A stretch of 64,000 nt of DNA, from positions 70,199 to 134,198 of the forward strand of contig BDDD01000371.1 of the NCBI GenBank assembly GCA_001972305.1. Reading direction: 5' to 3'. Source of the DNA: Cephalotus follicularis. Taxonomy: Eukaryota; Streptophyta; Magnoliopsida; Oxalidales; Cephalotaceae. Position 1 is the stretch's first letter; the number at the start of each line of letters is the position of its first letter. Positions 1-64,000 of this stretch are shown piece after piece. Position numbers and translations under genes: made by a program. The notes beneath the pieces are model-generated. The model was not told where the DNA came from, did no database searches, and saw only the letters and a program-made list of their open reading frames with translations.

Positions 1-1753
1 TGAACTGATGCATGCACCTATAACATGCATAGATTGAACCTCCTGTAATTGAAAAGAATTGATTGGAAAGCTTGGAAAGTGACTTGGAGAGCTTTCAAGA
101 GAAAGATCATTGCAATTGATCTTGGGATAGCGAATTGAGGTAGGGGTAGTGATATGTATTGGAAGATATGTTCATGCATGTTATGTATGTTGATTTTCTC
201 ATTGCACTGAATTGATTTGAACACTGAAATTGCATTATAAAACTGGTATGCCTACATTCTGGGCAAAACCAGTCGACTGGCATCAATTACAGTCGACTGC
301 TATACCTAACAGCCGGCTGGTTCTTGAGGCAGCCGACTGTTCTGGGCTGTATCTGCATAATGATCAATGAATTGTTACTGTTTGCATTGTTGTTGATTTG
401 TACATGTTACCAACATAATGCACATACTGTATGATGCTAGTTAACATCATTATTACTGAATTGTCACTGATTGAACGAATCATGTGCTATATGCACCAAT
501 TATGGTTATAAACCTCCATTCAAATACAAACTACTATTTGCAAGAACTACTGATTTGATTAAAGCTACTGAATATACTACTGATGTTAGTATATACCTAC
601 AGTATGGGGATATTTAATACCATTGTTACTAATATTTTTATAACCGAGCAAGATATGTGCCATATGCACAAATGATGGTTTTAAACAATACTTTCAATAA
701 AAGTTATTATCTACCAAAGTTACTGTTTTGATATATGCTGTTTATATTAGTATATATCTACTGTTGGTGACATGAACACCACTATTACTGAAATTTCAAA
801 GATTGAAACTGTTTATGGGACTTGATCCCCAAATTGTGATAATTCACTATCATTTTAAAGGAGTACCGAATTATCCACTACTGATTTATCAACTATTGAC
901 TTGTGAAATACTGTTTTCACCTACTGTTTCAGATTCTAATTATTGAATCAACTGTGTGCTACATGCACGATTTATGATATTTACTATCATTTCAAAAGAA
1001 CGTTTATTGCTAAATGAACTACTGTTTTCCTCCACATGAGAGGTACCGACTGTTTTGTTGTACTGATATCGTTTCCTCACATGAGATGCACGATTACTGA
1101 ACTGTTATATGTTTCTAAAGAAAACATTCGATATTGCATATAAATAATATATGAATATCACTACTGATTGTACTGATTGAATTGATTGTCTATGCTACTG
1201 CCGTAGTTCGGTGATGGAGGTTATCACTGACTATGGATGTGATCCTGGGTGCCAGGAGTTGGCCAGAGTATCACCTACTGTCTGCACATTGCAGAATTAC
1301 TGTAAACTACCCGCCAACGCCGGTAGTAACTGATACCTTTTCTATCATTCTCGGAGTGTAGGGCCCCTACTGTTGCAGATTGATGCTGCGTTTTGGATAT
1401 CGCCGGGCATGGCCGTATCGGGCAGTGATGTGACGGAGTTTTATGCTTTAAGTATTTTGTAAAGCAGTGTAGCGAACATGTTGTACTTTGGTTTATGTAC
1501 TAATATTTTGCTATTGTTGTTGTATCAACTTTGGATCATGCTCCGCTTGTGGGCTTTTTAACTATGTTCTACCGTGGATGTTGTAGGAATCATGCGGTAT
1601 GGAACGCGTGGTTCCGTTTGTTTTCAGCTTATATATAAATGCTTCCGCAAGATGATGTCTGTTTAAAAGTTTTAAATTTTATCGTTCTCTGTATAAGCTG
1701 GATATCTGTTAAATTGCCATGTTGTATGTTGTTAATGCAAGCGGGGTGTGACA
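1..1753 (+). mobile_element. LTR of gypsy family S (left copy, enters from left edge)
   Basis: Non-coding LTR sequence ending in GGGGTGTGACA at 1753, the same end as the copies at 8464, 36183 and 44386. Positions ~130-1370 match 6625-7870 with about 1-2% differences by eye. The first ~130 bases match less well, and ~1375-1753 is only distantly like the partner, so the copy is a mosaic. The 5' end lies outside the window; by alignment to full copies about 1 kb is missing. No primer-binding site follows the LTR end: satellite DNA starts at the next base. A short array of GTCGAC-type palindromes is at 270-339. No ORF of interest. Family assignment to Ty3/gypsy rests on LTR length, TG..CA ends and 5-bp TSD of the S2 copy; no coding region of this family is in the window. 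Confidence 0.8.
270..339. promoter_or_regulatory. Four-copy GTCGAC-type palindrome array in LTR S (left copy)
   Basis: Ten-base motifs start at 270 (CAGTCGACTG), 290 (CAGTCGACTG), 310 (CAGCCGGCTG) and 330 (CAGCCGACTG). The spacing is exactly 20 bases each time, two DNA turns. The role is not known; a binding-site array is inferred from palindromy and phasing. Confidence 0.75.
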
Positions 1754-4700
1754 TAAATTTTGAAAATTCATGTTTTCAGTCGTTTCAACGTTTCATCTTG
1801 CAGACAGTACAAAGGAATCGTCGTAAGTTGTTTGCCGCTATTTCGGTGTCAAATTAGCGTTTTGAGATCGTTTAGTGGGTCAATTTATCGTTTTTGTATC
1901 TCTAGGGGCGTAATCGTAAATTTTGAAATATTCTTGTTTTCAGTAGTTTCAACGTTTCTTTTTGTAGACAGTGCAAATGAATCGTCGTAGGTTGTTTGCC
2001 TCGATTTCGGGGTCAAATTCGCGTTCCGACATCGTTTAGTGCGTCAATTTATCGTTTTTATATCTCTAAGGGCGTAATCGTCAATTTTAAAAATTCATGT
2101 TATCAGTCGTTTCAACGTTTCTTTTTGCAGACAGTACAAAGGAATCGTCGTAAGTTTTTTGCCGCTATTTCGGGGTCAAATTAGTGTTCCGAGATCGTTT
2201 AATGCGTCAAATTATAGTTTTTATATCTCTATGGGCGTAATCGTAAATTTTGAAAATTCACGTTTTAAGTCGTGTCAACGTTTCTTTTTGCAGATAGTAC
2301 AAATGAATCGTCGTATGTTGTTTGCCGCTATTTCGGGGTCAAATTAGCGTTCTGAGATCGTTTAGTGCATCGATTTATCGTTTTTATATCTCTAGGGGCG
2401 TAATCGTAAATTTTAAAAATTTAAGTTTTCGGTCGTTTCAACGTTTCTTTTTGCAGACAGTAGAAAGGAATCGTCGTAAGTTGTTTTCCGTGATTTCGGG
2501 GTCAAATTCGCGTTCCGAGATATCTTTAGTGCGTCAATTTATCGTTTTTATATCTTTAGGGGCGTAATCGTAAATATTAAAACTTCATGATTTCAGTTGT
2601 TTCAACGTTTCTTTTTGCAGACAGTACAAATGAATCGTCGTAAGTTGTTTGACGTTATTTCGGGGTCAAATTCGCGTTCTGAGGTCGTTTAGTGGGTCCA
2701 TTTATCGTTTTTATATCTATAGGGGCGTAATCATAAATTTTGAAAATTAATGTTTTAAGTCATTTCAACGTTTCTTTTTGCAGACAGTACGAAGGAATCG
2801 TCGTAAGTTGTTTTTTGTTATATCGGGGTCAAATTAGCGTTTCGAGATCAATTTGTGCGTCAATTTATCTTTTTTACATCTCTATGGGCGTAATCTAAAA
2901 TTTTGAAATTTCACGTTTTCAGTCGTTTCAATGTTTCTTTTTGCAGACAGTACAAAGGAATCGTCGTAAGTTGTTTATCGCTATTTTGGGGTCAAATTCG
3001 AGTTCCGAGATCGTTTAGTGGGTCAATTTATCGTTTTTATATCTTTAGGGGCGTAATCGTAAATTTTAAAAATTCTAGTTTTCACTCGTTTCGACGTTTC
3101 TTTTTGTAGACAGTACAAAGGAATCGTTCTAAATTGTTTGCCGCTATTTTGGGGTCAAATTAGCGTTCAGAGTTCGTTTAGTGCGTCAATTTATCGTTTT
3201 TATATCTCTAGTGCCGTAATCGTAAATTTTAAAAATTCATGTTGTCAGTCGTTTCAACGTTTCTTTTTATAGACAGTACAAAGGAATCGTCGTAAGTTGT
3301 TTGCCATGATTTCGGGGTCAAATTCGCGTTCCGAGATCGTTTAGTGCATCAATTTATCATTTTTATATCTCTAGGGGCGTAACCGTAAATTTTAAAAATT
3401 CATGTTTTCAGTCGTTTCAACGTTTCATTTTACAGACAGCACAAAGGAATCGTCGTAAGTGTTTACCCGATATTTCGAGGTCAAATTAGCATTCCGAAAT
3501 CGTTTAGATTGTTAATTTATCGTTTGTATATCTCTAGGGGCGTAATCGTAAATTTTGAAAATTCAACTTTTCGGACGTTTAAACATGTCTTTTTGCAAAC
3601 AGTACAAAGGAATTGTCATAAGTTGTTTGTCGTTATTTCGGGGTCAAATTAGCGTTCCAAGATCGTTTAGTGTGCCAATTTATCGTTTTTATATCCCTAT
3701 GGGCGTAATCGTAAATTTTGAAAATTCAAGTTTTCAGTCGTTTCAAAGTTTCTTTTTGCAGACAGTACAAAGGAATCGTCGTAAGTTGTTTGCCGCTATT
3801 TCGGGGTCAAATTAGCGTTCCGAGATCGTTTAGTGCGTCAATTTATCGTTTGTATATCTCTAGGGGCGTAATCGTAAATTTTGAAAATTCATATTTTTTG
3901 TCGTTTCAACTTTTCATTTTGAAGATAGTACAAAGGAATCGTCGTAAGTTGTTTTCCGTTATTTCGGGGTTAAATTCGCGTTCCGAGATCGTTTAGTGCG
4001 TCAATTTATCGTTTTTATATCTCTAGGGGCGTAATCGTAAATTTTGAAATTCATGTTTTCAGTCGTTTCAACGTTTCTTTTTGCAGACAGTACAAAGGAA
4101 TCGTCGTATTTGTTTGCCGCTATTTCTGGGTCAAATTAGCGTTCCGAGATCGTTTAGTGCTTCAATTTATCGTTTTTATATCTCTAGGGGCGTAATCGTA
4201 AATTTTGAAAATTTAAGTTTTCGGTCGTTTCAACGTTTCTTTTTGCAGACAGTAGAAAGGAATCGTCGTAAGTTATTTTCCGTGATTTCGGGGTCAAATT
4301 CGCGTTCTGAGATCGTTTAGTGCGTCAATTTATCGTTTTTATATCTCTAGGGGCGTAATCGTAAATATTGAAACTTCATGTTTTCAGTCGTTTCAACGTT
4401 TCTTTTCGCAGACAGTAGAAAGGAATCGTCGTAAGTTATTTTCCGTCATTTCGGGGTCAAATTCGCGTTCCGAGATCGTTTAGTGCGTCAATTTATCGTT
4501 TTTATATCTCTAGGGGCGTAATCGTAAATATTGAAACTTCATGTTTTCAGTCGTTTCAATGTTTCTTTTTGCAGACGGTACAAAGCAATCGTCGAAAGTT
4601 GTTTGCCGCTATTTCGGGGTCAAATTAGCGTTCCGAGATCGTCTAGTGCGTCAATTTATCGTTTTTATATCCAAAGGGTCGTAATCGTAAATTTTGAAAA

Positions 4701-5748
4701 TTCACGTTTTCAGTCGTGTCAACGTTTCTTTTTGCAGACAGTAGAAAGGAATCGTCGTAAGTTATTTGCCGCTATTTCGGGGTCAAATTAGCATTCCGAG
4801 ATCGTTTAGTGCGTCAATTTATCTTTTTTATATCTCTAGGTGCGTAATCATAAATTTTGAAAAGTCACGTTTTCAGTCGTGTCAACGTTTCTTTTTGCAG
4901 ACAGTACAAATGAATCGTCATAAGTTGTTTTCCGTTATTTCGGGGTCAAATTAGCGTTCCGAGATCGTTTAGTGCGTCAATTTATCTTTTTTACATCTCT
5001 ATGGGCGTAATCTTAAATTTTGAAAATTCACGTTTTCAATCGTTTCAACGTTTCTTTTTGCAGAAAGTACAAAGGAATCGTCGTAAGTTGTTTGCCGCTA
5101 TTTTGGGGGCAAATTCAAGTCCTGAGATCGTTTAGTGGGTCAATTTATCGTTTTTATATCTCTAGAGGCGTAATCGTAAATTTTGAAAATTCATGTTTTC
5201 AGTCGTTTCAACGTTTCTTTTTGTAGACATTACTAAGGAATCGTCCTAAGTTGTTTGCCGCTATTTCGGGGTCAATTTAGCGTTCTGAGATTGTTTAGTG
5301 CATCAATTTATCGTTTTTATATCTCTAGGGGTGTAATCGTAAATTTTGAAAATTCATCTTTTCGGTCGTTTCAACGTTTCTTTTTGTAGACAGTACAAAG
5401 GAATCGTCGTATGTTGTTTGCCGTGATTTCGGGGTCAAATTCGAGTTCCAAGATCGTTTAGTGGGTTAATTTATCGTGATTATATCTCTAGGGGCGTAAT
5501 CCTAAATTTTCAAAATTCATGTTTTCAGTCGTTTCAACGTTTCTTTTTGCAGACAATACAAAGGAATCGTCGTAAGTGTTTTGCTGATATTTTGAGGTCA
5601 AATTAGCGTTCCGAGATCGTTTAGATTGTCAATTTATCGTTTGTATATCTCTAGGGGCGTAATCGTAAATTTTGAAAATTCATCTTTTCGGTCGTTTCAA
5701 CGTTTCTTTTTTGCATACAGTACAAAGGAATCGTCGTAAGTTGTTTGC
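1754..5748. repeat. Tandem satellite, ~163 bp monomer, ~24.5 copies, 13-mer higher-order repeat
   Basis: The landmark GGCGTAATCG recurs at 1907, 2071, 2234, 2397, 2561, 2724 and 2887, i.e. every 163-164 bases, and continues to the end. Each monomer carries TATCTCTAGGGGCGTAATCG, a T-rich stretch ending in GCAGACAGTACAAAGGAATC, and a CGGGGTCAAATT block. Rare variants recur exactly 2117 bases apart (13 monomers): TCATAAATTT at 2731 and 4848, TCTATGGGCG at 2881 and 4998, CGTTTAGATT at 3501 and 5618. This is higher-order organisation. The monomer is near nucleosome length, as is common for centromeric satellites; a centromeric role is inference. Many 60-90 codon ORFs occur with the same peptide in successive frames because 163 is not a multiple of three; they are not genes. 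Confidence 0.95.
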
Positions 5749-8464
5749 AGACAGAACATGTGTCTGTGCAGGTGTCACACTTAGCTTGGCGTGGCATGCA
5801 TGGGGGCTACGTGTCCTAAGCTGCCATGACATGAAATGAGACGCCTTGCATGCCCTTGCATGTGCTCTGCAAAGGCAGACCTGCACCTGCAACATTGAAA
5901 GGAGAAATTAGCAGGAGACAACATGCATGTGAGGGAAGAAAGGAAAGAGAGAAATGTTGAGCAAATGATTCTCTGGAAATCCGTGGCTTATATCAACTGA
6001 TGAGTGTTGTGAAGTAGTGTTGAAACACTGAAATTGAAGAGAATTGTTGCTGGATTGTTGAAGGATTGCTTGGAGAACTTGCCTTGGATGCATATTGAGA
6101 ATTGAAGCTCAAAGAAGGAAAAGGGGAACTTTGATCATTCCTGGTAAGTTCCAATCATAATCTCTGTTGTGTGATTATGGTAATTAGAATGTTATAATCC
6201 TATGTTAACAAGGATAGGTTAACAAATTCTAGAATTTAAATGGAATTGAAATGGGAGGTAACATTTGGTTCAAGTGAATGATGTTAATCTCTAAGTTGAT
6301 TGAAGTTATTGTTAAGTATAATAACTACTGATTTCCTTATGGATTAAACCTGCACATCTACTGTCCAATAAGAGGATGAATTGATATAATTAGACACATG
6401 CATAAGAAATGGTAAATGGGAGAAGGAACAAGCTTAATGACTAGTGACTTGAAATACTATGATTTAATGGATAAACGTTACTGAATCTACTGAGTACTGA
6501 TGCATGCACCTATAACATGCATAGATTGAACCCTGAGATTAAAGGATTGATTGTGAAAGCTTGGAAAAGTGACTTGGAAGCTTTAAAGAGAGAGATCATT
6601 CAATTGATCTTGGGATAGCATATTGAGGTAGGGGTAGTGATATGTATTGGAAGATATGTTCATGCATGTTATGTATGTTGATTTTCTCATTGTACTGAAT
6701 TGATTTGAACACTGAAATTGCATTATAAAACTGGTCTGAATACATTCTGGGCAAAACCAGTCGACTGGCATCAATTACAATCGACTTCTATACCCAACAG
6801 CCGGCTGGTTCTTGAGGCAGCCGACTGTTCTGGGCTGTATCTGCATAATGATCAATGAATTGTTACTGTTTGCATTGTTGTTGATTTGTACATGTTACCA
6901 ACATAATGCACATAATGTATGATGCTAGTTAACATCATTATTACTGAATTGTCACTGATTGAACGAATCATGTGCTATATGCACCAATTATGGTTTTAAA
7001 CCTCCGTTCAAATACAAACTACTATTTGCAAGAACTACTGATTTGATTAAAGCTACTGAATATACTACTGATGTTAGTATATACCTACTGTATGGGGATA
7101 TTTAATACCATTGTTACTAATATTTTTATAACCGAGCAAGATATGTGCCATATGCACAAATGATGGTTTTAAACAGTACTTTCAATAAAAGTTATTATCT
7201 ACCAAAGTTACTGTTTTGATATATGCTGTTTATATTAGTATATATCTACTGTTGGTGACATGAACACCACTATTACTGAAATTTCAAAGATTGAAACTGT
7301 TTATGGGACTTGATCCCCAAATTGTGATAATTCAATATCATTTTAAAGGAGTACCGAATTATCCACTACTGATTTATCAACTATTGACTTGTGAAATACT
7401 GGTTTCACCTACTGTTTCAGATTCTAATTATTGAATCAACTGTGTGCTACATGCACGATTTATGATATTTACTATCATTTCAAAAGAACGTTTATTACTA
7501 AATGAACTACTGTTTTCCTCCACATGAGAGGTACCGACTGTTTTGTTTCCAAATTGGGAACCACTGTACTGATATCGTTTCCTCACATGAGATGCACGAT
7601 TACTGAACTGTTATATGTTTCTAAAGAAAACATTCGATATTGCATATAAATAATATATGAATATCACTACTGATTGTACTGATTGAATTGATTGTCTATG
7701 CTGCTGCCGTAGTTCGGTGATGGAGGTTATCACTGACTATGGATGTGATCCTGAGTGCCAGGAGTTGGCCAGAGTATCACCTACTGTCTGCACATTGCAG
7801 AATTACTGTTAAACTACCCGCCAACGCCGGTAGTAACTGATACCTTTTCTATCATTCTCGGAGTGTAGGGTGATAGTTAGGTGGTGCACAGTTGGGGGCT
7901 AGGAGTTAGCGACATGTGACACCCAAACCACTGAACGACTGAATTGATTGTACCCTTGTGCGGTATCTTTGCATATGTACTGTTTATGGCCAATTGGCAT
8001 GATTGCTTATATATTGGCATACTGAAATGATATTTTGATATAAATTGTCAAACATACTGCATTAATATATTATTATGCATACACTATCTTCCTGCTTAGC
8101 CAAGTGAGGACAACGGCTAACCCCTACCATTACAGATTGAGCAAGGACATTTGGAGCTTGCTGACGAAGCTTCTGAAAGCTTCTGTTTATCGTTTAAGGT
8201 TGTTGTTTTACTGTTGTCAAGTACTGTAATGAACGAACGAATCATACTCCGTTTTATGAGGTTCCTTATTTGTTAAGGATATTTATGACTGTAACCGCAC
8301 GTAGTATGGGATGCGTGCGAAGACTTGTAATTTTATACATTCTGGCTTATTGACTATTTTCCGCATACTGTTTTATACTGTTAAATGAAATGCTGGAATG
8401 TATGTTAATACTGATATCACCATATATGCTGGTCATTGATGGATTGTAATAACGGGGTGTGACA
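5749..8464 (+). mobile_element. LTR of gypsy family S (right copy)
   Basis: LTR ending GGGGTGTGACA at 8464. It matches the left copy (1-1370) very closely and solo LTR S1 (33468-36183) more distantly. Compared with S1 its start lies inside the LTR: about 280 bases of 5' end are replaced by satellite. The junction is in TTTGCAGACAG (5744-5754), a string resembling the GCAGACAG of the satellite monomer. The 3' end abuts a G3-family LTR at 8465, so this copy sits in an older gypsy LTR. Palindromes at 6758, 6778, 6798 and 6818. No coding sequence. Confidence 0.85.
6758..6827. promoter_or_regulatory. Four-copy GTCGAC-type palindrome array in LTR S (right copy)
   Basis: Motifs at 6758 (CAGTCGACTG), 6778 (CAATCGACTT), 6798 (CAGCCGGCTG), 6818 (CAGCCGACTG), spaced exactly 20 bases as in the left copy. 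Confidence 0.75.
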
Positions 8465-8791
8465 GAAGAAATTTTGAGATTTATAGGAAGTCGCAAAAGA
8501 AGTTTTGGAAAGGAAATTATAATATTTTATATAAACTGCTTTCGATGTAATAATTGAATATTTTTCGCTGTGGAATGTATCTTGATGATGTTGACTATGA
8601 TCGTTATGGTTTATGAGAGTATGACATTTTAAAGATTAGTATTGCAAATTATATATGAGATTATGAGATATTGGATAAATATTAGAAATTAGTAAGATTG
8701 TTAAAGGATTAAAGGCTTCACCCCCACGTAATGCATCGATTCCTCGTAGTTCGCTTTGAGCATAAAGTGAACTCGGATTTGGAGCGTTACA
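8465..8791 (+). mobile_element. 3' part of a G3-family gypsy LTR
   Basis: Matches the last ~330 bases of the G3 LTRs (27155-27483 and 44450-44806), including CGCTGTGGAATGTATCTTGA, the GGCTTCACCCCCACGTAA block and a GCGTTACA end at 8791. The LTR S copy to its left lies inside it; its 5' part is not visible in the window. Confidence 0.8.
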
Positions 8792-8985
8792 ACCTTGACG
8801 GGGGCCAAAACGCCATATGTATTCTAGTCAAGTTTTACCTACCATCAAACATACAATGAATCAACGAATGTGAATCTTGACTGGGGCCAAAACATTCACA
8901 TCCATAATTCATCTGCATGTACAATCTCATGTTCAATTTTATATAGATGTTCCCAGAAAAGGTAAGCCTTGACGGGGGCCAAAAC
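8792..8985 (-). repeat. Three spaced copies of GTTTTGGCCCCCGTCAAGG
   Basis: On the plus strand CCTTGACGGGGGCCAAAAC occurs at 8793-8811, a one-or-two-base variant at 8875-8893, and again at 8967-8985, spaced 82 and 92 bases. The bases between differ, so it is not a plain tandem duplication. Function unknown. Confidence 0.7.
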
Positions 8986-9726
8986 ACTCATAATTTCCAA
9001 GAGCATCTATATCAGTTGTAATGGCAGAAGGCAACGACCGAACACTATCTTGTGTCCGTTTCGCTTTAACTTGATATCATGGTATAATGAGGAATAATTA
9101 TATAACTCTTATTATTATTAGCCATCCCGTTATTAATCAAATTACAGGTAGCTAGCATATTATGGAGAGGCCGTTGCAACCTCTAAAGCAAAAATTTAGA
9201 CATGCATCGCATACATATTATAAACTAATGGCAGGTTATGGGCTTTACTACTGCAACTTGCTTGACTCTCAAATAAGCTGATGTTCTCATTCCTAGGTAT
9301 GTTATTACAATCATATATTAACTCACATACATGCATGGGTCTTGCAATATTCTTCGTTCTTATCAAACTTGCTTCCGCTGCGACACTCTCTCTTCAATTG
9401 CATAAATCAACTATAAACTACAGAAACCTTGAATTTAATCAAGGGGAGTTACAAGGAGGTGAAGAAGAATTATATATTCATATCAAGAGAGAAAAGGGAG
9501 ACATGCAAGTCTCAAAAAATTATTACAACCCGAAAATGATGAATATAAAACATACATTCAACAATTGAATTAAATAAGACAAATTAGGTCAAGTCCATAA
9601 CCTAGCCATCATGCAAAAATTATAATTGAATCTCATTGAATTTCTTGATAATCTTGATAGATTTGTTTCTATAGATAATTAATTGGGTGATTATGAAAAA
9701 CTCTTTTTCAAAATTTTAGTGAAACA

Positions 9727-9950
9727 GTCAACGCTTATGTCAAGAGCGTCGATGGTTTTGTGTTAAGCGTTGACGCTTTGCGCAACGTATCTGCGCTTTA
9801 GTCTAGAGACTTATTTTGAGCCTTAAGCGTCAACAGTTTTCTCAAAATTGTCGACGGTTTAATATAAACCGTCAGCGCTTGATGCTCGACAGCGCTTTGT
9901 ATCGTCAGCGGTATGGTCTAACTGTCGACGGTTTGCTCGAAACCGTCGAT
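9727..9950. promoter_or_regulatory. GTCGAC-core palindrome array in copia leader
   Basis: Core hexamers GTCGAC or one-to-two-base variants start at about 9727, 9748, 9769, 9801, 9829, 9850, 9871, 9904, 9924 and 9945. Most steps are 20-21 bases, others 28-33. Best copies are CTGTCGACGG at 9922 and TTGTCGACGG near 9848. The flanks here are mostly CC..GG or GC..GC, unlike the CA..TG flanks of the Tekay-like LTRs. Same core and spacing in a non-gypsy element is the unusual point. Confidence 0.7.
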
Positions 9951-10070
9951 GGTCTCGCAGCTGCAAAAAATCCTGAATCGCATCGCATTCTTCCGTCTCA
10001 CGGAATTAACCCAACAAATTCAAGCATATCATCAACAACATGATTCGAACTGTATATATGCATCAAATAA

Positions 10071-10082
10071 GCTCTGATACCA
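10071..10082 (-). other. Primer-binding site of copia element C0
   Basis: Minus strand reads TGGTATCAGAGC, complementary to the 3' end of plant initiator methionine tRNA, three bases after the LTR end (..CCAACA). This is the standard copia arrangement and fixes both orientation and the LTR end at 10086. Confidence 0.9.
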
Positions 10083-10085
10083 ATT

Positions 10086-10544
10086 TGTTGGAACCTTATG
10101 GCGATCAAACAATGAAAATATCTAGATGCAAACAACCCTAATATATATATTGTGTTATCATCTCATGATTATCAAGTCATATGATTTATTTGCAGGATCT
10201 TTTGAGCATACATATACAGTTAGATATACAGATATCAATAAGGAGGAGCGGGCAGAATTACTCACATGATTGGAGCGGCTCCGTCCTTCTTCCTTTGCGT
10301 CTTCTTGCTTCTAAAAGCAGAGGTTCCTTTGTTTCTTTGAAATGGTTCTAGGCTCGAAGAATAGAAGACCTCCAAGGTATCCACACCAAGCTTCAATTTC
10401 CAACACCCGGCTTCTCAAACCATCAACTCTTGATTGTGTTCTTGAGAGAGAAGTGAGAAGACGCCAAAACAACACAAAAATGTCTACTTTATGGGAGGGA
10501 CGTGTGTTCTATATAAATTTCCTGCTAGACAATCATATTAGAAC
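10086..10544 (-). mobile_element. Copia C0 LTR, 3' part (R/U5 side), split by G1
   Basis: On the minus strand this runs to ..GGTTCCAACA and is followed by the primer-binding site. A TATA-like TTTATATAG is at about 10512-10520 (minus). The LTR continues at 48768 on the other side of G1: the five bases agaac (10540-10544) are repeated at 48768-48772. No gene; the plus-strand ORF at 10342-10587 crosses the G1 boundary and is incidental. Confidence 0.75.
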
Positions 10545-11632
10545 TATAATACCTCGTATGTCCGTGTGTAAATATTCGGGCTTTTAATCTGTTTGTTTAG
10601 TGGTCTACCTGTTTTATTTTGGTTTTGTGATTTGGGTTGACTGATACCAGCCTTGGCCAATTGGGTATCTGTTAGTATGTGTATATGACTAAGTAAAATT
10701 TATTTTATTATATTTTAACTTATTATAAATCATTTTTTATCATAAAATTGTTTTATTTAAAACTAAATCTTTTAATTTAAATCTTTCTCTCCCCCATATC
10801 TCTCCCTATCCCGTATATCTCTCTTCCTTCCTCTCTATCTCACCCGATTCTCTCCCTCTTTCCCTCTAACTTCCCTAAATATCTTCCTCTTTTCCTTATC
10901 CCTCCCAAATTTGTCTCCCCCTTTCTGTTTAAGTAAAATGTTAGCCACATCATCATGCCATCTCTTCCTCTCTCGCCTGGTTATAGCCGATTCTGCAAGT
11001 TTGGGAAATTCTTGTGTTCTTCCAGCAGTCTCATCTTTTCAATTAGATTTGTTCTCTAATGGTTAGACTTATGGATTGTTTTGCTTTGATATGCATAACA
11101 TTGGTAGACTATTCAGTCCTTGTGTTTTCCTTCTCTTTTTTTCCTGTTGAACAACCGTTGTAAGCCTTGGAAATCTTTGTGTTCCTTCTACGATTTTTGT
11201 ATCGCCATTACAAGTTTGTTTTCTTGTTTTGTTGTGATGGTTTGTCCTGTTTTGTTATGAATCCAATTGTACGTTTATACAGGCTGTTAGAATTTCATTT
11301 TTGATTCTGCCACTCTATGCTCTGTTATTGTTTCTGAGTCTGTTAGCAAGTCTTTAGGCGCCTTATATAGGTTGCTTGCTGGTTTTGATAACTGGTAGTT
11401 GGTATTTTGACAGTAAACTGGTTATATATGTGTGTATGCAATGGATTAGAATTCACCCGTCTTTAAGTATAGCCACTGTTTGTAGATCTCTCTTATTTCC
11501 AGTGTTCTTTTACTGTTTTAATACCATATATGGTCTTAGTTAAATGGTTGTTGCCTTCTGATAATGTGATATCCAGATTTTGGCAGAAAAATTGCATAGG
11601 ACTGTTAGATATTTGTGTTCTGTTGTCCAGAA

Positions 11633-11838
11633 CAGTCAGTTGTTTTCTTGAACAGTCGGCTATTATGCATTGTGTAGTCGGCTGCATTCTTGAACAGTTG
11701 GCTGCTATGCCTTGCACAATCAACTGGACCCTGTTTCAGTTGGCTGGCTGTAGTTCCGCTTGATTTGTCGGCTGGCCATGTTGGGTAGTCGACTGCTATG
11801 CTTTGAACAGTCGACTGGAGTTCTGTTACAGTCGGCTG
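11633..11838. promoter_or_regulatory. Ten-copy GTCGAC-type palindrome array, G1 5' LTR
   Basis: Ten-base motifs start at 11633, 11653, 11675, 11695, 11717, 11737, 11765, 11786, 11808 and 11829. Best copies: CAGTCGACTG at 11808 and TAGTCGACTG at 11786. Steps are 20-22 bases except one of 28 before the last four copies. Variants mostly swap C/T or G/A at the CpG, as expected of methylation-driven decay. Confidence 0.85.
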
Positions 11839-12608
11839 GCGAGTCTAGAAAATTTCTACTTTCAAAATTTCCTTATCTGTTTGTCCTTCTGTTGAATCGA
11901 GGTCTATTTTAAACCCCGTTATATTCTGATTTAATGTTCGCAGTTAATTTCAAGTCCTTATATGAACGATTTTATATTTTATAGACTATTGTGCTACCGA
12001 GGGGCAGTTTAGGAATTTATCGATCAATTCATAAGTTATTTCTGTGATCGCATAAGGTACGGATATTATCGTTATTGGCTATCTTAATATGATTTTATTG
12101 AAACGATTCAGTTTTACTTTATGATTAATGTACGGATATATCTCGTTATCCTCTGATTCTATTGAGATGGATATTTCGTTCTCGGATATTCGGTTTTATT
12201 TGAAAAAAATCTATGTTATTTCTTTATGATTAAAGTTAAATATTACGGATTTTATAATTGAGCATGACTTTCACTTTCGACAGTATGTCGATTTTATGAT
12301 TCGGATATGATTTTGATTTCAGATATGTTTGAAAAATCTGTTTATGTTTTGAATTGTTTTTAGAATAAAACAATATTTTGGCATAATCACATATAGAGAA
12401 AAACTTACCTATGAGGTCTCATAGGCATTTTCTTTGGCACGGAGGACATGACACCTACCGTGGCGGTGTGATCGGTCTACGGCGTCTCTATATATATATA
12501 TCCTGAGGGTAGGGTATAGATCCTTTTGAGGCGTATGAGTCGACTCTTGTTATTATCACATTTGGATTTTGGGAATTGATTATGTAGTGTTGTACACGTC
12601 TTTCCGAT

Positions 12609-12757
12609 ATATATATATATATGTATATATATATGTATGTATGTACATATGTATATGTATGTATATATGTATATATGTATATGTATGTATGTACATATGT
12701 ATATGTATGTATATATGTATATATGTATATGTATGTATCTATATGTATGTATATATG

Positions 12758-12788
<31 letters not shown>

Positions 12789-12789
12789 G

Positions 12790-12823
<34 letters not shown>

Positions 12824-12845
12824 TATATGTATGTATATATGTGTA

Positions 12846-12881
<36 letters not shown>

Positions 12882-12890
12882 TGTATATTG
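12609..12890. repeat. TATATG/TATG microsatellite inside G1 5' LTR
   Basis: About 280 bases of mixed TATA, GTAT and ATGTAT units. It gives long open frames in all three plus frames (Tyr-Ile-Cys-Met-Val only), which are artefacts. The matching place in the 3' LTR (~48150-48180) has only a short run. Confidence 0.95.
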
Positions 12891-13479
12891 GATCTTTATA
12901 TGAAATTATGAAATTGGATAAATTATGATATTTTGCTATATGGATGTTTTTGGAAATTCGGAAATTTTAAATGATGCGACTTCATAACTGTTTCATATGA
13001 ATATTCTGTTTTACTTATGAAAGTATATTTTAATCATGTTTTGTAGGAAAATCATGATTTTGAGATATTTATTTATCTTTTAAATTTCTCTTTGCTGTTT
13101 TACATTCCTTATCCATAATGAGGTTTGCTCAGCCGCGTTTTTGTTTCCATGCGGCAGGTTATCAGGAGCATCGGGAGAAATGTGTGATGAGTGATGTCCA
13201 CCTATATATGAGGATCATCTAGGAGATTGGTCCGCTTGTGTTTTCAGTAGGTTATGGTCGTGTTTTGGCCAATCCTTTGAACAATATTATGTTTCTTTTT
13301 GGATTATGATGTCGGATTATGGTTCTGGCTCATGTTCCAAATTATGATATGTTATAGGATTATGTTTCAGACCACCACGTAATTTTGAATAAATTTAAGA
13401 TTATGCTTTGAGTTCATGATTAGATGTGTTCTGTTTTATGACCTGTTAGGGCTCCCACCTTCAGAGGTGTTACAGATTG

Positions 13480-13490
13480 TGGTATCAGAG
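13480..13490 (+). other. G1 primer-binding site
   Basis: TGGTATCAGAG, complementary to initiator methionine tRNA, five bases after the LTR end. Confidence 0.9.
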
Positions 13491-13639
13491 AGAGGTTTTG
13501 TTCCTTAGAAGACCTAACTAGGTTTTACCTATGAGATTTGATAGACTTTGGGTTAGGGCTATTTCGTTATGGTCTTTTCGATATGCCTTTTGTTTCAAGG
13601 TTCTGATTCTTTTTGTTTTTATCTTATCTTGGTTTCTAT

Positions 13640-14815
13640 TTCATAGATTGTACGAACAACGAATACCCCTAAGAGAACCAAACCAGTCGTGGCTTGGGAA
13701 GAGGTGCGAAATGAGCGTTCGGTTAATGAATTGGTAAGGCAGGCAATTTCTCAAGAGGTGAATTGAGTAATGCACCAGGAAAATCCGGGACAAGGTCATC
13801 AAGAGTAAGTTGCTGAGGAGAATGCACCGGTGGATGTTCAGGCCGACAAGGGAGCTGAGGATCGGCCCGACACTCTAGTATATGTCTGGCTTGAGAGGTT
13901 CAAGAAGTAGTGCCCGCAGTCTTTTAGCTCTACATCGACACCTGTTGAGGCTGAACACTGGGTTGCAGATATGGAGAAAATTTTTGATGTGTTGGGTTAT
14001 AATGATGAGCAGAAAGTTAAGTTGGCTGGAAGGTGACGCTCAACGATGGTGGAAGACGTTGAGGTTATCTAAGGGTGGAGGATTTGTTGATGCATTATCA
14101 TGGTCTGGGTTCTGCGAAGTCTTCTATTAGAAGTACTTTCCCACTTTTGAGAAGGAGGCTTATGCAAGAGAATTTGTGAATACAAGACAGAAGGAGGGTG
14201 AATCAGTCACCGAGTTCTTAGCCCAGTTCACCAGATTGGAGGGTTTTGCTGGATCCCCCATGGGGTCGGCAGAGGAACAGGCTGAAAAGTTTAAGTGGAA
14301 GTTTCACTATTAGCTCAGAGGTAAGCTGATAAATTCCAGATTTGCTGATGTATCAGAGGTTGCTAATGCTGCAAAGAACATAGAGATGGAGAGGTTAGAC
14401 TTCCAGACAGCTCAACAAGAAGGAGAAAGGAAGCGGGGCAGAGGTGATGCTCAGGGTCAAAATTTTGGGCAGCAAAATAAAGGACAAGGTGGCCAGTGGA
14501 ATAAAGGTCGTGACAGTAAGTAGCATAAGAAGAATAATGATCAGAACAAGGGTGGAGGACAGCAACGTCAGCAAACTAATGATCATAGGCAAGCTCAAGG
14601 AGCTGGTGGTGGGGGTAACCCCAATGTTCAGATTGCACAATGTAATACTTGTGGGAAGCGGCATCCTGTTGGGACTTGTTACAAGGAAACTTGGGCCTGC
14701 TTTATGTGTGGGCAGTTGGGTCATCGCTTTAAGGATTGTCCAAATCCTCATGCGAAGGATTGGAAAAGAGATGGTGGAGATACGGGACAGCGCAATGTGG
14801 GAGGCAGAGTCTTCG
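13640..14815 (+). pseudogene. G1 gag remnant
   Basis: Capsid-type gag fossil of G1, similar along its length to the gag of G2 (24227-23130, minus). The zinc-knuckle region is at about 14638-14766 with CFMCGQLGHRFKDC, preceded by a second cysteine-rich motif CNTCGKRHPVGTC. Spread over several frames; broken. Confidence 0.8.
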
Positions 14816-15400
14816 TATTGACAACTCATCAGGCAGCAAATACTCCAGGTACTGTTTCAGGATTTCTTTCTGTTGGTAACCATAGGGCTTTTGTATTGTA
14901 TGATACTGCATTGACTCACTCTTTGGTGGGGTGCCTTCTCAGTCTTTGGATCCAATTATGGTTCTTTCTACCCCTATGGGTACTTCTATTATTGTATCGG
15001 AGTATTTCAGTGATTGCCCTGTTACTTTTGATAACAAGGTTCGTGAGGCAGACCTTCTCCCTATTGATATGCGTGACTTTGATATGATTCTTGGCATGGA
15101 TTGGTTGAATCGCCATTGTGCCACGATTGATTGTCACTCTCGGAGGATTTTGTTTGGAGATGTGGATAGACCTGATTTTATTTATCAGGGTTCACGGCTG
15201 AAGAAGGATGTCAAGATAATCTCAGTTTTGAAGGCTCAGAGGTTGGTGGCTAAGGGCTCTAAGGGATTCTTAGCTGTTGTGAAAGATGTCTCTAGGGATG
15301 GACCTCGCCTTGAAGATTATTTTGTGGTTAGGGAGTTTTCAGATGTGTTTTCGGAGGAGTTACCAGGATTGCCATCGCAACAGGAAGTGGAGTTTACCAT
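14816..15400 (+). pseudogene. G1 aspartic protease remnant
   Basis: Retropepsin-like region with the C-terminal signature [13 protein letters not shown] at about 15079-15117, followed by the spacer to RT. Part of the gag-pol fossil. Confidence 0.8.
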
Positions 15401-16230
15401 CGAACTCATTCCTGGGGTGGGACCTATATCAAAAGCACCTTATAGGATGGCACCGCTTGAGTCGCAAGAGCTGAAGGAGCAGTTACAAGAATTGTTGGAT
15501 CGGGGTTTTATCCGTCCCAGTGTTTCGTTGTGGTGTGCTCCGGTTCTGCTTGTAAAGAAGAATGACGGTTCTATGAGGCTGTGCATAGAGTACAGAGAAT
15601 TGAATCGGATTACTATCAGGAATAAATACCCTTTTCCTCAGATTGATGACTTATTTGATCAACTCCAAGGTGCAAGGTATTTTTCTAAGATCTATTTAAG
15701 GTCTGGATATCATTAGCTGCGGGTAAAAGATGAAGACGTACCCAAGACTGCTTTCCACACACGGTATGGCCATTACGAGTTTCTGGTGATGCCGTTCGAA
15801 CTTACGAATGCGCTGACAGTCTTCATGGATTTGATAAATTGGGTGTTTCATGAATTCCTGGATAGGTTTGTGATTGTATTTATAGATGATATCCTTGTGT
15901 ATTCAAAGTCAAAGGAGGAACATGAAAATCAGCTTTGTATAGTGCTGGGGATTTTGAGGAGGAATCAGCTATATGCGAGGTTTTCGAAATGTGAGTTCTG
16001 GTTGGAACAGGTGGCATTGTTGGGCCATGTGATGACAGTTGAAGGCATCAGTATGGATCCTGTCAAGGTTGAGGCTATTACTAAATGGCCGAGACCTACC
16101 ACAGTGACGGAGGTGAGAAGTTTTCTGGGTTTGGCTGGCTACTATAGGTGGTTTGTGGAAGGCTTTTCCTCAATAGCCTTGCCATTGACTCAGCTTATGA
16201 GGAAGGGAGCTAAGTTTGTGTGGAATGAAG
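15400..16230 (+). pseudogene. G1 reverse transcriptase remnant
   Basis: Ty3-type RT. Visible blocks are the [10 protein letters not shown] motif (~15580-15610), [20 protein letters not shown] (~15627-15686), and the active-site string [10 protein letters not shown] near 15880-15910, then [19 protein letters not shown] near 16110-16170. Broken fossil. Confidence 0.85.
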
Positions 16231-16843
16231 AGCGGGAGGAAAGATTTGAGAAGTTGAATAATTGTCTTGTGTCTGCACCGATTCTTCGTTTACCATATGG
16301 GTCATGTGGATACCAGATATACAGTGATGCTTCCAAGAAGGGTTTGGGATGTGTATTGATGCAGCATGGTCATGTGATAGCTTATGCTTCGAGACATCTG
16401 AAGCCCTATGAGACAAACTACCCTACACATGACCTTGAGTTAGCAGCAGTGGTTTTTGCTTTGAAGATTTGGAGGCATTATTTGTACGGAGAAACTTGTG
16501 ACATTTTCACCGATCACAAGAGTCTCAAGTACATTTTCACTCAGAATGAGTTAAATATGCGACAGAGAAGATGGTTGGAGCTTCTAAAGGACTATGATAT
16601 TAATATTCAGTACCACCCTTGTAAGGCTAATGTGGTAGTTGATGCTCTTAGTAGGAAGAGTTCTTGGAGTGTAGCGGCTCTGCTCACTCAACTACAGTTG
16701 ATATCAGATATGGAACGTTTGGACTTGAATTTGTTTGTTCAGGCAACTGGAGGTTTTATGGCTGGTATGAATATAGAAGCTACCCTCATATCTCGGATTA
16801 AGGTGGCACAGAGTGATGATGGTAAATTATGGGCTTTAGTTCA
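16230..16843 (+). pseudogene. G1 RNase H and start of integrase remnant
   Basis: RNase H region with [17 protein letters not shown] (~16318-16370), [20 protein letters not shown] and [13 protein letters not shown], then [18 protein letters not shown]. The integrase lead-in is cut at 16843 by insertion of G2, whose target copy gttca is at 16839-16843 and 25385-25389. Confidence 0.85.
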
Positions 16844-19702
16844 TGTAACACCCTCGGACGGCGGGAGTCGTCACAGGTCATAATACAGAACCTATCATAA
16901 CATATCTGAACATAAACATAACATATCAGCCAAAAACGTGGCGGTCATAGCATAACTGAAAACTTAAAAACTTAACAATTTCTGAAAACTTAAACATATT
17001 CCAGTTCAAAACTAAAACATATGTATCTTATTGTTCATGACCACTTAAACAGAAAACATAACAGGATCACACTCATAGGGATCCAAAATATAAGATGGCC
17101 ATCTCTCGTTCACACATTCCCCCGCTGCTCCTGATAACCTGCCGCATGGAAAACAAAAACGCGGTTGAGCAAACCTCAGTACGAATAAGGAAAGAAAAAA
17201 AATAGTAAACGATAAATTTTAAAAGCGGTAAGATTTCGATAAAATTCATAACATAAATCTTAAGCAATTAAAAAGAATTAAATATTCGTAAAGTCACATC
17301 TGTACTTTCATAAAATCCATATAACTTTCGAAACATTTACGAAACATTTCAAAACATCATATCACGATTCATAAGTCATACTGAGCCATATACATATCAC
17401 ATAACATATATTTGGCAAGGGAGGCGCTAATTCCACATGCCCACTTGAATTGAAGTGTACGACACTACACAAGTCAATTCTCACATATCACATATCACAT
17501 ATCATATCACATATCATATACTATAATCGATTCATACGCCTCTATCACATAGCGGATCCATAAATCCACCTCATGGGATTTATTCATAACATTCAGAGAC
17601 GTCGTAGACTAATCACATCGCCACGGAAGTGTCATGTCCCCGTGCCAGGCCTATGACATGCCTATGGTACGCCCCATAGGTGGGTACAATACTCATTATT
17701 CAATCATTTCGAAAACATTGATTTATCAAAATCAATTTAAAAACACATAAATATGCTTTCAAAAAACATATTTGAAAATCGTTCACAACGATATCATATC
17801 ATACATTTCATAGCCAAATCATCAACTCATTTATACTTCGCTATAAAGAGGTGATCATAACATATCGTATCATTTCGTATCATATGAATAAAGTCGGAAT
17901 CATTTATAACGTCAAAAACCAACTTCATTTTCGAAAAACGTCAAAACCATAAAACATTACCAATTTCATAAACGAAGAGGCATAGCATAAAAAAAAATTG
18001 AATTCAGTTCGATAATCAGATAGCCAAGGAACGATAGAAATCCGTACCTTATGCGTTCACAAAAGCACTTACGGATAGATGATTTAAATCAAACTCCCCT
18101 TGAAGCACAACAATCTAAAAGACACCCAAAACCATTCATATAAGGGTCTAAGAAACATTAAAGACATTAAACAGACTTATAACAGTGTTTAGAAAAGACC
18201 CAGATTGATTCGGAGAACAAACGAAGCAAAACAGTTGAAAACATCACTTTTCTGGGCAAAACAGTCGACTGTTACAGAGCACCAGCCGACTGGGGAAGCT
18301 TGGCAGTCGACTAATCACAAGGGCAAGCCGACTACACAAACCAGAATGCAGGCAGCCGACTGTCACATAGATCCAGTCGACTGTGCATAACAAGGCAGTC
18401 GACTTGTTCATTGGGCAGTCGACTACACAACACAAGGCAGTTTACTGTGTTCATATGGCAATCGACTACTCATCCAATCCAGCCTACTATCCACAAGAAC
18501 AGCCGACTGTTCTGGACGACAGAACAGCAGAAACTTGACAATTTCATGTAGAAGTTGGTTCAATTGATTACCACATTAAACCAGGAACACAAGGGCATAA
18601 ACATATGACATAATATGGCATTTAGATGATACAGAAACACATAATATCTGGACAGTGGCCTAACTTCCAAGATAAAGCAAGAAGAACATTTACATGTGCA
18701 TACAAATATGTCCAGATTCCTGTCCATTATCATTTGCAGACTTTTAAAACCAGTTTGTGACAAGTCTAGGTGTATAAAACATGCTGACAGACTTACTAAC
18801 CCCATGACAGAACATATATATGTAGGAATCAAAACCAAAGGACACAAAGAACACAAAACTGGAATTATAACATTGTAGCAAATCCATCACAGTAGGAAAC
18901 GAATTAACTAACCTGTAATGGTATTAAGAACACGGAAAAACAGCAGAAAGAATGCCACTGAACAATTGTTAACCAGTTGTGAACAAAACAGAAGAAGAAA
19001 AAATGCCAACCAAATACAACCTTAATGCCATCCAATGAAAGACATAACCCAACACAAAAATAACGTAGGATTGAGAGGACATAACCAACCTTATTTTCGA
19101 TGAATGAAACAACACCAGAACAAAGAAATTTCCACTTGCAATTCGGCAGTGACAGTCTTTGCAAAGGTGAGAGAGAGATACCCCATAACAATGGCAAGGC
19201 ATTCTTAAACATGAAAGAAAGAGTGATTTGAGGGATGAATAAGAAAGAAGAGGAGAGAAGAATCAGTTTATTAAGGAAGAAAAGGATTGAAAACGTGTAG
19301 AAATAATGAGGGGAAAGAGAGAGTTTCGGGAGAGGAGGGGAAAGAGAGAGTTTCGGGAGAGGAGGGGAAGAAAAGGAAAAAAATGGGAAAAAAAAAGAAA
19401 GAAAAAGAAATAAAGGAATAAAAGAAATAAAATAATAGGAATAATAGGAATTAAGGAATTTTAAAATAAAAAGAAAGTAAATTGTTTTAATAAAATAAGT
19501 TGGATTTTAATAAGATAGATAAAAGCCCAAACCCAACATTGCACTACATATCAAAAAATTTCAGGCTGGTATCAGACAGCCTAAATCACATCGGCCCAAA
19601 ACAAAGGGCAACCGGACTTAAAAATAAAAGAAAATTTAAAAAGTCCGAAAACAAACACATAAAAAGTCCTTAAAAACACTTACGAACAAGCAGGGTATTA
19701 CA
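16844..19702 (-). mobile_element. G2 3' LTR (long form)
   Basis: On the plus strand TGTAACACCC..GGTATTACA; on the element strand TGTAATACCC..GGGTGTTACA. Contains a 12-copy palindrome array (18262-18509) and a purine-rich stretch on the plus strand (19215-19400) in which a ~27-bp unit GAGGGGAAAGAGAGAG.. is duplicated. The 3' end region (17400-17700) shares the ACCTATGGGG..GGCATG..GACATGACAC block with the G1 and S3 LTRs. Short antisense ORFs here are not genes. Confidence 0.9.
18262..18509. promoter_or_regulatory. Twelve-copy GTCGAC-type palindrome array, G2 3' LTR
   Basis: Motif starts: 18262, 18283, 18304, 18325, 18353, 18374, 18396, 18416, 18438, 18459, 18480, 18500. Steps are 20-22 except one of 28. 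In element orientation four copies lie on the far side of the 28-base step, as in G1 and S3. Perfect CAGTCGACTG at 18262 and 18374. This is the longest and most regular array in the window. Confidence 0.9.
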
Positions 19703-19716
19703 TCCACCCCCCCTAA
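19703..19716 (-). other. G2 polypurine tract
   Basis: Minus strand TTAGGGGGGGTGGA next to the 3' LTR; the usual plus-strand primer of gypsy elements. Confidence 0.8.
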
Positions 19717-20260
19717 TATGCTCCTCAAGCTCCCAAGTGGCCTCACGTTCGGGATGATTCTTCCACAGCACTTTCACAAAAGAAACGGTCTTGCTACGTG
19801 TCACCAGTTCCTCTCGATCCAGAATAGCCTCGGCCTCCTCGTCACAAGATAGGTCCTCCCGAATACTGTCCAAAGGATAGTGAACCATATGTAGGGGATG
19901 ATACTGATAACCTCTCAGCAAAGACACGTGGAACACGTTATGGATGTGTGCTAACTGCGAAGGCAAAGCTAACCGATAAGCAACTGCGCCTATCTTCTCC
20001 AGAACTTCGAAAGGCCCGATAAACCGCAAACTCAACTTTCCCTTCAGCCCAAAATGGTGGACTCCTTTCCAAGGTGAAATTTTCAAGAACACATGTTCAC
20101 CTACTTTGAACTCTAAGTCCCTCCGATGTCTGTCCGCATAACTTTTCTGTCGAGATTGAGCTGCTTTCAATCTCTCCCTTAATATTGCCACTTTATCCGT
20201 AGTGATCTACACTAGCTCGGGTCCTTCGATAACTAGCTCTCCAACCTCATCCAAACATGT
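19706..20260 (-). pseudogene. G2 integrase C-terminus with chromodomain-like tail
   Basis: Contains QSRQKSYADRHRRDLEFKVG, the [19 protein letters not shown] (SH3-like) block, HNVFHVSLLRGY, and a tail with VLWKNHPEREATWELEEHIR typical of chromovirus integrases, which in this clade are thought to steer integration to heterochromatin. Fossil. Confidence 0.85.
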
Positions 20261-21200
20261 CGGAGATCAACACTTCCTCCCATAAAGAGCTTCAAACGGA
20301 TCCATACCGATACTAGCATGCCAACTGTTATTGTAGGCAAACTCCACCAAGCTCAAATACTCATCCCAGCTCCCAGTCCATTCCAACGCACATGACCTCA
20401 ACATATCCTCTAAGGTCTGGATGGTTCTCTCAGTCTGCCCATCTGTCTGTGGATGAAAAGTTGTACTATAACTGAGCCTAGTGCCCCAAGCCTTCTGAAA
20501 CCCTTTCCAAAACCGCGAAGTGAAACGAGGATCCCTATCCGAAACAATGGATTCCGGAGTCCCATGTAGTCTCACTATCTCCTGCTGAAACACCTCAGCC
20601 AAACGATCAACAGAGAAGTCTTCTCGGATAGCCAAGAAGTGAGCCGATTTAGTCAATCGATCCACTACTGCCCAGATAGCATCATTCCTTCTGAAAGTTC
20701 TCGGAATAACCCGTAACAAAGTCCATCGATATACTCTCCCATTTCCATACTGGGACTTGCAAGGGTTGTAACAAACCACTAGCACGCTGGTGCTCAATCT
20801 TTACCTGTTGACAGATCAAACACCTCCCCACATACTCCGCTACATTCCTTTTTATTCCATTCCACCAGAAGTTCTTCTTCAAGTCCCTATACATTTTCGT
20901 AGAACCCGGATGTATAGAAAATGGAGAACTGTGTGCCTCTGACAAAACAGCATCTCTGATCGAAGAATCTGACGGAACACACAACCGATTACCCAGCCAT
21001 ATCACACCATGCTCATCCATACGAAACTCTAATTGCTTACCTTTTTCAACATTATGGACTAAGGCCCAAAGTTCACCATCATCACTCTGAGCTATCTTAA
21101 TCCGAGATATAAGCGTAGGCTCTACATTCATTGCAGCAACACAACCTTCAGAACCCCGAACATACAGATGTAAATCCATCTGCTCCATATCAGCTATCAA
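20260..21200 (-). pseudogene. G2 integrase (zinc finger and catalytic core) remnant
   Basis: HHCC region [31 protein letters not shown] (~20800-20930), then core with MDFVTG, VVDRLTKSAHFLAIRED, SDRDPRFTSRFW and HPQTDGQTERTIQ, giving the D, D and E blocks of the retroviral integrase core. Fossil. Confidence 0.85.
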
Positions 21201-22500
21201 CTGTGGATGAGTAAGCAAAGCAGCTACACTCCCAGAACTCTTCCGACTAAGAGCATCAGCTACCACATTTGCCTTACCAGGGTGGTACTGAATATTCAGA
21301 TCATAGTCTTTCAGAAGTTCCAACCATCTTCTCTGACGCATGTTCAACTCTTTCTGCGTAAAGATATACTTGAGACTCTTGTGATCGGTAAAGACGTCAC
21401 AAGTTTCTCCGTACAAGTAGTGCCTCCAGATCTTCAATCCAAACACTGCTGCTGCCAACTCAAGATCATGTGTAGGATAGTTAACTTCATAAGGCTTCAA
21501 CTGTCTCGAAGCATAAGCTATCACATGACCGTGCTGCATCATAACACACCCTAAACCCTTCTTAGAAGCATCGCTGTAGATCTGGTATCCACCCGACCCA
21601 GATGGTAAACGAAGAATCGGTGCCGACACAAGACCATTATTCAGTTTCTCGAAGGTTGCTTCTCTCTCCTCATTCCATTCAAACTTAGCTCCTTTTCTCA
21701 TAAGCTGAGTTAGTGGTAAGGCTATAGAGGAAAAGCCTTCCACAAACCGCCTATAATATCCAGCCAAGCCCAAAAAGCTCCTAACTTTCGTCACTGTGGT
21801 AGGTCTCGGCCATTTAGTAATAGCCTCAACTTTAGCAGGATCCACACTAATCCCTTCAGCTGTAACCACATGACCCAAAAACGCCACCTGTTCCAACTAG
21901 AATTCACACTTTGAAAACTTTGCGTATAACTGATTCTTCCTCAGAATACCCAGCACAATACGAAGTTGTTCTTCATGTTCTTCTTTCGACTTGGAATACA
22001 CGAGGATGTCATCTATGAATACAATCACAAACTGATCCAAGTACTAATGAAACACCCTATTCATCGGATCCATGAAAACTGTCGGTGCATTAGTGAGTCC
22101 GAAAGGCATCACCAAAAACTCATAATGCCCATACCGAGTACGGAAAGAAGTTTTAGGCACATTTTCATCCTTTATCCGAAGCTAATGATAACCCGATCTC
22201 AAATCGATCTTAGAGAAATACCGAGCACCTTGGAGTTGATCAAACAAGTCATCAATCCTAGGCAGTGGGTATTTATTTCGAACAGTAATCCGATTCAACT
22301 CTCTGTAGTCTATGCATAGCCTCATAGACCCGTCTTTCTTCTTCACAAAAAGAACCGGAGCACCCCACGACGAAACACTAGGCCGAATGAAACCCCGATC
22401 TAACAGCTCTTGCAACTATTCTCTCAACTCTTGCAGTTCCAACAGTGCCATTCTGTAAGGTGCCTTGATAAAGGTGTCGCTCCAGGAATGAGTTTGATGG
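21200..22500 (-). pseudogene. G2 reverse transcriptase and RNase H remnant
   Basis: RT blocks: [20 protein letters not shown] and [20 protein letters not shown] (22230-22400), FIDDILV (~22000-22027), [19 protein letters not shown] (~21820-21880). RNase [59 protein letters not shown]. Fossil. Confidence 0.9.
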
Positions 22501-23130
22501 TAAACTCTACTTCCCGTTGAGGTGGCAAACCCGGTAACTCCTCCGAAAACACATCAGAAAATTCTCTAACCATAGGATAGTCTTCAAGGTGAGTCTCAAC
22601 CTTTGAGATATCCTTCACAAGAGCTAAGAAACCTTCAGCGCCGTTAGCCACCAAGTTCCTAGGCTTCAGAGCAGAGATAACTTTCACTTCTTTTCTCAGT
22701 CGTGAACCCTGATAAATAAAATCAGGTCCATTCACATCCCCAAACATAACCCTCCGAGCGTAGCAGTCAATCGTAGCCCGATGACGATCCAACCAGTTCA
22801 TACCCAGAATCATATCGAAGTCATACATATCGATAGGCAGAATATCTGCATCTCGAATCCGATCATCAAAAATAATAGGACAAGCATAAAAACACTCAGA
22901 TATCACAATAGAAGAACCCGTAGCGGTCGAAAGAACCAAAGCTGGATCAAGCAACTGTGAAGACATCCCAAGATGCCGAACAAAAGACCTCGCTACAACC
23001 GAGTGGGTCGATCCAGTATCATACAAAATATAAGCCCTACGGTTACCAACAGAAATAAAGCCCAAAACAGTACCTCGTGCATTAGCAGCCTGCTGAGTCG
23101 TGATAGTAAAGACACGACCTCCCACATTGC
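22424..23130 (-). pseudogene. G2 protease remnant
   Basis: Retropepsin with ILYDTGSTHSVVA (catalytic DTG-type motif) and FDMILGMNWLDRHRATIDC, followed by the spacer [20 protein letters not shown] that precedes RT in this clade. Confidence 0.9.
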
Positions 23131-24227
23131 GCTGTCCATGATCTGCATTTTTCCCTTCCTTTCCTTCGCACGAGGGTCAGGACAATCCTTCACGAAATGC
23201 CCTTTCTGACCACATACAAAACAGGCCCCGATAGCCTTGTAGCACACTCCCACTGGATGCTGTCTACCGAAAACATCACACTTGGCAATCTGGACATCCA
23301 CAGCTCCCTGTGTCTGCCTTTGATCATTACCGGGATGTTGCTGTCCCCGGTTATCATTCCTCTTTCCTCGCTTGCCATTTCTATTCTTACTATTCTATCC
23401 AGAACCTTGACCTTGAGAATCCCCTCTGTTTCTCTTCCTGACACTTTCCTGACGAGCTATCTGGAAATCTAACCTTTCCAGTTCTATGTTCTTTGCCGCA
23501 TTTGCCACTTTAGAAACATCAGCAAACCTGGTGTTGATAAGTTTACCCCGGAGCTGATAGTGTAACTTCCACTTGAACTTTTCCGCCTACTCCAATGTTG
23601 TCCCTGCCACGAACCCAGCAAAACCAGCAAGCCTAGTGAATCGGGTCAGAAACTCCGTGACTGACTCTCCATCCTTCTGTCTGGTATTGATGAACTCCCT
23701 GGCGTAAGCCTCCTTATCAGCAGCGGGAAAGTACTGCTGATAAAAGACTTCGCAAAACTCGGACCAGGTCAAAGTCTCCACATAGTTGCCACCCTTAGCC
23801 AAATCCACAGCCTTCCACCATTTTTGAGCATCACCCTCAAGCTTGTAAATAGCTAACTTAACGTTCTGCCCGTCACTACAACCAAGCACATCAAAGATCT
23901 TGTCCATATGAGCAATCCAGTGCTCAGCCTCCACAGGAGTCACGGCTGAGCTGAAAGACTGCGGTCTCTGCTTCTGGAACCGCTCAAGCCAGATATAAAT
24001 AGGCGTGTCAGTCCTGCCCCCAGCTTCTCTCCCAACTGAACATCAGTTGGAGCATCCTCCTCAATGACCGGCTCCCTACGGCCTTGTTCCTGATTCTGTT
24101 CACCCAACACGCGTCGTACCTCTCGAGCGACTGCCTGACGTACTACCTCCTCCATAGACGGCTCATTTCTGACTCCTTGAGCCTCAACGGGTGCAGTCCT
24201 CTGAGCAGAGTTCCTTGTACGTGCCAT
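23130..24227 (-). pseudogene. G2 gag remnant
   Basis: Begins MARTRNSAQRTAPVEAQG at 24227, contains the capsid-type block KLAIYKLEGDAQKWWKAVDL and the zinc knuckle CFVCGQKGHFVKDC near 23170-23215. About three frames carry it. Closely parallel to the G1 gag. Confidence 0.85.
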
Positions 24228-24381
24228 CTACGAAAAGGCACTCAAAACATAAAACATCACAAAGAACAAAAACCGAAGCAGAAAACATATCATAAAATCA
24301 TGATCGAAACAGCCTAACCCAGTGTCTACTCAGTCTCATAGGTCAAACCTAGTTAGGTCTTCTAAGGAAACAAAACCTATT

Positions 24382-24392
24382 CTCTGATACCA
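24382..24392 (-). other. G2 primer-binding site
   Basis: Minus strand TGGTATCAGAG five bases from the 5' LTR end at 24398. Confidence 0.9.
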
Positions 24393-24397
24393 CAATC

Positions 24398-25384
24398 TGT
24401 AACACCCCCGGACGGCGGGAGTCATCACAGGTCATAATACAGAACCTATCATAACATATCTGAACATAAACATAACATATCAGCCAAAAACGTGGCGGTC
24501 ATAGCATAACTGAAAACTTAATATGTAGGAATCAAAACCAAAGGACACAAAGAACACAAAACTGGAATTATAACATTGTAGCAAATCCATCACAGTAGGA
24601 AACGAATTAACTAACTTGTAATGGTATTAAGAACACGGAAAAACAGCAGAAAGAATGCCACTGAACCATTGTTAACCAGTTGTGAACAAAACAGAAGAAG
24701 AAAAAATGCCAACCAAATACAACCTTAATGCTATCCAATGGAAGACATAACCCAACACAAAAATAACGTAGGATTCAGAGGACATAACCAACCTTATTTT
24801 TGATGAATGAAACAACACCAGAACACAGAAATTTCCACTTGCAATTCGGCAGTGACAGGCTTTGCAAAGGTGAGAGAGAGATACCCCATAACAATGCCAA
24901 GGCATTCTTAAACATGAAAGAAAGAGTGATTTGAGGGATGAATAAGGAAGAAGAGGAGACAAGAATCAGTTTATTAAGGAATAAAAGGATTGAAAACGTG
25001 TAGAAACAATGAGGGGAAAGAGAGAGCTTCGGGAGAGGAGGGGAAGAAAAGGAAAGAAATGGGAAAAGAAAGAAAGAAAGAAAGAAAAAGAAATAAAGAA
25101 ATAAAAGAAATAAAATAAAAGAAATAATAGGAATTAAGGAATTTAAAAAAAAAAGAAAGTAAATTGTTTTAATCATATAAGTTGGATTTTAATAAGATAG
25201 ATAAAAGCCCAAACCCAACATTGCACTACATATCCAAAAATTTCAGGCTGGTATCAGACAGCCCAAAGCACAGAGGCTCAAAACAAAGGGCAACCGGACT
25301 TGAAAATAAAAGAAAATTTAAAAAGTCCGAAAACAAACATATAAAAAGTCCGTAAAAACACTTACGAACAAGCAGGGTATTACA
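24398..25384 (-). mobile_element. G2 5' LTR (short form)
   Basis: Same ends as the 3' LTR and ~98% alike where they align, but only ~1.0 kb. The palindrome array and middle of the long form are not represented here. Terminal part again carries the purine-rich stretch (plus strand ~24930-25100). Confidence 0.9.
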
Positions 25385-25389
25385 GTTCA

Positions 25390-25602
25390 GAAGGTGGAAG
25401 AGGGTAGATAGTCAGAGTTTTGTGTGGATGATCTTGGAGTTATATGGCTGGGTAGACGGTTATGTATGCCGACTGATCCTACTATCACAGAGGCCGTTTT
25501 GTCTGAGGCACACAGCTCTCCGTTCTCTATACATCCTAGTTCTACAAAAATGTATAGAAACTTGAAGAAAAAGTTATGGTGGAATGTAATGAAGAGGGAT
25601 GT
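25390..25602 (+). pseudogene. G1 integrase N-terminal remnant between G2 and G3
   Basis: Resumes G1 pol after G2: [35 protein letters not shown] and LWWNVMKRDV, the start of the HHCC zinc finger. Ends at the target site gatgt (25598-25602) of G3; the rest of the integrase is at 44812. Confidence 0.85.
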
Positions 25603-27483
25603 TGTAATGACTGGAAATTTTGTTGAAGTTATTGTTATGGAAATATGGTTGTTCTAAGTGTCGTATGGTGTGTTGTGTGTGTGTTTTGCGTTTTGTAGCG
25701 TTGAAAGCATCTACTATCTAATTTTAAAGCATCGACAGTTTGTCTTTAGTATACACAAAGCGTTGACTAATTTTGTACCCCAAAACACACCAAACTTATT
25801 AGCTTAAGCATCGACGGTTTGTTATAGCGTTGTGGGAAAGCGACGACGCTTATGCGTTTAAACCAACAACACTTATTTCCTTTTCCTTCGACTGTTTAAA
25901 CCCTATTTACTTTGTTAAAAGCGCTCAACCGGTGATGCTTAGTTGGAAAGCGGCAACGCTTTGAGGTTAAAGCGTCGACGCTCTTTAAAGAACAAAGCTT
26001 GAAAGCGGCAACGCTTATCTCGTGTTTTTTTATCGTTTTGTGAGTTAATCATATTAATTATGGATAGATGTCAAGCAACGGACGGTAGAGTTAAGATATT
26101 TTACCTGGCTGTTATTATTTTAAGATAAAAATGACAAGTGTCATTAATCTGGAGGAAGAGAAGCACATGGGCGACTGCAAAACGTGGGCGGCGTAAAACC
26201 TTACAGACTAAGTTACTCTCCTGTAAATACGGAGGTACCTTCTGCCAAAAAAAAATTACTGAGAAGGAGAGAAAAAGAAGGAGAAAAAGAAATAGAGAGA
26301 AGAGGAGAGAAGAGAAAAGAAAAGAAGGAGAATTCTGCTGAGATTTCAGTGTAGAAAAGGAGAGAAGGAGATTAAAGCAAAGTAAGGATCCCTACTTATT
26401 TTTCTAAAGCATTTTTACGTTATTACTTTTGCCAAAGAATTTTATGCTTACCCATTTTTTTAAGTATTAATGTTATTTCTAGAAATTATGCAACAGATTG
26501 TTATGTTTCATGTATTTCGAATTTTTGCCAATTTCTTGATGAAATTATATGTTTAAAATTCCTACTCATATTCTGTTGTTATTTCTTGATGAAAATTATG
26601 ATTTCATCATTTTGAAATCATTAAAATGTCTACTATAATTTTACTGTTTCATGTTGCTACATGTAAATTCTATTTTGCAAATGTTGTACAAATCTATTTT
26701 TATGAATACCTTGAGCTGATTAAAGTATTAAGAAGTGATTTTAAAAAAAAATAATAATAAACTGAGATGAACAACTCTTGGATTGCGATCCAAGGGGGAT
26801 TAATCCGAGAAGGATTAAATGAGCGGATAGTGCTCACAGACATGCATGTGATGTAAGGATAGTATTCGGGGAGTGCATAGTGCCCCGGTGAAGAAAAAGG
26901 TTTCAGTTGGGTTATTTAAGTTTATACAACCCCTGAGTTATTTATGAAATGTTCTGATTCATGAGATATTATCAGAAAAAGAAATGAAATGCTATGTTCA
27001 TGAGATATGAACAGAAAAGAATGAATATGATGAAATGTTTATTTTGAAACCCTTACTGGGCTTTTTATGCTCATTTCTTTCATGTTTTGTTTTTAAATAA
27101 AAATTTCCAGGTAATGGATGAACGAAGAGATTTCGAGCTTTAGAGCGAGCTCATAAATGAAGCTTTTAAAAAAAGAATTATGTTAAACATTAATGTTTTG
27201 TATAAAATACTTTTGATGTAACAAGTTAATGTTTTCCGCTGTGAAATGTATCTTGATGATGTTGACTATGATCATTATGGTTTATGTTGATGTTTCAATG
27301 AGATTATGACATTTTAAAGTTTAGTATTAAAAGTTGTAAATCGCATATGAGATTATGAGAAATTGGATAAATGTTAGCAGTTAGTAAGATTGTTAAAGGA
27401 TCAAAGGCTTCACCCCCATGTAACACACCGAATCTTCGTAGTTCGTTTTGAGCATAAAGTGAACTCGGATCGGGGGCGTTACA
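25603..27483 (+). mobile_element. G3 5' LTR
   Basis: TGTAATGACTGG..GGGGGCGTTACA. Holds a GCGTCGACGC-type palindrome region (25700-26012), a purine-rich leader stretch GAGAGAAGAGGAGAGAAG (26258-26380), and the conserved GGCTTCACCCCCA..CTCGGATCGGGGGCG end. Confidence 0.9.
25700..26012. promoter_or_regulatory. GCGTCGACGC-type palindrome cluster, G3 5' LTR
   Basis: Core hexamers related to GTCGAC at about 25709, 25731, 25762, 25810, 25842, 25931, 25952, 25974 and 26007. The perfect copy is AGCGTCGACGCT around 25974. Steps are less regular than in the Tekay-like LTRs but many are 21-22 or 31-33 bases. The 3' LTR has the matching cluster at ~37977-38280. Confidence 0.65.
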
Positions 27484-27488
27484 GCTTT

Positions 27489-27500
27489 TGTATTAGAGAC
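27489..27500 (+). other. G3 primer-binding site (degenerate)
   Basis: A TGGTATCAGAGC-like string a few bases downstream of the LTR end, at the expected place. Confidence 0.6.
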
Positions 27501-28141
27501 AGGTTGATTTATTGTTATATTTGGTGTAAATTGTGTAATTGCTAACCTGATATTTTTAGATGTCAACGATAAGTGAATCTTATAACTCAAAGGCTAGAAC
27601 GCAATCTTCTCGTTGCGGTTCATTCAAACCAGTAGGATGGAAAATACAAGTTTTAATGGCTAAGAACCAGAAGCCACGTGAAGAAAAAAGAAAATTTGAG
27701 AAAGATAATAGCAAAAAATCGAGAAGAATATTACAATCATATATACTAGATGGAGGAAGAATATAATCAGGAAATAAAAAGAAAGAATGAGATTCTTAGA
27801 GAAAAAAAAAATCAAGTTTGAAAGTCCTTTTAAGATATATCTGGGGAATTAATGGAGTAGTCATGATAGGAGTTAGAGAAAACTTGTTGATGATGATAAG
27901 GCGTATACGAGAGGAGTTACTCGATGACGATGCATCTAGTGATGAAGACTAAAGTAGTAATAAAAAGGCTTTGTGTAAAATATGTAGAAATGTAGAAATG
28001 TGAAATATGTATGAAGGAAATGTACGATAAATAAATTGTTAGTTGTGTGAAAATATCTTAAGTATTAGAGTTCTATTTTGTTTTGTCTAACAATAAATAG
28101 AATTGACTAAGGTTGAGTACTAACTTGTGAATACTAACTAG

Positions 28142-29058
28142 ATGGCTAACGTAAGAAGAAATCGTGGTCAAAGGAGAAATGGCAATGCACAAGACGACGG
28201 AGAAAATGATTCTTTAAATGTGGTTTTGAATCGATTTGCTCAAGCTATTTCCAATAACAACGGTAATAACCATCAAGTGCCTTTACCAGCAACACCAACC
28301 CTTGAGCAATTCGTGAGACAAAATTGAAGGCGTTTTCAGGAATGGTAGATCCCTTGGAAGTAGAGGTGTGGATCTAAGGACTTGAGAAGATTTTTAGAGC
28401 ATTAAATTGCACTAACAGTCAGAAGGTAGAATTTTCAATCTAGAAATTGGAAGGAGAAGCCGATCAATGGTGCAACATGATCGAGAGAATGAAAACACGA
28501 CGAGAGTTAGAAGCAATGACATGGGAAGGATTTAAGGAAATATTTTTGGACAAATATTTTCCTCAGACAATGGAGGATAAAATGGAAGAATATTTTCTCT
28601 GATTAGAGCAAGGTGAATTGGAAACAGTAGCTCAATGCGAGGCAAATTTTGTGAGGCTGTCTCGACACGCGACTCACATGGTGTCAACAGAAGAAAGAAG
28701 AGCAAACAGGTTTTCCCAGGGTCTAAAACCTTATATCCGAAGATTACTGATAGTGCAAGACCTACGAACCTATGAAGCAATTTTGAGGTGCGCGCTTAGA
28801 ATAGAAATCGACAATCAGAAATATCAACAACAACGAGTGGATCAAGGACATGGAAAGAGGAAGGCTGGTGAATCCTCTAATAATAAAAACAAGAAAGGAA
28901 GATTTGATGGAGGAGGAGACCATAAACCTTGTCAGCAGTGCAGAAAGACTCATCGTGGGGAATGCCTGCTAGGAAAGGGAATTTGTTATAAGTGTAGAAA
29001 ACTGGGACATCAAGCAAGAGAATGCAAGCAAGGACAAAGTCAAAGCCAGAATCAATGA
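28142..29058 (+). pseudogene. G3 gag remnant
   Basis: Starts MANVRRNRGQRRNGNAQ at 28142 and ends with a lysine-rich stretch and the zinc knuckle CYKCRKLGHQAREC (~28984-29025). The region 27501-28141 before it is a non-coding leader with one short ORF of no recognisable type. Fossil in a few frames. Confidence 0.85.
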
Positions 29059-29094
29059 CCCATCAGATGTTATAATTGCGGTCAAGAAGGTCAT

Positions 29095-29780
29095 ATGTCA
29101 AACCAATACACTAGACCAAAGATAGGAGGACAAGGAGAGGGCAGAGTACAACAAAGAGCACCAGCTAGGACATATGCTATGATAACGAACGAGGTGGAGA
29201 ATCCAAATGATGTGGTGACAGGTACTTTTCCCGTATATTCTAAAACTGCTCATATATTGTTTGATACGGGAGAGACGCATTCATTTGTGTCCTTATCTTT
29301 CGTACTGTATTTAAATATCCCATCACAAGATTTGGATATGAGTTTAGCTATTGAAACACCCAGTGGCAGCACCCTGATAACTGATAAGGTGCATAGGTCA
29401 TGTGGGTTAAAGCTTTGTGATAGGAACATGCTTGTAGACCTAGTACCTCTAGCAATCCTAATTTTTGATGTCATACTACGCATGGATTGGATTTCGATGA
29501 ATCATGCTAGTTTTTATTGTTTCAAGAAGGAGGTTAGGTTTGCTATACCTATCCAACTCGACTTTGTTTTTTGAAGCACGGGTGTTAGTAAACCTTTAAA
29601 CTTCATATCAACTATTCAAGTGAAACGATTGTTGAAAAGCGATTGCGAAGGTTACCTCGCATATGTAGTGGACACCAAGGAATAGAAGATGAGGATAGAA
29701 GATGTTCATATTGTGAAGGAGTTTATGGATGTATTTCCTGAAGATCTACCTGGTATACCACCAGATTGAGAAGTAGAATT
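29095..29780 (+). pseudogene. G3 protease remnant
   Basis: Retropepsin fossil with HILFDTGETHSFVSLSF (~29250-29300) and the IFDVILRMDWI block near 29460-29495, followed by the FMDVFPEDLPGIP spacer typical of plant gypsy pol. Confidence 0.85.
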
Positions 29781-30590
29781 TGTAATCGATATAGTCCCTG
29801 GAACGACTCCTATTTCCAAGAGTCCTTATCGTATGGCGGCAGTTGAGTTGAAAGAATTGAAGAATCAGTTGCAAGAACTTATGGATTAGGGATTTATCTG
29901 ACCAACTGTATCACCATGGGGTACATCGGTGTTGTTTGTAAAGAAGAAAGACAGGACAATGAGACTCTGCATCGATTATCAAGAACTGAATCGAGTTACC
30001 ATCAAGAATAAATACCCACTACCATGGATCGACAATTTATTTGATCAAATCAAGAATGCCCGATACTTCTCAAAGATTGATCTTCGATCGGGCTATCATC
30101 ATGTAAAGGTCAAGAAGGAGGATGTACAGAAAACTGCTTTTCGGACAAGATATGGTCATTATGAGTTTTTGGTAATGTCTTTTGGATTAACAAATGCTCC
30201 AGCTGTATTTAAGGACTTGATGAATAGGATATTTAGCGAATTTTTGGACCAATTCGTAATATTTTTCATTGACGATATACTGGTATATTCAAAGAATCAA
30301 CAGGAGCATGAAGAACATTTGACATATGTGCTGCAAACGCTGAGGGGGGAACAACTGTATGCTAAGTTCAGCAAGTGCCAATTTTGGATGGAGGAATTAT
30401 CCTTTTTGGGTCACCTGATCACACAGGAAGGTATCTCAGTAAACCCCGCTAAGACAGAAGCAATAAGAAAGTGGCAAAGACCAACAACGGTAGCTGAGAT
30501 ACGAAGTTTTCTTGGATTGGCAGGATACTACAGAAGATTTGTTGAAAATTTCTCTCGCATCACAAACCCTCTAACAAGGTTAACTCAGAA
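29780..30590 (+). pseudogene. G3 reverse transcriptase remnant
   Basis: Contains [20 protein letters not shown] (~29932-29990), [31 protein letters not shown] (~30264-30297) and [18 protein letters not shown]. Long open region, still fossil. Confidence 0.9.
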
Positions 30591-31411
30591 GAATGTCAAG
30601 CTCGAATGGTCTGACCAATGTGTGAAGAGTTTCTTAGAGCTAAAGGAGAGATTGATGAACACACAAATATTAGCCTTACCATCTGAATCAGAAGGCTTTG
30701 TGGTATATAGCGATGCATCTCGCAAAGGGCTAGGTTGTGTGTTGATGCAACAAGGAAAAGTGATCGCTTATGCATCCAGACAGCTTAAAGTGCATGAACA
30801 GAATTATCCTACCATGATCTTGAATTGGCTGTGGTTATTTTCGCACTGAAGATTTGGCGGCACTATCAGTATGGAGAAAAGTGTGAAATTTTCACCGATC
30901 ACAAAAGCCTCAAATATATTTTCACCCAAAAAGAGTTAAACATGAGGCAACGGCGATGGCTTGAAATCCTTAAAGATTACGACTGCACAATACAGTATCA
31001 TCCAGGAAAAGCGAACGTTGTAGCAGATGATTTAAGTCGTAAGAACATGGGAAATTTGGCAATGATGATTACTGCACAAGAGGAATTAGTAAGAGATTTT
31101 CAAAGGTTGAACTTGGAAGTTAGAAAGCAAGGAGAAGGAACATACTCATCTCAAGTCATAGCTCAACCATCTCTAGTGGAAAGAATTAAGCAATGTCAAT
31201 TGGATGATTTAGAGTTTAAGGAAATAGCAGAGGGAGTGCGAAATGGAAAAGAGTCACATTTTAATTTGGGAGTTGACGAAGTATTATGATTTGATTCAAG
31301 ATTGTGTGTCCCATCAAATGCCGATTTGAAGAAGGAAGTATTGACGGAAGCACATTGTTTGAATTTTTTAGTCCACCCTGGAAGTACAAAGATGTACAGG
31401 GATCTGCGAGA
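30590..31411 (+). pseudogene. G3 RNase H and integrase start remnant
   Basis: RNase [58 protein letters not shown]. Ends in the integrase zinc-finger lead [12 protein letters not shown] at ~31375-31411, where S0 is inserted (target cctat 31412-31416). Confidence 0.9.
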
Positions 31412-32977
31412 CCTATTGACAGGACCCATTCCCACTAACTTTATCAAGGACGGGCTCTAAACGGGGAAGGCGCTCCTGCCAACAACCCTGCTCAACTTAC
31501 TACTCTAAAACTACAAGGGTAGATCCTCTGACCTACTACACAAGGCCAAACGACAAGCCTGGGCTGGGCGCGCAACTAACGGGGCAACCGAGTCAGAGGA
31601 CCCAAAGGGGCAGAGGATCTAACTCCTCTCCTGCTTGTGTCCCCAGCACTGCTTAACCAAAGCTCAAAAATGTGCCGCATCACTTATTCCCGAGGAGAAC
31701 ACCCACGTGCTCCTCACAAGATCACTTAACTTCAAGTTTGTTAAACGCCCGAGGACATACCTCCTCCATGGGTCTTTTCTCCTCTACACTACTCATCTAA
31801 ACTAAACCATGCCACAAAACGCACAGCTTAACTTAAAACATTGTAGCATCTCAACATCAAGTTATCCTCAGACCTCTGGCTTACTTGTCTCCTCTGACCT
31901 TTTTCCGAGGACTCCCCCTTAGAGTCTTTATTCACTGAAAAGCCTTATCTCCTTATCTGAGGACTACCAGTCTCCTCGGGTAAAACCCCTTGCTCAAAAC
32001 ATCTACTCTAGCTATCCTCTGCTATGCTATCCACGGACTCCCAGCTCCTCGAGTGAACCTTAAAACATAAAGCTCACAACATAAAACATTGATCAAAACA
32101 TAAAGTAAAACCGCTTCACTAGCTAGAAACATCAAATACTTTCTTAAAAGTGTTATTACATAACAAGTTCGTCCTCTGACTAAAACATCCTCTGATCAAC
32201 AAAAGAACAACAAAAGCTTACTTTCCATACGAAAGATATGCTCTCGGCTACTCTACAACAAAAAGAAGGTAGAGGATACCCAATACTATGCAATGCTAGA
32301 TGTCTGGTCTGCATCATCCGAGATGTCGAGGTCAAAAAGCTACCTTCCTAAGCTCGCTACTATTGGTCTGGAGGATCTTCTCTTCCTCCTGCTAGGTCCT
32401 CTGCAAAAGAATCTGTGACAGGATTAGTCCAACTGAATAAGTGACTGAGATCAAAACATCCTCTGGTACATTCCTTAAAATGAATGTGCTGAAAGAAAGC
32501 ATGCCATGAACATGATTAAAGATCCCAACTGGGGAAAAACAACTATACAAACATAAATGTCATGGCTCACATCTGAAGAAATGCTCAAAGTACATGAAAG
32601 AAAAGCTTACTCTTTCCTGTGCTTAACTAATGCTCTAAGATAAAACAAAACTTGTTGAAGTGCTCTGGAAGAGGATCCAACTTGGCCTGAGGTGCCGAGA
32701 AGGATGAGTCTAGCTTGGAAGTTACTTTTCCTTGCTATACTTTGCTTTGCTGTTTACATAATATCGTTACCAACTTATAGTGGTGCTGAGCTGAGCTGAT
32801 CTAGGCCAAGCCTGCTTGGTAGTATCTGTCGAGAACCTGTCGTTCTCCCCTAAGCTTGCTATTTCTTTGCTTTACTTACTTATCTGAGCTGAAGCTATGA
32901 CTACCGAGGACAAGGTCCTCCTCTAGAAGACAAACTAAAAGGCTCTAATCTCTACTCTGGCAACTTATCTCTGCTGT

Positions 32978-33250
32978 ACTCAAACCCTAAACACCATCAT
33001 AGACAATAGTGTAAAGGAGATCCAGGTAGGACCTGGGGACAGTCTTGATCAGCTTCCCATCATAGACAATAGTAGACCGAGGAGGTTGGAGCTATGCACA
33101 TAGTGCTCGGCTGCACTCAAACCCTAAACACCATCATACACAATAGTGTAAAGGAGATCCAGGTAGGACCTGGGGCAGACTCGCTCGACTTCCCATCATA
33201 GACAATAGTAGGCCGAGGAGTGGGGTTGAGCACGTACACGTTACCTTATC
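32978..33250. repeat. Two tandem copies of a ~137 bp unit in S0
   Basis: ACTCAAACCCTAAACACCAT starts at 32978 and at 33115, and the following TAAAGGAGATCCAGGTAGGA and CCCATCATAGACAATAGTAG blocks are repeated in order. CATCATA(G/C)ACAATAGT occurs twice in each unit. Confidence 0.85.
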
Positions 33251-33610
33251 TAGAAAGTGACTAATTCACTTAGAAGAAACTTGAGCTCTAGTGCTCAGAA
33301 ACTCTCTCTCTCCACTGTCAAGGAAAACATACAAAGAAGCTAGGGAGACAAATTCCCATTAGAAAGCTCTCACTGTACTGGAATTGAAAACTGAAGGAGT
33401 TATCAAGAACATCATGAAATAACTACAAACATAGAAAGGATGTCCCACTCACAGTTCTTGGCTGCGTTGTAATAATCGCAATTTCAATTCGTGTATATTG
33501 TACTCTTGATGAATAAAATATGCACTTACTTGAACTTTAATTGTTATATGAATTGTGATTGTGAATTTAATTGAGGGGGTAGACTTAAGCAACCCAAAAT
33601 CAGGCAGCTA

Positions 33611-33738
33611 CAGCCGACTGTCATAGGGTAACAGTTGACTGCCTAAGTTATGGAGGAACAGCCGGCTGTCACAGGGGAACAATCGACTGTTTGATGCTAG
33701 GAGTGGACAGTCGACTGCCAAGTGAATACAGTCGACTG
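33611..33738. promoter_or_regulatory. First GTCGAC-type palindrome array of S1
   Basis: Starts at 33611, 33632, 33659, 33680, 33708 and 33729: steps 21, 27, 21, 28, 21, that is pairs of sites. Perfect CAGTCGACTG at 33708 and 33729. Confidence 0.85.
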
Positions 33739-34768
33739 GTATGGCATAGGACAAGTGTCTGTGCATGCATGTGAGATAGAGCAGAGGCAGTTCATGATGG
33801 ACAGGTGTCATGCGAGCCAGCAGCTACCATAGCATGCAAAAGAAGTGCCTTGCATGTGCTCTATTCCTCCTGCAGCCTGCAAACAGAAGATTGGAAAGAG
33901 AGAAAGTGAATGGAAGTAATGGACATGTGAGAGAGAGAAAAGAGATTGCTGAGTTAATGGAATCTGGCGAATTCTAAGGCTCCTAAGCCTTTATATTAGC
34001 TGTTAGAATAGAGTGTGAGTGTTAGAAAACACTGAGGATAGAGGAGATCTTGCTAGTGAAATTCTTGATGTGCATGTTGGAAGATTGGAGTTCAAAGAAG
34101 GAGTTGAAACTTTCATTCCTGGTAAGCTTCCAATTCTGGATGATTGTTGTTGTATAGTTGAACAGTAGTATATTCTATAAACCTACTGTTAACATGCCTC
34201 TGTAGAAGGAATTGTAAGGAATGGTTGACTGTGAAAGTAAAGTTAAGGAATTATTGATAAGCGTCTAATTCGAATTATAGTTGTTGTTATAGTTGTCTAT
34301 AGGTATATGTATACTGATCTCACTATATATATATATATATATCTTCTGTAACATGCAAAGATAGATGATTACTGGAATTGGAGATTGAACTTGGTTTAGT
34401 TAGGAAATGGAAAATGGAACTTAGAAATTGGTTGTAAGCTTCTGGTTCCGATTTTTGTTGTTATCATGACTAGATAACTAGATGAACGTACTGGTATTGA
34501 TATCTAAACCTATATACATGCAACCATATAGATTAATTACTGGATTTTGGAATTTTGAGTTGGGAAAAGAACTTGGAACTCAAAGAGAGGAATCAACTCA
34601 ATTTGATTCCTGGATAGAAATTGAGGTTGGGGTATTGACATGTTTTCGAAGATATAATGTGCATATCATGTGTGGATAATTTCCCGTTTGATTGCATGTG
34701 TTGTTGAGTTAGTATTTTGGACATTGAACATGCATGCCCTGTTACTGCCTGTCAATTTCTGGGCAAAG

Positions 34769-34881
34769 CAGTTAACTGTTCTTCATGACAGTCAACTACT
34801 CAATCAAACCAGTCGACTGTTAAGAACAAACAGCCGACTACTAAATCAAAACAGCCGACTGTTCTTGGGAATAGTTGTCTG
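34769..34881. promoter_or_regulatory. Second GTCGAC-type palindrome array of S1
   Basis: Starts at 34769, 34789, 34810, 34831, 34852 and 34872: steps 20, 21, 21, 21, 20. Corresponds in position to the four-copy arrays of the copies at 270 and 6758. Confidence 0.85.
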
Positions 34882-36635
34882 TCCTGGGATAAATTTTTGA
34901 TATAGGTACTGTTTAGGCCTTAAATTGAATGTAACTACCCTGACCTCCATATGGGATGATTGTAACAGTCAATCCTTGCCATATATAATTACATTTCATA
35001 AATTAAACAACATATGCACTCCTTGTGAGAGTCGTGAAAGAATGACTATGGTATGCTAATGACCTGATTGAATCCTTGAATTGCTACTGTCCTTTACTAT
35101 TTTGCTGCATATGCTACTGTTACAATTAGTATATACTAGTTTGGGTGTTCATAAACACTATTGTTCCCTTACTTCCAAAGGATTGAACCAACTAAGTGCT
35201 ATGTGCACAATTAATGATTTCAACTATCATTTTCAAATGAAACCTAATGATTACTGATTTCCCTCCCATGAGAGGCAACGTTAATGTACTGTATACCGTT
35301 TCCTCCAACGAGAGGTACGGTCACTGAACTGTTAATGTTTCAAAAAGAAAACAACTTTATATTGCATATTATAAACTTATGTAATATTGATATTGAATTG
35401 ATTGAATTTTTATCTATGTTATTGCCGTTAGTCGAGTGATAGGAGACATCACTGGCTACGGGGTGGTCCTATGTGCCAGGAGTTGGCTAGAGCTTCCACC
35501 ACACTTATCTGCAATGCAGATCCTGATTTTTACCTGCCCGCCAATTGCTGGCAAAATTGACCTGATCTATCATCTTCGGAGTGTAGGGTGATAGTTAGGT
35601 GGTGCACAGTTGGTGATAGGAGTTAGCGACATGTGACACCCAAACCACTGTAATGATTGATTTTACCCTTGTGCGGTATTCTTGAATTGTACTGTCTATG
35701 GCCACTTGGCATGATTGCTTATATATTGGAATACTTAAATATGTTATTTTAAATGTAAAATGTCATACATGTTGCATTTATATATTCCTTATCATGCATT
35801 ATTCCTACTTAGCCAAGTGAGGACAATGGCTAACCCCCTACAATTTCAGATTAAGTGAAGGCATTCGGGAAGGTGCTGCTAAAGCTTTTGGAGAGCTTCT
35901 ATTTTTTTTTGTTAAGGTTATTATTCTTTATGTTTTGTATTTGTAATGATAGTTCACACTCCGTTGTTGTCGATTACTTATCCGTATGTAAAAGGATAAT
36001 TGTTGGTGCTGTATATGCACGTAGTATGGGCTGCGTGCGGATAATTTTATAATCCGGCAAATGGAATGCTTCCGCTATGGTATTATGAAATTGTTTAAAT
36101 GTTAATGCTGGATTATTATTTATACTTGATATCACCATATATGTTTTCTCTAATGGAATGGAATGGAATTACGGGGTGTGACAGCATTCTTTACTGGCTT
36201 CCTCTGACGAGAACTTCCCCTCTTTCTCCTTGTCTACTACTGCACCTGGTTGCTCCTCCACTAAGCCTGGAAAGCTTCAAACTGTTGTTCTCCTCCCGCT
36301 TGTCAAACACAAGGAAGAAGAAGATGTACTGGAGCTCTCTCTCTCACTCTAACCTACCGAAGCTAAGGGAAAGCCAACACCAAAAGGAAAATATCTCTTG
36401 CTAATCTCCACAAAAACATCATTCTACCTTGGGACTTGGAAACTTCCTCAACAAGCTTTGCACTTAAGTCCTCCAACTATTTCTAATCACACTTTACACT
36501 TGGGCTTATAACAAAATCAACACTTAACTTTCCTCTCTTACTCTAATAAGTCCAAAGCCCATAAAAAAACAAAATTATACACCATAGAAAAAGTTTTTCT
36601 TAGACTCCAAAATAGCTACGAGGCGTTACACCTAT

Positions 36636-37440
36636 ATTGGTGGAATAACATGAAGAGAGAAATTGCGAATTTTGTGTCAAGATGTCTGGTTTGTCAAAAA
36701 GTTAAAGCTTAGAACCAATTGCCAAAAGGAACTCTACAATCACCTCCCATACCCGAGTGGAAGTGGGAGCACATCAGCATGGATTTCATCACTGGACTTC
36801 CGAGAACCACTAAGGGTAATAATGCAATATGGGTGATTGTGGATCCTTTAACGAAATCTGCTCATTTTCTACCGGTAAAGGACAGTCATTCATTATGTCA
36901 ATTGGCGAGGATTTATGAGCAAGAAATAATCAGGTTACATGGCGTACCTGTATCGATTGTCTCAGATCGAGATCCCCGTTTCACATCAAGATTTTGGAAG
37001 AGTCTAGAAAATGCTTTGGGTACTAGATTAAATTTTGGTACGGCATACCACCCGCAGACGGATGGACAATCAGAGCGAACTATTCAAATATTGGAAGACA
37101 TGCTAAGAGCTTGTGTGATAGATTTTCAAGGGAGTTGGGAACAGCATGTGACTCGGATTGAATTTGCCTACAATAATAGTTTCCAAGCTAGTATACAGAT
37201 GGCACCTTTTGAAGCAGTATACGGATGAAGATGTCAAACACCTATATGTTGGGAAGAAGTACGAGAAAGGAAGTTATTGGGACCAGAAATGGTACAAGTA
37301 ACTACAAAAAAGGTAAAGTTGATTCAGAAACGTCTCTTAATAGCCCAAAGTAGACAAAAGAGCTATGCAGATAAAAGAAGAAGGGAGTTACAGTTTGAAG
37401 TGGGAGATCATGTTTTCTTAAAGGTATCACCTTAGAAAGG
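36636..37440 (+). pseudogene. G3 integrase remnant (zinc finger end and catalytic core)
   Basis: Resumes G3 after S0 with YWWNNMKREIANFVSRCLVC, then the core: [59 protein letters not shown] and FAYNNSFQASIQMAPFEAVY. The D,D,E blocks are all recognisable. Fossil. Confidence 0.9.
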
Positions 37441-37444
37441 AGTA

Positions 37445-37828
37445 ATGAGATTTGGCAAGAAAGGAAAACTCAGTTCGAGGTATATTGGACTGTTTGAGAT
37501 TCTAGAAAGAATTGGAGAGGATGCGTATAGGCTTGCACTACCATCAAATCTCTCTCACGTTCACGATGTATTCCATATATCTCTTCTTCGAAAATATATG
37601 GCCAACCCATCTCATGTTCTAAGAACTGAACCAATACAAGTACATAAAGACTTATCCTACGACGAGTAACCGATGGGAATTCTGGATCATAAGGAACAAA
37701 TTCTAAGGACCAAAATAATTCCCTTAGTAAAAATGTTGTGGAAGAATCATGGAGTCGAAGAAGCTACTTGGGAATTGGAAGAGACAATGAGACAAGAGTA
37801 CCCTCATATTTTTAACTCTATTGAATAA
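37445..37828 (+). pseudogene. G3 integrase C-terminus with chromodomain-like tail
   Basis: GKKGKLSSRYIGLFEILERI and HVHDVFHISLLRKY, then a tail containing EEATWELEETMRQEYPHIF, the chromodomain-type end of plant chromoviruses. Followed by the PPT (37852-37867) and 3' LTR. Confidence 0.85.
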
Positions 37829-37851
37829 GCAAATTTTGAGGACAAAATTTT

Positions 37852-37867
37852 TATAAGGAGGGTAGAA
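37852..37867 (+). other. G3 polypurine tract
   Basis: ATAAGGAGGGTAGAA directly before the 3' LTR start at 37868. Confidence 0.8.
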
Positions 37868-39356
37868 TGTAATTACCAGAAATTTTGTTGAAGCTATTGT
37901 TATGGAAATATGGTTGTTCTAAGTGTCGTATGGTGTGTTGTGTGTATGTTTTGCGTTTTGTAGCATTGAAAGCATCGACTATCTAATTTTAAAGCGTCAA
38001 TGGTTAGTCTTCAGTGTACACAAAGTGTCGACTAATTCCGTACCCCAAAACACACCAAACTTATTAACTTAAGCGTTAACGGTTTGTTATAGCATAGTGG
38101 GAAAGTGGCGACGCTTATGCGTTTAAACCAACAACACTTGTTTCCTTTTCCTTCGACGGTTTAAGCCTTATTTCCTTTGTTAAAAGCGCTCAATTGGTGA
38201 CACTTAGTGGGAAAGCGGCAGCGCTTTGAGGTTAAAGTGTCGACGCTCTTTAAAGAACAAAGCTTGAAAACGCCGACACTTATCTGGTTTTTTTTTTGTC
38301 GTTTTATGAGTTAATCAACTTATTTATGGACAGATGTCAAGCAACGGACGGTAGAGTTAAGATATTTTACCTGGCTGTTATTATTTTAAGATAAAAAATG
38401 ACAAGTGTCATTAATCTGGAGGAAGAGAAGCACATAGGCGGCTGCAAAACGTGGACGGCGTAAAACCTTACAGACTAAGTTACTCTCCTATAAATACAGA
38501 GGTAACTTCTGCCAAAAAAAAATTACTGAGAAGGAGAGAAAAGAAGGAGAAAAACAAGGAGAAAAAGAAAGAGAGAGAATAGGAGAGAAGAGAAAAGAAG
38601 GAGAATTCTACTGAGATTTCAGTGTAGAAATTACTTCAGTGTAGAAAAGGAGAGAAGGAGATTAAAGCAAAGTAAGGATTCCTACTTATTTTTGTAAAGC
38701 ATTCTTACGTTATTACTTTTTATAAAAGTATTTTATGCTTACTCATTTTTTAAGTATTTTTGTTATTTCTGGAAATTATGCAACATATTGTTATGTTTCA
38801 TGTATTTCGAATTTCTGACAATTTCTTGATGAAATTATATGTTTAAAATTCTTGCTCATATTATGTTGTTATTTCTTAATGAAAATTATGATTTTATCAA
38901 TTTGAAATCATTAAAATGTCTACTATAATGTTACTGTTTTATGTTGCTATATGTAAATTCAGTTTTGCAAATGTTGTACAAATCTATTTTTATGAATACC
39001 TTGAGCTGATTAAAGTATTAAGAAATGATTTTATAAAAAAATAATAAACTAAGATGAACAACTCTTGGATTGTGATCCAAGGGGGATTAATCCGAGAAGG
39101 ATTAAATGAGCGGATGTGCTCACGGACATGCATGTGATGTAAGGATAGTAATCGGGGAGTGCACAATGCTTAGGTGAAGAAAAAGGTTTCAGTTGGGTTA
39201 TTTAAGTTTATAAAACCCCTCAGTTATTTATGAAATATTCTGGTTCATGAGATATGATCAGAAAATGAAATGAAATGTTTTGTTTCATGAGATATGAACA
39301 GAAAAGAATGAATGTGATAAAATGTTTATTTTGAAACCCTTACTGGGATATTTAAG
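37868..39356 (+). mobile_element. G3 3' LTR, left part
   Basis: Same family as 25603-27483. Palindrome cluster at ~37977-38280, a clear TATA box at 38489 and a purine-rich leader downstream. Interrupted at 39356 by S2; its right part is 44392-44806. Confidence 0.9.
38489..38496 (+). promoter_or_regulatory. TATA box of the G3 LTR
   Basis: TATAAATA followed within ~30-40 bases by a long GA-rich stretch (38526-38606), the expected layout of a plant LTR promoter and transcribed leader. Promoter activity is inference. Confidence 0.7.
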
Positions 39357-39510
39357 TGTAATAACCGCAATTTTGATTCATGTATTTTGTACCCAACGAT
39401 GAATAAAATATACTTTTTGAGATATTATGTTGATTACCTTTTTGAATAGAATGATGTTGGAATAAAATTCTTAGATGAAAAACAAAAGAAATAATTTATG
39501 GTGCCAAACT

Positions 39511-39650
39511 GCCGACGCCTAAAATCATACCGTCGACGCTTTAAGCCCTTACACGTGCACAGAACGCACAGTTGAAGGCTGAGTTAAGGCGCCAAAAACG
39601 TCGACCTTTAAACGCCCAGCATCGACGCTTAAAGGCGTATAAGCGTCGAC
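39511..39650. promoter_or_regulatory. First GCGTCGACGC-type array of S2, interrupted by S3
   Basis: Core hexamers at 39511, 39532, 39571 (weak), 39600, 39621 and 39645. Several steps are 21 bases. S3 is inserted inside the last palindrome. Confidence 0.7.
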
Positions 39651-42600
39651 TGTAATACCCCGATTTTCGTGTGCTTATTTTCGGAATTTGGTTTGATTTT
39701 ATGTTGGTGTGCATATTTTGGAATTTTATTTTATTAGATGGTTGGTCAATTTAAATTGGACTTTTATGTTTTAGGCTTAAAGACGTTAATTTTGGGCTGT
39801 TGAATATTGGTTGGACTATGTACATGAATAAGTAAAATTAATTGAATTATATTTTGTATAAATATAATATCAGTTATTATTATTGTTATTATTTCGATCT
39901 ATTTTAATTTATGAGATATATGATATTATAATTTTTGGGTTTTTATGTCTTAGGCTAAATAAATACCATCTTTGGGCTTTTGATAAATTATTGGAATAGG
40001 GATTATGGGAAATATAAAATAAATTGTTTGTATTATAAATTAGTTTTTAATATTAATATGGCAAAATAAGAGTATTATGGCAATTTATTTTTATTTCCTA
40101 TTTTCTTCCCTCTCTCTCCCGTTTTTCTTCCGTTTCCCTCTCACAAAACTGATTTCTTTCCTTAATTCTCACCCTCAATCCCGAAATTTTGCTCCTTTTC
40201 CTTATCATAACAGATTTTGATTTCCTTTTTGCCTTACCATGACCTAAATTGCCTTTCCCATATTGTATATGTATGTCATTATGCATTGTTTGTGCCTCCA
40301 TTGTTTATCTATCTCCTGGTAGCCGAACCTGCAAGTTTGTAGACTGTTTTGTGCTTCTTTGTTCATCATATCAGGTTTGTTTCTCTATTGTTATGGTTTA
40401 ACTTGGATGTTGGTTGCTTGTTCATGTTGGCTGCCAGTGTGGTTTGTTTGATTTCTTCAACCATGGCTACTGGACCTGTCGACATGCATTAGGTAGATGA
40501 TAAATACTGGTTTTTATTAAAGATAATGATTAATGACAGAAAACTTGATCATATAAGCATGCATGCAATAAATTGAAATTGCTTCTCCTTAAAGAAAGGT
40601 CACCCATTGCATGAACTTTTGATTCTGGATGTTTAAATGCCACGGTTAAGTCACATAAGACCTATATAAGTGTTTAAAATCATCTGGTAATGTTGTAATA
40701 TGGTTTTAACAGACAAATTGGAATTAAAACTGCTGTGTGTGCTGTTCTGTCGAGCAGAACAGTTGACTGTTAGCCATTGAGTAGTCGATTGCCACCATTG
40801 AACAGTCGACTGGATTCATACCAAGTTTGAGTAGTCGGCTGCCTATGCCATACAGTCGACTGCCACCCTTTGAGTAGTCAACTGGATCTTGATACAGTCG
40901 GCTGGAATTGTCCAGTGAATTTTCTGGTTTTAAGTTTTGTAATCCATTTGTTCGTCTAATAATTTGGAGTCTATTTTAAACACTATTGAATTACTGTTTG
41001 ATGTTTGGAAGTGATATTTGAATGCTTATATGAATGAAATGGTATCTTCTAGATTTTTGTGCTTCAAGGGACTTTTAAATTGTTGATCAATTCGTCTATA
41101 ATTGTTGTGATCGCTTAAGGTGTGGATCATTCTTTCTTTGGCGCTCCTATTGATTTTATTAGAGTAAAAATGTTAGTTTTACTTTATGAATAACGTACGG
41201 ATTGCTCTCGTTTCCTTGGCTATCTGATATTTCGAACTGAAAACAGTTTTGATAAGCTTCTTCGTTTATGAATTGATAATGTTTTATGGTTTTGACATGT
41301 TTCGAAATTAAAGTTGGTTTGACATTTTTAAACAATTCCTGACTTTATGTTTTGGCTCTGAAATGTTTACGAAATGCTATGCAACCTTGGATATTTTATA
41401 AAATCTATTTTACTACTAAAGTTTAATATTACCGCTTTTATAAATTAAGTATGACTTTCACATTTGAAAGTATACGGATTTTGGATTTGATAAACGAACA
41501 TGACTTCTACCATCGAAGTATGTTAAACGAACATGACTTTCACATTAGGAAGTATGTTTACTTTGGATATGGATATACAGAGATATTTCCCACCTATGGG
41601 GTGTACCATAGGCATGTCGTAGGCCTGGCACGGGGACATGACACTTCCGTAGCGGTGTGATTAGTCTACGGCGTCTCTCTATGTTTTGAATAAGTACCAT
41701 GAGGTGGACTTATGGATCCGCTATGTGATAGAGGCGTATGGATCGATCCTAGGATATGTTAAGGATTCGGATTTTGGGGATTGATTGTGTAGTGCCGTAC
41801 ACGTCTTTCCGTTGGAGCATGTGGGCCTTGCAAACCCCTTGCACTTATGTATATGTACTTTGGATCTCTATTATGAGATTTTGGAATCGGATAAGTCTCT
41901 GTTATATGTTTTGGTTCTCTATTATGAGATATCGGAATCGGATAATTTTTTGTTTTGAAACCCCTTTTTGACTCGGACAATGTTAAAGAGATTTTGAGTA
42001 TCGTTTTGAATATCATTTTGGGATTTTTGATTTGCATTGAAACTTTGATTATGCTTTGAAAATCTGATTTTTCTTTTAGATATCGTTTTTGAAATTTTTT
42101 AACGTTTTGAAATTCGGATATTGGTTTTGAATTGATAGAACTGTTTATAATTATTTGATACATGTGTCGTATGATATTTCAAAGTTCAGGTATTTTCTAT
42201 CTTTTAAATTATCGTTTTATGTTTTATGATTCTATATCCGTACTGAGGTTTGCTCAACCGCGTTTTTGTTTCCACGCGGCAGGTATTCTGGGACAGCATC
42301 CGGGCAATGTGTGATGAGCGAGATGTCACCTATGATAAGGATCACTTAGGAGATGGACTCGTTTATGCTTAGTTATTTTATGGTCATGTTAGAACCCCTA
42401 TTTGAGTAATATTATGCCTTTCAGTTTATGACTTTGGATTATGTTTCAGCTTTGGTTTATGTTTAAGTTTTCGGATTATGAATAAAGTTTTCAGACTATA
42501 TCTTAGATTATAAATGTTATGCTTAGACCATCACGCAATTTGAATTAAAGATGAGTTAATAATTTGATAGTAAGAATAAAAGCGAACCTTGATTTATAGT

Positions 42601-42729
42601 TAAATAGGAATATATGCTAAGCTAATAAATTGATAAAAATGAATAAAAATTGAGCCATGTTATATGATAGGTTATGCTTAGTCTCGGATTAGGAACCGCA
42701 ATGACTCCCTCCGAATCGGGGGTGTTACA
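39651..42729 (+). mobile_element. S3, solo LTR of Tekay type inside S2
   Basis: TGTAATACCCCG..GGGGGTGTTACA, 3079 bp, flanked by tcgac (39646-39650, 42730-42734). Related to G1 and G2 LTRs: pyrimidine-rich stretch (~40100-40145), palindrome array (40760-40904), the block ACCTATGGGGTGTACCATAG..GACATGACAC (~41590-41650), and TTTGCTCAACCGCGTTTTTG near the end. No coding sequence. Confidence 0.9.
40760..40904. promoter_or_regulatory. Seven-copy GTCGAC-type palindrome array of S3
   Basis: Starts at 40760, 40782, 40803, 40832, 40853, 40875, 40895. Steps 22, 21, 29, 21, 22, 20. Four copies follow the long step, as in G1 and G2. Confidence 0.85.
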
Positions 42730-43693
42730 TCGACGCCCACGATAGAAACGGCGATGCTTTAGACGTGTTTTGGGTCAAAGATATGTGTCAGTTGGAATGG
42801 AATGGCAGAGTTTAAATGATGGTAACATTGGCATGTGTCCATAGACGTGTTGGCCATGCAAAGAGGCTTCACCAGTTGTTGCCAAGGCAGACTAAGGTGT
42901 CTTGCATGTATTCCTTTCACCTGCACAGCCTGAAAAAGAAAAGAGAAAGAAACAAAAGGAAGATGCATGCATGAGGGAGAGAGAAATGTTCAAAATTTGA
43001 AAAGCTGAGGAATTAAAGACACGAATTAGGCCTTATATCAGCTGATGCTTGAGCTATTTGAGTGTTGAAAAACACTGAGGAAGAGGAGGACTAGCTGGAC
43101 AGTTGCTGGGAATTGCTAGAGGTTGCATGTTAATGTTTGAAGAGTTCAAGTAGTTGACGCTTTGATTCCAGGTAAGTTACAATTCGAAGCTCACTTACTG
43201 TGGTTAAGATGGTTATGTAAACATGTTGATGTCAATGATATACCTACTGTTGAACATGTAAATCAGTAGTTGGATCGTAGAAGTTAATTGAAAAAAATGA
43301 AGAAGTGATTTAAATGGGATTAGAGGCTTAGAAGTTCTAGTAATCCTTTTGATTCAAACCAGATAATGACTATAGTAACTGACTTGTATATACATACTGA
43401 TTTTGTGTATATATATCTTCTGTTGAACATGCGAAATCTATACTGAAAACTACTGGGATTGAAGGATTGAAAGGAGGGTGAAGAACATTGGACATAAAGG
43501 GAGAAATCAATTCCAATTGATTTCGGGATAGCGATTGAGGTAGGGGATTTTGACATGTTTTTGAACATATAACATGTATAATGTGTAGTGATGGTCAATA
43601 CTTGATTGCATGTTGAATTGAACTGAGTTTGGGCTGATTTTGTGCGTCCCCTGTTTTGAAATTGCTCCTGGAAATCGTATGAATGCCCGAAGC

Positions 43694-43840
43694 GCCGACG
43701 CTTACACAAAAACTATCGACGCTTTGGTGCAAAAATGGCATATTAAGGCTTAGAATGTCGACGCTTAAGCTTTGATCATGCGTGTAGTGTCAACGCTTAG
43801 ACAACAACAATCAACGCTTACACAGAAACTGTCGACGCTT
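43694..43840. promoter_or_regulatory. Second GCGTCGACGC-type array of S2
   Basis: Core hexamers at 43694, 43715, 43757, 43789, 43810 and 43831: steps 21, 42, 32, 21, 21. Occupies the place of the CAGTCGACTG array at 34769-34881 in S1. Confidence 0.8.
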
Positions 43841-44391
43841 TAGGACAGTAAATATAGAAATGTACTGATTGATTGTACCCTTGTGCGGTATTCTTGCATT
43901 GTTCTGTCTATGGCCATTTGGCATGATTGCGTATATATTGGAATACTATACATATATATGTCATTTCATTCAAACTGTCATGCATACTTACATTTATAGA
44001 TTCAATTACATGCTTTATCTTCCTACTTAGCCAAGTGAGGACAACGGCTAACCCCTACAATTTCAGATTAAGCGAAGACGTACGGGAAGTGCTGTTGGAG
44101 CTTTTGGAGAGTTTTTATCTGCTTAAGGTTGTTATCCTTATGATTTGTAGTTGTAATGAACGGTTCGCACTCCGTTATTGTTTTACCTTTCCTTATGTAT
44201 AAGGATAATTCGATGGATTGTATACGCACATAGTATGGGCTGTGTGCGGATGACTTTTATTTTATAATCCAGATATGAATGCTTCCGCTTATTTATGAAA
44301 TGTTGAATGAAATGCTGGATTATATTTATTTCTGATATCACCATATATGCTTGTCCCTAAGGGAATTGGAAAGGTGGGGTGTGACATTAAG

Positions 44392-44806
44392 CTCATTCCT
44401 TTCAATGTTTTGTTTTTAAATAAAATTTTCCATGGGATGGATGAACGAAGAAATTTCGAGCTTTAGAGGGTGCTCATAAATGAAGCTTTTTAAAAAAGAA
44501 TTATGTTATGCATTAATGTTTTGTATAAACTTCTTTTGATGTAACAAGTTAATGTTTTCCGCTGTGAAATGTATCTTGATGATGTTGACTATGATCGTTA
44601 TGGTTTATGTTGATGTTTCAATGAGAGTATGACATTTTAAAGTTTAGTATTAAAATTTGTAAATTATATATGAGATTATGAGAAATTGGATAAATGTTAG
44701 CAATTAGTAAGATTGTTAAAGGATCAAAGGCTTCACCCCCACGTAACGCACCAAATTTTTGTAGTTTGCTTTGAGCATAAAGTGAACTCGGATCGGGGGC
44801 GTTACA
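44392..44806 (+). mobile_element. G3 3' LTR, right part
   Basis: Continues the LTR after S2 to GGGGGCGTTACA at 44806, then the target copy gatgt and G1 integrase. Confidence 0.9.
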
Positions 44807-44811
44807 GATGT

Positions 44812-45964
44812 AGCGAAGTTTGTTCGGAGGTGTTTGGTTTGTCAGCAGGTCAAGATTGAGCACCAGGAGCTAGTGGATTGTTGCAACCTTTAGAGATTCC
44901 AGTCTGGAAATGGGAGAGCATAGCGATGGATTTTGTTACTGGCTTGCCAAGGACATTCAGGAGGAACAATGCTTTCTGGGTAGTGGTGGATCTATTGACC
45001 AAATAGGCTAACTTCTTGGCTATCCGAGAATAGTTTTCTGTGGACCGATTAGCGGAGGTTTTCTAGCAGTATATAGTGAGACTTCATGGGACACCTGTAT
45101 CCATTGTTTCGGATAGGGATCCCCGTTTCACTTCTAGATTTTGGAAGGGGTTTTAGAAGGCTTGGGGAACACGGCTCAATTACAGCATAGCTTTCCACCC
45201 ACAAACGGATGGGCAATTTGAGATGACCATCCACACTTTAGAGGACATGTTGAGGTCCTGTGCTTTAGAGTGGACTAGAAACTGGGATGAATATTTGAGC
45301 TTGGTGGAGTTTGCTTACAACAACAGTTGGCACGCTAGCATTCAAATGGTGCCATTTGAGGCATTGTATGGGGGGAAATGTCGAGCTCCGACATGTTAGG
45401 ATGAGGTAGGAGAAAGAGTTATTGAAGGACCTGAGCTAGTCCAGGTCACTACTGATAAAGTGACTATAGCTAGGGAAAGATTGAAGGCAACTCAATCCGA
45501 ACAGAAGAGTTATGCAGATAGACATCGAAGAGACTTGGAGTTTAAAGCAGGTGAACATGTGTTTTTCAAGGTTTCACCTTGGAATGGAGTCCGTCGGTTT
45601 GGATTGAAGGGAAAGTTGAGTCCTCGATTTATAGGACCATTTGTAGTTCTGGAAAGAGTTGGCGCAGTTGCATATCGGTTAGCTTTGCCTCCACAGTTAG
45701 CACATGTCCATAACGTGTTCCATGTGTCTATGTTGAGGGGTTATCAGTACCATCCCCTACACGTGGTCGACTATCCTTTGGACAGGATTGGGGAGGATTT
45801 ATCTTGTGAAGAGGAGGCAAAGCTATTCTGGATCGACAAGAAAGGGTTAAGAGAGGTAAGACCATTCCTTTTGTTAAGGTCTTGTGGAAGAATAATCCGG
45901 AGTGTGAGGCAACATGGGAGTTAGAGGAGCACATTCAGGAGCAATACCCTCGCTTGTTTGATTA
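44812..45964 (+). pseudogene. G1 integrase remnant (core, C-terminus, chromodomain-like tail)
   Basis: Resumes G1 with [12 protein letters not shown], then [30 protein letters not shown], and AYNNSWHASIQMVPFEALYG. The C-terminal part (45460-45920) has [40 protein letters not shown] and [18 protein letters not shown], and the ATWELEEHIQEQYPRLF tail near 45905-45960. Fossil. Confidence 0.9.
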
Positions 45965-46004
45965 AGGTATGTGGTTATTTATGATTTCGAGACGAAATCT
46001 CCTT

Positions 46005-46019
46005 TTAAGGGGGTGGAGA
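46005..46019 (+). other. G1 polypurine tract
   Basis: TTAAGGGGGTGGAGA immediately before the 3' LTR start TGTAATCCCTG at 46020. Confidence 0.85.
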
Positions 46020-48767
46020 TGTAATCCCTGTCTGTCCGTGTGTAAAAATTCGGGCTTTTAAACTGTTTGTTTAGTGGTCTGCCTATTTTATTTTGGTTTA
46101 TATGATTTGGGCTGACTGATACCAGCCTTGGCCTATTGGGCATCTGTTAGTATGTGTATATGAATAAGTAATATTTATTTTATTATATTTTAACTTATTA
46201 TAAATCAGTTTTTATTATAAATTTGTTTTATTTAAAACAAAATCTTTTAATTTAATTCTTTCTCTCTCCCATATCTCTCCCTATCCCATATATCTCTCAT
46301 TCTTCCTCTCTATCTCACCCGATTCTCTCCCATTTTCCCTCTAACTTCCCCAAATATCTTCCTGTTTTCCTTGTCCCTCCCGAATTTGTCTCCCCCTTTC
46401 TGTTTAAGTAAGATGTTAGCCACACCATCATGTCATCTCTTCCTCTCTCGCTTGGTTATAGCCGATTCTGCAAGCTTGGGAAATTCTTCTGTTCTTCTTG
46501 CAGTCTCATGTTTTCAATCAGGTTTGTTCTCTAACGGTTAGACTTATGGATTGTTTTTCTTTGATATGCATAACATTGGCAGACTGTTGAGTCCTTGTGT
46601 TTTCCTTCTCTTTTTTTTTTCCTGTTGAACAGTCATTGTAAGCCTTGGAAATCTTTGTGTTCCTTCTACAGTTTTTGTATCGCCATTATAGGTTGGTTTT
46701 CTTGTTTTGATGTGATGGTTTGTCCTGTTTCGTTATGAATCTGATTGTATGTTTATACAGGCTGTTAGAATTTCGTTTTCGATTCTTGCCACTCTATGCT
46801 CTGTTATTGTTTTTGAGTCTGTTAGCAAGTCTTTAGGCGCCTTATATTGGTTGCTTGCTGGTTTTGATAACTGGTAGTTGGTATTTTGACAGTGAACTTG
46901 TTATATATGTATATATGCAGTGGATTAGAATTCACCCCTCTCTTTAAGTATAGCCACTGTCTGTAGATCTCTCTTATTTGCAGTGTTCTTTTACTGTTTT
47001 AATATCATATATGGTCTTATTTAAATGGTTGTGGCCTTCTGATAATGTGATATCCAGATTTTGACAGGAAAATTGCATAGGACTGTTAGACATTTGTGTT
47101 CTGTTGTCTAGAATAGTCAGTTATTTTCTTGAACAGTCGGCTATTATGCATTGTGTAGTCGGCTGCCTTCTTGAATAGTCGGCTGCTATGCCTTGCACAG
47201 TCGACTGGACCTCTGTTCCAATTGGCTGGCTGCAGTTCTTCTTGATTAGTCGGCTGGCCATGTTGGGTAGTCAACTACTATGCTTTGAACAGCCGACTGG
47301 AGTTCTGTTGCAGTCGGCTGGTGAGTCCAGAAAATTTCTACCTTAAAAATTTCCTTATCCGTTTGTCAATCTGATGAATCGGGGTCTATTTTAAACACTA
47401 TTATATTCTGATTTAATGTCCGCAGTTAATTTCAAGTCCTTATATGAATGATTTTATATTTTATAGATAATTGTGCTACCGAGGGGCAGTTTAGGAATTT
47501 ATCGATCAATTCATAAGTTATTTATGTGATCGCATAAGGTACATATATTATCGTTCTTGGCTATCTTCATCTGATTTTATTGAAACGATTCGGTTTTACT
47601 TTATGATTAATGTACGGATATATCTCATTATCCTCTAATTCTATTGAAATGGATTTTTCGTTCTCGGATATTCGGTTTTATTTGAATAAAATCTATTTTA
47701 TTTCTTTATGAATAAAGTTAAATATTACTGATTTTATAATTGAGTAAGACTTTCACTATCGAAAGTATGTTAAACGAGCATGACTTTCACTTTCGAAAGT
47801 ACGTCGATTTTATGATTCGGATATGATTTTGATTTCGGATATGTTTAGAAAATCTGTTTATGTTTTGAATTGTTTTTAGAATAAAACAATATTTTGGCAT
47901 AATCCCATACAGAGAAAAACTTACCTATGAGGTCTCATAGGTATGTTCTTTAGCACGGAGGACATGACACATACCGTGGCGATGTAATCGGTTTACAGCG
48001 TATATATATATCCTGAGGCTAGGGTATGGATCCTTTTGAGGTGTATGAGTCAACTTTAGTTATTATCGAATTTGGATTTTGGGAATTGATTGTGTAGTGC
48101 CGTACACATCGTTCCGTTTGGCATGTGGGCCACGTGAACCCACATTTATGTTTATATATATATGTATGTATGTACGTATATTGGATCTCTGTATGGAATT
48201 ATGAAATTGGATAAATTATGATATTTTTCTATATGGATGTTTTCGGAAATTCAGAAATTTTAAATGATGCGACTTCATAAATGTTTTATATAAATATTCT
48301 GTTTTACTTATGAAAGTATATTTTAATCATGTTTTACAGGAAGATCATGATTTTGAGATATTTATTTATCTTTTAAATTTATGTTTACTGTTTTACATTC
48401 CTTATCCGTACTGAGGTTTGCTCAGCTGTGTTTTTGTTTCCATGCGGCAGGTTATCAGGGGCATCGGGGAAATGTGTGATGAGTGATGTCCGCCTATATC
48501 TGAGGATCATCTAGGAGATTGGTTAGTTTGTGTTTTCAGCAGTGTTATGGTAGTGTTTCTGCCAGTCCTTTGAACAATATTATGTTTCTTTTGGGATTCT
48601 GATGTCGGATTATGGTTTTGGCTCATGTTCCAGATTATGATATGTTATAGGATTATGTTTCAGACCACTACATAATTTTGAATAAAGTTAAGATTATGCT
48701 TTGAGTTCATGATTAGATGTATTCTGTTTTATGACCTATAAGGGCTCCCATCTTCGGGTGTGTTACA
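46020..48767 (+). mobile_element. G1 3' LTR
   Basis: Homologous to 10545-13474 along its length, with the same pyrimidine-rich stretch (46255-46400) and palindrome array (~47113-47325), but without the long microsatellite. Ends GTGTTACA at 48767, followed by agaac. Confidence 0.95.
47113..47325. promoter_or_regulatory. GTCGAC-type palindrome array, G1 3' LTR
   Basis: About ten copies in the same order as in the 5' LTR; the best are CAGTCGACTG near 47198 and CAGCCGACTG near 47290. Confidence 0.8.
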
Positions 48768-49923
48768 AGAACACAAACTCTTTTGTTTCCTTCTAGAATA
48801 AGTCTCTTATTCCTTCTAGAAGAAGTCTCCTATTCCTTTTAGACTTCTAATTTACCTTAATCTCATTAAGGATTATTAATCTCATTAATTATAATTAGGA
48901 AACAATTATCCTAATTATTTCTCTTATAATGTGTTGAAAATATCAGTCTGCATTGTGTGTGATCCTAAGGGTTCACCATTATTCTGGCCGTAGGATTAAA
49001 TCGTGACACTCACAATTATCAAATTAAATATTTATTATCACATAAAAATATTCTCTCGAATTTTTTGATTTAAAACTGTTTTAATTCTTTTCTTCCAAGA
49101 TTAATTATCAACTTAATCTCGGGCATCCTACAGGTCGACATCAACATCTAGCAATGCATAACGACCCCTAGGTAATATGAATTATATGCGAACCACGATT
49201 TGCAACTACATGCACGTATAGTCCTTCCACTGACAATGCACTGATTAAATCTAGGGTGCGGAATATGTCAGACCCCAATAATTTAATCTTTAGCTCGTGA
49301 CTATCTTTCGTCAGCCTAAATAAATATCACACTCTTGATATCATCGCTAGCCTAGCCAAGCGCTTACTTGCTAACAAAAATCATCCTGAGCATAATCTTC
49401 TTTTACTAGAAGCAATGGATTCATTATTGCGCGTTCACATGCCTCCATACATAAACGTACTATGTCCAACAAATGTCTTTATATACTTCATTGAATATGT
49501 ATTTAAGCACAATCAAAACACTACACCCTATGCAAAAGACATCCAGTGGCGCCTCATGTCCAAGGACCACATGCACTGCTGTAAAAATAGAATTATGTCT
49601 GACATGTAAGTAAAACTCCATACAGATATTCTATCAACGGTCACCTTCAGTGAACTCGTTAAACGAGCACCCACGTAGGTGTCATAGTATCGTCCATGCG
49701 AGTGAGTGTGAGATCAGTCACCCTCTGCTTACTGATCTGACAGTACGTTTTGATCTATCCAAATTGATCATGCCCTGAGTGTCAATCTTATGACCAGGAA
49801 GATTCGAAATAAAGTATGCAAAGATTCCAACTCTCACATATTGATCTCATCATGAACTTGGTTCTCTAACTTTATTCCAGGACATTCATTTATTATTATT
49901 AATTATGTATTAAAGAAATGAAC
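48768..49923 (-). mobile_element. Copia C0 LTR, other part, and adjoining non-coding DNA
   Basis: Continues the copia LTR cut by G1 at agaac. AT-rich, non-coding, with ATTAATCTCATTAATTATAATTAG-like inverted words near 48880. The outer LTR boundary is not certain: CCAACA at 49466-49471 (minus TGTTGG, the inverse of the other end) is one candidate, the region near 49.9 kb another. Small ORFs here are not recognisable. Confidence 0.5.
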
Positions 49924-50770
49924 TCATAGCCATTGATAAAACATAAACATCTTTATTGAATTTATAAATCGTTTCATATAAGATAGAGTAAATACAAGCT
50001 CGACACTGGCTTGTAGGACTTTATCTCTAACATCATCTACTTGAACCGGTCTAGGTAGGTCCTCAATTTGTGATGCTTGTGATTTCTCTTCAAGCCCTAC
50101 TTTGCTCCCACTGCTTCCTTCTAATAGGAATTCCTTCTCAAGGAAAGCATCATGCCTTGAAACAAAGACATTTCCCTTGTGAGGGGAGTAGAAATAATAC
50201 CCTTTTGTTTCTTTAGGGTATCCCACAAATTTACATTATATGGACCTAGGCTGTAACTTATTTGCTACTAACTGCCTAACATAAGCAGAACAACCCCAAA
50301 TTTTTAAGAAACCAAAATTTGGTTTCTTGCCTGTCCACATAGAATATGGTGTCTTGGGTGCAGATTTTGTTGGTACCAAGTTCAACACATGAACTGCAGT
50401 AAGGCATAGCGCCAGAAAGACAATGGAAGTTTTGCATCACTCATCATGTTGCGTACCATGTCAATCAAGGTACGGTTCCTCCTCTCGGATACACCATTAT
50501 GTTGCGGTGTACCCGAAGGTGTCCACTGAGAGACAATCCAATTATCTCTGAGATAATCTAAGAATTCGGTGGACAGGTACTCTCCACCATGATCTGATCG
50601 TAAGGTTTTCAGACATTTCCCTGTCTGTTTCTCTAATTCTAATCTGTAGTCTTTGAACTTTTCAAAGGCTTCAGATTTGTGCCTCATGAGAAACAAATAA
50701 CCAAACCGCGAATAATCATTGGTAAAGGTTATGAAGTAGGGACAACCTCCTGTAGCTAGAACTGTTGCAG
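49924..50770 (-). pseudogene. C1 copia integrase core remnant
   Basis: Ty1/copia integrase: GGCPYFITFTNDYSRFGYLF, LRSDHGGEYLSTEFLDYL, TPSGTPQHNGVSERRNRTLI (the second D and E blocks), and further downstream GYPKETKGYYFYSPHKGNVF and VSRHDAFLEKEF, the linker that precedes RT. No RT domain is recognisable beyond it. Fossil. Confidence 0.85.
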
Positions 50771-53150
50771 TGTTAGATTGGGGTGTCCCTGCAAGCCACG
50801 AGGAGGCTGCAACCATATGTAATTAACATATGATACACTCTTGAATCGTACATTGTTAGTTCCATTCATGTTCTATTGTGCTTATTTAGTAACAATTGGC
50901 ATTTGCTATATGTATTATCCCAAACCGTCTCTACGAATCAGTTGATCATCAAGTTAACTGAATACACATATAGCGCCCTATCGCTCGAGGGGTTGGATCT
51001 CGTGCCGAGAGGTTATGAGAATGAGATCCTTACTCCCTTTTGACAAAAGTTCAAAGTCATAGGTTCACTTTCTTAGGGAAATTGATGAACCACAAAGACT
51101 TTCCGTGTTATGCTTCCTCTGAATGATACAGGAGGATGGATTATCTCATTGCCATTTGGGTTTACCCTAAAGCTAATGCGGGGTGCATGCTGGAGGCATG
51201 ACACTGAACTGACCCACCATAGGAAACCTATTTAGAGAGTCAACACATTTGTCAATAGGATTCCTATCGTCTCATTAGTGTATAGCAAAAAGGTGGCTAG
51301 TCGGCCATACATGACCTGCGTTGTGTCCTTAGACCTGAGAGGCTGGCATGCATTGTGTAGTAACTGCTTGGCTTTGATTTTCGCCTTCCACAGCACTTGC
51401 CACATGTTTGCAAAATGGTTGTCTTTAGGCCTTGTAGAAGCTACACCGACATGTATGGGCGAGGGCGTAATATGTGATCGTCACACCTGTGTCGAGGGTT
51501 ATAGGCTCTATAACATCTGTGACCATTGAAGACTTAAAGTCCCGGTAGGGCACTTGGGATATTGGAAACAAGCGGTTTCCTAGTCCGTGGTTAGAACCGA
51601 GTATGACGAGGGATATATGGCATATAAACCGATGACAATGATAAAGCACTGGGGAACCGGCTAACGATTGATAAACATGGAACTTCGGTCCGTGGATCCG
51701 GGGGTGATTTGGAGATCACACCGGGACTATTAGTAGGATAGTCGTACCAGAACTTTGGGATGTTCTAAGAAATTTATCATTGTACCGGAATTCCAACAGG
51801 CTTTCAGGTCCCGCCTTATTTTGGAACATGTTGATATGTCGGGAGACATGTCATTTAGTGAGAGCATATCATCTAAGAGAGATGTTACTTTGCTAGTGAG
51901 GATTTTATTTGTTGAACATATCATTTATTTAGAAATGAGTTCAAGCATCACCATAATAGAATGTTCTGAGGAAAGAGTTGTTTGTTTCCACTAACAAGTG
52001 CATTGGGAATTTGTTGGGAGAGAGAGATTATAGGCTTAGGGCTTATTGAGCATGGGATTCATCATCCATCATGGGCCAAAATTTGGGCCTTTCCAGTGCC
52101 TATGAGTGGCCGTCCCAATGTGTGCACAAAATGGCCCAAATGTAAATATGCATAGCATACTTATGTTGACTAGTTCAACTTTGTGTTTAACACACTTCTT
52201 GGGCCGAATTTTTTGGCTTCCTTTTACCTTGTATTTGGCCGTCCTTTAGGTGCAAAAAGGGAGAGAAAAACATGTTAAATGTTGTGCTTGAACGGCAAGC
52301 AAAGTAGAGTTCAAAAGTCATATAAGGATATTTAATACATGACTCAAGACTTTACACACTTCACTCTTCATTCTCTCTTGTTAAACCCATGGAATGCTCT
52401 CTCTCTTTCTCTCTTCTCTTTATCTTCTTCTTGTTGTGTCTATGTCTTCCATGGGAGGACATGGCTTGAGCTTTAAGCTCTTGAAGAGAGAAGAACAAAA
52501 CAACTTCCTTTCACCCTCCATAATCACTTTAGGTGGAGGTTGTTTGTGTTTTTCATTCAACCTTTACTTGGAGTGATCTCTAGTTTACGTAAACACTTTG
52601 TAGCCTTCACGCCTTCATAGAAGTTGCTGCTGTGGAGTAGAGGAACCCCTTTTGTGAAGACAAAAGGCTTGGATCAAAGGTAGAGGGAGCACTTGAAGGA
52701 AGGAATATAAGACGTAGGTAATGGTTCCTTATCTTCTATTTTTTTCATTGTTTTGTGGGCTGAAATTTTGGGTTTTGGGCTAGGGTTTGTAACTGTAGTC
52801 GAACCCTAATATCTCTTTGAGAAATCCCTAAGGGTTTTCGATGTTAGAGTTTTGGGTTTTGGGAGGTTATGGTGCTAGGGTTTTGTGTGTAACCCTAGTC
52901 CATGTAATTGATGAAATTGAAAGGGTTAATGAATTCCCTTTCCTCCAAATCTGAACCCTACATTGCTTGGAATGTTAAAATGGTTCATCTGAAAGCTACA
53001 TTAGTGATCCTAGGACCTAATGGTTCAATTATGGGCATAGGTTTTTAGGAAGTCTCATTGCTTTGAGACTTTATGAATGAAAAATTTTAAAATGTAACCT
53101 AGACACCTAATGTCCATAAATGGATCTTTTCGCATAGAGCCTTTCCAACA
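50771..53150 (+). mobile_element. D, long copia-associated solo LTR inserted in C1 integrase
   Basis: Starts TGTTAGATTGGGGTGTCCCT and ends near TTTCCAACA; homologous throughout to LTR E (55054-57715) but in opposite orientation. C1 integrase reads up to it on both sides (53151 and 50770). No clean target duplication seen. Contains several AGGGTTT/AACCCTA words and, near 52315-52400, CATATAAGG then a CTCTCTCTTTCTC leader-like stretch. No coding sequence. Confidence 0.8.
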
Positions 53151-53432
53151 CATAAGACCACAGACATCAGAATGAACGAGTCCTAACTATTCTGCAAATC
53201 TCTCCCCTTGCCTTGTAAAGGGTGATTTTGTCATTTTACCCTTCTGGCAGGGTCCACAGGTTGGATATGTTTCAAAATGAGTAATACCGAAATATCCCTC
53301 ATCAACCAACCTCTGGACTCTCTTTTCGCCTACATGACCAAGTCTGCAATGCCAAAGGCAGGTATGGTTGAAATTATCTCTCTTTCTTTTATTGTCTTTT
53401 TGCATATTGAAAACAATCTCATGCTTACTCAA
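53151..53432 (-). pseudogene. C1 copia integrase zinc finger remnant
   Basis: HHCC-type GAG_pre-integrase region: CLWHCRLGHVGEKRVQRLV, then THFETYPTCGPCQKGKMTKS, running into LGLVHSDVCG, the start of the integrase core. Fossil. Confidence 0.85.
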
Positions 53433-53689
53433 TATATATAAACCATCACTAAGGAAACATTTTACATATCATCAAAATAGTACAACATTTGTCTTTGATT
53501 ACAACTTGAAAACCCTCGGCGTCTAACGCCGAAATTGATATAATATTTCACAAAATGTGAGGTGAATAAATGCAATGTTTGAGCACAAAGTTATGCCCCG
53601 AAGGCAACAAAATACAAACTGGTCCTACAGCTATGGCTTCCACCACCAAGCCATCTGTAAGCCGTAGATCTCTCTCACCCTTCTCAAGG

Positions 53690-54010
53690 TTTCTTTGTCC
53701 ATGAGGACCTGCAAGTTAGAACATATGTGAGTACCACATCCACTGTCTAAAATCTAGGAAGAAGAATCAGGGATATACATATTCACCTCTATAAAAGACA
53801 AATAAGGCATACCATTGCCAATTGAATTTAGGAACGCTACGCAGTTCCTCTTCCTGTGCCCCGGCGTCCCACAGTAGAAACCTGGTCCCTTAGCTAAGGG
53901 CTGAGAAGTAGATGCCTCAGTAGCTGGAGCTAGTGTAACTTTAGCTGGTGCAGCTACAGCTTGTTGCCTTGCTTACCTTGGCGGCCTGGCTGCCCCGAAC
54001 TTGCAGGCTA
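53690..54010 (-). pseudogene. C1 copia zinc knuckle and protease remnant
   Basis: Minus strand gives FYCGTPGHRKRNC (~53838-53880), a copia zinc knuckle, and ILDSGCGTHIC (~53728-53760), the copia protease active-site region. Short and broken. Confidence 0.75.
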
Positions 54011-54712
54011 CTAGTTGTGGTGGCATGCCCCATGCTTAGCCTTCCCCTTTGTAGAGGTAGACTTGCCCTTCCTCTTGGGCCTACGGGACTGTCCTACCAC
54101 CACAACGGCCTCTTTGCCCTTATGCATGTTCACCTCTGCCTCCCTCAGCATGTTTAGGAGATCAACTAGAGAGGTTGTTATACTATTCATGTTAAAATTG
54201 GTGATGAAACCAGAGAAGGATGGTGGAAGTGAATGAAGGATCTGGTTTATACTCAATTTGGCATCCTGAATGATGCCAAGAGCTGCAAGACATTCAATCG
54301 CATTGATCATCTTGAGCAGATGATCATTAATGGAAGATCCTTCAGCCATTTTTGTGCCATATAGCTTAGAAGTGAGCTAGAACCGAGCATTCATACTATT
54401 TTCTCCGTATAGCTCAGGGAGGTGTAGGAGAATATCCCTAGAGTCTCGTATCGAGTCATGCTGGACTTGTAGGGCATTGTTCATCGATCCCATTAGGTAG
54501 CATTTGAATTTCTTGTCATCTGCTACCCATTTCTTATATATGGCATGATCCTCAAGTGAGGCATCTTCAGCAGGTAATGTAGGCATTGGGGCCTCTAGGA
54601 CATAATCTATGTCCTCATAACTCAAAACTATTTTGACGTTCTGCAGCCAGTCCACATAATTAGGACCTGTCAGTTGATTCTTCTCAAGAATAGCAGTGAG
54701 AGGGTTTGTCAT
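54011..54712 (-). pseudogene. C1 copia gag remnant
   Basis: Begins MTNPLTAILEKNQLTGPNYV at 54712 (UBN2-type copia gag with NYVDWLQNVKIVL), continues with MAEGSSINDHLLKMINAIEC and a basic tail KGKSTSTKGKAKHG before the zinc knuckle. Fossil in two main frames. Confidence 0.9.
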
Positions 54713-55053
54713 TTGCGATGTCTACAGATATAAAAAAAAGAAGAAAATAATTAGTAAAGCAGAAAAATCAATTTAGATGTCTAAAACCATAAAGTTTTGG
54801 TCTTTAAACTTTACTTAACCTCCACCTGTTTTGCGTGAATCCTATAACCCTCATCATATGGGAGACGAGAAACACATGTCCAAATCTCATGGATCTTTGT
54901 TTCCATGTGGGGATCGACGTCCCACAACATGTCAACCATAACCTTGAGTGTGCTCAACAAGTCATGGAAAACCTTGTGGTTAGGAAAACTTTTGCCGATT
55001 GTGTAATAACACAACCCCCGATCATTTTGTTTTCCTCTAGATACATATGACCT
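54713..55053 (-). other. C1 5' leader between LTR E and gag
   Basis: About 340 non-coding bases. A degenerate primer-binding-site-like string (minus ATGTATCTAGAG) follows the LTR end. A 67-codon minus-strand ORF (54811-55014) matches nothing I know and sits in leader sequence. Confidence 0.55.
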
Positions 55054-57715
55054 TGACGTTTAAAGGCTCTAAAAGAATACGAACATTTAGGGACTTAAGG
55101 GTTAGGGTTGGATTTCAAAAAAAATTCCAAGATTCTATAAATGCCCAATCAATGGCATACACTAAGACTAAGTCCGTAATCGTCCCGTCATGTCCTAAGA
55201 TCACTAATTAGGGTGTCAATTGAACCATAGGATCATTCCAAGCATTTAGGGGTTCGACATTAGGATAGGGTTTCACTAACCCTAAAATTGGTCGCTCTAA
55301 AATTACATTAAAGTTACATACCAAAACCCTAATGTAATACTCCCAATCCTGGAACCCTAAAGATCAAAACCCTTAGGGTTGGCTGAGGTTCTAATAAAGG
55401 AACAAGAGAGCATGACAAGGGTTGAAAACCCGAGCCCTAAACCCTAAACACAAACCAAACAACAACACCTAGATTTTGTATCTCCCAAAAAACAGCATTA
55501 GGGTAACAAGCAAATTACCCTAACATATGAAGGCTCCACCTAAACCCTAACCTAGCATAACCCTTACGGTTAACTAGGGTACCAAACCTGCACAAAATGG
55601 GCAATCCCAGCCCTCAAACCCAAGATATACTACACACAAAAACCATCAACAATAAAGAGGATGTTTAGAAATATTACCTAGTTCTTTGCTATCCACTTTG
55701 AGTGTTCTCTCAAACCATGAACCGAGGCTTTTGTCTTCACAAAAGATGATCCCACTCACCAAGGTAGAAACTATTGTGAAGGCTAAAAGTGTTTAAGTGT
55801 ATACCCTAAACTAGTCTCCAAGAGAAGTAGTGATATAGACCATGGAAGAATATATATCCACCTATCAAGAAGTTGGAGGGTGAAAGAATGGTTGTTTGTT
55901 CTTTCTTTCTCAAGGAACTTGAAGCTCATTGAATGACTTCTAATGGTGAAGATTTACACTGCTTGGAGAGAAAGAAAATATGGAGAGAGCATATGGGTGA
56001 GGGAGTTAGAAAAAGCGAGAATACCAAGTGTGTTAAGGAAGCTTAACATATAAATATCTAAAGCATGAGTCACCAAAACCAAATTCTCCTTTAAGGCTAT
56101 TATGACTCATCTTTTCCTCACATTTATCCTCAATATGGACGGCAACAAAAGCCTCAAATGGCACCGGGTGATGCCTTGCGTCAGCCTAAATTCATATGAC
56201 AATTCATGTTTGAATAGTCAACAATTGTATGCTAGATATTTTGCATTTGGGTTAAGGAATTAACATGTAAGAATGACTAACAACTTTAATCCATGTTAAG
56301 CCATTTCGGCCAGCCCAATTAGAGGCATTTTAAGGCCAAAAATTCGGCCCATTTGGAATGGATCCTAAGCCCAATTAGCTCTATCCACTTGTAAATGCCC
56401 AATGCACTTATAAGTTAACAAACAACCCTTTGCACAGAATATTCTATTATGGTGATGCTCAAGTTCACTTATATGAAAACGATACTCAGCAAATAAAATT
56501 CTCACTAGCAAAGTAGCATCTCCCATATTCTAATTTGTCACTAAATGACATGTATCCCACACACGTCAACCTATTCCAAAATCAGGCGGGACCCGAAAGC
56601 CCGATTGGATCCTAGTACTAAGATAAATTTCCCAAAACATCCCAAAGTTCTGGTATGACCATCCCAATGGTCTTTCAAGTATCTAAATAGCCTCCATGTG
56701 ATATCCAATCACCCCCCGAATTCCTGGTTTAAAATCCCACGTCTATCTTACATTAGTCGGATAACCAGTACTTTATCTTGCCTTCGGTTTATATGTCGTG
56801 TATCCCTCGTCATACTTGACTCTGACCACATACTAGGGTTTGGATATATGTCAACCCTAGGTAATACTGGGATAACTATGAATCCATGTGAGCACTAAGA
56901 CTATCGACAAACCTCCCCAGAAACCCCGTTTCCAGTCTGTCTATGCCTGACAAAGTCTTAAGTTTACAAAGGACAATAGATATTATAGAGCCGATCACCC
57001 TACATACTGGTGTGACGATCCCTTGTTGCGCACTCGCCCATACATCTCAATACATCTTCCACAAGTCCGAAAGACAACCCTTTTTCTATCACGTGGCTAG
57101 TGCTGGGGAAGGCAAAAATCAAACCCAAATGGTTACAACACAATGCATGCCAGTTGCTCAGGTCTGAGGAAACAACGCGGGTCTTAAAGTACCCACTAGC
57201 CACTACTGACTAAACACTATCGAGACTATAGGAATCCTATTGACACAGGTATGTCTATCCAAATAGGTTTCCTATGGTGGGTCAGTTCAGTGTCATACTC
57301 TCTAGCACGCACCCCGTATCAACTTTAGGGTAAACCCAAATGGCAATGAGAGAATCCATCCCCCACTAACTCGGAAGCAAGCATAACACGGCAAGTCTAT
57401 CCGGTTCATCAATTGCACTTAGAAAGTGAACCTATGACTTGGAACATTTTGTCATAAGGGAGTAAGGATCTCATTCTCATAACCTCCCAGGCACGAGATC
57501 CAACCCTTTATGGATAGGGTAGTATATGTGTATTCATTTAATATTTCAATTAATCTGATTGCATAGTTATGGTTGGGAAAATACATATAGTAAATGCCAT
57601 TTAAGATATAATATGCACATTAAAAATGAATAGAACTCAGAATGTTATAAATAAAGAGTGTATATTTACAAGTACAAAGCAACCTCATGGCATGATGGGA
57701 CACCTCTATCTAACA
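55054..57715 (-). mobile_element. E, long copia LTR lying between C2 and C1
   Basis: On the minus strand runs TGTTAGATAGAGG (57715) to ..TTTAAACGTCA (55054), 2662 bp. It has a PPT and RNase H on its upstream side (C2) and a leader and gag on its downstream side (C1). Homologous to D in inverted orientation. Contains several telobox words AAACCCTAA (about 55323, 55440, 55551 on the plus strand). No coding sequence. Confidence 0.8.
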
Positions 57716-57725
57716 ATCTCCCACT
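57716..57725 (-). other. C2 polypurine tract
   Basis: Minus strand AAGTGGGAGAT next to the LTR start TGTTAGATAG, as usual in copia elements. Confidence 0.8.
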
Positions 57726-58485
57726 TGACCCTCAAGCCATGAAGACCTATAGCCTAAACCCATAGTACTTCTATGCCCCTTGAGTACTGAACTGCTAATG
57801 GCCTTGGTCAGTGGGTCGGCTAAATTTGCCTCCGTGGAAAATCTCTCTAGGGTGATATCTCCATTGTCAATGATCTCTATGATCAAGTGATACCGTTGTT
57901 GTATATGTTTAGAGTGGTGGTGAGACTTGTGGTCCTTGGCTTGTACAACGACCCCATCGTTGTTGCAGCACACCACAACTGGACGGGCGATGGATGGAAC
58001 CACATCGAGTTCAGTACTGAACTTTCACATCCAAACATCTTCCTTTGCAGCATCAGAAGCTGCAATATACTCTGCTTCAGTTGTGGACTCTGCAGTTGTC
58101 TCCTACTTTGAACTCCTCCAGGTTATAGCACCTCCGTTCAGGACGAATACGAATCCCAAAACCGATTTGTGATCATCCGGATCACTGTTAAAACTATAGT
58201 CTGTATAGCCTCAAGTCTTTACTCACCGTCTCCTGCATATGTCAAGAAGGTATCCCGAGTCCTTCTCAGGTATTTCAGAATCCCCTTGACAATTTCCCAG
58301 CGCTTCACACCTGGATCGGACTAAAATTGACTAGCCATCTCTAAGGAATAGGCGACGTCAGGCCTAGTACATATCATGGCATACATAATGAAGCCTACAT
58401 CCAAAGCATAAGGCTGCCTACTCATGCGTATCCTCTCCTCTGAAGTCTGTGGAGACATCCTCTTGGAGAGGTGAATTCCTTGACT
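57726..58485 (-). pseudogene. C2 copia RT end and RNase H remnant
   Basis: Minus strand: SKRMSPQTSEERIRMSRQPY and IMYAMICTRPDVAYSLEMAS (58321-58480), the C-terminal end of copia RT, then RNase H ending with HSKHIQQRYHLIIEIIDNGD and STEANLADPLTKAI (57760-57900). Cut at 58485 by element F. Fossil. Confidence 0.85.
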
Positions 58486-58987
58486 TGTAACGCCCCATAC
58501 CCCGAGGGTCAACCCCAAGGCTTGACACGTTAAAACTGTGCAATCCCATATTCACTTTTCCAACAACCAGCATAGGTAAAACATTTAAAATATAATTATG
58601 CTTGTGGGAAAGCTCCAATAAAATTATACTTGCGTGGATAAAACCCAATGCTTACAATATTGTTCAAAGTCAAGATCTGTCATAATCCGGCAGGTCATAA
58701 AACAATATACAATTTCATTTTATTACTCTTGGGTCGTCGGACTGCATTAGAGGAGAAGACTTATTCAGCTACTTTAATCCTCTGTTTGTTGTGAAGCTCC
58801 ACCTGTACCTGACCCATTATCAAGAATGGGTCAACAACCACTGTTGTGTAGGAACTCCTACATGCATGTGTGTGTGTATACAAGTGTAGCCGGTGTATAA
58901 ATTATAAGAGATGCATGCAAGATAGTAACCGTCATGTACAGTTGTCCATATCATTCCAAACCATCCTTAACAGTTGCTTAAATTTCT

Positions 58988-59165
58988 CCTCGGCTTCCTT
59001 TGCTTAAGGAGGAGCAATTAGGCACTCCAGACGTTATAGGCAGAGGAAAATCGAGATGAATACAATAATTTCATTATAAGGTAGACAGGGTTTCTCAGCT
59101 TCTTTGCTTAAGGAAGAGCAAGTACGCACTCTAGGCGTTGTAGTCAGAGGATAGGAAAGCTACAC
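58988..59165. repeat. ~107 bp tandem duplication in F LTR
   Basis: CTCGGCTTCCTTTGCTTAAGG at ~58989 and CTCAGCTTCTTTGCTTAAGG at ~59095, each followed by AGAGCAA..GCACTC..GCGTT-like blocks and AGAGGA. Confidence 0.75.
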
Positions 59166-59236
59166 TAGAGTATGAATTTAGTCATACCTCAAAAATTAGC
59201 CTTACACTATACAGTAACATTCATTTAACATTTATG

Positions 59237-59390
59237 GCTCATCTCGAATGGTGATCCTTTAGGCTCATCTCAATCGTTGATCCCCGTGGGCTAGCTACCT
59301 CGATGACTCCTGGTTCATCTCGGCTGGTGACCCATTGGTTCATCTTGAGTGATAGCCTTACTGATTCATCTCAATTGGTGACCCAATGCA
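59237..59390. repeat. 25 bp minisatellite in F LTR, six units
   Basis: Units of the type GGTTCATCTCGNNTGGTGAC start at 59237, 59262, 59288 (diverged), 59312, 59337 and 59363, every 24-26 bases. Confidence 0.8.
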
Positions 59391-59557
59391 TTACGCATTA
59401 ACATTAAACATTACATTACACATTAATATTTAACACTCTATTTCCTTAAAGAGGTCTGCCTACTTTACATTTAGTCTGCCTTACGGGATATTAGCTAATT
59501 CATTCTCTGGTCTTATAGGAAGGTCAACTCAGTAAGAGGGAGTTAGACAAGCTCTGA

Positions 59558-59878
59558 CCCATGCTCTGGCATGCTCGGACGCATGCTCAGATGTTCTCAG
59601 GCTCGTGCTTTGGCATGCTCGAACACATACCTTGGCATGCTCGAGCGCATGCTCGGGTATGCTCGAGCTCATGCTTTGGCATGCTCGGGCGCATGCTCAG
59701 GTATGCTCGGGCTTGTGCTTTGGCATGCTCGGACGCATACTCAGGGTATTCTCGGGCTTGTGCTTTGGCTTAGTAAGATGCATGGTCTAGCATGCTTGGA
59801 TGCATGCTTTGGCCTACTCAACCGCATGGTCTGGCATGCTTGGATGCATGCTTTGGCCTGGTCGGACGCATCACTAAC
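59558..59878. repeat. 44 bp minisatellite in F LTR, about seven units
   Basis: Units contain GGCATGCTCGGACGCATGCT and end GTGCTTTGG. Starts of the GCATGCTCG-type block fall near 59570, 59636, 59680, 59723, 59768 and 59812. The palindrome GCATGC recurs in nearly every unit. Confidence 0.85.
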
Positions 59879-60502
59879 CATCTAAGTTCTAAGGGGTCAT
59901 TATTCACTTAATTCAATAACTATAGGTTCCAGGGAACGATTATAGACATTTCACTCTTCCATTTCCTATTTCATTCATTCTCTTAACTAACCAACAATAA
60001 CACATACATTCATAAAATTGCTATGAAGTGCTGGTAGGAGATCCTACCTCAAAACAGTCGAATCTCGATTTACACTTCCTTTCCTTGGTTAGACAAGAAC
60101 AATTGATTTTCTTTCCTCAAGCTAAGCTCCTTCCTTCACTGTTTCTCCTTTCGCTTCCTCGTGTTTCTCTCTCCATGGCTCTCTCGTGGTTGGAAGTGAG
60201 GGGATTAAATCAGGAGTGGAAAGGGGAGACAAGAACTCTATAGACAATGACAATCTCTTGTCTCTTTCTCTCCAAATTGGCAATAACCATCCCCACACTC
60301 ACCACTTTCTCTTTTATAGCTGGAATGGAAGACTCTAGAATTCGTTGGACACTTGCTGCCATTTTTAATTGCTGGGCTGAAGATTTGGCGCAGTCGGCCC
60401 AACTCCCCCTTTTTCCTTTTAACCAATACTCGGCCCAATACCCTAGGAACCATTTCCAAGCCCAATACCATTCTTCCATTATAATATTTTTGGGGTGTTA
60501 CA

Positions 60503-60518
60503 ATCCTCCCCCATTAAA
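60503..60518 (-). other. F polypurine tract
   Basis: Minus strand TTTAATGGGGGAGGAT adjacent to the LTR start TGTAACACCCC at 60502. Confidence 0.85.
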
Positions 60519-60529
60519 GGAATCTCATC

Positions 60530-61700
60530 CCGAGATTCTAGGGTCAAAACAGGTGAGGATATGTTGCTCTCATATCATCCTCACGTTCCCAAGTAGCCTC
60601 TTCAATTTCATGGTATTGCCATAATACTTTCACTAATGGAACATTCTTGCTCCTCAATTGTTTTATCTGATGGTCAATAATTCGGACATTAGTCTCAGAA
60701 AAGCTCATGTCTGGTTCTAACTGTAATGGTTCCCACTAGAGCACGTGAGAAGAGTTTGGCTAGTATTTCCTTAACATTGAAACATGAAAGACATCATGCG
60801 CATTTGATAAACTGGGAGGTAGGGCAAGTCTGTATGCAACTATATCTATTTTCTCAAGGATCCTAAAAGGTCCTATAAAGTGAGGGGGATAACTTTCCTT
60901 TCTTGCTGAACCTCATAATGCCTTTAAAGGGTAGACCTTAAGAAAAACATGGTCTCCCACTGTAAATTACAGTTCTCTTCTGCGATGATTCGCATAACTT
61001 TTCTATGTACTTTGACCTGTTAGAAGTCTTTCTCTAATCCTTTTAGCCTTTTTCGTTGCTTCTTGTATCAATCCTGGTCCCAAAAGACTTCGTTCACCGA
61101 CTTCAACCCAACAAATTGGGGTTCTACATTTTCGTCCATAGAGAGCTTCAAGTGGTGTCATATCAATGCTGGCATGATAGCTGTTATTATATGAGAACTC
61201 TACTAACGGCATATGTTCATCCCAACTGCCACCCCACTCCATTACACATGCCCTAAGCATGTCTTCTAGAGTTTGAATAGTTCTCTCAGACTGACCATCA
61301 GTCTGGGAATGAAAAGCATTGCTAAAGTGGTGTTGGGTACCAAGAGCTACTTGCAATTTCTTCCAAAATCGGGACATAAATCAAGGGTCGCTGTCAGACA
61401 CTACACTAATCGGCACCCTATGGAGCCTAACAATCTCTGCAATGTACAAGGTTGCTAACCATTTAAGGGAGTAGGTGGTCTTGATCGCGAGGAAATGGGC
61501 AGATTTAGAAAAGCGATCAACGATCACCCATATAGCACCACGGTTAATCCTTGTTCTTGGCAAACCAGTCACAAAATCCATGGTGATGTGTTCCCATTTC
61601 CATTGTGCCATAGGTAAGGGTTGGAGTAACCCTGCTGGTCTCTGATGTTCTGCTTTAATCTTCTGGCATGTCAGACAAGAAGCGATATATTCAGCTATTT
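60530..61700 (-). pseudogene. F integrase remnant with chromodomain-like tail
   Basis: Tail block HEIEEATWEREDD near 60575-60615; core blocks [47 protein letters not shown] and [20 protein letters not shown]; zinc-finger part YWWNGMKREIAEYIASCLTC. Fossil. Confidence 0.85.
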
Positions 61701-62550
61701 CCCTTTTCATACCATTCCACCAGTAGCTAAGCTTCAAATCTCGATACATCTTGGTACTCCCTGGATGTACTGAGAATTTGGAAAGATGGGCCAGTGACAA
61801 AAGCTCATTCTTCAATTCTTTATCATTGGGAACACAAATTCTATCTCGATTTCTGATCAATCCACCTTGACTATCTAATGCCATTAAGAGCAAATTCTCG
61901 TCCTTGCCTTGAGCTTCCTTTATTCTGCCCATCAACCAAGGGCATTCATGGATGTGGGAAATCGTTAGGCACACTAATTGGCGACTCAATGCGTCTACAA
62001 CCACATTAGCTTTGCATGGATGGTACTGAATTTCACAATTATAATCATTGAGAAATTCCATCCATCTTCTCTGTCTCATATTTAAATCCTTTTGAGAAAA
62101 TAGATACTTCAAACTTTTGTGATACGTGTACACTTCGAACTTCATACCATACAGATAATGCCTCCATTTTTGCAGTGAAAAAACTATTGTTGCCAACTCA
62201 AGATCATGAGTTGGGTAATTCTCTTCATGGGGCTTCAACTTTCTCGAAACGTAAGAGATCATCTTTCCATTTTGCATCAGGACAAATCCCAAGCCACTGC
62301 CCGATGTATCACTATATATCACAAAACCTTCACCACCTTCTGGTAAGTCTAAGATTGGCGCAGAAGTCAATCGATGCTTTAGCTCCTGAAAGCTCCATTC
62401 ACAACGTTCATCCCATGCAAATGCTACATTCTTCTGTGTCAATCGGGTTAGAGGTGTGGCTATGCAGGAGAATCCTTCAACAAAACGATGGTAGTACCCC
62501 GCTAAGCCTAAAAAGCTTCTGATTTCTGTTACATTAGTTGGTCGTTTCAA
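61700..62550 (-). pseudogene. F RNase H remnant
   Basis: [20 protein letters not shown] (RT/RNase H connection), [60 protein letters not shown]. Long open frame of the fossil. Confidence 0.9.
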
Positions 62551-62559
62551 TAACTTATT

Positions 62560-63110
62560 GCCTATATCTTTTATGGCTCAACTGGCAAGCCGACACTGGA
62601 AATGATATGGCCAAGAAAAGCTACCTCTGACAACCAAAATTCACATTTGCTGAATTTTGCATATAACCGGTGATCTCTTAAAGTTTGTAGTGCCAAGTGC
62701 AGATGTTCTCCATGTTCTTCCATCATCTTAGAATACACCCGGATATCATCAATGAAGACGACAATAAATCGATCAAGATATGGACTAAACACTTGATTCA
62801 TGAAGCTCATAAATGCAGTAGGGGAACTAGTTACCCCGAACGGCATAAATACGAATTCATAATGTCCATATAGTGATCTGAAAGCCCTCTTCGGGATGTC
62901 TTCCTTTCTAACCCTGAGCTAATGATATCTGGATCTCAAATCTTGCTTGGAGAAAACCATCGATCCTCTCAACTGCTCAAATAACTCATCAATATGCGAC
63001 AGCGGATATTTGTTCCTGATAGTTACCTTATTAAGCTACCGATAATCGTTGCACATTCGCAATGATCCATCTTTCTTCTTAACAAATAAGACCGGTGCTC
63101 CCTCGGAGAC
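62560..63110 (-). pseudogene. F reverse transcriptase remnant
   Basis: [32 protein letters not shown] and [20 protein letters not shown] of the Ty3-type RT; the N-terminal blocks lie in 62880-63110 in other frames. Fossil. Confidence 0.85.
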
Positions 63111-63881
63111 ACACTCGACTGAATGAAACCTTTATCGAGTAACTCCTGAAAGTGTACATTAAATTCCTTTAACTCGGGAGGAGACATACGACAAGGAGCT
63201 CTCGATATAGGTGCTGTTCTGGGTAGAAGATCTATAGTAAACTCCATATATCTTTCTGGGGGTAAGGATGTCAATTCTTTCAGAAATACATCCTGATACT
63301 CACATACCACTGAGACATCCTCCAACTTTGATACTTGTCTTCTACCATCCATTACATGTGCCAGATAAGCATCACAACCCTCTCTCAAGAGTCTGTCAGC
63401 CTGTAAAACAGTTATCATTTGAATTGGTTGACATTCTAAGGTTCCAATAAACTGGAACGAAGATTGTCTTGGCACATTGAAAGTCACAACCTTTCTGTTA
63501 CAATCCATATATGCATAGTGCATTGATAACCAATCCATTCCAAGAATTATGTCAAGCTCACCCATTGGTAATACAATCAAATCTGCCAATAGAACATGCC
63601 TGGTGATCTCAATAGCACAAGACTTACACACCCATTCGGAGGTAACACACTCTCCTACGGGGCGTGCTAACTCCCACTAAAAAGGTCAAAGGTTCTAGCT
63701 TCACATTCAGATGGTGTATAAAATGCAATGCAATATAAGAATGGGATGAGCCTGGGTCGATAAGAGCTTGTGCCATGTGATGAAAGATATACACTGTACC
63801 TCCGATAACCGAAATAGATCCTGCTGCGGCTTGCTTATACATAGCATATGCTCTACCTTTCACGGTAGGTGTTGAGCCCAT
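63110..63881 (-). pseudogene. F protease remnant and protease-RT spacer
   Basis: ALIDPGSSHSYIALHFIHHL (catalytic region), MGELDIILGMDWLSMHYAYM, then DVFLKELTSLPPERYMEFTI before RT. Fossil. Confidence 0.85.
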
Positions 63882-64000
63882 TGGTTGGTTTCCACGGTCT
63901 CCTCGTCCTGAGCTAGTGCTAGGATGGCTCTGACATTGCTGTCCTGAATTATGGCTCGGTTGGGAATCTCCCTGATATGAAGTCGTTCTCTGTCCGAGCT
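63882..64000 (-). pseudogene. F gag end, cut by window edge
   Basis: Minus strand continues upstream of the protease as Ser/Gln/Gly-rich sequence (HPSTSSGRGDRGNQPM) like the tail of plant gypsy gag after the zinc knuckle. Confidence 0.6.

Follow-up and report, generated by a model that had tools for sequence, protein, structure and literature searches.

The window analyzed here is the whole 64-kb stretch of Cephalotus follicularis DNA, in which rows of short palindromes with a GTCGAC core are carried by Ty3/gypsy LTRs, by solo LTRs related to them and by a single internal leader. All 13 array positions named in the initial annotation hold sites, to within a few bases. That annotation had described a single palindrome type; the GTCGAC core is indeed common to the arrays, but they fall into two main motif classes. 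CAG-type arrays (YAGTCGRCTG) occur at 270, 6758, 11633, 18262, 33611, 34769, 40760 and 47113, and AAGC-type arrays (AAGCGTCGACGCTT) at 9727, 25700, 37977, 39511 and 43694. The general array layout is alike in both classes, and the arms are different.

Element A, a Ty3/gypsy element, has a plus-strand 5′ LTR (A5) at 10547..13474, read from the sequence with its TSD (AGAAC) and a tRNA-Met PBS-like site at 13480. This LTR contains a CAG-type array of 10 sites at 11633..11838 (plus strand), with steps of 20, 22, 20, 22, 20, 28, 21, 22 and 21 bp. The 3′ LTR (A3; 46020..48767, plus strand) was placed by its ends and by self-comparison, in which the 5′ LTR matches 46022-48767 at 89.6% and 91.7%, and it carries 10 CAG-type sites at 47114..47320 (plus strand). 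Element B is nested in A (TSD TGAAC), and its 3′ LTR (B3; 16844..19702, minus strand) holds the best array, a CAG-type array at 18262..18509 (minus strand). The 12 sites first described there, with steps of 20–22 bp plus one of 28 bp, are all found; in LTR orientation the steps are 20, 21, 21, 22, 20, 22, 21, 28, 21, 21 and 21 bp. The other LTR of B (24398-25384) is missing about 1.8 kb, array included. A solo LTR related to those of A (LTR E; 39651..42729, plus strand, TSD TCGAC) has inserted inside a GTCGAC palindrome of another LTR, F44, and bears seven CAG-type sites at 40760..40904 (plus strand; steps of 22, 21, 29, 21, 22 and 20 bp).

Element C carries loose AAGC-type arrays on the plus strand in both LTRs, at 25706..26015 in the 5′ LTR (approximately 25603-27483) and, with the same steps, at 37971..38280 in the 3′ LTR, which starts at 37868. 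Next to the LTRs with arrays, the frames of A, B and C give matches to RVP_2, RVT_1, RNase H, integrase zinc-binding, rve and SH3_Tf2-1; B pol also gives a weak chromodomain match at 19670-20206 (24.9 bits, below the cut-off of 25.1). The initial annotation had placed the arrays in LTRs of several retroelement families and in a leader it called copia; the leader array (AAGC-type; 9724..9953, minus strand) lies on the 3′ side of a minus-strand PBS-like site for tRNA-Met (10082), in an internal leader and not in an LTR.

The F-type LTRs have arrays at two homologous positions. In F36 (33468..36183), an LTR with no assigned coding part whose plus sense is inferred from the LTR start and TATA context, both are CAG-type: F1 at 33611..33738 (plus strand; six sites, steps of 21, 27, 21, 28 and 21 bp) and F2 at 34769..34881 (minus strand; six sites, steps of 20, 21, 21, 21 and 20 bp), the polarity of F2 being opposite to the plus strand. 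The solo LTR F44 (39357..44386, plus strand, TSD TTAAG) lies within element C's 3′ LTR and is itself split by LTR E. Its arrays, both on the plus strand, are AAGC-type, with five sites, the third weak, at 39508..39629, the positional counterpart of F1 in the LTR alignment, and six sites at 43691..43839 (steps of 21, 42, 32, 21 and 21 bp). Thus, the homologous LTRs F36 and F44 carry different classes at both of their array positions. Another F44-like copy, picked by its second array, is also AAGC-type at the first position, and one F36-like copy is CAG-type at both; the class switch between F lineages may rest on a single event. F-related repeats carry two further CAG-type arrays on the minus strand with four sites each, G1 at 270..339 (steps of 20, 20 and 20 bp; LTR end at 1753) and G2 at 6758..6827, in a partner repeat 96% identical (LTR end at 8464). 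In F36, F44 and G, strings of TATATATTGG follow the second array on its 3′ side, but TATA-like strings are also numerous elsewhere on either strand, and promoter position was judged from such strings only.

Spacing register and core conservation

Among CAGTCGACTG-like sites (up to two mismatches; window without the satellite at 1700-5800), 35 pairs are spaced at 20–22 bp, compared to a mean of 0.025 and a maximum of 1 in 40 dinucleotide shuffles. Step lengths group around 21 ± 1 bp. CAG-type arrays also contain a step of 27–29 bp (about 2.67 turns), and AAGC-type arrays contain extra steps of 31–33 and 40–44 bp (3 and 4 turns) as well as further steps of 23, 29, 39, 48 and 49 bp. It had been proposed that the sites lie on one face of the helix; the 21-bp step fits this and the 28-bp step does not, so the arrangement is not strict.

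The register extends throughout the 1.58-Gb genome, where the anticipated peak is present, with 166,339 exact GTCGAC...GTCGAC pairs at 20–22 bp compared to 138 at 10–11 bp, 693 at 16–18 bp, 1,474 at 23 bp and 1,643 at 24–26 bp. Further peaks lie at 27–29 bp (24,429), 31–33 bp (7,445) and 41–43 bp (75,674). A phased run occurs in 8 of 20 ten-kb stretches, each taken at one fixed coordinate, and in none of the shuffles.

The description of the arrays as something other than a simple tandem repeat also stands, in that recent duplication of a unit plus its spacer does not explain them. Across 45 CAG-type sites, nine of the ten core positions hold 1.0–2.0 bits of information and the tenth 0.94, while each of the 24 flanking positions checked holds 0.01–0.52 bit. 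In a minisatellite, the whole unit including the spacer is alike between copies, which is not what is found here. The spacers do share a faint likeness, which fits ancient tandem duplication. Sites within an array tend to point the same way (104 of 119 direction marks agree, compared to a random mean of 80, in 29 CAG-type arrays, 4 of which have no marks).

The core is conserved over the spacer between diverged copies. Identity between A3, B3 and E is 0.80–0.84 in the core and 0.35–0.54 in the spacer, and homologous step lengths agree within 1 bp over 6–9 steps, while in the rest of the LTR alignment length is kept within 1 bp in just 64–67% of 21-bp windows. In divergence bins covering 166 of the 167 alignable CAG-type pairs, core and spacer divergence are 0.130 and 0.416 in the most diverged bin (a ratio of 0.31) compared to 0.050 and 0.024 in the closest (a ratio of 2.08). 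In 12 assumed partner pairs, CG/CHG transitions account for 36 of 42 core differences. The core is therefore kept between diverged copies and decays between close ones, and so the palindromes seem to be retained as long as elements replicate and to be lost once they have inserted.

A candidate docking strip and its alternatives

The rows of palindromes have the look of a strip on which a paired DNA-binding protein would dock, and which the elements would need in order to spread. The arrays, located mostly in LTRs, probably act in cis as docking strips for a putative dimeric, sequence-specific DNA-binding protein, and occupied arrays would activate LTR transcription. Binding by a dimeric factor, the first candidate of the initial annotation, is the reading best supported by the core conservation, the 21-bp register and AAGC-type halves without RNA covariation. 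Each monomer would read a half-site around (A)NNGTCG, two half-sites would meet head to head with no gap, and dimers would stack every two helical turns, with other offsets of 28 bp (CAG-type) and of 32 and 42 bp (AAGC-type). The protein may be a host transcription factor. Arrays, when occupied, would turn on LTR transcription, such that copies retaining intact sites would transpose and leave progeny; once a copy has inserted, host methylation would fall on the CG and CHG sites occupying the palindrome, and decay of that copy would follow. Both array orientations occur relative to the inferred LTR sense, with reversed polarity in F2, G1 and G2. Enhancers tolerate either orientation, and the arrays are in line with this. 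A literature search with the motif yielded no binding protein; its one match, a WRKY50 paper, has GTCGAC as a primer cloning site. The following findings also count against a docking strip: the 27–29-bp step is a non-integer number of helical turns, the shared site direction exceeds the need of a purely symmetric site, the leader array is outside an LTR, and CAG-type arrays fold beyond shuffles as RNA.

VANDALs, which are DNA transposons, provide the model for an anti-silencing array, in which a protein encoded by a mobile element would recognize closely packed motifs of one direction and remove DNA methylation from those copies. In Arabidopsis VANDAL elements, the available text describes VANC targets as short motifs that crowd the non-coding parts of the element in a common direction; the motif varies between related families and is bound by an element-encoded protein (PMC5735166, PMC10398659). 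The non-coding arrays here share the dense same-direction layout, as does YAGTATTAY in VANDAL21 in the accessible part of that paper (PMC5735166). The motif is also rich in CG and CHG sites and changed in that way between close copies, and the class difference at two positions of homologous LTRs could reflect co-evolution with such a protein. Unlike the VANC targets, which belong to DNA transposons, the arrays here are carried by LTRs and one leader. In the accessible text of the VANDAL21 paper, “palindrom”, “spacing” and “periodic” have no matches (PMC5735166). Among frames of at least 150 aa (19 listed, 10 scanned), elements A–C showed no gene in addition to gag-pol, although this coverage could overlook one that is short or disrupted. 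Overall, an anti-silencing array appears unlikely.

More doubtful still is pairing of neighboring palindromes in the transcript, giving hairpins that feed small RNAs or contact of one genomic RNA with another. Folding of the CAG-type arrays does exceed that of shuffles (B3, z = −5.44 in LTR sense and −3.30 on the other strand; A3, z = −4.26), and G.U-compatible variants dominate over A.C at core pairs 4:7 (21 vs 1) and 1:10 (13 vs 2) in A5, A3, B3 and E read in LTR sense. In maize Sireviruses, palindromes are reported to be small-RNA hotspots (Bousios 2016, as cited in the available text of PMC10760457). However, there is no G.U preference at pairs 3:8 (4 vs 2), 5:6 (4 vs 5) and 0:11 (3 vs 5), and the second F44 array, the sole AAGC-type array folded, is no better than its shuffles (z = −0.96, with 35 of 200 at least as good). 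The fraction of shuffled halves pairing as well as the real half-sites is 0.93 in the AAGC-type, compared to 0.035 in the CAG-type (0.02 with G.U allowed), and neighboring sites pair hardly better than all site pairs. The paired-RNA candidate of the initial annotation is thus weakened by the AAGC-type, and may still hold for the CAG-type, with its excess folding and weak half-site covariation. Moreover, the polarity flips in F2, G1 and G2, and a 21-bp register is not something that pairing in RNA requires. With AAGC-type halves varying independently and no excess fold in the one array of that class folded, the data agree better with a dimeric protein on DNA than with paired RNA.

It is improbable that the arrays are host-side targets of methylation or silencing, in which maintenance methylation is drawn to the dense CG/CHG symmetry and the element cannot escape it. 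Every CAGTCGACTG has one CG and two CHG symmetric sites and closely related copies differ in the core by methyl-C-type changes, but a benefit to the host alone leaves unexplained both the descendants of palindrome-keeping copies and the spacing register. Least credible is a functionless old tandem repeat, with 21-bp units made by slippage and a palindrome surviving by chance or gene conversion: Tandem Repeats Finder reports 2–4 copies at 66–80% matches in three arrays (34788, 43788, 47107) and an ancient duplicative origin is likely, but the core/spacer divergence ratio falls below one in diverged pairs despite exceeding one in the closest.

Palindromic boxes in other elements

It had been suggested that such LTR elements are without known precedent, which is not right: Sireviruses (Ty1/copia) carry palindromic boxes. 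Their RM boxes occur in 8–32 palindromic copies per element, 3–14 of them in the 3′ LTR, upstream of the TATA box and with element-specific arms, according to the available text of Bousios et al. 2010 (PMC2829016). The Vitis box CGGTCGACCG includes GTCGAC and the Tnd-1 box ACAATCGATTGT includes TCGA, and all boxes except that of Tnd-1 have a CGG-CCG signature (same text). A palindrome repeated at least 8 times is likewise found in each A LTR (10) and in B3 (12); E has 7, F2 has 6, and G1 and G2 have 4 each. The arrays differ in carrier, given the domain matches of A, B and C listed above and the Ty3-gypsy identity of the elements that rank as best named relatives of the B piece, and in a core of GTCGAC without CGG-CCG, a signature that Tnd-1 also lacks within the original set. 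The boxes are reported absent from classic retrotransposons, the comparison set being Ty1/copia, and in the available text “spacing” appears once, in a reference title, and is not applied to boxes (PMC2829016). The 20–22-bp register is thus unlike the boxes as described. Maize Sireviruses also have a palindrome-rich cis LTR region with small-RNA matches, explained via secondary structure (available text of PMC10760457, citing Bousios et al. 2016); the folded AAGC-type array here differs in having no excess structure.

A broader proposal, which we regard as tentative, is that many LTR lineages including Ty3/gypsy share a docking strip with a GTCGAC core, a 21-bp register and lineage-specific arms. 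The arm class, which changes at both positions at once, could then be a code for a small family of dimeric proteins, made by host or element, that decides which families are active or shielded from silencing. If true, this would help explain the spread of these LTRs through the approximately 1.6-Gb genome, extend Sirevirus-style palindromic LTR boxes to Ty3/gypsy elements, add a strict geometry that a protein has to fit, and offer a handle on the factor allowing expression of an abundant class of plant retrotransposons. With the core kept between lineages and decaying between close copies, a requirement for transposition is directly testable. Iterons of plasmid replication origins are also rows of directly repeated protein sites of about 20–22 bp; they resemble the arrays in this layout and differ in being replication origins, and no relation is implied.

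Genome-wide spacing of GTCGAC palindromes

Palindromes with a GTCGAC core occur in arrays with a preferred site-to-site step of 20–22 bp. The window contains 35 pairs of CAGTCGACTG-like sites at this distance, compared to a shuffled mean of 0.025. A scan of the whole Cephalotus follicularis assembly (1,577,397,061 bases) for exact GTCGAC pairs gives 166,339 pairs at 20–22 bp, compared to 693 in the off-register control at 16–18 bp, 138 at 10–11 bp, 1,474 at 23 bp, 1,643 at 24–26 bp, and 7,445 at 31–33 bp, where every bin is three spacings wide except 10–11 bp (two) and 23 bp (one). There are also 24,429 pairs at 27–29 bp and 75,674 at 41–43 bp, the latter including pairs with a third site in between.

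Contigs C1–C20 were each sampled by a ten-kb stretch at the same fixed coordinate, and runs of at least three cores, with at most one mismatch, were counted in these 20 stretches. Eight of these stretches contain 14 runs in which every step is 20–22 bp, and 20 shuffled sets contain none. Off-register runs in the same stretches number zero at 16–18, 24–26, and 31–33 bp and one at 27–29 bp. The genome-wide spacing peak predicted in the initial annotation is thus present. The accompanying proposal that the sites lie on one face of the helix keeps its preferred step, and its strict form is weakened by the 27–29-bp peak.

The reverse-pattern control CAGCTG likewise peaks at 20–22 bp in this genome, at about 1/100 of the GTCGAC signal (1,742 pairs, compared to 59 at 10–11, 367 at 16–18, 45 at 23, 338 at 24–26, 241 at 27–29, and 134 at 31–33 bp), and is raised at 41–43 bp (702). 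Two pattern scans of viral contigs returned zero and one match, and the last 173 bases of the sole match (L001) hold no further sites.

Host elements, motif classes, and array geometry

The window holds plant LTR retrotransposons nested within one another. The Ty3/gypsy element A (10547–48767, + strand) has the target duplication AGAAC and a tRNA-Met primer-like site at 13480, and hosts two further insertions, B (16844–25384, − strand, target duplication TGAAC) and C (about 25603–44806, + strand). The 3′ LTR of C is split by F44, an F-type solo LTR (39357–44386, target duplication TTAAG), which is itself split by E, an A-related solo LTR (39651–42729). A second F-type LTR, F36, lies at 33468–36183, and F-related repeats end at 1753 and 8464. 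A domain scan covering 10 of the 19 reading frames of at least 150 aa matches frames of A, B, and C to protease, reverse transcriptase, RNase H, integrase, and SH3_Tf2-1 families, with a chromodomain match in one B frame just below the cut-off (24.9 compared to 25.1 bits). Of 8,000 relatives scored for a B pol piece, the best 120 were considered; the highest-ranking entries with a name come from Tanacetum, Helianthus, and Apium, and the closest are named Ty3-gypsy or putative nucleotidyltransferase.

The arrays form two main motif classes. CAG-type arrays (consensus YAGTCGRCTG) are found in both LTRs of A (A5 and A3), in B3 (an LTR of B), in E, twice in F36, and in the F-related repeats. AAGC-type arrays (AAGCGTCGACGCTT) are found in both C LTRs, twice in F44, and in a leader at 9724–9953. 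In a 45-site CAG set, from which A5 and G2 (the F-related array at 6758) were dropped as duplicates, nine of the ten core positions carry 1.0–2.0 bits and the tenth 0.94, and the flanks carry less than 0.4 bit at 20 of 24 positions. CAG-type steps are 20–22 bp, with a single 27–29-bp step, fourth from the 3′ end, in each of A, B, and E, and two such steps in F1, one of the F36 arrays.

Within an array, direction marks mostly agree: 104 of 119 do so, compared to a random mean of 80 and a random maximum of 94, counted over 29 arrays of which four have no marks and a few are related. The sites are therefore slightly asymmetric and follow one another head to tail. Outer and inner marks are concordant in 14 arrays and discordant in 4. 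Among 160 exact phased sites, the two-base arms are symmetric in 0.544, compared to 0.354 in shuffles, and this excess vanishes once CA/TA arms are removed (0.16 compared to 0.175, 50 sites), so symmetry is a property of the class and not a site-by-site compensation. Three-base arms show no excess (0.10 compared to 0.118).

Elsewhere in the genome, a third arm class occurs in the stretches L044, L023, and L039 (AGAC/AGAA before and GTCT/TTCT after GTCGAC), only partly in register. Four successive CAG-type four-site runs in L024 (84–530), with starts 113–125 bp apart, suggest duplication of a whole sub-array. Three cores at C1:1678358–1678405 have identical spacers and form a perfect 21-bp tandem, a possible recent unit duplication.

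Divergence of cores and spacers, and readings of the arrays

The alignment took eight CAG-type array stretches of the window and 40 of contig C1, the latter drawn from listed GTCGAC-pair locations rather than at random, and the 42 of 48 with at least three sites were used. Of 167 pairs passing the alignment filters, 166 fall into four bins of spacer identity, in which pairs are non-independent through shared sequences and site detection by consensus match favors the core. The closest bin (13 pairs, six of which involve just four related stretches) shows a core divergence of 0.050 and a spacer divergence of 0.024. The corresponding values are 0.083 and 0.115 in the second bin (20 pairs), 0.114 and 0.292 in the third (65 pairs), and 0.130 and 0.416 in the most diverged (68 pairs). 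Spacers also appear to evolve faster than flanks; local alignment favors flanks, so no claim is made.

Twelve assumed partner pairs, of which A5/A3 is the one verified as two LTRs of one element, differ at 42 of 941 core, 40 of 994 spacer, and 111 of 3,257 flank positions. Without L057/L058, a pair with unusual spacers (16/73), the counts are 39 of 871 and 24 of 921 for core and spacer. Transitions at CG or CHG sites make up 36 of 42 core differences compared to 8 of 40 spacer differences, an excess that partly follows from the richness of the core in such sites. Among close copies the CAG core is therefore, if anything, more mutable than the spacer, but across lineages no part is better preserved. 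This pattern is read as probable selection on copies that are still transposing.

The arrays would then serve as an LTR docking strip for a candidate dimeric DNA-binding protein, most likely a host transcription activator. This reading, which retains the dimeric transcription factor of the initial annotation and relaxes its strict helical phasing, is favored at somewhat better than even chances. Its main rival is an anti-silencing version of the same docking strip, which is considered unlikely. The step of 28 bp and the array in the leader show that neither the geometry nor the position of the arrays is absolute.

F36 and F44 differ in array class. These LTRs are homologous, with successive aligned blocks 84%, 63%, 67%, and 80% identical, and carry arrays in the same two intervals, CAG-type twice in F36 and AAGC-type twice in F44. 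On contig C1, the F44-like L066 (82%) was picked by its second array and its first is likewise AAGC-type; the F36-like L067 (65–78%) is CAG-type at both, for which it was picked, so it gives no independent test. With only two lineages, the difference is perhaps one switch event. A changed reading protein would be a simple explanation at both positions, and recombination replacing both arrays is the alternative.

A paired-RNA structure of the arrays in the transcript, also raised in the initial annotation, is weakened by the AAGC-type and keeps some ground for the CAG-type. Shuffled halves are as complementary as the real AAGC-type half-sites (28 sites; 0.93 of shuffles as good), and folding of one AAGC-type array, that in F44, shows no gain over shuffles (z −0.96). 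CAG-type half-sites show a weak complementarity excess (0.035, or 0.02 with G·U; 45 sites), and CAG-type arrays fold better than shuffles (z −5.44 and −3.30 for the B3 strands, −4.26 for A3). The best RNA argument is G·U pairing kept on the LTR sense strand of A5, A3, B3, and E at two core pairs (21 compared to 1, and 13 compared to 2). However, the remaining pairs have no such preference (4 to 2, 4 to 5, and 3 to 5), and in F2 (the other F36 array), G1 (the F-related array at 270), and G2 the polarity is on the strand opposite the LTR sense, an argument of moderate weight because F sense was inferred from LTR-start resemblance to C and TATA context.

A coding explanation (21 bp as seven codons) is rejected since the reading frame is lost at steps of 20, 22, and 28, and no candidate was found for the peptide from the 18315–18551 frame. 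Recent tandem duplication of a 21-bp unit with its spacer, named at the outset as a competing origin, is ruled out by the little information that spacers carry.

Known LTR palindromes and insertions around the arrays

According to PMC2829016, Sirevirus LTRs carry repeated palindromic motifs with element-specific arms, termed Sirevirus-specific and absent from classic retrotransposons, meaning its Ty1/copia comparison set. Maize Sirevirus palindromes were treated in a 2016 Genome Research study, as cited in PMC10760457. The Cephalotus arrays are likewise palindromic and mostly in LTRs, Ty3/gypsy LTRs among them. They are a variant of an already known kind of feature, and the earlier impression that no such LTR element was known does not hold. 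None of the open-access matches listed describes LTR arrays of GTCGAC palindromes, or palindrome arrays of this sort in Ty3/gypsy LTRs, the latter being weak evidence of novelty. The sole match for GTCGAC with transcription-factor terms, PMC7811519, mentions it as a cloning site. The VANC arrays, as described in PMC5735166 and PMC10398659, are a functional parallel with no family match.

In one case, the solo LTR E sits within a GTCGAC palindrome that belongs to the array of a different LTR (39646–39650/42730–42734, target duplication TCGAC). PMC6911290 reports that LTR elements insert with a weak preference for palindromes, which bears only on this insertion. The second LTR of B (24398–25384) lacks about 1.8 kb including the entire array, which its partner LTR (16844–19702) retains. 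A 163-bp tandem repeat of 24.5 copies (1754–5748) begins right after the F-type LTR end at 1753, and F-related LTR sequence without its first ~280 bases resumes at 5753. This tandem repeat is flanked by repeats at 4–1363 and 6496–7870 that are 96% identical to each other.
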